A stretch of DNA of 64,000 bases from Asterochloris sp. CNOR1 (taxonomy: Eukaryota > Chlorophyta > Trebouxiophyceae > Trebouxiales > Trebouxiaceae): assembly GCA_963969365.1 (NCBI GenBank), contig OZ017753.1, forward strand, positions 1,798,001 to 1,862,000. The letters run 5' to 3'. Below, piece after piece: positions 1 to 64,000 of the stretch (position 1 is the stretch's first letter; every line of letters begins with the position of its first letter). The notes beneath the pieces were generated by a model. That model did no database searches. It was not told the DNA's origin and saw only the letters and a program-made list of their open reading frames with translations. A program made the translations under genes and the position numbers.

Positions 1-377
1 CCAGGATGCAGGCCCACTGCAGCCGATGCAGCGATAACCAGTTTGCATATAAAGGCTTCCTGAGTGTTATATGTCGCCAATTCAGTGCTGGAAGGATGCT
101 TGACCACTGCCGCCAGAAGGGGATAGCTACTTGTAGGCAGGGAGTGGCTGAGGAACCTGCTCCAACTTGAGGCAAGGCAGCGGGCTGGAGACTTGGCAGG
201 CTGGTCTATACAGCCTGACACAGGTGGATGCTCAAGGCAAGCAAGCGCCAGGCGTGCATTGCACTGCATGCCTCTGGTCACAGTGCATGGAGCAGACTGC
301 ATCGTGAAGGGAACTCCACTTTGCTGGCCAGTCAATGGCAGCCTCAGTGCATGAGGGGCCCAGCAAGCACCCCGCAG
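1..377. other. Left-edge stretch without a recognised gene
   Basis: No exon with convincing protein similarity is visible here. It lies just beyond the stop of the minus-strand GT2 gene, so it is most likely that gene's 3' untranslated region and flanking sequence. Short open frames on both strands look like chance. Confidence 0.4.
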
Positions 378-3300
378 TCAACAGTAATTGGTTCCCAGCC
401 TCACCATGAAAGTCCAATGCTTGCGCATGGCAACATAGCAGAACATGAGGGCCAGGGGGATGATGTTGAACAGCGTCCACACCAGACAGAGCGCCAGCGG
501 CTGAGATTGGTACCCGCCCTCAGAGCCCAGCTTAGCTGCAGCGCCAATGGCTGAGATGATAAGCAGCCCTAGCATGAGGCCAGGGGCCCACAGCTCGTCA
601 GCAATGTCTGCTGCCTGCACACAGGGTGTGCAGCGATCTGAGTCATCAATGGAACGGATGTTGTATTTGCAGCCATGTAGCCGAGGCACAGCAATGCGTG
701 TACCCAGCAGCACTCTTGCCGCCTGCACAGCCGCATGCAGCGCTGGGCATCATCTGCAAGAACCTGCTGTACGTGTCTCTGTGACCACCTGGCCCTGGAT
801 CAGCCAGGATTGTGGCCAGCAGCACTGCCACTGCCTGCACAGGGGCAAGCAGCGCTTGGGGTCATCACTGTAAGGGCGGCCGTCAAGTGGCATAGCTACT
901 GTATTCTGGGCAGCGGCCGCCATCCCTCATAGCTGCATAGTCCTGCACTGCAGTGTTACTCCTAGACTGACCTTGTCCCAAGACAGTCCCACAGCTCTCA
1001 GGAGCAACCCCAGCTCACCTCTAACACCCGGGTCTGGATGCCTGCCTTGGACTGGTCTGCTTTCTCACCCCCAGGCACCTTTGAGATCTTGAAAGCGTTG
1101 TACTTGGGCATGACCTGCATAGCACACAAGGGGCGCCTATTGTCTTCCTGGGCATGGACAGTTGGTAAGTGAGACACCTGGACATGACCTGCAGGCATGG
1201 CAGCTAAGCTGAGGCACTGAAGGTCCTTGGGCCCAAAGTTGAGCACGGCCTGCTATAACACTGGGTCACAACGGGGCATGGAGCGTAGGCAAGCTCCATC
1301 CAGGTAGAGCACCTGGCAACAAGGCAAGGCAGGACGAGCATGCACCCGGGTGCATGTTGTGCAACAATGGCTCTGGGTCCCAATCATCTGGTGGCAGGTC
1401 TGGCAGGTGCAGGAGTGGTGTGCAGGCCTGTCGCGAGCGTGTGTGCAGCCTGCACCCGCCTGGAAGCTCCCTGCTGACGCCCCGCCCCAAGAAAAGCAGG
1501 CATCATGCACCTTGCAGATCATCAAGCCTTGCCCTGGTGCAGTCGGGCACAGTCATGTGATCTGTCGTGCAAGCCCAGTCATGTATCAGCATGCTTGCCC
1601 TGCCAGCACCACCTCCCACAGTCTGCGTAAGCAATACCCACCACGCATGTGATGACTCAGCGTCTCCAAACAGCTAGCTTCACCATGCCCAGGACCACCT
1701 CTTTCAGTGTATTGCAGGCATGTCCCTCGCATCAGAGCTGCGCAGGCTGGCAAAGCAGGCCGCTCCACCTGGGCACACACTCATTCTGGTGCAGGGTCAG
1801 GCAATGCCTGCATGCCAGAGGCTCACCCTGCCTAGCACCACCTCTCCCAGGTTGCGCAGGTAGGTCCACCACATGAGGGAGCCATTCAGGCTGGCAAAGT
1901 AGGCTGCCTCCACGTGCACAATCCTCCGCACATTGTACAGAATCAGGTGCACGGCCAGCAGGTAGACTGAGATGGCCAGAGCCACCCACCTGCAGGGCAG
2001 GCAGGTGGGCAAGCATTGGACTGAGACTGCAAGAGGTATAGGTAACCCTGACTGCCCTTGGCCGAGGGCTCAGATGGCCAGGGCCACCCACTTGCAGGCA
2101 GGCAGACAGGCAGGCAGGCAAGGGGTGCGATCCGCTGCAGTGCTGGGAGCCGAAAGCCTGAGGCTCAGATGGTCAGGGCTGTCCAGAAGCAGGCGACCAT
2201 GCCGGGCTGCTTTAGTATCAAGCTCCACATGGGCCAGATCATCTGCAGGGCCAAGCATGGGCCAAACAGGGGGCCAAGCATCCCACTTCCATTCAAGTGC
2301 ACAACTCAGCGTACGTGAGGGGAATGCAGATGCAACAGGCAGCGTCTGTATGAACTGACTGCTGCAGACAGGTGAACACAAGATGCCCTGTGTTCACACA
2401 CCACAAAGGTGCAGCAGTGCTGCAGGTGGTCTCACCGGGTCAGCACCAGTGGGAAGTAGCCGCCCCAGATGGTGACCACAGGAACTAGCATCAGCACGGG
2501 GGTGCAGATGGCAGCAGTGATGAAGGCCCAGGCGTGCCCAACATACAGCAGGCGCTGGGGCATGGACAGAGCTCTGCGGAAGAAGGGGTTGCGGTGACTG
2601 AAGTACACTTGCAGCGCTCCCTGCACACACGCTTCCACAGCGATCAGGATGAGCATGTTGTTACTCAGCATCAGCTATGCTGTGGTTCTTTGGCTGCTTG
2701 TCACGACCTCCCTGCAGACATGAGCGGCTGCAAACGTTCCCAACTTCAGGGGCGTCAGTGCACAGACAGTTTGCAGAAATCGCAGCCCTGCACATGTGCC
2801 TGGCAAAGGTCTGCAGACTTGCTGATGACAGGCGGCAACCCAGCAGCCACGCATGGTGCAGATGCTCTGCTTAGCAGCACACCACCACGCCCTTGCATGG
2901 GCTGCATGGAGCTCTCAAGCCAAAAGGGGCCCCACAAGCTGCCAGCACACTGAGCTTACCTTGCTGCGGATGTTGTGGTCTGTAAAGACCGACTTTAGGT
3001 GGTGGGGGGCCTCCCCAGTGGTGAGGAAGTCCCGCAGGTAGCGTCCTTGCCACCCAGAGCACTTCAGCTCCATGCCCACGGCCCAGCTCTCCGCACAGCT
3101 GTAGGTGGGGAAGCCGTTTGTCTGCACAGGCACAAGCACAGACACAGGTGAGGGGTTGTGCCGTGTTGAGAGGGCCCAGGTCTCAGCTCCCAGCTTAATC
3201 AAGAAGTTGTGGGTCTGCAAACCACAGGCACAGGCAGGTGAGGCTGCTGTATAGAGATCAGAGTGGTCTGCACAGCACAGCCACATGCTAGCAATCCCCC

Positions 3301-6300
3301 TTGAAGATGCCAGGCAGGGCCCAGTGCGGATCCCATCAGGATCCAGCTGGGCAAAGAACCCATCTGCATTGGAAGACAAAATCAGTCAAGCTCACAACGT
3401 GCATGTTGCCTTGGTCAGCCCGGACTGCGCAGCCGAAACAAATCAGAACACCAGCCATCCTCTGATGCTTTGGGCCAGGTACCAGGCATCAGGGCAGCAG
3501 GGCGGTGAACTGCAAGATGCTGTCGTGTAACGCAATCACTGACCGACTGTACCCAAACTGGCAGCTGACCAGCAAGTCACCTCCATGAGTGCCTTGGATC
3601 GGATGAGCACATTGCCACGCATGGCATCGATGTGGCTCCACCCATCATAGCGGGGCTGCTTGTACCACCACCCCATCACATTGTTGCGGTTGAAGATGTC
3701 CGTGGCAAAGGGCGTATTGCTGAACTGGGTGGGTGTAAGCACCATGCCAATGTTGTCATTCACATCAAACAGGGGCAGGGTCTTCTCAAAGAAGTCTGGC
3801 TTGGGGGCCTGCAGGGCACAGGTGGTAGCTGCAAAGAGAATGGCTGTTAAGCAGCGTCTCCTTTGGGCTCTGCAAGGCAGCAATGCGGTAGAGCATGCCA
3901 CGTGACAATGCACTGCAGGGCAGAGGCACCACAGAGCATAGGTGGTTGGTGTGTAGTCTTTCATGTCAACTACGGAGAGTGTGCCTTGGATATATGGCTT
4001 AGTAGGCATCAGTGCAATGTGAGGCACTGCACATCGAGAAGGCCCTGGGCTGGAGGGCTGTGCAGAAGTGCTGCAGGAAGTGCTTTAGACGCCAATACAT
4101 CCCTGCCAGCCACTGACAGCAGTCACAATATAGTGCAGCTCAGGCATGTTGTGCAGGTTTGCTCTAGCGTAGAGGAGGTGAAGGTCCTTAACATTGGCAT
4201 TGCAGCACCTGCCGGCAGACATCCTCGTGCAATGACATCACTGGGGGGTGAGGGGCAAGGCCAGCAATGCCCGCCAATCATCTACAACAAGCCCTGGTTA
4301 TCAGGTTGCATCATTGCTGAGACTGCTCTGCACCAATTCCGCCAAGACAGCAACAACAGGCTCAGATCAAGGCAGCTCAGCGTCATCAGTCCTGAACACA
4401 CAGATGAGCTCCATGACTGCAAAGATCACACAGGGCTGGTTTTGCACCCCGACCTTGTTAGCTGGCCTTCACACCCCTGTTCACCTGGTCGCTCTTAAAC
4501 ACACAGATGAGCTCAGTGAAGCCGACTGCGCGTGCAGTGGCCTGATCTGGATAGATCTTTCCCAGGCAGAAGTTGAGCATTCCTGCCTTGGCGCTGCGCT
4601 CCTGCTCAGGAATGAGCCTGCTCGAGATGTAGATGATCTGGGAGTCACTCTTTTCGACCTCCTCACACCACCTCTGCTTCTCATAGTCCTGCAGCCAGAG
4701 AGGTTGCATGCCAATTTGCCGGGTATCAGGCCCAGGCTGCATGGCAGAACTGCACAGGACAGGGCACCATTGCTGTTTGCCGGGGATTTTGGGGTGTCCA
4801 GCCTGCTTCGTGGCGGGAACAGGGGCACATGAGCCTGCAGGGCTGCCCAATGCGGAGTAACGCCAGCTACCATGCTGCTTTGCAGGGGCACCTCTTTCTG
4901 CAAGCATGCCCAGCTCAGGTGCTGTTTGCACATCACAGCAGAGCCAGCTGCCCCTGTGAAGGCGCCCACCCCTGCACGCCACCCATCTATCTGCATGGCA
5001 AAGGGCCTTTGGCCTCACTGCAGCAGCTGGACCCAGCATGGAAGGCCCCTGCAGTCTGCTTGCCTGGCTGTCGTCCACCAGGAAGATAGTGCGGGTGCAG
5101 CCAGGCGGCATGGTGGCGCTCAGCGCAGACAGCAGGGTGGTCTTCATGTCCGTCAAGCTGTCCTTGTAGCAGGGGATGATCACATGGACATGGTAGGGCT
5201 GCCTGGACATCAACATTGACAAGCAGTGACAGTTTGCCTGGTGAGAGCTGCCCCACAGGGCTGGTTTGTTGACAAGCTCTTCATTATGTGTGCAGTTTGC
5301 AGAGCACACCTCCACACAATCCTCAGGCAGGCGAGGTACCCCAATGCATGCAAGCACAGGCGTAGTGAATAGATGAATTTTCATTGCTGGCACTCAGTCT
5401 GGGCAGGTTGCGCAGAGCACAGCCGGCCTGTCAGAAAAGTGCCTGCTGGCGTGTGGAACCGTCAGGCAATGGTGCTGTGTGGCGGGCGCCTGCTGCTGCT
5501 TGCAAGTGGCTGCATGAGAACTGGCGGCTGCCCTCAGGGCACAGAGCTACTGTTGCCTACAGTTCAAAGCGCACAGCAGCGCTTGCGGGCTCACCGTGTC
5601 AGGTCGCCCTGCTTGGCAGCATGCACAGCCATCATTGCCTCATTGACCCGCGCTTGTTGAAGGGGGTAGCTGCAGGCGGGAGGAGCTGGTGTGGAGGTCC
5701 CACCAGTACAGCCTTGATGTCAGGCTGCCTGCCAGCAATCAGGCCTCATGATCACAGGCACCAGTTCAAGGGGGATTGCCCTTGACCGGTTAGATGTGCA
5801 CATGATCAGGCAGCTGTGACAAAGCGCATGCAATACCACAGGTGAGCATGATCCATGCTGCATGCACACATACCTGCAGTGCACACACAGCTGCACAGGC
5901 CCAAGCAAGAGCAACTCGAGCTGGGCTCACCAGTCTGGGTTGTAGTAGAGCATGTGGAAACAGTACAGCAGCATATTGCTGGCCCACAGGATCTCAAAGC
6001 CACCGATCACAATGCTGTAGATCCTACAGCCACCATAAAGTGTATCAGCACCAGCGTCAGTGGGTGTGTGACTGTCTGCTTTGCATGCAAGTGCCGACAG
6101 GTTGCCTTGTTACAGCACCGCACCACTGCGTGCGCAAACCACAGTGCAGGCTGTGCACCACATGCCTCGGCAGCAAAACATCAGCATTTTTGGGTTGGGC
6201 CACAAAGGGTCCTCTCACACTGGCGCACACAATCCTCACGTGGCGGAGGCTCAAGGATTGGAAACTCACATGAAGCCGCCATGCCCCAGGGTGTGCACCA

Positions 6301-7703
6301 CCCTGACATAGCCATAAAATCCCAGCGCCAGCACGTAAAAGATGGCTAGCAGCCACCCGACCCACCCAATGAACCAGCTGCGTGGCGCCCTGCAGGCCAG
6401 GCAGCAGGTTCAATGCACCTTCTGGCTGGATAATGGCCGGTTGTAAGGCACCTCACAGTCCACGTCCTGCTGCAATAAGCCACTGGAAGTGCAACGTCTT
6501 GCATCTGCACTCTGCATGGGGCTCCAGGACAGAAACTGCGCTGTCCTGAAGTTCCTTCCAGTAGCAGAGCCATACCATTGCCCCACTGCTAGCAGACCAG
6601 GGTAACCCCAGAGTGCACTTGTGTCCATGGGGCGCCCGTGCCTGAGCATGAGCAGGCAAGGACTGCCAAAGACATGTTAGGGCCTAGGGCCAATGAGGAA
6701 ACTATGCCCAAGCTGCAGGCTGCCACACAGCCCAGCAGAGGCAGGGAGGTCAGAGCTGAGGCTGCCCCAGCATGGATTGTCAGCAGCTGCCTCCAACACT
6801 TCAGAAGACTGGCCACCCCGCCGTGGGTCACCTGCCCGGCTCGTAGTGGGAGGCCTTGTCAGCTGCCCTCCACCCCAGGTAGTCCTCCTTCTGCCACAGC
6901 TTGGCATCCTGCTTGGCCTCCCGCCTGGCTGCTACTTCATTGTATTGCTTGTCCAGGGCGGCCGCCTTGATGCGGGCCTGCAAAATTGGATGTCAGCAAA
7001 GATGTTTGCACAAAGAGGGATGCCAACAGAGGTGGAGCCTTCTGCAGGACAGCAGCCTTGAAGCAGACCTTGACTGACCCCAGACAGTGGAGGCATACGT
7101 CTCATGCTGGGCTTGGTGTTGCACTAGCACAATGTGGCAGCATGCGGGTGGCCAATTTGCTCAATTTATGCCAGGGCAGCAGCATGTACATGCCCCTAGC
7201 ACCAGAGTCTTGCACTGTCTGGAGGCGAGAGCAGATGCTGAGGGTGCAAAGAGAAGGTGCCGAGATGGTGCCAAGGTAGGTTGAGGCAGATGAAGATGGC
7301 AATAAGCTGCAGCACAATTTGGGGGGAATTGTGCTGAGATGGTGTCAGACATTGGTGTTGGTGTATAGCGCACATTCTGCAGCGTGGTGGGGACCGGCAC
7401 AAGATGCTTGGCACACACCTTGTCCTCTGCAGTCATTTTGCGAGGAGCATCCTCGTCCCGTGGGGGCGCCACAGCTGCTGCCGTGGGGGGCATGTCGGGC
7501 TGCCGATCAGGCCGGTCAGTGCCAGGGGCATACTCGGCCTGAATGCGGTCCGAGGGCAGGTCTGGGACGGTCTCTGGGATGTGGCCACGATGTGCGCTGG
7601 CATTGATGGCTGTATCGGGTGTGGCTGGGGTAGTTGGTGTGCCAGACTCGCCTGGGTAGCCCTCTTCTGGGGTGGGCTGCTGCTGCCGATCCCTGCGGAC
7701 CAT
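378..7703 (-). CDS. Family 2 membrane glycosyltransferase (cellulose-synthase-like), catalytic motifs degenerate
   Basis: A multi-exon gene read from ATG at 7703 to the stop at 378. The first exon encodes a Pro/Thr/Asp-rich cytosolic tail. Hydrophobic exons follow near 6270-6400 (ending VRVVHTLGHGGFM) and 5934-6023 (IVIGGFEILW...MLYYNPDW). The GT2 core starts with HVHVIIPCYKDSL and a nucleotide-binding LVDD (about 5070-5230). It continues with AKAGMLNFCLGKIYP (4490-4700), MVLTPTQFSNTPF and GNVLIRSKALME (3547-3811), and YSCAESWAVGMELK (2955-3121). C-terminal membrane exons lie at 2441-2671, 1827-1989 and 378-614. The family polymerises sugars at a membrane from nucleotide sugars. Three motifs depart from the norm: KSDQ where DxD is expected, AES for TED, and DHNIRSK for QxxRW. 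It may therefore be a pseudoenzyme or a divergent subfamily. Family membership is firm; the substrate is unknown and some exon joins are uncertain. Confidence 0.72.
600..875 (-). repeat. Three tandem copies of a splice acceptor (last exon of the GT2 gene)
   Basis: The true last exon starts at 614 after TGTGTGCAG. Decayed copies of the same acceptor and exon start occur at 722 (GGCTGTGCAG then GCGGCAAG) and 834 (CCCTGTGCAG then GCAGTGGC). The spacing is 108 and 112 bp. Upstream GATGA and CGCTGC blocks repeat in step. The copies lie in the intron and do not keep an open frame with the hydrophobic C-terminus. Confidence 0.6.
1609..2100 (-). repeat. Decayed copies around a membrane exon of the GT2 gene
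   Basis: The exon at 1827-1989 encodes WVALAISVYLLAVHLILYN and later AAYFASLNGS and GEVVLG. Its 5' boundary is copied about 101 bp upstream in the intron (2072-2097, GTGGGTGGCCCTGGCCATC). Parts of its body and 3' end recur downstream at about 1700-1780 (TTTGCCAGCCTG) and 1609-1640 (GAGGTGGTGCTGGCAGGG). The copies contain stops or shifts, so they are relics and not extra exons. Confidence 0.5.
3090..3370 (-). repeat. Tandem partial copies of the GT2 'AES' exon start
   Basis: The exon starting at 3121 reads TNGFPTYSCAESWAVGM. An upstream copy begins after CAG at 3214 and reads THNFLIKLGAETWALST, 93 bp away. A weaker third copy near 3363 reads DGFFAQLDPDG. The shared ETWAL/ESWAV core shows common origin. 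They could be decayed duplicates or mutually exclusive exons. Confidence 0.45.
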
Positions 7704-8286
7704 GCTGGCCTCTGTACCCCTCGGCGGCGGGGCGGCCTGTTGTCACCAGATGGGGATGCGCAGTTGAACGGTGGCTGAGGCCCTGCATTGGGGATCCTAT
7801 GCAGTGAAGGCTTCCTCCTCTCGTGAAGCAGGGTTGGAACGGCAAGGCGGCGCAGGGTGGGGGGTTGGAGGGCTGGTTTTGGCCGTGGGACATGCAGCTG
7901 TCCTGCAATGCAGCTCTTGGAGTGAAGTGCTTACCCTGCTGGAACTGCACAGATGGCAGTGGGCTTGCGGTCGTTTAGACCAGCATGCGCCGGGCTGTTG
8001 GTGAATCAGAGACAACTTCTGCAGCAGCTCATAAGATGCTGACACACTCACGGCCCACACTAGGCCTCTTATAGCAGCCCCTGATAATGCAGACTCGGCT
8101 GAAAGGCGCCCTAACCCAGCCTGCCTGATGTTTTCAGATTCTCACCACAAACAGCCAGCCGAACAGCTTCAGGACAGAGATTCATTCAATCGATATTCAA
8201 TCGATATCTATCAATAGCATCATGCTCATCTGAGAGTAGGTCTGCAGATTGCGGTACCTCTATGCGTGCTCACCATTATTGGTACT
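7704..8286. promoter_or_regulatory. Head-to-head intergenic region between the GT2 and DGAT1 genes
   Basis: About 580 bp separate the two divergent start codons, so both promoters should lie here. A perfect 11-bp tandem repeat, ATTCAATCGAT at 8184-8194 and 8195-8205, sits in a local AT-rich patch about 80 bp before the DGAT1 start. It is the only eye-catching motif. No TATA box is certain. Confidence 0.4.
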
Positions 8287-11200
8287 ATGTTTAAATGCAT
8301 CAAGCCATCAGACTCCTTTGCAGGCATGCCAAAACAGAAGGCAGGCGAAGCCAATGGGGAACTGTCTGTGGATCAGAGACGGGTCACTCAGCTGGAACAG
8401 GAGCTTGACAGGCTCAAGGCTGAGAACAGAGAGCTTCGTGTCCAGGTCAGAGCAGGACGCAGCTCCTTCCTGCCTGCAGATGTGCTGCCCCGCTGATGCC
8501 TGAGCATCGATGGTCGTCAAGCTGAGCACCTTCTGCCATGCCTGCAGGTAGCAGCTCGCGGCGGTCAGCTGAGGCATTATGGCAAGCTGAGCAAGGTCAG
8601 CTCTTCCGCAAGCGATGTGCCACCAGAGCACCCAGAGCAGCCTGTGTTCTTGGGCTGCATACATGCCAAGCAGCTGCCTGTAGCTGATGCAGCCTGTCTC
8701 GGGCAGGCTGCACAGCTCTAAAGAGTTGCTGGCGCCTGACTGATGCTGTTGCAGCTGGCCTGTCGAACCTCCAGGATGCAAAGATCAGAGTTTCTGCCCT
8801 GCCTCCCATCTGGGCCAATGCCATAGCGAAAGCCTGGGGCTCTGCCAGCCCTTCTGTCCTCTTGACTGGCATTGGTCAGGCTAGGTGGCCCAAGCTGCTG
8901 CTTGTGATGCTCAGGTCTGCAGTGAAGCCAGGTCAGGGGCTGGCGCATCTGCAGCTCCATGGCAAGTTGATGCTACAGCAACCCACTGCCCCGCTCTGAG
9001 CCCAGGTTGAGTACCCTGCTGCAGGCCTTTTGGTCTATGCCAGACTACAGCCTGCGCCCGCCTCCACTGGCAGAGGCTTGAGTTGATGCGCGTGCTTTCT
9101 GGCTGCAGTGGAGCCAGGTTAGAGGGCGCTTCCCCTGGCAAAGCTACCGGTGGAGGGACCGCTTCGTGCAGCTCTATGACAACAAAATGGTCTATTTTGA
9201 GGATGAGCATGCAGCAGGCGGGCCGCGGGGCCAATTCTCTTTTGACGTGAGATGTGTTGTGTATGAGCGTTGCACAGGCATGTAGGCAATGTGTGCCTTT
9301 TTGGATGAGGGAGCAAGGGGCTTGCAGAGGCAGTCTCCTAAGGCAGGCAGGGCTGTGGGTTCTGAAGCTCAGCTGCAACTGTGTAGCTCACCAAGCCTCT
9401 GGCTTGTTAGCTTGTTGCCATCAACAATGGTTCTGTCTGCTGCTTGCAGCAGCTGTCACATTACATCGTCCAATTAATGTGCAGGGCTGCGCTGTCTGGG
9501 AGGAGGGCCGCAAGAAGGCGCACTATTGGACCTTCAATCTGGTCAGGGAGACCAAAGATGGGGAGACTGTCAGCATGCTGAGGTGCAGCACAGAAGTCAG
9601 GGAGACATATGAACGCTGGATCCAGGTGGGCCGATGGTGTTCAGTGCTGCTTTGGGTGCCATGGCCTGCTGTGCTCTGCACTGCTCCTGTATGCCCAGGC
9701 TGCTCAATGCGCAGCTTTGATACACTTCATATGCTTCCCCTGTGTGACACGCCGATGGACCCACACGGCTGATGCGCTCCTATGAGTCTGTCTGCCACTG
9801 TGATGTCACACAGCAAATTGCTGGTGGCTGGCTTGCAGTGGTTTAAGAAGCTGGAGCTGACTGTTGAGCCCTCCAAGCTCAAGAGCGGTCAGCAGCCTCC
9901 CAGAGCTGCTGACATACGCCCAGTGAGTACTGAAGATGACTAGTGGGAATGTGAGGTAGTCCCTGGAGCCGCCAGCAATGGACACTTGGCTAAGACATCA
10001 TGGTGCAGACACTATTGATGTGGCAGAAGGCTTGGCAGTCATGATGCAGCTGTCCTACATGCCTGCCATTTAGTAACTGAGTTGACCACAGCTCCACCTG
10101 GTGCAGAGCTGAGGTGAAGCTGGTGATCTGCATCAGCTGCCCTGCTTTGAGTCGACTTGACCAGAGCACCGGCTTTGCTTTCCTGGGGCTGAGGAAGTCA
10201 GGTCCATGGTGTGCAGAAGAGCTTGACGCGTGCTGGCAGCACAGCCAGCCTTGCCAGCAGCGATGCAGGGTACAGTGTGGACACAGGGACATCCCAGCAG
10301 AAGCCCAACCAGGTCAGCTCCTGCACCTGCTCTTCGCTGTGGCATGGTGGTTTGTGGCCCAGCCCGCACCTGCACGCAGGGTGCAAGGCTGCTGCGAGCA
10401 GAAATGCTGGCTGCATGCGGCAAGCATGCTCTGGGCCCGGCATGAGAGGCATGCTGCTCACGCCCTTCTTAGCAAGGTGCCATACCCTGAAGACCGCCTG
10501 CCTGTGTCCTCTGGCAAAGCTACCGTCTGCATAAGCATCCTGGTTCCGTCCGGTTGCTCAAGCAGAACAGGGCAGAAGCATGCAGGGCAGGAGACGAACA
10601 GCCACCTGCCTGCACATGATGTTTGAGTCAGCTTCAGGCCAGACTGGCACTTGCCGGGAGGACACAGAGCACTGCCTCCGGGGCCTGCCTGGCCCTGGCA
10701 GGCGCAGTGCTGGGGTATGGGCCACACATTGCACCCCAGGCAATGCAGCACCTGCTTCCCTTTACCATTGACCATGATATGCAGGACAAGGGTGCAGGGT
10801 ACACGTCGCACTCGGAGCAGAGTGACAGTGGCTCCCAGCCCCGCCCTGGGAGCAGCCGCCGGGAACGTCCACGTTCGCGCCACACCGGCTTCGTGGTTCA
10901 CACACAAGAGCGCGGAAGCGTTCTGAGTCGAGACCGGTTCTTTGATAACGTCGAAGGTCTGTGGCCTGCCATGCGACCTTGCTTTCAGTGACTGTCAGAC
11001 ACCATTGCTGGGGCACACACAGCGACAAGCCCGTAGGGCATTCCTTCAGAGTCCCTCCTGTCAGGACATTTGCTGGGACACACCGGCAGCCAGCTGCAGA
11101 GCACCATGCTTGCCTCATTCTGCTGATCACGCGACATGCAGCCCAGCCAATTGCTGTTTGGGGCAGCGCACTGCACTGCAGCAGCCAGAGCCTTCTCTGC

Positions 11201-14200
11201 GCCTACAAGTCTGCTGCAAGCAGGTCCAATGTGTCAACCACGTCCCCATGGTCATGCCTGCAGGGCTGCAGCGTGTGGTTAATGTCATGCTGTGCATTGT
11301 CGTTGCGCGTTTGATTATGGACCACCACCAGAAGTACCCACTGCGAGTTCCCAATGTGGTCAAGTGGCTGGGCTATATCATCACCCCTGATGGTGAGAGC
11401 CATGCTGGTCTGCAATTCCACAGCTGTTCATGGGAGCCAGGATTGCTTTCAGGCCAACCTGGCATCAAGCAGGCCATGAAAACGGCTATTTCTGCCCTCA
11501 CAGCGTGCTGAGCAATGCAAAGCAATGAGGGAAGGTACAGTACAGCAAACTGCACAAAATGCAATGTCTGACCTGCTGCTTGAACCTGCGGGTGCCAGGG
11601 TGCAGGCAACGCGGATGCTCTCCCGGCCAATGCCTTTCATGTCAATGTGGTCCAAGGTCCTAAGCCAACAATGCTGAGCTCGCCTGTGATGCAGCGGCAA
11701 CACAGATGTCCTTCAATTGGAGTTTGCTGGCCGCCTTTGTGGTCGCGAGCTATTTTCTGCAGTACTTTGGAGCTGAGATATACCGCAGTGCAGAGCAGGC
11801 AAGGCTGCGCAAAAGGGCGTGCCTGACATTGCAATGGATGCGGCAAACTGCTCCACACCCTAGCTGTTGCTGGGGTGGCAATTGGCAGCTGCAGGTGCAG
11901 TCGCAGGCTGTGCAAGCAGGATGACAATGCGTTTCTCTAATGAGGCTGCAGGGGCTGACTGGGGAGCAGAAGAAGGGTGATCTCAGCCCACCAGCAGCTC
12001 TGCGTCGCTTTCGCGAGCGCGTGGCCTGGGCAGACTGGCTGGTGGTGCTGGTGCAGTGGCCTGTCACCCTGCTGTGGCCGGGGGCCCTGCTGTACCGGGT
12101 GTGGATGGAGGAAAGTGTGCCGCCTGTGCCAGGGCTCATCTTTGTGCTCATCATGACGGTCCTCACTCTCAAGCTGCACTCCTTTGCTGAGGTCAATCGG
12201 GATCTCAGGTGAGGTGCCCGCCTGGCCGCATGCACTGCCACCCTGCCTGCACTGAGCCTGGGCCTCAAGCAAATTGTTGGGTCATCAGTCATACACAAGT
12301 CATGTTTACAACAGCCTCGATGGTGAGCAGGCTGACACAGCAGGCACAGCTTGCACCTGGCGATAGGCTGTGCACAGCCCCTTCCTGAGCGCACAACACT
12401 GCTGATGGCGCCTGTGCAATGGCGTTTCCACGTATGCAGTGGCCCGTCAGATACTCATGCTGTCGGCTTGGATTGCTGCGGTGGCATGCTGCAGGGCAGC
12501 ACGGCGGAACAATGAGATTCGGCTGGGGGAGCGCGGCTCTGCAGAGCCCCTCAAAGGCATAGAAGGAAGGCAGTATCGGTGAGCAGCACTGTGCCAGCTG
12601 GCAGGCTGGCAGGCAGGCATGCCAGAGGCTGGACAACTACCTCATTGGTCGACAAGCGTTGAGAGTCTGGTCACCAGAGCTGTCTTCGAAGTGCCTGCAG
12701 GTATCCAGAGAACGTCACTGTCGCAAAGTTCCTGTACTTCATTGCTGCGCCCACACTAGTGTACCAGGTGGCCTACCCCCGGACCCGCTCAATCCGATGG
12801 GGCTTCATGCTGAGGTCAGCATATTGAGAAACGATCTCTCAATGAGCAAGGACATTCAGGCTATACTTGCGGTGATATGAGGATGGACGCCGCCCCTTCA
12901 CCTGCCCCAAGCGGCAGTATGACCATTGCTGCTCAGCATGCCCTTCTGCAGTCTGGCCCTGCTGCGCCTGCTGAACCCTGAATGTGCTATCAGCTGGCCC
13001 TGGCTGGGCTATGCTGAGCTGAATCCACCTCACCATGTGTAGACCTCACTCAGCCTTCCCGCTCTGGCATGCACTCAGTCGGCTGCACGGGCTGGCACAC
13101 AGATCCGGTGGCATGGTTGGCCAGTGGCTACCTTTTCCGGTGCCCAAGGGGCTTTGGCCTGTGCCTCCTCTGTATGCCTCCCTGGCCACCTACCTGCAGG
13201 TTTATAGACCACTACAACATCACCACCTTGTGTGGCCTGCAACTACTTGCCTCTGTGACACTGATGCATTCTTGCCTCCGCCTGCCACCTGCAGGTACAC
13301 AGCTTACCTCCTGACTGCGGCCTCCTTTGGCCTGTGGCTGACAGATCAGTTCATTGCCACAACCATGATCAACGCCTGCAAGCAGATGACTCAGGTGGAC
13401 AAGTCCTGGGGCAGCTTCGTCCGCGTCTTCCTGGAGCGCATACTGAAGCTGGCACTGCCCACACTAGGCGGCTTCCTGGTCATCTTTGTGGCCCAGTTCC
13501 ATCTGCTGCTCAACCTGATTGCTGAGCTGTTGGGCTTCGCCGACAGGGAGTTCTACCTGGTAAGGCTTCAGCTTCAGCATGTCCTTGCTTTCACTCAACT
13601 GTCCATGCTGATGTCAATGTGACCCTCATCTGCATGCCCCTTGGGTCTGCACCAAGACGCTGCACCAAAGCTGTTTGCTGGCTGGCTGCATCTCCGCCTG
13701 TCTGTCTGGTGGTGGTCAAGCATGATGGATGCTCCCAAGCTGCAGCAAGCAGTGCCATGCTGTAGAGCTGCTCACCATCAGCAGCCAGGGAGGATGTAAG
13801 GCTGATCAGATGCATGATACTAGCGCAGTTCCTGCCTGTCTGAGCGAGCACACATTCCTGCATGTACTATGGGGCCTGCTGCTGTGCTTTCTAAGCATTT
13901 CATGCCCTCCCCCTCCCTGCTGCAGGCCTGGTGGAACGCTGAGTCCATAGGTGGGTACAGCAGCATGGTCTGGCTCCCATGACTTGTGCTGGTTCCCTAC
14001 CCTCCCAGTGCTCTGCTGCTCTTGGGCATGCAGGTCTCCATGCATTGCTGATTGCTCCCCCTACCCCAGTCCTGCTCTGCAGGTGATTACTGGGCCCTGT
14101 GGAACATGCCGGTAAGCCGCTCAGTGCGCAGCAAGCCCTAACTTCCCTGCCCTAGTTGCTGCTCCTCAATGTGCTGGCAGCATCTCCTCTAGGGCTGCTG

Positions 14201-14837
14201 CTGGGAGTGGGGCCATGCTGCAATATGCTCTGAGCTCGGAACGCTTTGGGCTGGGCATCTGATTGCCCGCAAGCCCCTGCTTTGCAGGCCAGAACATTCC
14301 TGTGGCTGCAGGTGCACCACTGGATCAAGCTGCATGTATACACTCCCATAAGAGCCCGCTGCGGGCGCATGGCAGGCTCCTACCTTGGGCTGTTTGCCTC
14401 CTTCCTGCTGTCAGCGGCCATGCATGAGATTGTGATTGCTGTGCCACTGCACAAGAGCCTGTGGGCGCCGTGGGCCTTCATCGGCATGCTGGGGCAGGTG
14501 AGGTGATGGTGCCTTCTCAGATGGGCTGCTGCATCTCTGCTACTGGAAAGGCTTGCAACAGGCGCCTGACTCGAGGATGACCACAGCACCTGTCCAGGAA
14601 GCCTGGCTCCGCCAAGCATGCTGACTGCATCAAAGTTTCCCTGGCGTTAAACGTCAGGGGGCAAAATGCTTCTGTCACCAGCTGTTGTGCGGCCTGCAGA
14701 TACCTTTGATAGCACTGACCAACTGGCTCAAAAAACGGTACACATCACACAACCTCGGCAACTGGATTTTCTGGATCACCTTTTCAGTGCTTGGCCAGCC
14801 CCTGTGCATGCTGCTGTATGCCTGCGTCAACATCTAG
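8287..14837 (+). CDS. DGAT1: Diacylglycerol O-acyltransferase 1 (DGAT1) with N-terminal coiled coil and PH domain
   Basis: An MBOAT-family enzyme of the ER membrane that transfers acyl-CoA to diacylglycerol, the last step of triacylglycerol synthesis. The ATG at 8287 opens an exon with a heptad-like coil (VTQLEQELDRLKAENRELRV). PH-domain exons follow at 9110-9247 (RWRDRFVQLYDNKMVYFED) and 9483-9625, ending in the conserved Trp of YERWIQ. A Ser/Arg-rich linker precedes SVLSRDRFFDNVEG at about 10930. The DGAT1 core reads TLKLHSFAEVNRDLR, YPENVTVAKFLYF, PTLVYQVAYPRTRSIRWGF, YWALWNMPVHHWIKLHVY and SAAMHEIVIAVPL with the active-site His. It ends NWLKKRYTSHNLGNW...ACVNI and the stop at 14835. The FYxDWWN acyl-binding motif reads FYLAWWN, with Asp replaced by Ala. 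A PH domain on DGAT1 is known in some algae. Exons between 12830 and 13290 are uncertain. Confidence 0.9.
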
Positions 14838-15652
14838 TAGGGACAGCCTGTGCACGGTGGTATCAGAATTGTGTTTTGACTTTCCAGGGCGCATACCATG
14901 TATGTTCCATTGCCCCTTGCACGCAACCTCATGTGGTGGCAGCTGCAGAGCAGTCAAAAATCTTGCAGCACCGCACCAACATGAATGTTTCTGTAGTGGC
15001 ATGCAGTCCTGTGTTTGGCTGCCTGTGCTCCAACATGTCCCCATGCTCTGTTGCAATGCATGAGCCCAGACAGATGTGCTCCACGGCCTGATTTTGCACG
15101 TCACCGATTCACATCTCTTCATTCCAGTAGGGGACTGAGGATTGGGCGTTGGAATTGGTTTCCTGCCGGGTTTGTCGATATGTCGGACAGCCAAGTTCGG
15201 GCGGGTAGCCAATTTCTTGGTGACCTGCAGAGGTTCACCATGGGGGCAGCCCTCATGTCACTTAAGGACAAGCACAGCAGCTGGGACCACATTCCGTTTC
15301 TCAGCAGAGCCTGCAGCACACCAACTCGCCAGCAATCTGCAGCGTTTTCAGCAATCTGGGTCGCCTGAGCTTCGACCTTCCGCAGCTCTGGTGCCACTGG
15401 CCTCGGCCTCTTTGGAGGCACTTTGGCCACCTTGGCAAGGGGCAGGGCCCATGCACTGCTCCTGAGCAGATGCAGCCACCTGGCATTGACTCAGCTCAAG
15501 AGGAGGTAAGCATTTGGTCAGGTTCCTGCAGGACCTTATGCAGAAGCGGCAGATTCGTGATCATGCTGCCTGCATACTCTGCAGGGATGAGCAGCAATGC
15601 TGGCCTTCAGCACAGGCGTCATCCAGGATCTGCTAGCTGGCATCCACTGCAC
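14838..15652. other. Intergenic region between DGAT1 and the receptor-like kinase
   Basis: About 800 bp between two plus-strand genes. Open frames such as the one at about 15179-15368 (MSDSQVRAGSQF...) show no family similarity and no clear splice context. I read the stretch as the DGAT1 3' untranslated region plus the kinase promoter, but a short upstream exon of the kinase cannot be excluded. Confidence 0.35.
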
Positions 15653-24579
<8,927 letters not shown>

Positions 24580-24866
24580 CTAGCAGTAGCACGCACATTG
24601 AGCCACAGAACAGTAACAAACTTGCTCTCATGAATGGACCAATGTAAAACTTGAATGGACTGCTGCATCTTCTATAATGACAGGGGTGCTTCTTGGCGAG
24701 AGCATGGCGTAGGGGTGGCGAATTGGCCTGATGGCATTGCCAACAATAGGGAGAAGCGGCTGCCCAACAATGTTAGGTCTGCTTGACCCAGGATTAGTCA
24801 AAAGTCAACTGGTCAACAAGAACAGCTCATCAAAACACCAAGGTTAACCTCTTCACAACCACAGCC
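24580..24866. other. Intergenic region: kinase 3' end and desaturase promoter
   Basis: Contains TGTAA at about 24644, the polyadenylation signal typical of chlorophyte algae, about 65 bp after the kinase stop. The rest, up to the desaturase ATG at 24867, shows nothing further that I recognise. Confidence 0.4.
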
Positions 24867-27800
24867 ATGCTTCCCTCAGGTGCCAAGCTCCAGGGGACAC
24901 ATAGCCCAGCTGGCCTGGTGGGTCTCAGAAATTCTGGGCGGGTGTCCCAGAGAAGAAATCAGCGTCAACACTCCCTTTTGTGCAGAGCTGTTCTGGCGGT
25001 GCCTGCACCACCCAGGCAGCTGGAGCCGCCCCAGCAGCCATCAAAAGCACCGCAGCCACAGGTACCCCGTGCACGTCGCATACCAAAGTTGCTCCACAGC
25101 CGCTGCACCGCCACTGTCTTAACAGCCAGGGCACATAGCAGTCAGGTTGCCGATCTCAACGTGCAGCAACGGAGTTAATTACCACCCCATAGTGCTTGCT
25201 CCTGCGCATGTGGCTTACTGTGGCTGTATGCCCAGCAGGATGACTCAGAAGATGCCGCTCTGCAATGCAGGAGCCCCAGGAACTTGATCTGTCAGCCCCT
25301 CCACCGTTCACACTAGCAGACATTCGGAATGCTGTTCCCAAGCACTGTTGGGAGAAGGACACAGCACGTTCGGTATTCCACCTTGTGAAGGATGTGTCCA
25401 TCGTCCTTGGTCTGGCAGCAGGAGCAAGTGCTTTGGACCAGTGGTGAGGCACGCACACACTTCAAGCCTGGGCTGCTTTGGCCTGTAAAGGCTGTCAGGT
25501 GTCAGAATCTCCAGCTCCCTCAGGAGAGCAGGGGTTGCAGTGCTCAGTTTGCCTTTTCGTGGCCGCAGGTGGGCATGGCCAGCGTACTGGTTCGCACAGG
25601 GCACCATGTTCTGGGCTCTCTTTGTCATTGGGCATGACTGGTGAGTGCCTGCCAGGTGCATGCAGGGCCAGCCTGACTGAATAGTTTTGCCTCCAAATTG
25701 CTGCATGCATAGCGTGTGGCATGCACCCAGCCAAGCAATCCAATGTCACCATTTGTCTTGTGAGCGTCCAAAGTAACCAGCACCCCAGCACACAAGTGCC
25801 TTTGCTGACCTGCAGTGGCCATGGCAGCTTCAGCAACAACAAGACGCTGAACGATGTGGTGGGCAACATCACCCACTCCAGCATTCTGGTGCCCTACCAT
25901 GGTGAGAGTGGCTTGCCAGGCTTAAAATCAGCTTGAACACAAGCGGGACCTGGCGCTCAGCATCGAGCACGGTGCTCAGCATGAGCTCAGACACGAAGGA
26001 AGCTGGCGCACTGCCAGTTCCACTGAGCCTCCAGCCTGACTGGCCATGTGCAAGGGCGGCACACCCGCACATGCAGCTATCCTTCTGACCTGAAGCTGGC
26101 CGTCTGCAAGAGCTGGCACACCCTGGAGTCCCGGGGGGAGGGGGGGGGGGGGGGGGTGGTTGGGGGGGGGGAGGGGGAGCTGGCAGCTGCGGTCCCTTAC
26201 AAACCTGAGCCTGCCCCTACCCTGCATGCTGCAGGCTGGCGCATCAGCCACAGGACACATCATGCCAACCATGGCCATGTGGAGAATGATGAGTCCTGGT
26301 ACCCCACCAAGAAATCTCTGTTTGACAAAATGGTGAGGTACAAGCGCTGCTTTGTGAGGCACAGATGCTGCCCTTGTGCAAGAAAAACTGCACAGCTCTG
26401 CTAGCAGGCGGCTTACTGCCTGCTCAAGTGGCTTGTTGCATTGCTCATCAGCAGTAAAGACATAGCCCTCTTGAGAACGTGTTGCAAGTACATGTCTGCT
26501 GTGCTGCCCCGGTGGCTACATCAGACTGCACAGCGCTACAGGGTGGCCCTGACAGCTGATTGTGGGGCCCCCAGTGAGTTCCACACAAAATGCTTGGGCA
26601 GTCCTCTGGCATCCTGACTGGCATCTTGCCTGGTCCTGCAGGAGCTGCTTCAGAAGCTGGGCCGGCTGCTGTTTCCCCTGCCGCTGCTGGCTTACCCGTT
26701 CTACCTCATCGCCCGCAGCCCTGGCAAGACAGGGTCCCACTACGACCCCAAGTGCGACCTATTTACAGAAAATGAGGGCCCCCTGGTGAGGCTCCTGCTA
26801 GTGAGCCCTTACAGCAAGCAGCGAGGAGCTCTGTACCAAAGCAGGCAGAACAGAGCATCTTGCCTGAGCATGCAGATGGACGCATCCTGCACGCATGCTC
26901 AATCCTGGCATGTAGGGTGCAGAGGCCTGCAGCTGCACTGCAGAGATGGTACGTGCAGCCAGCACCAGCTGTGCTCGCATGTGGACGCCAGTTGCATGTG
27001 CGCCCCACCTGCTCAGCGGCTGCTGCAGACAAGCTCTGTTCTGGCCCATGGATGGGTGCCCTGAGGTGCCGCCAGGTGCAGACCAGCTCTGTACTGGGAG
27101 TGAAGGTGCATGTCCTGCCCCGTACAGATTGAGACCTCCAACCGCTATTTCCTGGGCGCAATGGCCGTGCTGGCAGCCTGCACCTTCGCCTTTGGCCCCC
27201 TGAAGATGTTCAACCTGTACTTCATGCCTTACTGGATCAATGTGATCTGGCTAGATGTGGTGACCTACCTACACCACCATGGCAGTGAAGACCCAGAGGA
27301 GAAACTGCCCTGGTACCGTGGCAAGGTGGGCATGGGCTGTTTGCTGGAGCACAGCTCTTAACACAGGGGGATTGCAGGTTGTTGTTCTGATGCTCTTTCA
27401 GCAGTCGACCCTGTTGTCAGCGAGTATCCACAGGGATGGTGCCCTGGCAGGGTAAGAGCTGGTTGCTGACCTGACAGCAGTGTGACAGGCCCAACATCCT
27501 TGAAGGGGTTCCTTGTGCTGTTAGAGCTCTGGACTAGCTTCAATTGGGCAGAGCAGAGGCCTGTCTGAAGGAGGTAGGGGCTGTCGTTGCTGCTGAGAAC
27601 TGGCTTGCAATGAGGTGGGGCGCAGCTGCTTGCTGTGTTGTCAGGCTTTAGATGTCGGGCCTGCAGTTGCCCCCTCTGCTGCCATTAGCTCGTGTTGCCG
27701 ATTGACCTCAGCTTGCATCCAGGCATATACATGCAGAATGAGCTTGCAGCCCAGGATCGCTCAAACGAGCCTGATCGTCAGTGCCACAGTCAGCAGCAAC

Positions 27801-28974
27801 AGGAGCCGTGCTCCTGCCACAGGCTGCTTGGAGGGCTTGCCACACACACAACAGCGTGCTGTCCCGTGGCCTGCAGGAGTGGAGCTACCTGAGGGGTGGG
27901 CTGACCACTGTGGACCGGGACTATGGCATCTTCAGCCAGATTCACCACAGCATTGGCATCCATGTGCTGCACCACTTGTTCCCCCAGGTGAGCGTGCGGA
28001 AGCAGCCCAGCCGGGCTGTGTGCCAGGAGCTTCTGCAGTCAGGACCAGCACGGTGTCGATCTTCATGTGCTGCATGTAGCACATCAGTCAATGGTTCCAG
28101 CAATCTGGCTGTGAGTTTTGGTTGGAGATGTGAGCATAGGTTGAATAGGGTGGCCTATCTGCCGACATTACCAGAGCTGCCTCTGGCAGCGTTTGCTGCT
28201 GCACTTGACACTGGATCCAGCAGCAGCATGCACCGTTGGGTGCCCCTCAAGTGCACTCAGGCCTGCTGTGAGGCTGCCACCTTGCCATCCAGTAGCTCTC
28301 AACAACTATCCAACAGTGGCATGAGTGGAAGACTTTGACACACTGCGTGACACACTGCATGGCCAGTTCCCACGCAGCTCCTAAGCCAGGCCCCTTGCAG
28401 ATCCCCCACTACAACCTGGCAGAGGCGACTGAGGCGATCAAGCCTGTGATGGGCAAGTATTACCGGGAGCCCCGGAAGGCTGAGGGACCCCTGCCCCTGC
28501 ACCTGGTGGAGCCCCTCGTGCGCAGCTTCCAGAGTGACCACTATGTGGCTGATGAGGGCGACATTGTATACTACCAGCGGGTCAGTCCCCCAGCATGTAG
28601 TCCTTGACAAGTAACAATGGACTACTATTGCTGGCGTGCAGCAGTTGGGACACTGTGCACCTGCCGCAAGATGATGACGATGGCTGGCCTTGTTTGAATT
28701 GATGGCGGCAGCCCCCGCAGTGCTGAGCGCCACGCGTCTAGTGCCGATTGCTTGTGTTCAGGAGCACCTCACTGCCTGCTGTGAGGAGGAGCTCACCGGC
28801 CCCTGATCTGACTGGAGCTCCCTCCTAGTTAAGCAGCAGTTCAGCGGCGCCTTGTTGTGCCTTGCCAGCATTATCGTGTGCCGCTTGCTGCATTTTTGCG
28901 TGAGCACTCCTTGTGCATGTGCAGGACCCATCGCTGCCCCAGCTATTCAAGCCCAAGGAGTCCACTGCATCCTA
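24867..28974 (+). CDS. FAD7: Chloroplast omega-3 fatty acid desaturase (FAD7/FAD8 type)
   Basis: A di-iron membrane desaturase that introduces the omega-3 double bond into 16:2/18:2 acyl lipids of plastid membranes. Exon 1 (24867-25060) encodes a basic, Ser/Gln/Pro-rich transit peptide. Exon 2 starts at 25270 with [19 protein letters not shown], then [20 protein letters not shown]. The three histidine boxes are present: [37 protein letters not shown] and [11 protein letters not shown]. Other family signatures are [47 protein letters not shown] and the C-terminal [19 protein letters not shown] and [17 protein letters not shown]. It ends KPKESTAS and the TAG at 28972. The transit peptide and lack of an ER-retrieval end favour a plastid over an ER isoform. 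Confidence 0.95.
26133..26179 (+). repeat. Intronic poly-G tract
   Basis: About 47 bp made almost entirely of G on the plus (coding) strand, with runs of 6, 16, 10 and 5 G broken by single A, T or TGGTT. It lies in a desaturase intron between the first and second histidine-box exons. Such a tract can form G-quadruplexes in DNA or pre-mRNA. Homopolymer length may also be a sequencing artefact. Confidence 0.8.
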
Positions 28975-29334
28975 GGAGGTGGACATGCGGGCAACATCTG
29001 AATTTCTTGCAGCAGGGGAGCAGTGGGCCCCACACGAAACTTGTCGGGTTCTGTCAGCCTGCACATGCCAATTGGCCACTGTTCAGGTTATGTTTACTGC
29101 AGGCATACCTCATGCCATGCAGCCTGACCAATTCTTCTCAAGTTGACTCACCATTCTTTGGCTCTACAGTCCAACTCATAAGAAAGACACTTCCAGTTTC
29201 TGAAACCCCCTGACCCCAACCTTAGTGTCATAGAGTTTTGTCAAAAGAGAGCAGTGCTTTAAGCTAGTAAATATGGTCAACATTTTGTTAAAATTGCAGC
29301 TGTGTGCAGACGACCTCAAGACAACCAACACTGC
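28975..29334. other. Intergenic region between the desaturase and RsgA genes
   Basis: Tandem (same-strand) spacing of about 360 bp. An AT-richer patch at 29160-29300 precedes the RsgA start and probably contains its promoter. No further element is recognised. Confidence 0.35.
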
Positions 29335-32300
29335 ATGATGCATGTTTCGACCTGTGCTCGTAGAGTACATTCAAGGTTAGCTCTAGTTCATGTGCATCCT
29401 AATCAGCTCCTGGCTGATGCCGTGAGGACAGCTGGCACTTCTCTACGACATTCCTCCAGGCAGAGAGCTTGCAGCACTGCAAGTGCAGCAGAGGCTATTG
29501 TTGCATCAGAGCCCATGGAATGGAGTCACACAGAGCTTTGCACAGCACCAGGACTTGTGAGTAGTGCCTGCAGATGAGGAGGGTGCAGCTTTACCCTGCC
29601 TCAACTGTGCCTGGCTCACTTGCAGGTCATGAGCAAGCAGGCCAACTTTGTGTCAGTACGTGTGACGCCGCCTCCTGCACAATACAGCTCCAATGGATGC
29701 GAGGTAGGCCCAGCCCCTCCAAAGACCGTGGAGCTGTTGTGCGCGGTGCGTGCCCTCTTGAAGAAGATCAAGCAGCAAGTGCTGGTGGGCGACAGGGTCA
29801 ATGTGGTGGGGATTGACTGGGCTGACAAGAGAGGTGAGGCTGCTGCTTGTGGCTCTTGAGGTCTGTCTGGTCTTGTTCAGACACAGCCAGCCTGGTACTT
29901 CATCTTCATGCCCACCTTCTGAAGCCACGCCATTGTTTATGGCTGTCAGTGCCGTAGCATAGGTGCTGGAGGACCTCCTGCAATGGATGACCTTGCAAAG
30001 CATAGGTGCTGGAGGACCTCCTGCAATGGATGACCTTGCAAAGCTGCGGCCCCAGCAGCTCAGTAACAGTGCTCCCTGCTGCGCACTGCCCTCACGTCGT
30101 GGTGCAGGCGGTGCTGTGCGTCACAAACCCCTGTACTGCACTGCAGGCATGGTGCAGGATGTGCTACCCCGTCACAGCGAGATGGCTGACCCTTCCCTGG
30201 GCAACGTTGACCGCATCTTGCTTGTCTTTGCCTGTGCACTGCCCACCTTTGACACGCTACAGGTGGGTGCTGTGCGGCTCGCAATGTCTTTGACACCTTC
30301 AGGTGGCAGACGATCTGCTGTGGGTGCCTTGTCTGTTTGCTGCACACCTTTGACATGCTGCACACCCCCTGCATGCAGTTTCAAGCTGTGTGTAGCTCCC
30401 GGCGAGGTTGTAGATGTGCACCTTATTATGCTTGCGCACAAGCCGATTTTCGCAGAGCAGCTGCTCAGGTGGTCCTGGAGCTCAGAGTGCCCCGTCCTGC
30501 CGCTGCAGGCCACCAAATTTCTCGTCTCTGCTGAGGCCTCTGGCATCCCTGTCTCGCTCGTCCTGAACAAGGCAGACCTCGTCAGCAAGGAGGACCTTGA
30601 GAAGCTCATGAAAGAGGTGACCCTTCTGTGGCACGCCTTCTGCAGCCCACCCATCCTGCATGTCTAGCTGCGCTCACCAGATGACTGCCACCCAGGCATC
30701 CACCAAAACGAGCTTCGTGCAGTGAGGTCTTGTGTGCTACACATCTCAGTCTGCCTTCCCGGCCACCTTAGCTGTCACTGACGCATCAAAGCTCCTGATG
30801 CAGCCTTATCTGCGTCATGAAGCTACCTTCTGTATGCCGTGCATCTCACTGCCTTCCAGGCCACCTCCTAGGTCCTGGTATGTCCGCCACCCTCTGCAGT
30901 ACAAAGCTGGGGCCTCAACTTTGCTCCCGTGGGTGTCACACGAGCGACTGACCTGACATAGCAGGGCCCCCTTCCCACCCTATGCAGATCAAGGGCTGGG
31001 GCTACAACGTGACCCCTGTGAGCGTGGCATCTGGGGCTGGCCTGACTGAGCTGGCTGCTAGCTTCACGCAGCGCATCTCAGTGGTGGCAGGGCCGTCTGG
31101 GGTGGGCAAGTCTTCAATCATCAATGCTCTTCGCATCAGGTAAGTCCTGAGGGGCCATGCAGGTGTCCTGCTTTGGGGCATGAGCCTCTTACTTGCCTGC
31201 TTCCGGTATGCACACTTGATGCAGCAAGTGTATCTGGCTTGAGCAGTGCTAGGGTCTGCTATAAGGCAGCAGACCCTACAGGGCAGCAGACCCTAGCACT
31301 GCTCGTGCCAGATACACAGGCATCAAGCCCAAGCGTGCTGGTAACGGGTACTGTTGAGCCCCATGCCTGGTCATTTGCTGAAAAGAAGGGATGGTTGCGA
31401 TAAGAACCTGGAAGCGAGATGCTGCGCATGTATCTGCAGGGGAGCATGGCCCGCAGCACAGGCCAGCACCACCGCTCTCTCTCTGGGGCAATCTGAATGC
31501 CAGCAGTCTTTAATGGCTTGTGATGGCAGCGAGGAGGCAGCTCAGACAAGACGCCTGGCTGGCCTGGTTGCCCAGAGCGCTGCCTTGACCGCTGAGCTGG
31601 CTGAGCGCAGCCCCAGTGGCGCAGAGCCTGGGCCACAGAGCCTGCTCAGTGTGGCAGAGGGCAACGCAGCCCAGGAGCCATCAACCGAGGGGCCTCCAGC
31701 AGTCCTCCACCAGCAGCCTGGTAGTGCCACAGCAGCCAGCAGACAAACCCCACTGCAGCAGCAGGATAGCGGTGATCCAGATCAGTATTCTTTGCTGGAC
31801 CAGGAGGTGCGGCCGCAGAGCAGCGCCGAGCAGGTGCCACTGCAGCAGCAGGACAGTGGTGAGTCAGCCCGTAGCCTGTCTCAGGAGCAATATGACGACG
31901 GTGAGCAGGACGCGGGGAGGCGCAGGCGCTACAGTGCGTGGGACCAGGCCTCGATTGGGGCCCCCAGGCTGCTGCCTGAGATGGCACAGCAATTGCAGCT
32001 GCAGTCTGTGGGCAGCCTGACCAATATTGGGCGGGGCAGGAACACCACACGCCACATCTCCCTGATGCCTGTTGGCGGTGGCCTGCTGGCAGACACCCCT
32101 GGGTTCAACCAGCCAGCTCTGGGCAGCATCATGGCAGGCGAGCTTTGGCGCTACTTTCCCGAGATGGTCGAGCGGCTCGAGTCCCAGCGGTGGGTTCTGC
32201 TGTACCAAGCTGTTCTGGCTCAAGCACCTGCAACATTCCTGCGGCTGTGTCTGGCTGGCAGTGGGCCGTGGCGCTACATTGCTCTGTTGCCTGGGTGGTC

Positions 32301-33253
32301 GATTTCACAACTGGGGATCCTACAGCAACTTGTTCAGCAAGTCTCCAGGACTGTTTCAGACTTTGTCATCTGTTGGGCTTGCAGCGGTCTGACCGGCATC
32401 TGGCCCTCAACCTGCAAGTTGCATGCTGCTGGCTAAGCACTGCCAGCACACACATCTATAGCCCCATATTTTGGTGAGTCGTTGCAGCCGATCGGGTGAG
32501 ATTGTGCTTGTGCTGCAGGTGTGCCTTCAAGAACTGCCAGCACCTGGAGGAGCCGGGGTGTTGCTTTTGCAGGGACTTTGACCGGCATGCAGCCTACTGG
32601 GTAGTGTACCACGAGGTGAGGCTGCTGTACATTGTGTCAGTTCAGCAAGTGGTGCGAAGCTCGTGTGGTGTGCTGATTGTAGGCTGGTGTCAGCAGGCCT
32701 TGTCTTTCCAGCCCTCATCGGTCCTGGGTGTTCACTGCAGGGAAGTTCGCGTCAGGCATTGCCATTTCTGTTGCCAGCAAGCAGCTCTGGGGGACTCAGG
32801 CCTGCTGGGGGCCAGCTGCAGTGTTTAGAAGCTGCCCTGTGGAAGACTGCTGGCCCAGTGGCAGCCTACTAATTGCACCTCATTCATGACCTGCTGCCCC
32901 TGCTGGCAGGTGAAGGAGAGGGAGGACCTTGACAGGCACCGTTCCATGAGCAAAAAGAGGCGGGAGGGGACTGTAAAAATCAAATCAGCAGCAGGAGGGA
33001 AGCAGACGAGGGAGGCACTGCTGGAGTCAAAGACGCACAGGCGTGTCAGCAGACGCATGGTGAGCTGCTGTTGAGGTCATGCCTGAAAGAGGGCTGTGCT
33101 TGTGTATAGAGCCTGAATGAGGCCTGTGCTTGTGCCAGAGGTTGAGGGCTTACATGTCATTGTTTTTCATTAGCGGCCCACTGGAGCCTTTCATCTCTGC
33201 AGGCCAAGCAGCATGTGAGGCAGGACTTGGAGGAGGCAGAGGATTCTGTATAG
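29335..33253 (+). CDS. RsgA: RsgA/YjeQ-type circularly permuted GTPase, organelle-targeted
   Basis: Acts in late maturation of bacterial-type small ribosomal subunits, here presumably in the plastid or mitochondrion. The N-terminus (MMHVSTCARRVHSRLALVHV) is basic and Ser-rich like a transit peptide. An OB-fold exon (29626-29833) is followed by GMVQDVLPRHSEM with NVDRILLVF (30147-30262). The GTPase motifs come in permuted order: LVLNKADL (G4) at 30509-30616, then VVAGPSGVGKSSIINAL (G1) at 30988-31139, then TTRHISLMPVGGGLLADTPG (G2/G3). The C-terminal zinc site reads CAFKNCQHLEEPGC, followed by a Lys/Arg-rich tail ending at the TAG of 33251. A Gln/Ser/Asp-rich insertion of roughly 200 residues, with two PLQQQDSG units, separates G1 from G2. 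Exon phases agree across the joins I checked. Confidence 0.93.
29958..30043 (+). repeat. Perfect 43-bp tandem duplication in an RsgA intron
   Basis: The unit beginning CATAGGTGCTGGAGGACC and ending CTTGCAAAG occurs at 29958-30000 and again at 30001-30043 with no mismatch. It contains AGGT, able to supply both a 3' AG and a 5' GT. It lies within the intron 29834-30146. Confidence 0.97.
30245..30365 (+). repeat. Copies of a 5' splice junction in RsgA
   Basis: The exon ends TTTGACACGCTACAG before GTGGGT (donor at 30263). Intronic copies read TTTGACACCTTCAG before GTGGCA (donor-like GT at 30303) and TTTGACATGCTGCAC at about 30350-30364. The spacing is about 40 and 58 bp. Confidence 0.6.
31216..31326. 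repeat. Imperfect inverted repeat (hairpin) in an RsgA intron
   Basis: The left arm 31216-31260 pairs with the right arm 31285-31326 around a 24-nt loop. The 20-bp core GAGCAGTGCTAGGGTCTGCT is perfectly complementary to AGCAGACCCTAGCACTGCTC. Pairing extends outward through GTGTATCTGGC and TTGATGC with small bulges. A third partial copy (AGCAGACCCT) sits in the loop at 31268-31277. It could be a miniature element or a miRNA-precursor-like hairpin. Confidence 0.9.
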
Positions 33254-33718
33254 CATGGCCCCCAGCTTGAGGCACTTGGGCAGGGCCAAAACTGATTTGG
33301 TAGCCGTTTTCTCTGAATAAAGGCTCAGAACTAAGGACTTGAGCCACAGCGCTGAGCCACATGCTGCTTCAGGATCAGTCATCATCCTGCGCGTCATGAA
33401 GCTGATGGTCATGGCAGCCCATGTTGGATGTCAGATGATGCATGCCTTGCTAATCCAGCAGCGTCAGACACACACCTGGAACTCCCTTCTGTCTGTCCAT
33501 CTTGGCTGGCGTATATTCTGAATCTCATCCTGCAGTCATCAGTGTGACTGCTCCTCAAGTTTTGGGTACGGAAAGTTGAGCAACTGCCACACCTAAGGCA
33601 GACTCTGCGCAACAACCATGGGCAAGGTAGTGTTGTCACACTAAATCAAGGAGTGCACCCCTAGCAAGTTTTGGGCAACAACCTGGTAACGCTTCGAAGG
33701 GTGCCACAGCAGGCACAC
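33254..33718. other. Convergent intergenic region
   Basis: Separates the ends of RsgA (+) and the small membrane-protein gene (-). It contains AATAAAGG near 33316 but no convincing coding exon on either strand. Confidence 0.4.
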
Positions 33719-34096
33719 TCAGACATAGCGGGCCAGCCCGAGGAGGGGTCTGTTGTTTGCCATGTTGTTGTGAATGACCACCAGGTGGCGGGCCATGGAA
33801 CCAGGCTCATAGGTGTGGCTACAGCTCACGTCTGTCAGGTACCGCCCCGTCTCCTTGTAGTGTTGCCGATTCATCTCCCGCAGGTCCTCAAGGCGAGCCT
33901 CATCCAGATCATCCCTCTGGCTGTAGAAGATTGGGGCGCCAATGCCAATCGCGATGCCCAACACAGCTGCACCCACTCCAGTCCAGGTGCCAGAGTCTGA
34001 CCAGTCCAGCTCAATTGCTGCTGTTGCATGTCGCTGCTTGTGTGTCCTGCATTGCTTCTGCAGACGGGAAGTCATTGTGAGCCATGCAATGTCCAT
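33719..34096 (-). CDS. Small membrane protein, function unknown
   Basis: The frame from ATG at 34096 (second ATG at 34075) gives about 125 residues if unspliced. A basic N-terminus (MTSRLQKQCRTHKQRHAT) is followed by a glycine-rich hydrophobic helix (WTGVGAAVLGIAIGIGAPIF) and a charged segment (SQRDDLDEARLEDLREMNRQ). After YLTD the sequence reads GTGAGC, a good donor. A short intron ending CAACAG at about 33750 would then join to PLLGLARYV. The pattern fits a small single-helix protein, perhaps of the plastid, but I cannot name a family. It is divergent with the TadA gene. Confidence 0.6.
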   Translation of the reverse strand: MDIAWLTMTSRLQKQCRTHKQRHATAAIELDWSDSGTWTGVGAAVLGIAIGIGAPIFYSQRDDLDEARLEDLREMNRQHYKETGRYLTDVSCSHTYEPGSMARHLVVIHNNMANNRPLLGLARYV

Positions 34097-34503
34097 ATTG
34101 CCTCATTGTGGCTGTGAACCGGTTCCTTGCCCACATGCAGAGCACCAGGCTGGCTTGGCTCACCGGCACTGCACTTTGAAGCCTCTGCCCCCGAGCTGCT
34201 GGCCTCAGATACAAGGCAGATCGATGGTATGTCATGGCGTGCATGCAGATAGACATGGCTGAGATGATTGACGCAAGCAGAGTGCACCGTTAGACCTAAT
34301 GCTCATGCAGGGCAGGATTGCATGCAGGTGTTGAAAAGCTGGTCTTGTAGACCCTCAGCATTGATTAGCAGTTGCAGACCTTGTGACAGGCTGCGGCGCC
34401 TCTCCGGCAGCCGCGGTCTTCGTTGTGAGCAGGGGATCAGAGGCCTTATTGGGCCCACCAGGTCCTGTGTTGCAGCTTCTGCGCCAGCATCAGAGGCAAC
34501 AGT

Positions 34504-35953
34504 ATGGCAGGCGAGCCCCATCTTTTGGCTCAGAACTCCTGGGCCTGGCATGCAATTGCTGACCAGCATCCGTCGCTGCAGGCCGAGGACGTCCACTTCA
34601 TGGAGAAGGCCCTTGCCCTGGCTGCCCAGGCCAAGGCCGCAGGCAAGGCAGCGCTTTCCCCCCTTGCACCTGTGCAGCTTTGCTCTGTTTGACTTGCTCC
34701 TGGCTGCAGGTGAGGTACCCGTGGGGGCGGTGATGGTGCATGAAGGGGCAGTCGTGGCGGAGGCGCGCAACCAGACAGAAGCGCAGGGGGACCCCACAGC
34801 CCATGCCGAGATGCTGTGCATCCAGCAGGTGCATGGGCATGCGTGTAAGACCGCCCTCAAAGTCGGACTGCAGGAAGCCAGAAAGGAGTGATGCAAAGCC
34901 TCTGGATGGTGGCCTGTTCTCTGTCAAGGCCACCAGATGGTGTGCTTTCCTCGGGATCAATGGCACAGGAGCAACGGCGCTGAAGCTGTGGCCTGTCGCC
35001 TATGGCAGTGCAGGCCTCTGGGGTGTGGTGGCAGATGCTGCCTCTTAGAGGAGGACTGCTCATAGCCACGGCAGAACCTGCAGCTGAGGATTGGCGCCTG
35101 CTGCCTCGCCCAGTCTCAAGAACGGTGACCCCTCGCAGTGCAGGCGGCTGCACAGCTGGGGCGGTGGCGCCTGCTGGAGACGACTCTGTACGTGACGCTG
35201 GAGCCATGCCCCATGTGTGCGGGCGCGCTGCTGCAGGCAAGAGTGGGGCATTTGGTGTACGCAGCCCGAAGCCCCCTCCTGGGTGAGGCCACAGCATGCA
35301 ATCATCATCCCTGATTGCAGTGACACTTGGGCTGAGCGTGCAGCCTGGAGGCTCTTGCTTGGTAGGCCTGCTCAGTTGGCCTTAAAGCCAATGCATGCAG
35401 TCATGACCCCTGTTGGTAGCCCCATTTGGGCAAGGTGTGCAGCCTGGAACTCCCTGCTGGGTGAGCCTGCTCAGCCTGCCTGGTTGCATCACGGGTCCCA
35501 TCACACTCATGGCAGATCTGGCGTGTCTTGTTTCAATGCCTTCTGCCGCTCGGGATGGCAAAGATGAGCAGCGGTACACTGAATGGCTGGCCTGAGCTGA
35601 TACCTCTCCTGGCATGTGCGGCTGCAGCACAAAGCTCTGCCCAGGGCGATGCAGCCAGTGAGTGTGTGCGCGCCCCATGCAGGTGCTGATGGCAGCTGGG
35701 TGAACATGCTGCAACACGGCAGGGCAGGTTCCACACAGAGCGCCGTGGCAGATCCCACGCGGCCCCATCCGTTCCACACAGATATCAAGGTGGGCTCTGC
35801 AGTCGTCCTTTGTGATGCTGGAGACACTGAGCCAAGCACTCTGCCTTGCAGGTGCAGCGAGGTGTCATGGAGGAACAGGCATCGGCAATGCTCCAACAAT
35901 TTTTCCGGCAGCGGCGCCTGCAGCCAAAAGATGCAGCCTGTGGCCTGCACTAA
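34504..35953 (+). CDS. TADA: tRNA adenosine deaminase, TadA/ADAT2-like
   Basis: Converts adenosine to inosine at the wobble position of a tRNA anticodon, probably in an organelle if an upstream transit exon exists. Exon 1 ends QAKAAG at 34642. The next exon (34710) reads EVPVGAVMVHEGAVVAEARN and DPTAHAEMLCIQQ, with the zinc-ligand His and catalytic Glu of HAE. A third exon gives LYVTLEPCPMCAGALLQARV with the two Cys ligands of PCPMC, ending SPLLG at 35282. The C-terminal exons read ADGSWVNMLQHGRAGS and QASAMLQQFFRQRR, a typical TadA end, with the stop at 35953. The first intron (34643-34709) appears to use a GC donor (GCAG/GCAAGG). The start is uncertain: frames upstream at 34270-34500 are basic and Ser-rich and may hold the real first exon. 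Confidence 0.87.
35255..35475 (+). repeat. Three tandem copies of a 5' splice junction in TadA
   Basis: The exon ends GCAGCCCGAAGCCCCCTCCTGG with its donor GT at 35283. Copies follow at GCAGCCTGGAGGCTCTTGCT (GT at 35362) and GCAGCCTGGAACTCCCTGCT (GT at 35461). Each is followed by AGGCC or AGCCTG. The spacing is 79 and 99 bp. Confidence 0.75.
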
Positions 35954-36291
35954 TGGCCAGCAGTTGTGCAGTAGCCAATACCTCGCCATCCCCCCTCCAA
36001 ACCTCTCAAGCCCTTGGCATGACCCCATCAGAGTAATCTTTACTACGCATGTGGCTTTCGGCATGCTCCGGGTGCGAAAGTTCTCCCAGAGCGTAGGCTG
36101 CTTGAGAAGCGTTCGATCTCCTGTAAAGTCACGAGCTACCCACGCATCAGTTGTTCCCTCAATGAGCGACTTTGCAGCTGCAAAGGGCACACACCCATTG
36201 CCATGCAATCAGCCGTCTGATGCTTGGCTTAGATCCTTGCCAAGGGGTGGGAGAGCGTTGTGGCTGGAAATGAGCTGAAGTGTACAATGGA
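35954..36291. other. Intergenic region between TadA and the aminotransferase
   Basis: About 340 bp between same-strand genes. Nothing beyond probable 3' untranslated and promoter sequence is recognised. A short 5' exon of the aminotransferase could be hidden here because its first recognised exon starts very close to the conserved fold. Confidence 0.3.
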
Positions 36292-38428
36292 ATGCTTTGC
36301 AGACAGCCCCTGTGCAGGGCTGCAGGAGCATACACAACTGCAAGGACAGTGGGCAGGACCTCAGTCTTTGAGCTCTCTTTCCACATCAATCGCCTGGCGG
36401 AGTCCTGCCAGCTCATGCTACAGGCTGAGGCCGATGTGAGCCTGCACATGTGTACCTTTGCACTGCCCGCAATCTGTTTTCTGCATTGCTTGGCGGTCCG
36501 GCCGCCTGCTTACAGGCCGTCCCTTCCCTGCTGCAAAAGACAGAAGCTGTTGACAGCTCACGGCTGCTCAAACAGCACCAGTCCATCACAGAGGCAGCCC
36601 GCCTGCGGCCAGATGTGGTTGCCAGCCTTCACACAGCCGTGGATGCCTTCCTGGAGGCCCATCCACAGCACCAGGGCGAGTTGAAGCTCACTGTGCTCAT
36701 CACCTGGCGGGACAGGCAGGAAGTGCACACACATGTGGCTGCCCTGCCGCCTCGTCCACAGCCGCCTGTCAAAGCTCAGGTGCAACCTGTTGCCTGCCGT
36801 TATGGCGTGTGCAAAGCAGCTCCTGTGCAGCTGATATTGGCAGGAAAAGCCTGCTGTTGACCACAGCTGACAGATGCGCCTGAGGCTGCCTGCAACTAAG
36901 AGTGGCACTCTCAATTATTGTATCAGTTCTTGAAAGCAATCGAGTGTGCCTCTGGCTGGCTGCAGCTGACGGGGGCATTTTGCAGCCATCGTGCTGGTCC
37001 CAGACAGCAATTGGGGCTGCCCCTGTGGCTGCCTGCTGGTGGGGCCACTTGGCAGACTTTGTGCTGGCACCACACAGCAATTGAGGCTGCCCTATGGCTG
37101 CCTGCAGCTGAGGGGGGCACCCAGGAGCAATGCAGCTGCAAAAGACTCAAAGTGGGTGCAGCAACGCCAGGCCCTAGAGAAAGACAAGCCGACAGACGTC
37201 AATGAGGTGCACCCACCTGCCGCCAGTGCTGGGGAGTCTTGATTGCTTGGCTCTCCCAGCCACACAGCACTGCAGCAAGTGCTGCAATGCCTGCATGGTG
37301 ATGCAACTCGTTGCCTGGCAGCCTGCAATCAGCCGTGGGGATGCTGTCAGCCTCTGCTCGATAACGGACATGCGTGGTTGCTTATCTGAGGGTGTTGCAA
37401 GCTTTGCCTGACTGCAGTTGCTGCTGTGATGCCTGCTGGACTATGCTGCTGCACACCAGATGATCCATTTGAGAAAGCACCTGCTTCCACAACTATACAG
37501 CTTCATGGGAATGCTCCTTCAGGCTAGCAACGGACCTTGGTGCAGTCTCTCTGAGTGACCCCGCTGCAAATGCTGGGGTGCCTGCTTGCCTGCTTAGCAT
37601 TGCACTCTCCGCCTGCAGATCATCTTGGCTCAGGATGATGGAGCTGTGCTGGAGGGCATGAGCAGCAACTTCTTTGCAGTGCAAGACGGCACGCTGTACA
37701 CAGCTGGTGAAGGGGTATTGCTGGGCACCATCAGAGACCTGGCTATCAAGGTCAGTGCGCAGCATTTGGTATTATTCGCGTCATGTCAGAGTTCACCTGA
37801 GCCTGCACAGTCTTGCCCTGTACATGCTAAGTGCGCATAAGGCAGCTTGCATAAGCTGACAGCGAGCTGCTCTAATACTGCTGCATTTGCAGCACTTCAG
37901 CTTCAACCCACGCTCAGCATGCCACCCAGAAGCCCTCTCTCAACAGCTGCAGGGCTTGCTGATGCCCGCTGCATGTGCTCAGCTTGGACCTGCAAGTGGG
38001 CAAGCCACAGAAGCACCTCTGCTGTGCAGGTTGTGATGACACCCCCTGCTCATGACCATGAGGCAGCATATGCAGCAGTTCAGGAGCACCATTGCCATCA
38101 CACGCTGTATGCATGCTCTGCAGGTCAGGCAGCAGGAGGGCCTCCTGTAGATCTGCAGGCAAACATTGAGTGTTGAGTTCATGCCCTGCAGGTCTGCAAG
38201 CAGAAGGGCATTCCTGTCAAGCTGGAGGTACCAAGAGTGCAGAATGTTGAGCACTGGGAGGGGGCTGCTGTGGCCAGCACTTCACGGCTGTTTCTGCCCA
38301 TTGATGAGCTTTCAGCACCTCTTTTGAGCCAGCCGACCAGGTCTTTTCAAAACAGTGAGCACTCCCTGGTGAAGCAGATCGATGAGCTTGTGCAGGCTGA
38401 ACTTGAACATCACAGCGAACCTCTGTAA
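36292..38428 (+). CDS. Class-IV (branched-chain/D-amino-acid type) aminotransferase-like protein
   Basis: A fold-type IV PLP enzyme of the family that includes branched-chain aminotransferases and aminodeoxychorismate lyase. It is closest in pattern to plant D-amino-acid-aminotransferase-like proteins. The first exon reads AAGAYTTARTVGRTSVFELS and FHINRLAES. Others give LKLTVLITWRDRQEVHTHVA, then RSNAAAKDSKWVQQRQALEK (from 37108), IILAQDDGAVLEGMSSNFFA with YTAGEGVLLGTIRDLAIKV (37618-37750), and GIPVKLEVP with WEGAAVASTSRLFLPIDEL (38192 to the stop at 38428). The Lys of AAKDSKW and Glu of VLEGMSSNFF match conserved family positions. Substrate cannot be told from sequence. The start codon at 36292 is tentative. 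Confidence 0.83.
36950..37125 (+). repeat. Three tandem copies of a 3' splice junction, period about 71 bp
   Basis: The real exon starts at 37108 after GCTGCCTGCAG with CTGAGGGGGGCACCC. Copies start at about 36966 (GGCTGCAG then CTGACGGGGGCATTTTG) and 37038 (GCTGCCTG then CTGGTGGGGCCACTTGG). Between them GACAGCAATTGGGGCTGCCC and CACAGCAATTGAGGCTGCCC also repeat. Confidence 0.8.
38020..38205 (+). repeat. Copies of the last-exon acceptor of the aminotransferase
   Basis: The last exon begins at 38192 after GCCCTGCAG with GTCTGCAAGCAGAAGGGC. A copy begins at 38124 after GCTCTGCAG with GTCAGGCAGCAGGAGGGC (68 bp away). A weaker one follows TGTGCAG at about 38030. Confidence 0.6.
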
Positions 38429-38634
38429 AGTCAGGACTGATGGTCCATTTGATACACATATATATATCGAGAATAGATGAGGGGGTTTGTTGAGCAGGAT
38501 TTGTCAGGCTTGAGCAAAACTCACTGAAACAGTCGCAAATATGAGACAGACATCTTTGCTGTAGCAAAATGGCCGCCTGCATTGGCCCGCGGCAAGCACA
38601 GGTGCAAAAGAATGTAGTTCAGGGCGGGGGGATT
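38429..38634. other. Short convergent intergenic region
   Basis: Separates the tail-to-tail ends of the aminotransferase and the next minus-strand gene. It holds an AT stretch (ATACACATATATATATCG at about 38451). The stop codon of the aminotransferase overlaps a TGTAA, the usual algal polyadenylation signal. Confidence 0.4.
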
Positions 38635-41600
38635 CTACAGACTGCTGAGGCCAAGGTCATGCACATGCGAATCATACATATGTGCATCTGCAAACTGCAG
38701 CAGCGCATCAGGGCTGGTCAGCTCCTGGAGGGGTCCCTCAGCTCCCAGCATGGAAGTGTGAGTCATGCTGGCCACTGCAGCCGCAAGCATGGTGTCCCCT
38801 TGGTCCCTGCCTGGGGACCCTGGAGTGAGGCAGCAGGTGTCACTCAAAGTGGACGGGGTGTTGCCAATGCGCAGCTGCACTGCATCAGCCGGCACCATCA
38901 CCTGCAGGCACCAGAGGAACCTTATGAGGGCTGGCACGATTTACACAGCATGATTGGCAGTCACATGACCCCAGGCCTCGATGAGCCCTACGCCATGGGC
39001 AGAGTCCAAGGCAATGGCTGGTGTATACGGCATCTTGCAGCCCTGTCCCCATTCCTGTCCCCATTTTCTCCTGTGTATGACGGGGCAGCATGCAAGCCCA
39101 GGTGAGTCACTGGCATGCAGTCAGATCAGAGCTGCCCATGCAACACCCACCATGCACATAAGGTTTAGGATACAGACCCAGCCTAAGCCTGTGGCGGGGA
39201 CTCACCTCATCAGTGTTGCTGCCTGTGTTGGACAGGGTGTGGCTTATTCTTGAGCGGCTGCTCAGGGCGTTTCCTGTGGTGATGGCATTGGGCGGGGCCT
39301 GGCAAGTTCTCATGCACTCAAAGGGACTCTCGGGCACCATGCTGCTTGCGTTTGTCAGCACCGAGGGTGTCGCTGGCCTGCAGCATCATCAGATACACAC
39401 ATCAGACAGCTGGTCAATCATGCTCTGCAAAGAGTCCCCAGCATCAGGCTGCTTGCGTCAATCAGCGAGTGTGGCTGGCCTGCAGCAGACCGTTGCACTG
39501 CCTTCTGCGACTTGCGGTGTTGCGGCTGGCCTGCGCAGTGGTCAACAGCTTGCTGCCACATGGCTGCAGCATACCAGAAAAAGGTCTTGTCATCATGGCA
39601 GGGTCACATGCTGCACCAACTCAGCACAAGCTGGTAAGGGCAGGGACCCATCCAACATCTGCAAGCAAGATCCTGCAGTCCGGCAGTGACAGGTCTGTCA
39701 CAGGTGGAAACAAAGCATGCTGCTCATTCCCAAGCAGGCAAGCTGCCAGCAGCTCACCTGCAGTCCGGCAGGGCCAGGTCCATGGCGGGCAGGCGGTCTG
39801 CACCCGACCGCAAGGCACCCTGGGCGGCAACGTTTGCCGCAATCCCGCCGTCTCGGGGGTCGGTGCGACACCGCTTAAGCACGCGGGGCCCATGCACGGG
39901 GCGGTCATCATGCTCCCGCCCACTGCTGCCCCGGCTGCTGGTGGAGGGGACGGGCACGCTGACACATCTGTCCAGCGGCTTGCTGGGACCAGCACCCTGC
40001 AGGGGCAACAGGGATGGTCAGGCCGTGGCTGTGCCAGTCTCACAGCCACTCCACAGGCAATGGGGCCTCAAGTACATGGTCCCGGGAGAAGGCCGCCAGA
40101 CGGCTTGTGCTCTGCTGGCTGAAGATGTTGTCAGGAGGTGGGCAAGAGGTACACCCTCTAAGACCATCAAGCAATGGAAGCCATCCTGGTTAAGGCCACG
40201 TGGCTACCATGGGTACGGTGAGGAGGTGTGCAAGCAGGTTGGCATCTTTGCTCAACAGAGACAGGCTCCCACCTCAGGTTGTGCAGCCTTGGCAGCCAGC
40301 GCCAGCTTGGAGGCTGCCCGTGCGGGCCGCCTGCTGGTGGACCCAATGCCCTTCTCCCACTTAGGGTGCGCCCTGCAGACACAGGAGCAGCCATGTCGCT
40401 GACTGCATCTTCACACGTGGACTGGCACACTACAGACTCATAAGTGCTCTGTGAGAGGCTCACAAGGCAAGTGCAGACCAAGGCCCACAGCCACCTGTGC
40501 AGACCGGCACACTCACACTTACCTCATGGCGTCCAGTCAGTGTGGAAAATTGGCCAGTGGAACACTGGCCATTGTCAGTGGGAGGGCATGCCATCAATAC
40601 AGACAGCAATTTCCATAGGAAAGAGCCTTTCAGCTCACCTCATGGCGTCCAGCCAGTGCCAGGGCTTGCCTTCGCTGGAGCCATCCCACCCCATCTCTGC
40701 GCGCAGCTGGGCAAACAGCTCCTCGTCCACGCCAGTCTCAGGCGCTGCCAGGCTGCCCCTGAAGCCCGATGCCTCCTCTGAGGAAGGGTCCACCTGCGAG
40801 GGTTTGGGTAACAGCGTCGGAGTCTGAGGGCCAATGGAGGGCAGAGGGTCATGCACATCATGCTAGATAGAGGGAGAGGAAAAGCTGGGAAGGTAGAGTT
40901 GACGCTTGAGGGCCTCGTGCTCAGTGCAGCTGGTGTGATGCACAGCAAGCAGGACATCTGCGCTGCCTTGCAATGCCATGTGTCTGCTTACCTGGACTGC
41001 CCGGGCCTTGCTGCGCCGCTTTGCCTTGCCCTTGCTGCCTTTGCTAGCACCTTTGCTGCTGTCCCCTACTGCGCCCTGCAGCAAGACAGCAGGGGTGTTC
41101 TGCCTGAGCCCAGCAATCCCCTCGTAAGGATTGCTGCCCATGCCTCGTGCTGCTTGGGACGAGTGCTGATGGCCAGGAGCAATTGTCAGGCATGACAGAT
41201 GTGTTGGGTAGGGCAGTGAGCTAAGAGGTCTGCTTTGTAGCCACATGTAGTTGTGCACCCTCACAGGGATATGCGGAGCAGCTTGGGCGAGGCCAAACAG
41301 TGCGCTTGCAGCCCACAGGTGCTTCAGCGGCAAAAGGGGCAGACTGTGTTTACGCGGACCAAACTGCAAACGCCAGTGGCTGCGGTGCCACAGCCAGGCT
41401 GACCATTCACCTGCACGCCCAGCACTGTGCGGTCGATGGACACGCTCCCCGCGGAGCAGTTGCCCCTCTCCCAGAGGTGCAGCATGCTCAGCATGTAGCG
41501 CTTGAGGCAGGCGCGGTTCACGATGTCCCACAGCTGCTCGCGATCCCTGATTTCCTGCACACCGGAGAGGTGCAATGTTCAGGTCCAGAGAGCCTGTATA

Positions 41601-43050
41601 TTAAGTGCCATGGATCATGCACCGTGTGCTTCAAGATGCCAGGCACCAGCTTGGGCAGACCAGTGGCTCACCAGGAACCCAACCCAAGAGATGGCACAGG
41701 CAGGAGGCCACAGGCCGACCACCACAGCAGACAGCTCACCAGGACCTGCGTCACAAACTGCCACAGGCGCATGGCCTGCACATGGAAGGTCTCCCGCAGG
41801 TGCACCTCCCCCCAGGCCTGCGTCTGCACCAGGCTCAGCTCATCGCCACAGTCGGGGGCAGCATCGACTGTGAGCGGCGCTGCTCCGTCATGCATGGCCG
41901 CCCCCGAGCGCAGGGGCATGGCCCGCTGGGTGGTCAGGCGCTTACGTGCATCTGCCAGGCAGATGGCGTCCTGGCGGCGGGGGCGCAGGGTCCCGCCCGG
42001 CCGCCCGGCTGCACAGAGGGAGGGCAGGCAGCACTCAGTGCAAAGCGGGAGAGAATGCCTGGTGTCAACCCCAGCCCAAGATGCATCAGGGTGCACCTGT
42101 GTCGCAGCATGGGTGACGGCACTCTGAGAGTGCCTGCAAGATGGGCACGAAACACCCAGACTTAGGGGTGTCCCATGCACAGGGCGCTGAAAGCAAACAT
42201 ATCCTGACTTGAAAAGGCTAGGCTGGGTGTCACAACAAAAGGAGTGCTGATACAAAGAAAGCGATGGCGTGGTCACCTTCAGCGTCCCCCAGCCTGCTGC
42301 GGCACAGCCAGGTCGCCGTCCCAGTGCCACAGGGTCCCTGTTTGGCCACCATGCAGTTGAGGCATCGCTGGAAGCGCACAGGGTCCCTGTGGGCTGCAGG
42401 CAGGGAGCAGGGCGCCGTGAGACGCAAACCAGTGACCGGCTTCTGACAGCTTCTGACCAGCTCTGGCAGCCTCTATCTGCCCCTGGGGCCAGGAAAGCTG
42501 CTGCAAACACAGCAGGATGCTGGGGACGCATAGAAATTTGCCTTTGTGGGGACGCCTTGACCTAAAGTGAGCAGCAGGCAGGCATCTGCCTCCCAGGGCA
42601 CACTTCAAGCAGCCATTCCAGTAGGCATGCAGGGCCGTCACAGCCAGGCCAGCCCTCACCTGTGAAGAGGTTGCACGTGTGCAGCATCCAGTGGAACTCC
42701 TGCACGCTCCACCCAGTCACGAGGCGCCCAATCAGGGCAGCATTGTCTGTCCGGCACAGCATGGCGATGCAGGTGCGCACTGAGGGCCAGTGCAGCTGCG
42801 AGCCCGCCTGCATGAGGTCTGAGACCTGCTGCAGCTGGTGCATGGCTGCAGCCTTGACTAGGGGCTTGCCCGCTGTGTGGGCCTCCAGATCCTGCCACAG
42901 AGCATCCAGGCTGCTGCTGGGCGCACCCATGGGGCCTGTGGTGGTGAGGCGGGGGCGAGTTCTGCAGGCAGGGCTAAAAAAGTGGATAGGCGGCGCTGTG
43001 CTAGCTGACGCCTTCAGAGGCCGCAGGTAGCGCTGCTGCTTGCGAGGCAT
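38635..43050 (-). CDS. Multi-exon protein of unknown function
   Basis: I do not recognise the product. The ATG at 43050 opens an exon to 42662 (SSLDALWQDLEAHTAGKPLV, GRLVTGWSVQEFHWMLHTCN). In phase follows AHRDPVRFQRCLNCMVAKQG. The next exons read RRQDAICLADARKRLTTQRA, TQAWGEVHLRETFHVQAMRL and EQLWDIVNRACLKRYMLSML with HLWERGNCSAGS. A Lys/Arg/Ser patch (KGSKGKAKRRSKARAVQ) and DEELFAQLRAEMGWDG with KPWHWLDAMR come next. Low-complexity Arg/Asp/Ser-rich exons precede a C-terminal exon ending DSHVHDLGLSSL at 38635. Several joins have matching phases. It may be more than one gene, as the part below 40500 is weakly supported. Confidence 0.45.
39365..39540 (-). repeat. Copies of an acceptor in the unknown gene
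   Basis: On the minus strand the exon start CAGGCCAGCGACACCCTCGG (about 39385) recurs as CAGGCCAGCCACACTCGCTG (about 39483) and CAGGCCAGCCGCAACACCGC (about 39535). The spacing is about 100 and 52 bp. GACAAACGCAAGCAGC and GACGCAAGCAGC follow in the first two. Confidence 0.6.
40505..40665 (-). repeat. Near-perfect copy of a 5' splice junction in the unknown gene
   Basis: On the minus strand the exon ends CACTGGCTGGACGCCATGAG before GTGAGC (donor at 40638). A copy 116 bp downstream reads ACACTGACTGGACGCCATGAG-like sequence before GTAAGT (donor at 40522). The copy has one mismatch in about 19 bases and an even better donor than the original, so it could be used. Confidence 0.8.
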
Positions 43051-43444
43051 GACCCAGAGGCACTCCTACAAGCATGCATGCCGGGCATGAGCCAGTGGCA
43101 TGCCACTTGGAAGGGATCAGGCAGGTGTGCGCCCAGCATATCAAACACAGCATGACACTGACGTTCAGCATCTAAGCTGCAGAGTGGCCCGATTCAGATG
43201 CTACTCGTAACTGAAGGTCCTGGATCTGATCTCCCATGATATCGATGAGCTTACCTTCAAGATAGACACTGCCTCGGGCAGTGCCAGATTCTGTTCACAT
43301 GTATCAGCACATAACCGAGCGTTGCAGGGAAATCGAGACCGTACTCGAGTACTGTTGAGACGGATGGAGCTGCATGAAGCGGTCACTGTGACCTAAGCTC
43401 CTGTTTGCTCTGTCTTATACTTTCCCAGCATTTCGGAGAGACAC
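43051..43444. other. Intergenic region, probable promoter of the unknown minus-strand gene
   Basis: About 390 bp between the DDX20-like stop and the ATG at 43050, both on the minus strand. No coding exon or clear motif is visible. Confidence 0.35.
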
Positions 43445-46400
43445 TTAATCAACAGCAGACTGTTCATAGTACACAGTGCAGGCATGCTGCCATTGCTGAT
43501 ACCTGCGACGCCAGTCAGCCCACTCAAGCTCGTGGTACCTCTTCAGCAGGCTTTCTGGGACCTGAACCAGCCTGTCCACCCCAGCAGCAGGCTGCATAGG
43601 GGGGCTGTAGTCAGCATGCTGCCACCACCAATTGGCTGATGATTGTGCAGCGCTCGCATCCCCACTGTCCCCCACATGGCCTGCTGGCTCTGGAGCCTGC
43701 TCCTGCTGCCCTGCTGCCTGGCTGGCATGGTGCACAGCCACGATGGCATCCTCCAGCTCCTGCTCTGTCTCCAATGACTTCGCTGGCAAGGCAGAGGCTT
43801 CCAGCTGCGTCTGTGGTGCTGCAGCCTGGCGCTCTTCAAGCTCCCATTGCCACCTCTGGCGCGCCGCAGCAAGCTGGTTGCTGTCAGTACTGCCTCGTTG
43901 CTGCCTTTCTGCGCAGTCGGCAGATTGATGCTGGCCACGTTTCATGCCGCCATGCCCCAATTGCGCCGCCCTGCTCTGCTCAGCTCCAGCCTGGTCTCCA
44001 GCACTCAGCGCGGCTTCGGCGCTTGCAGGACTCCTGTGTGCTGCGCTTGCCTCAGCCCGCACCCATGCTTGGGCTTCCATCCTTGGCATGTTAGCAGTGG
44101 ATGCAGGCTCCCAGTGAGCCGTTACTGCAGCATTGCTGCGGGAGCTTTCTGGCTGACCCTCTACAGTAACCACTGAACCCCAGTGCGCCTCAACAGCAGT
44201 GGAACTGCCTGGACTCGAAGGCTCTCGTGCTGCACTGACTGCCGGCTCCCACTGTGCCACAGCCGTGATTGTGTTGCCTGAACTTGACACCTCTCTCTCA
44301 GAGGCTGCTGCCACAGCCCTTTGCACAAATGCCTCCAATGGAGTGGGTTGCCCCCTTGGAGTGTATGGACCCCAGGGGTTCTCCTCCCACGGCTGGGCCT
44401 CATGCTGACTGCGCCTGTGCATGCTGCTGATGTCTGTGGGCTCCACATGCGCAGCCTCACCTGCACAGGTATACACAAGCTCACACTGACTGATCAAATT
44501 TGTTAAGTTTGACAGCAATTTGGACATGTGACAATGTGGCAACTGTAGCCTGCTGCCCTTGTGCTTGTCATGACTGTGGCATCTGAGCAGACAGGATGCA
44601 GAATTTGGGGCTGCCTGTGCTGCTGTCACCCACCAGAGGTTTGCAGCTCTTCCTCTTGCGGTGCTGCAGATGTTTCAGCAAGTTGCAGCTGGTTTGGCGG
44701 ACCAGCTTGTAGGTCAGCTGCCTCCTGCAGAGCCGGTGGGGGCATGTAATACCACTCATCCGGCACAGCGTCCGGCAGGGGCTCCACCTGCAGGCCGCCC
44801 AATTCAGTATTGCAGCAGGGACCAGTCACCTGCCATGATTCTGAAGCAGAAAGTTAGCCCATCTGGTCTGCTGCTTTAAGTAGTGCGAATGACAACATGC
44901 CTTTCCTTGCAGGTGGCCAAGCCTGGGCAGCAGCAGGGGTATGTCCTGCTCCCCCGGCAGGACCCAAGCTGCAAGCATCTACGGTCAGGTTCACAGCAGG
45001 GTGTCACATTGCAAGCATCCCAGGCCATGGCTCACGTGTTCAGAAGCCAGCTATGTGATCTTGGTCGTGGCAGCTGCTGCACCTCCACGCAGAACCATGG
45101 CTGCCAGCCACAGCCATGCATATATCTGTTGCGCTGCAAAGAGGTGATCCAGCACCCCACACCAGCTACATCCACAAGGGCACCTCACTCACAGATTTGA
45201 GCTGGAGTCCTGCACATGGGCTAGCAGCACCAATGCTGCCATGAAGCAAGATCTCAGCATCACCATCACCATGCAGGGCCTCAGGTCGATTGTGCTGCCA
45301 ACTAAAACAACAAGCCCGGCCACATCTCGCCAGCACCCTTGAAGCTGAGCAAGGTCTGCAAAAATGGCAGAGGCCCCGGGACTCTTCCAGCAGTTGAGCC
45401 ACTGAGCAGCTGCAGCACTGCTGCTGCCTGAGTGAACTCACGTGCCCGCCAGCCACCTCCTGCAAATACCCCTCCAGCTGGACCAGCTCTAGGGGCGTGA
45501 CAAAGGTGACTGCGATGCCGTAGGTTCCATAGCGTCCTGCCCGCCCCACGCGATGCATGTAGGTGGCCCCATCTGGGGGCAGGTCCAAGTTAGCCACCAC
45601 ATTAACGCGCTCTGCACAGAGGCAGCATCAATTCTTTTGGAGAGTGGGCTTTGCAACATGTGCTTTAGCAGCCTGACCACAGGCAGTAATCTGGCCAAGC
45701 CAACATGTTCCCAGCCCTCCGCTGAGGGCAAGCAGGCATGGAACTCTGGGCAGAGAGGTGATTGCACTGCATGCACACATCAAGAAGGGCGGTGTGGCAG
45801 ATAGCTCAACTGAACAAGCTGTGCAGTAAGGCATCAGCAGCTTTTCAAAGTCACAACGCTGGACCTAATTGTAGAGTCTCTTGTCGGCAGCCTGACTCAC
45901 TGGCTGTCTTCCATCAGCAGCACACCCTAGGTGGGCCCGACAACAGATTGCCATCCAGCATGCGAGCAGCAATGCCACAGACAAGCACTGACATTCGGGG
46001 CCACTAGTGTCTCAGAACACTGGTAGGCCCTGTGGCAGCGCACCCAGGTCTATTCCTCTGGCCACAAGATCAGTGGACACAACGACTCTCAACTTGAAGT
46101 CCCGCAGCGCTGTGATGGTGTCGATGCGCTCCACCTGGGGCTGTGAACCTGCACAAGTACTGCAGCGTTCTGGCCGTGGGATCAGCATAGTAACGCCAGT
46201 ATGAGCATGCGGCTCAGGCAGAGTGCAGAAGCAGAGGTCCATTGAAAGTACAGAGGGACTTTGTGGTCAGATCTCAACAGACTGCGATGTGAATAAAACT
46301 GGTGCCATCAATTGCTGATCAGGGGGCAGTCACCTGAGAGGAAGGCAGCCTTGTACCCCTGTGCAGTCAGGTACTCAGCCAGCCAATGCGCATCCAGCTT

Positions 46401-49199
46401 GCTGTTGCAGAAAACAACAGTCTGCACCAGCACACCACCTGTGAGCACCAGCCTCACAAGACTTGCTGTAAGCTGCAGTTCAAGGCAGATTTGGTGGTTG
46501 CCAGCCTTCAAGCATTGTCAGGCAAGAAGCAGGCAGCTAATGGTCGCTCACCTGTGTGAAGCTCACACAAGAAAACATGTCCAGCAGCGCCGCAGCCTTG
46601 GCAGCAAACAAAGCATGACTGGACGCCGCTTTGCCTGCAACCACATGCATCGAGGTGTTTTATCTTGTAGTCTTCCGCAGAATAGAAGATAATAGGCAGC
46701 ATAATCTGAGCACAGACGTCCCTGAGCGCACATATGAATATTTGGTGACAGGAAGCACCAGCAATGCCCTGCAGCCACACCTGCCTGCTTCTGCCCCCGT
46801 GAGTTGAGAACAAAGGTCACAGAATGCACATCTGCACAGGCCTGATGGCAGATCTGGCCTTGCACTGCAGCTGTACCTTCGTGCTGCCATCCCACCATGC
46901 AGTAGAACTGGCGCACCCCCAGCAGAGACACTGTCTCCTGCACATCTACCTCGACATGCAGGGGCTTGTGCATCAGCTGCTGCACTCGCAGCTTTGCTTC
47001 TGGGCTAAAGGTAGCTGATAGCGCCAGCACCTGAAGGGCAGGCAAGCTGGATGAGAGCTTGTGCACCGTGCACAGCAGAGTGCATCCCAGATGAGCAAGG
47101 GACCAAAGCTAGCAGTGCTGGTGATTGTGCTGTGGGTTGCAAGGCCCACGCTGCGCAGCCAGTAGGCCTCTCAACCCCCTGTGGGATGATCCATCCTGTG
47201 GGATGATAGGGCAGTTGGCACGCCACATGCACAGACCCCAAGACCGAGGAATGGCAGGGTGCTGCCCTCAGGCACCCTGCAGTTCTGCCCCCCTGAGTGC
47301 AGGATGTGCTGCGCACTCTTCATGGCAGGGAGATGGCAGCATGCTAGGCCAGACAGGTCCTTGGAATCTATACATCCATGTCTGCTTGCCAAACGCTTGC
47401 TGTGCATCCTGTTTGAAACTGCTGGAATTGTGACCCCTTGTCTAGCATGCGCACCTGCTTGCGGTGCGGCAGCACGCTGTGCACCCACTCAACATCCTCA
47501 GCAAAGCTATCAGACAGCAGGCTGTCAGCCTCATCCAGCACCAGGGTTGCGATGCGATCAGGCGGAAGCGCACCACTCTCCAGTAATGCGCACACGCGAC
47601 CAGGGGTGCCCACAGCCACCTGGCAAGCCCTGCAGGGCAGCACCAAGTTCTGAGATGCAGGCAGGGCAGCAGTGAGGCGGTGACAGCTGCCACAGGCTGC
47701 AGGCAGCGTCAGGTACGTCCTTGCAGCGGTGCCTACAGCCACCTGGCAGGCCCTGCAGGAGCTGCAGCAGGTCTGAGGTGACAGCAGGGCAGCTGGTAGT
47801 CTGGCGGCTGCCGTCAAGGGAAGTCATCAGGCGACAAATCCTTTCAGCAGAGCACATGCCTTTTTAGGGAGCCCGCAGCGACTTGGCAGGCCCTGCAGGG
47901 GCAGCAGCATGCCTGAGCTGACAGTTGAGCAGCACAAGTTTGTTGGCGCCTGCCCCTGTCAGCAGGACAGTTGTGAAAGGAGCCCCTGCAGGGGTCGCAC
48001 CTTGTCTCCGTGCTTTAAGTCGGACAGCAGGTGGCTTTGGACTGCAGTGTGAGGCCAGTACACTGCATCGACCCGTGTACAGCATCTCATGACATGATCC
48101 CGCTTGTGTGGCCTGTAGCACGACAGTGCAGCAGATGCACATTGGCAGCATGGGCAGCATGGAGACGCGGCAGGGCAGGATGTGGTGCAGGGTGCCCACA
48201 CCACCTTGCAGGCCCAGCATGAGCAGCAATAGGTCTGCAGTGACAGCGGGGCCAGGCATCACCAGCGCTCCTAGACCCAAACCAGCGGGACCATGTCTAA
48301 AGGCACTGCAGATGCAGACTAGCAGCCTAGGCAGCGTGAGCATGCAGCAGGGCAGGACAGGGCGCAGGTGGCCCACAGCCCCTCCTGCGCTGACTCGCAA
48401 TCAGCAGTGTTGAACATGCAGTGACCCAGCACAGACCTGCGCAGCAGCTTCCTGTCCTCCTCGGCAGGCAGACCGCCAATGAACACCCCCACTGAGAGGC
48501 CGGGGGCGGCCATGTGCGCTCCCACAGTGTTGATGACCTCAGCACTCTGAAGAGCGATCTCGCGGGTGGGGGCCAGGACCAGCACCTGCAAACACACACT
48601 TCAGCATTGCCTGCCATCCCAGGTAGCTTTGACAGGAGGCAGTTGACTGCATTTGGGCATGGAGACATGACCTGCTGTCAGCAGACAGCATTCAAGTGAG
48701 TCAGAACATGCGCACTCTGCGATGCTCAGGTGACAGCCAGATTGCTGCGCTTTGATGTGCAGGCAGTCTGCCTGAAGCAGGCAGTCACATGCAAGTGAGC
48801 ACATCTAAGACCATGGGCCTGGAGCCAATTGTGTAGCAGAATGAAGGCAGACAGCAGGGCAGGGACTAATCAGGCACGCAAAAAGCAGGGCCAGGGAGGA
48901 CAGGAGGGCAACAGAGCATGAGAAACCCATGCTGTGTGCCCCACCTGCGGCTGGGGGCTGGCCACAGAGACGCGCTCCAGCAACATGGTGCTGAAAGCCA
49001 CCGTCTTCCCGGTCCCACTCTTTGCCTGGACAATCAAATCAGACCCTGCCATTCCCAAAGGGATGCTGGCCTGTTGCACTGGGGAGGGCCGTCTCCACCC
49101 TGCTGCGTTCAATGCAGAGACCAAGTGATCTGGCACACCCAGTTCCTGGAAGGACTGAGCCTTGCCGGCCACATCCTCCGTCCTCTGCCGAGCTTGCAT
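43445..49199 (-). CDS. DDX20: DEAD-box RNA helicase, DDX20/Gemin3-like
   Basis: An ATP-dependent RNA helicase. In animals DDX20 is the Gemin3 subunit of the SMN complex that assembles spliceosomal snRNPs. The ATG at 49199 opens an exon with [13 protein letters not shown] (Q motif) and [18 protein letters not shown] (motif I). Next come [13 protein letters not shown] with [17 protein letters not shown] (about 48594-48440), [12 protein letters not shown] and [10 protein letters not shown] (from 47629), [13 protein letters not shown] with [11 protein letters not shown] (near 47030), [32 protein letters not shown] and [16 protein letters not shown] later exon has [18 protein letters not shown], matching the PLPDPIP segment after the helicase core of DDX20. 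The last exon ends with [13 protein letters not shown] before TVYYEQ, like the Trp/Tyr-rich end of DDX20. Three 23-residue units (AVxAHWEP...) lie between. The DDX20 assignment rests on remembered family features; the DEAD-box call itself is certain. Confidence 0.88.
47610..48225 (-). repeat. Tandem copies of the motif-Ib exon acceptor in the DDX20-like gene
   Basis: The real exon starts at 47629 after GCCCTGCAG and encodes [13 protein letters not shown] copy starts at 47752 after TCCTGCAG and reads [12 protein letters not shown] third starts at 47892 after CCCTGCAG (CTGCCAAGTCGCTGCGGGC). A weaker fourth lies near 48215. The blocks between them (GGTCTGAGGTGACAGC, GCCTGAGCTGACAG, GGTCTGCAGTGACAGC on the plus strand) repeat in step. 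Most of the roughly 800-bp intron seems built from such units. Confidence 0.8.
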
Positions 49200-49286
49200 G
49201 GTCTACAGATGCTGGAAGCTCTAACCGCCAACTACTTTGACCAGTTTGTTTGAATTGAATTGATCGTCCTTAATGTGGAGTGGACC
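49200..49286. promoter_or_regulatory. Short divergent promoter between DDX20-like and fibrillin genes
   Basis: Only 87 bp separate the two start codons, so the 5' leaders and core promoters of both genes must be compressed or overlap upstream coding sequence. The segment is locally AT-rich (TTGTTTGAATTGAATTGATC at 49247-49266). Confidence 0.5.
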
Positions 49287-50297
49287 ATGCAGAGGCTCGG
49301 TGGCTGCAGTCATGAGGGCCCATCTCTCAAAACCCATACTCTGTGGTGCCATCGCAGGCCACACAGGATCCAACGGAGAAGGCTGGTGGTGCCATGTTCA
49401 GCAGTGCTAGACCGGCTTAGAAAGGTCATTTCACGCAGTGGCCTGGACACCAGGAGCGCTGTGAATGACTTGCTGGCAGCTGTGGAGTCAACACAGCGGG
49501 GCCTGTCAACCAGCAAAAGTAGCAGGGCGCAGATAGATGCCTCTGTTGACTTTCTGGAGAGGTGTGGCAAGGGCGATGTCACTACAGACAGCAGTAAGAT
49601 AGACGCTACATGGCGTCTGCTCTGGACCACAGAAAAGGTGGACAATGCTCTGAGAATGCAGCGCTGAGACTGTGTTGTGCATTCACTTCATTTTGTTGAA
49701 GCTGAAGGAGACGCTGTGGATTATCAAGAATGCCAAGCTTTTTGGGACTGAGGCTGGCAATGTATTCCAGGCAAGTTGACATGGAGGCAGAGCTGTGCTG
49801 CAGCTACACACAGCAAGGCATGACACCGATGCAGCCTTGCGTCTAGGCTGTGCTATGCCAGGACCACGCCTCGACATGATATACACAGAGTACTTGACTT
49901 CACCCCAGAGTCAGGTCTCCACTTTCTGGTGCAGATCATTGACACACAGAACTCCAGTTTGTCCAACGTCATCGAGTTTCCACCGGATGGTCGCTTTGTT
50001 GTCTCCTCCACACTCAGCAGGGCTTCTGATCAGCGCCTCAACTTTCAGTTTACAGGTGCAGCACTGAAGTTGCCCAAGAGGGTCATCAAGCTGCCACCTT
50101 TCGGAAAAGGCTGGTGAGCTCAGAGCTGGCTGCCTCAAACTTACATACAAAGAACCTGGCATCCTGACACTGTCTTCATCACTTTTGCTAGGTTCGATAC
50201 GGTGTTCCTGAATCAGCAGATTAGAGTAGCAAGAGACATTCGAGGGGACACCCTGATTTGCATCAAGGATGGGCCAGTACGGGAGTTTTCGTGTTGA
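49287..50297 (+). CDS. Plastid lipid-associated protein (PAP/fibrillin family)
   Basis: A lipocalin-like protein of plastoglobules or thylakoids. The ATG at 49287 opens a basic transit-like N-terminus (MQRLGGCSHEG...HRRPHRIQRRRLVV). Exon 1 ends DATWRLLWTTEK, the conserved family entry motif. Exon 2 gives ETLWIIKNAKLFGTEAGNVF. Exon 3 gives QNSSLSNVIEFPPDGRFVV and later LNFQFTGAALKLPKR. The final exon reads FDTVFLNQQIRVARDIRGDT and ends before the TGA at 50295. These match the TSEK...FDTVYLDDxIRVAKDIRGD pattern of fibrillins. Exon phases agree. The second intron (49771-49934) has a GC donor (CCAG/GCAAGT). The 3' end faces the Nit1 gene tail-to-tail, 51 bp away. Confidence 0.88.
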
Positions 50298-50348
50298 GTT
50301 CAATTCTGAGAGCTACAAGAACAGTGACCAGACTTCTGCCAGCCCAAT

Positions 50349-51827
50349 TTACAATGTGTCCTGAAGACCCAGACAGCTTCTGCCCTGCCTACGATGCTGT
50401 TCGATGGGCATCCTTTTCCTGATGTCATGGAGCTTTGTCATGTTAAGGTCCGCGACGGCAATGCCCGTCGCCAGAGGGTCCTGCAGCTTTGCAATCACTT
50501 CACCCCAGGGATCTATGATGATGGAGTGCCCATAGCTCTCCCTCTTCTCATTGTGCTTGCCTGCTTGAGCCGCGGCGATGGTAAAGCTCTGCGACTCCAC
50601 TGCACGAGCTCGCAGGAGCAGTTCCCAGTGGGCGCGGCCTACAGCATGGATTGCAGAGGGGTCTCAGCCTGCCGGACCCTTGAGGCAGGAACACGCCAAG
50701 CAGAGCTGCACCTCCGGCAGGCAGGCACCAAGCCCTGCTGTCTGACCTGTAGCCACAGTGAACGCGCTGGGTACCAGCATGATGTTGGCTCCATGATGCC
50801 AGGCCAGCAGTTGGTAGATCTGCACAGATACACCACTTCATTGCCAAGGAGTTGCAGAACAGGGTGCTGGCTGTGGAAGGGGACACTGACCTCGGGGAAC
50901 CTCAGGTCATAGCAGACTGTCACGCCAAGACGCCCTGGGGGACTGTCACAGCTGACCAGCTGCAGCGCAGCACGGGGAAGGGATGGGCTCTCTACCTAGG
51001 ACACATCTGCAGCTGCCACGAGCGCCCCACCTTGGTGCCCGGCGCTGTGTGTTTGCTCTCAAACAGTATGGGCCCATTCTGCACTTCTACATCAAACAGG
51101 TGCACCTGCAGCAGCATGCACTAATGCTTCCGTTGCCAGGTGACATCTTATGTGCTAGGCAGGAAGCCATCCAGCGCCCGGGAGAAGCCTGAGTTGCTAA
51201 AAAGTCAGGCTACAATGCCACTGGTGCACATCAACGATTTGCCCAGTGCTACCTTTCTGTACGTGCTGACAAGCTCGCCAGCATCGTTGACAATCACATG
51301 GCAATTGTACAAGTGTTGAACGTCAGGCCCTTTCTCCTGGAACCCGCCCAGAGACAGCCAAAGGCTGTGCTGCCTTGCAAGCTCTTGGTAGCGATGCATG
51401 GTCGGTCCTGTGAGGGGCTCTGCATTCTCAACTGACTGCAGCGGTTGCACAGGTGTCGAGAGGCTGTGGCCTGACATGGCAAGATGCGGCAGAAGATGTT
51501 TGTGTTTCAGACCCTACCTCAAGCAAATTTCTGCCAATGAATGAGAAGCATTCAGGCAGAAACAGCATGCTGCAGCCCTGCTGCTTGGCGTCCTGCAATT
51601 CAGGCTCAACCTGCTGATGTAGTTGCATTGTGGCAATGCTGGGCACACTCCGTAGTGCTCACCGCAGCAAGGCGAGAGCATGTCTTGAAGTTGTCTTCCT
51701 TGCTGCCAGTTGCTGTCATCTGCCCCACTGCCACTCTCTGATCTGCCATTGTGGCCTGAGTGACAGGCCTTCGCTGGGAGGGTGCAGTCAAGATCCTGAT
51801 AGTTCTGAATAGGTTGTGATGGAGCAT
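50349..51827 (-). CDS. NIT1: Nitrilase-superfamily amidase, Nit1-type (deaminated glutathione amidase)
   Basis: A Glu-Lys-Cys carbon-nitrogen hydrolase; Nit1 hydrolyses deaminated glutathione as metabolite repair. The catalytic Glu is in MLFLPECFSF, the Lys in ELVSTYRKVHLFDVE and the Cys in GVTVCYDLRFPE. Supporting family blocks are LWLSLGGFQE, HLYNCHVIVN, ANIMLVPSAFT, HWELLLRARAVESQSF and KHNEKRESYGHSIIIDPWGE. Two in-frame ATGs are visible in exon 1. The one at 51749 gives MADQRVAVGQMT, the usual cytosolic start. The one at 51827 adds MLHHNLFRTIRILTAPSQRR, an Arg-containing amphipathic stretch like a mitochondrial presequence. Choice of the outer start is an inference. Confidence 0.88.
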
Positions 51828-52704
51828 GAGCTATGCGTCCACCCCCTGATCAGTGAGTCAAAATTGGTGGCCTCGGACTCAGATCAGGTCAAAGCTTTTG
51901 CCTGTCACAATGAGATGAGGTGTTGATAGCACTGCTGACCTCCTAGATGTTGCTGTCAGGGACAGGATGTGCCTAGAGGACATCGGAGGCTGGAGGAGCA
52001 AAGACGCAGCAATGGCTGAGGTTGACCAACAGAGGCGGCAGGTGCGCTGCTCTATGGAAGTGTTGGCCCTGCAGCTTATTCAACGTGCAGGTGAAGGCAC
52101 CTGCATCTGATGCTGGAAAAGCCCTGTGCAGCTTGAGGTCTGTCAGGTTGTTCAAGCAGCGCTGCATGACAGAGGTGCTGCCGATGTTACGCGTCTGTTG
52201 TGGGGTGCCCATTGAGGAGATTGTGCTATCTTGGACACCATGGGCATACAGTTTCCTGGGCTTGTCGCAACACAGCCATGGACCCGCAATGCACCTGCTT
52301 TCATGTATGAATTCAGTGGTCTGACTTAGGCAAAACAGTCAAACTGTGGCGGCTATCAACCTCACTGCGTTCTGCTTCTTCACTGCACTCGTCTTTGATG
52401 CAAAGAGTCTAGCGCAATATACTTCGACGTGTGCATCTTCATTGCCATCCCTGCGCTTCAACCACTGACTCCAACCTGCTCGATGTGAGGCACTGTGTGT
52501 GGCCTGCTGCTGGGCATGTGTCAGTGGTCTACAGCTGCAGCCTGTGACTTGACCGACACCGCCAGCACTCTTGGCAGCAGCGGCATGTGCTGGCTCAGGT
52601 AGGGGCCCTCTGCTGTCGAACCATACCTCCTGCTCTGCCATCCTCCCTCGCTGTGAAAGCTAACTGAGGTCCTCTGTGTAAATCGCCATGCTTGCCCCTC
52701 TGTC
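51828..52704. other. Intergenic region upstream of Nit1
   Basis: About 880 bp between the Nit1 start and the 3' end of the F-box gene, both on the minus strand. No exon with family similarity is visible. Short frames on both strands look like chance. Confidence 0.35.
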
Positions 52705-55116
52705 TCACACATACTGGACAACAATGCGTTGCCCCTCAGGGAGCCCCGTCGCCACCCCAGCTTTAGTCCAAGCACTGCTCGAGCCTTCCTGCCGGAACTC
52801 CACATACTGCTTGGGGTTGACCCGCACCCTTACAACGAAGCTTGGGCAGCGGTGGGCACTCGCAGCCATGCACTTGATGTGCATGGCCAGCGCCTGGGCC
52901 AGGGATGCCCACCCAGGAGGCGGCTTGGCACCTGCACCATGCCAGGCAGACTTGGAAAGAAGTCATAGTACCGGCGTGCCAGTGGTTCTTGCTTGGGGCA
53001 GGAGGCCTGCTTTGCAGTGCAAGCACGAGACATGTGAGCCAAAGATGCAGTGGCTGGATCAGAGGCTTGCTGTGCAACAGTCTGCAGCGGCCAGATCTGG
53101 GGCCAACACTTCTACCTGGGGCTGTGTCTGCCTCATACAGGTGAACGTCGACCAGCCACAGACAGTACTCTGCCGGCCACCGCATGAATGAGTGCAGCCT
53201 GCACATGAGAGGCGCGGGCTGTCAGTAGTGTGCTCGCGTTGCATTCCAAACAGTGCACGGGCGCTGCATGGCATCTGGCAAGCACTGCGCCAGCCAAGCC
53301 TGACACCCACACACAGGCCGCCTTTGCCTGGCCAAATGCTTTACGCAGGCAGCGCTTGCCCCTTATGCCCATTCTCCACAGCATCGGCATGGACCACATT
53401 GAAAAAAGGAAAGCTGCCGCAGCAGAAATGCAACAGCCTCATTCCTGACAGCCTCATAGTGTGCAGCCTGCTTGTCATTAGGCTGCTTGGATGTCAGAGC
53501 CGGCTTCCCATGTCAAAGATCACTCCACACAAGTAGAGGTGAATCCCACAGTGAAGGCCTAAGGTGAAGTGCAGCAGCTGATGCAGCTTGCCTGTCAAAG
53601 CCGACTTTCCATAGCATGGGCATGGACCGCCTGCCATGGAAGGGCAGTAGCTGGCGTAGGACCTTGCCCAGGATAGCACCCTCACAGGCTGCAATGTTGA
53701 GCAGGAGGCTGGGCTTTGTCCAGCTCATGACTGTGCCCAGCTCAACCTCCTGGGCAGTCGCGCCATCTGCAGCATCAAAGTGGAAGTCTCAGCAGCAGAG
53801 TTCTGCAGCTCAGCATAGTAAGCCACAAGGCAAGAAGCTAAGCACGAGCTTTGCCTGTGAGGTTCTCTCAGGCCTGTAGGGGAATAATGCAGCTCAACCA
53901 AAGTGCGCCTATAGCATACGCAGAACACTGTTGGTGCGTCAGCAGCTCTCACCTGCAACCGTGGTGGGCCCTGTCCGCAGAGTGTGTGATCTTATGGTGA
54001 AGCCCCGCAGCTGCAGGCCAGGCTCCTGTGCACACAGCTGGCCCGTCATTTCCTCAATATTGGCCTTCTTCCTTGCATCCAGCATCCTCAGGAGCACCTG
54101 CAGACAGAGTAGTGTGGTCGCATCCGTAAAGTAGCCTTCAGGATGCAGTCACATTTACCTCCAGCCTGCAGTTCCGCAGAATGTGGTTCAGCCTGATGCA
54201 GGCTGATCCCAGCCCCATGGCTGCTCCCGGTTCAGCTACCAGCATGAGGTGGCTCAGCACGCCATCGGGGAGCTCCAGCAGAGGGAATCTTGCAGCCTCT
54301 TGCTCAAGTACTGGACTACAGACAGCAGAAAGCAGCTGAAAGGGCTCTTGGATGGCACAAAGCATGCAGAATGAGAGAGAAGAGTGAAGAACCCAAACCA
54401 TCTACATCTGTGCAGCTCTTGACAGGAGAAATATGGCAGGTTCTTACGTTGACTTCCCTCGTGAGGAGAGGAGCCAACTCAGTCTGAAACAGCAGGACAT
54501 ATCCCAACAGCTGTTATTATTAGGCCCAGAATTGTGTCAGCTCAACTTGCCTTCTTGGGAAGCACAGTGTTACTAATTAATTCCAAGCCGCAAAGGAGGA
54601 GGACCCCAACCTGACCAAAACAGGTGTTGTCTGTCAAGGCAGCACAGGTGTCAATTCATAGGCCTGACAGGTTTGCTCAGAGCAGTCAGTGGCAGATGAT
54701 GGCACAATGCATGCTCGGGGGTGCAAAAGCCAAAGCAGCAGTGTCAGACAGGTCCATGACAATCACAGGGGAATGGGCAGGCTGTCATAGAAATAGGGTG
54801 TGTGGGCAGGGCAAAAGGACCCCGTCTCTTCAAATTTGTCTGGGGCTTCGGAGGCATGAGCAGTGCTGAGCAGATAGAGCTTCAGACCTGTCGAATTGCA
54901 GCAGATCTGTGACGCACCCGGCCCCCATGCAACCAGGGAGGGGCAGTCGGTGGCAGCAGACCCCAGCGTCCATAAGAGTATAATGTGTACACCTGGACGA
55001 GCAGCCCCCGCCAAAACGAGGTTTTGAGCGTACTGAAACAGGCCATTCCTGGGGATGAGTGTTTGAAGACTTGCTTGCGTAGGTTCATTCAGCGTCCAGA
55101 GAGGCGCAGCCTTCAT
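52705..55116 (-). CDS. F-box domain protein, otherwise unrecognised
   Basis: Probably a substrate adaptor of an SCF ubiquitin ligase. The clearest part is the exon near 54160-54300 with FPLLELPDGVLSHLMLVAEP and CIRLNHILRNCRLE, an F-box pattern. Exons before it read GVLLLCGLELISNTVLPKK and TELAPLLTREVN. Exons after it read VLLRMLDARKKANIEEMTGQ, LQLRGFTIRSHTLRTGPTT and VELGTVMSWTKPSLLLNIAA with LPFHGRRSMPMLWK. The last exon gives SLAQALAMHIKCMAASAHR and VRVRVNPKQYVEF, ending QRIVVQYV and the TGA at 52705. The 5' end is uncertain: a frame from 55116 (MKAAPLWTLNEPTQASLQTL) is a candidate. One intron seems to use a GC donor (AAG/GCAAGT at 54550). No known C-terminal domain is recognised. Confidence 0.5.
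53375..53640 (-). repeat. Copies of a 5' splice junction in the F-box gene
   Basis: On the minus strand the exon end GCGGTCCATGCCCATGCTATGG (about 53615-53630) recurs as GTGGTCCATGCCGATGCTGTGG near 53380-53400. The intron start downstream (AAAGTCGGCTTTGACAGG) has a copy at about 53495-53515 (plus strand TGTCAGAGCCGGCTTCCCAT). Three partial units therefore lie in one intron. Confidence 0.55.
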
Positions 55117-55573
55117 GCTTCCGGAGGGCAGCCAACCTAAATCAGGTGGGCCCTGTCAAAACTGGGGCCGTTGCTGGCGCCTGCAGCACAGCACAGATAT
55201 GCTGCTTGTGAGGGTGGGCCGACGCCTTGTCTGACCTGAGACATTCATGGCATTCGCAGCGCAACTTGGTCAACTGGTTGCTGAGCTTCAGACAGTGCAG
55301 CATCCCAAGAGCTGTAGTCGCAGATGGCTGCCTGCCCAGGCTCACAATTCAGTGAAAGGGAGGGCTGCTGCGCTTCGGCTTGGACTGATCATCATCACAT
55401 TCCAACCTCCGCAGAGCCCTCCTGATGCGCAAGGTGTACGAGACTTGCAGGCCACACTGTCCACAGACCTTGCAGGGCATCCCCTCAAGTGCGGCGTAGC
55501 GGCAGTGCTGCTCCTCAGCTCATATGTGGCAGAGCGTTCACCACTGGCCATGCACTCGGGGAAAGGCATCAGC

Positions 55574-58500
55574 TCACCCTGCAGAGGAGGGCGGTAGCTG
55601 CTGCTGTCTCTGCTGCTGGTGGGGCTGCTGATGTAGCAGGGGGCCCCGAGGGAAGCGGCCAGCACCGCCTGATGGCTGGCCACCTGAAAAGCTGGACTGG
55701 GGCTGAGCAGCGCCCCTAGGGGTGCCTGCGCCTTCCTGCTGCGGCTGCCCCGATGCCTGTGGTTGCTGGGGCCCCAGCAGGGGTGACTGGGGCGGCGGCT
55801 GCTGGAAGGGTGCGGGGAAGGCAGGCATGCCTGCCCCAAAGCCAGCCATGGCCATCCCTGCTGGCACGGCACATGGGGATGTCAGCAGCCAAGCAGGTGG
55901 CAAACCCCAGGTTGCATGAGCAGCCTGGTGGCAACATACTGGCAGCAACAGATCCGGTCGAGTAGTGATGGGACAGGGACAACCAGTTCGGCACTGCAGC
56001 AGAGGTCTGGAGGCAGGCAACTGCATGGCACTGCACAGGGGCTGCAACCACTGCTCCCGGTGCCAGCTTCGTGTGTGCTTGTGGCGATCTCCTGCCTTGC
56101 AGGTGGTCCTGCTGCTTTGCTATGATCTCACAAGAGGTGGCTGGCAGGCTATGCAGCATGATGGCACACTGTGCTCGCCTGCTGGCCCATATGCCCCGGC
56201 CATGCTGGGCGGGAACCCCCCTGCCCCATAGCCAAAGCCTGGCCCCATCTGCTGCATCTGCGAGATCATCTGCTGGTAGACGCCCGCATATGCTGCGGGG
56301 TTCATGGTGTATCCCATCATGGCAGGCGGGTACCTATATACCAACATGGTCAAGCTCAGCTCTGCAGGTAGTTTGCCCTCATGCGATATTGGGGCAGCGC
56401 ACAGAAGCTTTGCACGCTGCTGGCACAGGGGTTTCAGAGCATAGCTCTGGCACTGCTGCTGTCGCTTTGCAGCCCGGTGACAGACACATACCTGCTGCCC
56501 CAGCATGAATCAGGCTGGCAACAGATATCTACAGCAGTTCTGGCGATGCTCTTAGACTGCTTGTGCCTGGCACATAGTTGCTGCAGCCCAAGAAATGCAG
56601 AGCCCGACTCTAGGCTGGTAGAACAAAGTCGCAGGCAGGATTGCTGTGGACTGCAGGCCCCTGTACCTCTAAATTTTGCAGCATGGCCCTGCAATGGCAG
56701 AGATGAGCTATCACCGACCTGAGGGTGCAAAGCCTTGCTCATTGCTGGTAAATGTGAGCTGCTGGCAGCAATCGTAAACCGCAAGCCCCTACAGAACGAT
56801 GACCCTCCAACTCATGACCAGGTGCAGCATCAAAGAGGCCCTGGCAGGCGCAAGGGCTCTGATGTTGCCCAGAGGAGTACACCTAGATGACCAGGGCCTG
56901 CTTGACATTTGGATCAGACTGTGGCTGTGAAACAACGGGCACAACCCTAAAGCATGTTGCATGACATCATCATCATTATCTTAAGCGCCACAGGATAAGC
57001 TGTTGCTTTCCTGCATGACTCATTTGAAAATATCAGGTGCCATTGTAATGCCACCTGCTAGCCGCTCTTGCAATCCAGCAGCAGCACACAATCAGCTCCT
57101 GCCCTGGTGGGTTGGCAGTACATGCACTGGGCCTTCCAAAGTGGTCCCGCCCTTCACAGGCACAAAGCATGAAATCGCCGATCTGCAAATTGCTTCTTGC
57201 CGTGGCCTGGTCAGCTGGCAGCCCATGTAGTGCTTGATGCCCACGGGAAGACAAGAAGCTTAAGCATTTCCAAAAGTCTGCCAGCCCCACATGTCTCGGC
57301 ACCGCCCCGATACAGGCAGCCATAGAAGCCCACCTGGCCATGGCAGGAAATTGCATGCTATAGTTAGGCGTCCCCATCGGCCCTGGGAAGGGGTAGGCCT
57401 GCCCCTGACGTGGCCCAAAGCCCGGCCTCTCAGGCAAGGGTCCCCTCTGGCCTATGGAGCCCCTCCCTGTGCTGGGCCCGACTGGGCCCGAGCCTCGTGG
57501 CGTGGCTGACTTTACCTCCACCTTCTTGCCTGCCAGCTCGTGGTGGCTGCCATAGTTAAAGCAGTCGTCCACAGAGCTCTCTTCCTCAAATGTGACAAAA
57601 CTGCAGGGCAGGAGCAGGGTCAGCGGGACAGCGCAGGCAGGCAGAGCGATATAAACATGGCAGTATGCGACATAAACGCCTTGGCTGAGCCAAGGCCAGC
57701 TGGCGTGTTGCATGCTGTTGGTGAAGGGGCTGGCTGCCATGCAAGGCAGGACAGACTTGGCTGGGAGTGCCGCTGCTTGACCTCAGGTCTCACCCGAAAC
57801 CTCTGGAGCGCTGGCTCTCATGATCTATCATGATCTGCGCTTCCGTGACCGGCCCAAACTGCTCGAAATGGCTTTTGAACTGGTCTGCAGCCAGCATGAG
57901 AGGAGGCGTGCTGTCAGATCCTGCGTACCTGACGAAACATTACATGCCTCATGCAGCAACGTGAAGGGGCAGTTTGGCTGGTGGGCGCAAGATGAAAAGG
58001 AGGGCTCGCCTTCTGTGGTATCAGGCGCTAGTCCCCCAACAAACACCTTTTTGCTGCGTGGCTGATGCTGCGGTGGCACTGACCGCTTTGCATCTATCTG
58101 CAGCAGGGCAAGGCAGGGTCAGAGTGCAGGTCCTGCTGGCACTGATGTGCTTGTGACTGGTGCCAGCTGCCTGACCAGTTCCAGACTGCCGACCTGGCGC
58201 CCGTCCAGCTCATGCTTCTGCTGGCAAACTATGTCTGCAACTGCGTCGTCCTCAAATGTTACAAACCCGAAGCCGCGCGGCCGCCCGGTGTTTCTGTCTG
58301 TCATCACCAGCTGCAGCAGCACACAGGGGCAGGGTAAACAACGTCTGCCCTGGCCAGCCAGAGCATCCATCCTGTGCAGCCCCAAGCCTCACCGCCTCTT
58401 TTATTACCCCAAATTTGCTGAAATGCTCTCTGAGGTGGGCTGCAGCATGGCATGCACAAGTCAGGGTGGCTAGAGCCCTAGAGCACTATCCAGGGCTTGG

Positions 58501-58704
58501 GCATCAATGTATAGTAGGGCCAACTCACTTTCTGTAGTGGCCCAACTCAAACCACCTAGAAATAACTTCGATGGCCTGCAGATGGAGGTGGGAGCCATAG
58601 GGTGGCGATCTCTGTGGCAAATTAGCGATAGCTCAGGCCGCATTGACTCACCCCTGCGCTGCACGGCTGGCAACCGGCTGCTGCTGATGAGATCCCTCAT
58701 CCAT
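55574..58704 (-). CDS. hnRNP A/B-like RNA-binding protein with two RRMs
   Basis: An RNA-binding protein of the hnRNP A/B, DAZAP1 or Musashi type, acting in mRNA processing or translation. Exon 1 is MDEGSHQQQPVASRAAQ (58704-58652). In phase follows PSKLFLGGLSWATTE, the RNP2 of RRM1 (58575-58529). RRM1 continues with EHFSKFGVIKEA and GRPRGFGFVTFEDD, ending QKHELDGRQ. The linker IDAKRSVPPQHQPRS leads to RRM2 (KKVFVGGLAPDTTE, FKSHFEQFGPVTEAQIM, then RGF joined to GFVTFEEESSV). The C-terminus is rich in Gly, Pro, Met and Gln (YPPAMMGYTMNPAAYAGVYQ, FGAGMPAFPAPFQQPPPQ), typical of low-complexity tails. The stop is at 55574. The intron after DTTE appears to use a GC donor (GAAG/GCGAGC). I chose the 58704 start because its phase fits the next exon. 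Confidence 0.9.
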
Positions 58705-59117
58705 GCTGGGGCTGCCGTTTGCCAGGGCAACACAGATGCCCGAACCTTAGAATGGAAATGGCATTTCGGCAAGCAGGAGCGTCGCCCCCCTCTCACAAGT
58801 GGCAGCTTCCCCTGGCATGAAGGAGGGCATGAGATGCAGGCAGCTCTCTGCAATGTTGACCACACGCGTAGATCACGGTGACGGCAAATGATGGGGTGGC
58901 TTGATCTCTTGCAGCACATTGCCCCTCCAAGATCCAGTGCCTGATCATCCCCCAGCAGATGCAGCGCAAGCGCAGGGCCAATGCGCTGAAGACACAGCGC
59001 ATCCAGAGGGTGAGCTTGGCGGCAACCAGGCCAAGCCTGCTTACACACTTGCTCAAAGGCTCTGGAAGCAATGGGGGCCAGCACTCAGGGTGTTACAATG
59101 TACAACTTTGCACCTGA
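58705..59117. other. Intergenic region, probable hnRNP promoter
   Basis: About 410 bp between the hnRNP-like start and the stop of the DUF819 gene, both minus strand. No coding exon is recognised, and open frames lack splice context. Confidence 0.35.
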
Positions 59118-61928
59118 TCACATGTGCTGGAGGACTGTGACCCCCAAGAAGACAGCAATGATGGTTGCGATTGCATAGCCTGCTGTCCCCACCAAAAGTG
59201 ATGGCACCAGTGACGTTCGCCAGCCTTTGGCTGCAGCCATGCCGGCGGCTGTCGTGGGGCCTGCAGGGAGGAGATTTCTCTGTACGGGATCTCTGCGCAC
59301 AGACATGCAGCCACAGCGATGCTCACCTCCAACATTGGCATTCGATGCCAGCAGCACATCTCTGCGGGTGAAGCCAAGGGCCCAGCCTGCTGCCAGAATG
59401 AGGACTAGGTGCACTGCAATCTGAAGTAAGCTGAACAGGAACAGCTGTGGGGCTGTAGACAACACTTGCTGAATGCTGCCATTGGCTCCGATTGCAGCAA
59501 AAAAAATCTGCAGGCAGAGTATCGACTCGGGGTGCTTAGATGTACTGCAGCACACTGGTGCCGGCAGCTGACGGAGGGAATCACTGTGAGACTTGTTCTT
59601 AAGCCAGGAAACCAGCCAGGAAGACACCTGCCCACGCATGCAACAACACAGAGCTCGGCCATGTCTCTGGCTGGCAGCAGCTAAGCTTGCATGCTCCAAA
59701 CTTGACGGAACGTCAGCAATCCAGCCTTGCAGCAAAAGTTCTGGCAAAGGGGCTGACCTGCATGAGGATGGCAGCCAGCCCCTCGGCAGTGGGCACCAGC
59801 GGGGTTAGCGCCTTGGGCGCAGCTGTGGCCAGGAGAACAGTGATCACAGTGATGAATGGTATTCCCCCTCCTGCAACCCCAGAAGCCCTTGCGGACTCCA
59901 CCCCTATGTGGCAGATGGTGGCCGACAGAGCAAGGGCGGTTGCCGCTTGTAGTACCTGCGCAGACAGCTGTGTTTCAGAGCCTTGCCTCAATGCAATTGC
60001 AGCCTCCTGCACCTGCACAGCACAGGGCCCACAGGCAGAGGGGGGAGGCCTGCATCCAAGGTGTGCTGCCAAGAAGCCTGCCAGCTCTGCTTGGCTGAGC
60101 AAGGTGCACAATGTCATATTGGAAGCATCTGCAGCAGCAGAGGCGGCTGGACTGTCACCCTATGTTGCTATAATGGCTGTGCTCAGCATCCTCATGTCAC
60201 GCGACCCTGGCAGGCTGCGAACTGACCGGGATGCCTTCACGGGTGGTTTCAAAGGGCACTGCAGCGACCACCCCACCTGCAGAGTGACATGAGGCTTGGC
60301 AGCAGTGACCAATGCACGGGCATTGAGTTGATTACAGCGACTGAGCATAGGCAGAATGCAACCTCAGATGAGGCTGAGCATCAGTGCCCAGTGCACAGGC
60401 AGTCGGTCAACCCCAGCAGCCAACTCCAGGTGGATTGTGCATGCACTTGCAGTCCCACCTGCAGCACTGTCAACGGCAAGCCCCTGCTGGCCAGCTGCTG
60501 GCTCTGGAGCAGGGTCGGGGGGGATGCCCCTAGCCATCTGGAAAAGTGTGGTGAAGTATACAGCACAAATCAGGTTGTCAGCTGCCAAGCCTGCAAGATT
60601 TGCGCTGGAGCTGATGCCCAGTGTCTGGCTGACACCTGTGGGCACCACATGGCAGACTCTTGCACGACCATTGCCTTCATGAGGGTCTGCTCCACCTCAA
60701 TTAGGAAGTTGGATGATGACTGCTGGGACTGAACTGCATGAGCATGTCTCGTTCAAGCAAATGTTGCCTCACCAACATAATTGACTGCTCCTCCAATGTG
60801 CCTACAGCCCATAGACTGACAATGGTCTGGCGTTGTTGGTCATGTTAGTTGGCAGCTCACAGGCTGGTTTTCTTCAATCAGCAGCTGACAGCACCCACCT
60901 GGCTGCCAGAGCTGAGGCCACCTGCACCCCTGGCAAGCATCACTGTTGGTGCAAGGAGGTGGCGCATGCCACATTGCTTGCAAGAGCAATGCAGGCAGCT
61001 ACAACTTACAGGCCCATACCTTCCACCCGTCAGCGCCCAGGCTACGCAGAGGTAGCAACTTGAGGGCCAGAAGCGTGCCGCAGACCGTGGCGACGCTGCC
61101 TATCAGGAAGATGAGCAAAAGGCGGCCTGTGTCCTTGATGACTCGCCTGCAGGCAGAATATCACCAACCTTGTGCTTTTGTGAGCACACGGCCTGAGATA
61201 AGTGACTGCGCTGTTTTGCTTGGCAGAGGAGCAGCAGCCCCGCTCTCACCGGATGTCAGCTGAAAAGAGCAGCAGCGGCACGGCCAGTGGCAGCAGCAAG
61301 GTGTTAACGGTGTTGTACTGTGGGGCAGTGCTGGGGATGATGCCCACATTCGACATTGCCAGGCCAATGAGGGTGCTGACAAGCGGGCCTGACAGCTCCT
61401 GCAAGACCACATCACGCTGACAGGGTAGGGCACAATATTGGCTGACCAGAGCACACAAGAAACTGCTTCAAGTGGCATGGCACGTCATTGCACACAGCTA
61501 GCCGACTCCACAGCTAGGCAGCCTAACAGCGTGCAGAACCTTTGGGAGGATGCTGACCTTGCCTAGCCTGAAGTTCTCAGAATATATGCCTGCACGGGGT
61601 GTCGCCAGGTCACTGCTGGCATGAAAGGCACGTCTGGCAGCTGAGCAGGAACAGCACCTGCAGCTCCAGCCAACGCTAGAGCCGCCCAGACCCCAAAGGG
61701 TTGGGACGCTGTTGATGGGACAATGGCAGGCAATGCCATTGCAGCAGGCACTCTTTTCCTGCAATTGCCGCATCCTCCTTGCTGTTTGAATCTGAGCACC
61801 AGGCAATGCTTGCGTCTAGACTTCTGACTGCAGCATCTGTGCTGCGGAAGCACCGATCTCAGACAACCATCATGCTGCCTGGAACAAGTCAGCCTGCCGG
61901 GACCGGAACTGGATCCCAGAGACTGCAT
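59118..61928 (-). CDS. DUF819-family membrane protein, plastid-targeted candidate
   Basis: A polytopic membrane protein of the DUF819 family, shared by bacteria and plants; function unknown, possibly transport. The ATG at 61928 opens an N-terminus (MQSLGSSSGPGRLTCSRQHD, later CCSQKSRRKHCLVLRF) with transit-peptide character. Membrane exons follow: GVWAALALAGAAGA, GLAMSNVGIIPSTAPQYNTV with LLLPLAVPLLLFSADIR (61246-61400), and RLLLIFLIGSVATVCGTLLA. Later come LAADNLICAVYFTTLFQMAR and ATICHIGVESARASGVAGGG. The C-terminal part is most diagnostic: IFFAAIGANGSIQQVLSTAP, LLASNANVGGPTTAAGMAA and LLVGTAGYAIATIIAVFLG, ending VLQHM at 59118. The conserved ASNANVGGPTTA motif supports the family. Some middle exons are uncertain. 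Confidence 0.82.
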
Positions 61929-62115
61929 TGCTGCATGCACAGTGAAGCATTCGCGTTCTGCTCTGCATGTATAAGAGGTCTGAATCCTGAAGAGGTCAAT
62001 GCATGAGGATAATAACAGGCTTTTCGGAATCGTGCTGCCCTTGCTGGTCTTTCTCTTCTGCCATTATTGAGAGATCTGGTCTCGTCCTACCGAGAGGTGG
62101 CTGTGACCCGTCACG

Positions 62116-64000
62116 ATGGCTCTCATCAGAGGCAAAACACTCCTGAGGATGCACGCCACCCTGAGCAGGTAATCTGAGCACTCTAACTGTGCAGGTCAAG
62201 CTTGGCTAAACTTGTGCACCTGAGCATGCAGGAGCTGCGCAGTGGGCCCCACGCAAAGCGGCAGGTCCTATAGCGGTGCCAGCTCCATTGAGGGTACCGG
62301 CGCTGAGAAGCCAGTGAGCATTGGGATCTCTTTACCAAGGCTGCACACTTGGCTCGTGCAGTGAATCAGCCTGGCGCACTGGCACCGGCAGCCCTGCCGG
62401 GATGCATTGCACACGTTCCGGCTGTCGCCTGTACAAATCTCTGCAGACCTGCGCCCTTGTTCTGCAGGCAATCAGTGCAGAGGAGATATTTGAAAGCCCT
62501 GAGGGCCAGACTTTCTACCGCCATGTCACACTCCTGGCAAGCTTGCTGCCTCATCATTGCACCCTCGCATCAGCAGTGCTGACCCGTCCCTTGTCCAAGG
62601 GGATCTGCAAACCTGGACGTGCAGCTTCTTCTCGCCCTGCTGTTCACATGTCAATCAGTGCAGCCATTATGTGACACCCAATCTGTGTCAAGCGCTCCCC
62701 TGTCTGCAGGCAGCTGCTCAGGAAGCTCTTGCCCGGAAGGCTTGTTGGCCCATGACACACCCCAAGAAGTTTGAAGCATGCATCGGGGGCCAGGCTAAGA
62801 TGAACCTCTATCAACACTACATCATGGAGGCCCAACACACCTCACTAAGGTCAGGCCTCAATATCTCTTAGAGGCAATCGTCACAGCAGATGCCCAGGGC
62901 CTGCAGACCTGGCGCTCTCTCCTGGAATGCTTGCACCCAAATGTGTGAGCACGCTGGTGCAATCTGCACTGGAAAAGACTTGCAGCACTTTTTCCACCAC
63001 AAAGCACTCCTGTAGGAGAAGGTGTGCAGCACTCTGTCAGCCTGCATGCTCAGGAGGCACCCAACCTGCTGGCTTCTTAGAAGCTGACCCTGTCATTGGT
63101 GTGCTGTCCTCTTGCAGGGAGTCACTTCAGCTCTGCACACACCCGACTGTCTCAAGGCCAATCCTGAGGTCCACATGCTGCCCTCATGCAGGTTGTCAGT
63201 TGAGCTCTGCATGCACCCAGACTGCTATCATTCTGAGGGCCCATCTTGACATTCATGTTGCTGTCCTCTTGTAGGGGTTCAATTGAGCACGGCCACAGAG
63301 CCATCGAGCAAGCTCTGCAGGAGCTGCAACAGGAGCTGCGGCAGGTGGGATGTTTGGCTGCCATTTGCACTCGGACTCAGCCACTAAAATTCTGGTGCTG
63401 CGGCACGCAAGCTGCACTGAGGCAGCAGCAGCCCCCTGTTCAGCTGTGCTACCGCTTTCAAGCTCATGAGAGCATCTCCTGAGTCTGACATTCATATCGC
63501 AGCCAGCAGCGCCTGGACAAGCGCTGTAGGGCAGACCATATAGCAGGCTTGCCTCCTGCATCACACTTTTGGCCGCATATTGTAGCAGTCTCTGCATCTT
63601 TGAGGCTTTGGCTTGGCTACCTGCAAGCAGCAGGCAAGGTGCTCCCCCTGATGTGCTGCACCTTGTCTGCCGCAGGTGCTGAAAGGGCCCTCGTCTGGCA
63701 AGGATGACCTGTTAGCCCTGCAGAGCGAGCTGGTGGCGGCCGAGTACCAGCTGGCGCAGACCCAGGCAGCGCTGGCTGATGCATGCAGACGCCAGGCTGA
63801 CACTGAGCGCCAACAGGTGCGGGGCTAGGAAGATTGGTTGGCTGGCAGGGATGTGGAGTGGCTAGGCACCAGCATCTGAGCATGGAATTTGCCTCATGGC
63901 CATGCTGCCATGTTCCTATTCCTGTCACCTGTGCTGCTCTGACACTGTACAACTTGGGCCCCCGCCAGCCTGCATGAGAAGCAGGCTGCCACCCATCCAC
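62116..64000 (+). CDS. Coiled-coil protein of unknown function, partial (runs off the right edge)
   Basis: Not recognised. Four exons join with matching phase: AISAEEIFESPEGQTFYRH (from 62470), AAAQEALARKACWPMTHPKK with IGGQAKMNLYQHYIMEAQHT (62711-62849), [20 protein letters not shown] (63275-63344), and KDDLLALQSELVAAEYQLAQ with TQAALADACRRQADTERQQ (63677-63816). The last two predict a long coiled coil. A possible first exon at 62116-62168 (MALIRGKTLLRMHATLS) or an overlapping frame (SSYREVAVTRHDGSHQRQ) ends at a GTAATC donor; the true start is not settled. The gene is divergent with the DUF819 gene, and the 3' part lies beyond the window. Confidence 0.5.
63105..63290 (+). repeat. Three tandem copies of a 3' splice junction in the coiled-coil gene
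   Basis: The used acceptor CCTCTTGTAG ends at 63274 and precedes GGGTTCAATTGAGCACGGCC. Copies end at 63117 (CCTCTTGCAG, then GGAGTCACTTCAGCTCTGCA) and 63191 (CCTCATGCAG, then GTTGTCAGTTGAGCTCTGCA). The spacing is 74 and 83 bp. The whole unit repeats, including CCACATGCTG and TTCATGTTGCTG before the acceptor. Confidence 0.85.

Follow-up and report, generated by a model that had tools for sequence, protein, structure and literature searches.

Decayed copies of splice junctions in Asterochloris introns: a trace of local duplication filtered by splicing?

Introduction

Why do introns in this locus carry decayed copies of their own exon boundaries? An earlier note on the 64-kb stretch of DNA analysed here (the window) described such splice-junction echoes at nine loci and proposed that introns lengthen, or splice sites shift, by recurrent local duplication. 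Tandem duplication is an accepted route of intron gain, and its traces are said to be rare. We asked how frequent the echoes are, where they fall, how they decay and what process accounts for them best.

Materials and Methods

The main sample of 264 kb comprised the window and 200 kb from the same contig; a held-out sample of 40 kb was drawn from four other contigs (C1, C3, C12 and C16). Gene models were self-trained without RNA, and all exon, intron and junction calls are predictions. Earlier models let through zero-length exons (49 of 687 exons); corrected models, with a minimum exon length of 15 nt, contain 579 introns. Counts of exon edges and pair classes use the corrected models, whereas flank comparisons, and the echoes at 39659 and 53354, first came from the earlier ones. 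The repeat catalogue lists local direct pairs with an offset of 20–450 bp and a score of at least 18, and gene models play no part in it. The exon-edge test compares each exon edge with its own intron (Smith-Waterman score of at least 14), with the expectation taken from unrelated introns. For simulations, tandem duplications were placed without junction targeting under two settings; many indels are needed to yield short cores, and the indel settings were picked after the data had been seen.

Results

The splice-junction echoes are real. In the 264-kb sample, a match within their own intron was found for 40 of 550 exon edges on the donor side (2.77 expected) and for 34 of 555 on the acceptor side (2.12 expected), so the comparison with unrelated pairs on which the earlier note had staked its observation came out in its favour. 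Reverse-complement controls stayed near expectation (donor, 3/550 versus 2.43; acceptor, 0/555 versus 2.45). Exon sequence 40–80 nt off the junction gave 8/433 matches on the donor side (1.68 expected) and 8/438 on the acceptor side (2.15 expected). About one in eight introns (67/565, ~12%) has an edge echo; in the window, which contains 141 introns, the figure is 17 of the 135 that were testable.

The catalogue contains 176 local direct pairs in the 264-kb sample, 38 of them entirely inside the window; two control bands at far offsets yielded 4 and 2 pairs, and it is for these two bands that introner-type dispersal can be gauged. The commonest spacing is an offset of 80–119 bp (62/176 pairs). 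Direct ungapped segments scoring at least 16 number 52 in the window, versus 3 far-offset and 1 inverted, and, one hairpin in the window aside, inverted local copies do not exceed chance, a pattern that lacks the hallmark of templated insertion during end joining. Most echoes consist of two or three decayed copies each and are not minisatellite arrays. TRF reported six rows in the window, one of which (36935–37120) coincides with an echo locus. The excess recurs on the other contigs, where 28 pairs were found (C1, 0; C3, 3; C12, 11; C16, 14) against 3 and 0 in controls, and where the edge test gave 8/70 donor matches (0.58 expected) and 3/71 acceptor matches (0.12 expected), with 0 and 0 for the reverse complement. 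Agreement among these four loci is uneven, one having no pair at all.

Three genes have a junction placed by protein alignment. In a DEAD-box helicase gene (minus strand), the PDB homologue DDX20 (2oxc) aligns contiguously across the intron into an 11-residue stretch, which identifies 47629 as the true acceptor and 47601–47645 as the source side. Echoes of this junction lie at 47724–47793 (paired with 47601–47670, offset 123) and at 47866–47954, a copy of the exon start after the acceptor (pairs 47604–47645/47867–47909, offset 263, and 47728–47812/47868–47954, offset 140). In a class IV aminotransferase gene (plus strand), the functional acceptor junction at 38180–38228 opens an exon from 38192 that encodes VCKQKGIPVK; a match to Aminotran_4 and an alignment to transaminases that is ungapped over 38192 support it. 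Its echo, 68 bp away at 38112–38159 with an AG at 38123, would read VRQQEGLL and then a stop if translated as exon. In a protein kinase gene (plus strand), the exon edge at 21023–21056, followed by an intron from 21057, is supported as donor by alignment to the CTR1 kinase, and 21023–21051 recurs 102 bp away at 21125–21153.

Further donor-type echoes include one at 40518–40542 (minus strand) that keeps GTAAGT 116 bp into the intron and is 92% identical to its source, the donor junction at 40634–40658 of intron 40373–40638. An RsgA-like GTPase gene (plus strand) repeats the exon edge 30228–30261 at 30329–30362 (offset 101); another copy is visible by eye near 30303. A deaminase gene intron (plus strand) contains a near head-to-tail pair at 35288–35481 (35288–35382/35387–35481, offset 99) that reaches the model donor at 35461. 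Two donor echoes on the minus strand lie outside the earlier list: 39659–39780, recognised by pair score, where the exon edge recurs 84 bp into the intron and the GT is lost, and 53354–53628, an edge match with an offset of 232 in intron 53199–53605. Among acceptor-type loci, three copies on the plus strand occupy 63102–63144 (paired with 63176–63218, offset 74, and with 63259–63293, offset 157), 63176–63218 and 63232–63293, the last paired with 63150–63210 (offset 82) and bearing an acceptor-like TTGTAG at 63274. A near head-to-tail array with a period of ~70–71 (36932–37113, plus strand; pair offset 71) is the locus that coincides with the TRF row and runs up to the acceptor at 37107/37108. 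Acceptor-type copies at 611–876 (minus strand) span the adjacent predicted introns 608–788 and 835–1018 (pairs 611–657/831–876, offset 220, and 662–754/774–866, offset 112).

Each of the nine loci described earlier thus holds at least one catalogued pair, and the individual links fared unevenly. Those joining 614 to 834 and 35362 to 35461 are present, as is an extra copy 101 bp from 30263; those joining 614 to 722, 35283 to 35362 and 30263 to 30303 are absent at a score of at least 18. The pair at 37108 exists but is nearly all intron-internal, extending only a few bases into the exon. The edge test lists five of the nine loci (608–788, 21057, 30263, 40373–40638 and 63169); the other four are missing, partly because the models place junctions at echoes.

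Junctions are enriched for pairs but are not their sole location. Junction-intron pairs number 55, against 31.0 ± 5.3 under shifted annotation, and none of 500 shifts reached 55; the junctions mapping to their own intron comprise 22 donors and 29 acceptors (264 kb). Together with the edge-echo excess, these copies favour the view that introns lengthen through recurrent local duplication. Junction-exon pairs fall below expectation (11 versus 17.4), which disfavours the companion proposal of shifting splice sites. Contrary to the claim that echoes always abut junctions, the 176 pairs also include 34 intron-intron, 26 exon-exon and 4 intergenic pairs.

Reading frame filters the pairs inside exons: the offset is a multiple of three in 18 of 26 exon-exon pairs, and 25 of 26 share codon position, as compared with frame-keeping offsets in 18 of 55 junction-intron and 6 of 30 exon-intron pairs. 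Differences per codon position in exon-intron pairs are nearly uniform (0.196, 0.198 and 0.232), and the echo is therefore free of coding constraint; the third position lies barely above the others, so the exon branch has diverged less than would be expected of unconstrained synonymous sites. The flat codon pattern and the low proportion in frame do not fit duplicated whole exons that still code, as in mutually exclusive exons. Substitutions in exon-intron pairs are asymmetric (129 C>T versus 63 T>C). What is seen is an exon edge with its intron edge copied into the adjacent intron, in direct orientation and in any frame. Exon continues on one side only in 61 of 70 exon copies and on both sides in 7, whereas random placement gives 37% with both. 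Cores have a median length of 48.5 bp and sharp edges, and in the earlier models the sequence flanking junction-intron pairs is close to random. Fewer than 25 bp separate the copies in 43 of 176 pairs, the remaining 133 not being head-to-tail; nine head-to-tail cases, counted irrespective of class among the 176 pairs, show up either as arrays reported by TRF or as pairs lying almost side by side.

Splice dinucleotides persist at the level that neutral decay gives. GT is kept in 12 of 22 echoes and AG in 22 of 29, against ~0.64 expected at 20% divergence (P = 0.24 and 0.13), so the preferential retention once suggested does not emerge. Among echoes that keep the site, 11 of 12 with GT and 15 of 22 with AG reach at least the 10th percentile of predicted real sites, a cut that background reaches in 15.9% and 7.7% of cases; the retained sites score high because they were copied from a real site. 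These scores support the idea that the echoes form a pool of strong predicted cryptic splice sites, as the earlier note had also suggested.

Discussion

We consider it probable that general local duplication in direct orientation, filtered by splicing, is the best account of the echoes. Small direct-orientation duplications, mostly 80–120 bp apart, would arise frequently in exons, introns and intergenic DNA. After a tandem duplication across a donor, the first copy would stay in use and the second would become intron; across an acceptor, the last copy would stay in use and the first would become intron. Either event would lengthen the intron and leave the mRNA the same, so the size and frame of the duplication would be irrelevant there, while within exons mainly frame-keeping duplications would survive. 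The intronic copy would then decay neutrally by substitutions and indels as protein selection holds the exonic copy, such that the exon-derived part stays recognisable longest and appears to hug the junction. An excess at junctions can thus be produced without targeting, through opportunity and because the half anchored in exon decays more slowly. The excess, the direct orientation, the frame filter, the neutral codon pattern and the recurrence on other contigs are observed; the head-to-tail origin of the copies, the unspliced state of one of them and this order of events we infer.

The fit of tandem duplication is imperfect, and short non-tandem copies do better on some measures. Tandem duplication is also at odds with the 133 pairs that are not head-to-tail, the near-random flanks, the low third-position divergence and the one held-out locus devoid of pairs. 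Simulated tandem duplications yielded 1.88 and 2.97 exon-intron pairs per intron-intron pair (observed, 1.89) and interior exon-copy fractions of 0.15 and 0.21 (observed, 0.10). They misfit the head-to-tail fraction of exon-intron pairs (0.23 and 0.13; observed, 0.08), that of intron-intron pairs (0.17 and 0.22; observed, 0.39) and the exon-side flank score (4.3 and 4.8; observed, 3.7). Direct copies of ~30–60 bp placed ~100 bp away and persisting only in introns, made for instance when a polymerase repeatedly switches position along a single strand, would explain the short, sharp-edged cores and the wide separation of most copies, as well as exon-anchored flanks without similarity at 116489–116518 (flank coordinates) and 124981–125012. 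Simulated, such copying comes closer than tandem duplication to the observed cores, with lengths of 48 and 43, and to the head-to-tail fraction, with 0.06 against 0.08 observed, and its class ratios (1.51 and 1.82) are also near that observed. However, it predicts that 31% of exon copies have exon on both sides (7/72 observed, P = 1.8e-5), no similarity of intron-side flanks (3.5, versus 4.6 observed) and a head-to-tail fraction of 0.11 for intron-intron pairs, far from that observed; we regard it as unlikely. Templated insertion is expected to leave inverted as well as direct copies, yet inverted copies are at chance. Quite unlikely, in our judgement, is a mutational bias in which 30–60 bp of exon edge is copied directly into the adjacent intron at ~100-bp spacing. 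Were it true, introns would be built from their own boundaries and supplied with ready-made alternative splice sites, and the bias would be mutational (coupled, for instance, to transcription or splicing), more than an effect of survival.

Could the junctions themselves matter, with echoes kept or made because they function as decoys or as alternative splice sites, or with duplication aimed at junctions? The enrichment of junction-intron pairs, the high scores of surviving sites and the shortage of interior exon copies relative to the tandem simulation all point that way. Nonetheless, GT and AG are kept at the neutral level, codon-position divergence is uniform, high scores follow from copying a real site, untargeted duplication reproduces the class ratio and many pairs lie away from junctions; we therefore find this very unlikely, and maintenance by splice function is unsupported by dinucleotide retention and codon pattern alike. 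It is highly improbable that the introns are missed exons or that the matches are chance products of CTGCAG-rich sequence: although self-trained models do set small spurious exons at echoes, the catalogue is independent of them, the unrelated-intron, reverse-complement and far-offset controls share the same composition, and the echoes have broken frames and a flat codon pattern. Classical intron creation, in which an AGGT-bearing exon segment is duplicated in tandem and the resulting intron is as long as the repeat spacing, is extremely improbable here. Five introns in the first models appeared to have that property; once zero-length exons were barred, four disappeared and one of 579 introns was left. 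That case (1990–2091) is doubtful, its upstream "exon" resembling an acceptor tract. Hence, the AGGT model to which the earlier note appealed finds no clean newly created intron among the 579, that is, none with a length equal to the spacing and a donor region homologous to the acceptor region, and the note's interpretation as a whole is supported in part.

Local duplication filtered by splicing has relatives among known systems. In the AGGT model, as reviewed in PMC3443670, splicing likewise neutralises a duplication within a gene and splice-like sites are duplicated too; there, the intron is new and originates in exonic AGGT, whereas here existing introns grow. In the potato RdRp gene, PMC4974935 describes a tandem duplication across an intron-exon boundary that added an intron by way of a cryptic donor. 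There too the duplicate crosses a boundary and formerly exonic sequence turns intronic, but that is one dated case, whereas ours are many, undated, from a small sample and mostly a matter of lengthening. The survey of Gao and Lynch (2009), as relayed by PMC3443670 and PMC4974935, reported that internal duplications are frequent among eukaryotes and associated with introns, a tie that our data share. Tandem exon duplication yielding mutually exclusive exons (PMC6071210) similarly involves local duplication with introns and splice sites; it copies whole functional exons in frame, whereas the echoes are incomplete, lie out of frame and behave neutrally. No description of decayed junction copies in introns genome-wide was found among the open-licence papers searched, mostly at the level of titles and the openings of abstracts.

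If ~12% of introns carry decayed junction-spanning duplications, duplication-driven lengthening would be measurable within one genome. Introns would both tolerate and record DNA duplication, and splicing would expose the duplications that survive: across junctions these can be of any size, and within exons their lengths are multiples of three. We further predict a pool of strong cryptic splice sites. The echoes also carry a warning for annotation, since gene predictors put false exons at them: small false exons were set in the 47753–47892 region and at 21443.

Local direct repeats

The main sample comprised the window (C8:1798001–1862000) and 200 kb of flanking sequence (264 kb), and a held-out sample comprised 40 kb from four other contigs, together ~0.5% of the 56,383,464-base, 21-contig assembly. 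At spacings between copies (offsets) of 80–120 bp, 17/20 matches had a density of ~8 per Mb per offset, compared with 0.18 for offsets of 5–50 kb; this comparison is independent of gene models. Chaining (offsets 20–450, score at least 18) yielded 176 pairs of repeat copies in the 264 kb, of which 62 have offsets of 80–119; the two control bands yielded 4 and 2 pairs. In the window, 52 ungapped direct segments scored at least 16; the corresponding counts were 3 for a far offset and 1 for inverted segments. The splice-junction echoes reported in the earlier note, worn copies of an exon edge inside the adjacent intron, are therefore genuine: at least one catalogued pair lies at each of the nine loci named, with three single links below threshold. 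The held-out loci contributed 28 pairs versus 3 and 0 in control bands, with a wide spread among loci (0, 3, 11 and 14).

Of the duplications observed, the freshest is an intronic tandem repeat at 29956–30044, with 2.1 perfect copies of a 43-bp unit that includes AGGT and ACCT. In the 3ʹ flank, a coiled-coil gene starting at 62149 carries a mostly exonic, in-frame 87-bp tandem duplication (68869–69044 in window coordinates; 87% matching).

Association with splice junctions

Genes were predicted from sequence alone with a self-trained hidden Markov model; final counts rest on a version with 49 genes, 579 introns (median length 238) and two internal stops. Protein matches show that real genes are recovered, including a cytidine/deoxycytidylate-type deaminase, a class IV aminotransferase, an RsgA GTPase, DUF819, RNA recognition motifs, a DEAD-box helicase and a CTR1-like kinase.

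Using corrected models, we compared each exon edge with its own intron (score at least 14) and with unrelated introns of equal length. Matches were found for 40/550 donor-side edges (2.77 expected) and 34/555 acceptor-side edges (2.12 expected); reverse complements gave 3 and 0, and exon sequence 40–80 nt from the junction gave 8/433 and 8/438. At least one edge echo occurs in 67/565 introns of the 264 kb (17/135 in the window), and 119/579 touch a catalogued pair (control, 2). In the held-out sample, 8/70 donor edges (0.58 expected) and 3/71 acceptor edges (0.12 expected) matched, with no reverse-complement matches on either side.

Among the 176 pairs, 55 are junction-intron, against 31.0 ± 5.3 expected under shifted annotation, and 0 of 500 shifts reach 55. 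The remainder are intron-intron (34; 48.8 expected), exon-intron (30; 36.7), exon-exon (26; 18.4), junction-junction (14; 8.1), junction-exon (11; 17.4), intergenic (4) and other (2). Hence, junctions are favoured but are far from the sole site, and the earlier claim that echoes always abut junctions is not supported. Since junction-exon pairs fall below expectation, the suggested shift of splice sites into introns is not favoured.

Decay and splice potential

Exon-intron differences are even across codon positions (239/1222, 243/1229, 283/1222), and exon-to-intron substitutions include 129 C>T versus 63 T>C, pointing to free decay of the intronic copy. Among junctions mapping into their own intron, GT is retained in 12/22 donor echoes and AG in 22/29 acceptor echoes, the level left by 20% divergence; preferential retention is thus not supported. 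Nonetheless, echoes that keep the dinucleotide are strong splice-like sites by score: 11/12 GT and 15/22 AG score no lower than the 10th percentile of sites predicted as real, a level attained by 15.9% of the remaining intronic GT and 7.7% of the remaining intronic AG.

Throughout the 264 kb the acceptor consensus, CTGCAG/G, is unusually strong, and the donor consensus is CAG/GTGAGC; AG/GT sites consequently often score highly as both acceptor and donor. The gene predictor placed small or false exons beside echoes (47753–47892; around 21443). For three junctions, alignments with proteins of solved structure served as a check. At the 38192 acceptor the transaminase alignment is gapless across the junction, and the 38124 echo, if translated, reads VRQQEGLL and then a stop. 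At the 47629 acceptor DDX20 continues directly into 11 further residues, so the protein can be accounted for without the two upstream copies (47752 and 47892), where the small modelled exons are probably false. The CTR1 kinase indicates that the 21056 donor is real and the next ~22 modelled residues spurious. Automated annotation of genomes of this sort is likely to include spurious exons.

Origin of the echoes

Direct orientation and short spacing indicate tandem duplication, and we consider tandem duplication combined with a splicing filter the most likely origin. Duplications would arise without junction targeting, splicing would filter the survivors, and intronic parts would then decay neutrally. 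The mark of such a filter is that frame is kept in exon-exon pairs (offset a multiple of three in 18/26, codon position agreeing in 25/26) and ignored in junction-intron (18/55) and exon-intron (6/30) pairs. The main rival, short direct copying, seems unlikely. We simulated tandem duplications placed irrespective of junctions, followed by neutral decay of intronic parts, at two indel settings tuned after a first comparison with the data; exon-intron to intron-intron ratios were 1.88 and 2.97 (observed, 1.89). Short copying gave 1.51 and 1.82, so this ratio fails to separate the models. Core position does: the interior fraction of exon copies was 0.15 and 0.21 for tandem duplication and 0.31 for short copying, which the observed 7/72 rejects (P = 1.8e-5). 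In 61 of 70 exon-intron pairs, exon sequence extends beyond the exon copy on a single side, and in 7 it does so on both; under random placement, 37% would have exon on both sides. Counting against tandem duplication, head-to-tail arrangement is absent in 133/176 pairs, and its simulation overpredicts both the head-to-tail exon-intron pairs and the exon-side flank score and underpredicts the head-to-tail intron-intron pairs.

The earlier note had also cited the established model of intron gain by tandem duplication of segments containing AGGT (reviewed in PMC3443670). That model requires intron length to equal repeat spacing, which is seen in one doubtful case among 579 introns; five such introns in the first models came from models lacking an exon-length constraint, with 49 zero-length exons. 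A 2016 potato report describes one duplication over an intron-exon boundary through which an intron was added (PMC4974935). A limited search of titles and abstract openings in the open literature found no description of decayed junction copies as a common intron feature.

The sole strong local inverted repeat found within the window is a hairpin in a predicted intron (31228–31260/31285–31317; 33-base arms, 24-base loop). A 45-base G-rich tract (81%) lies at 26133–26177.
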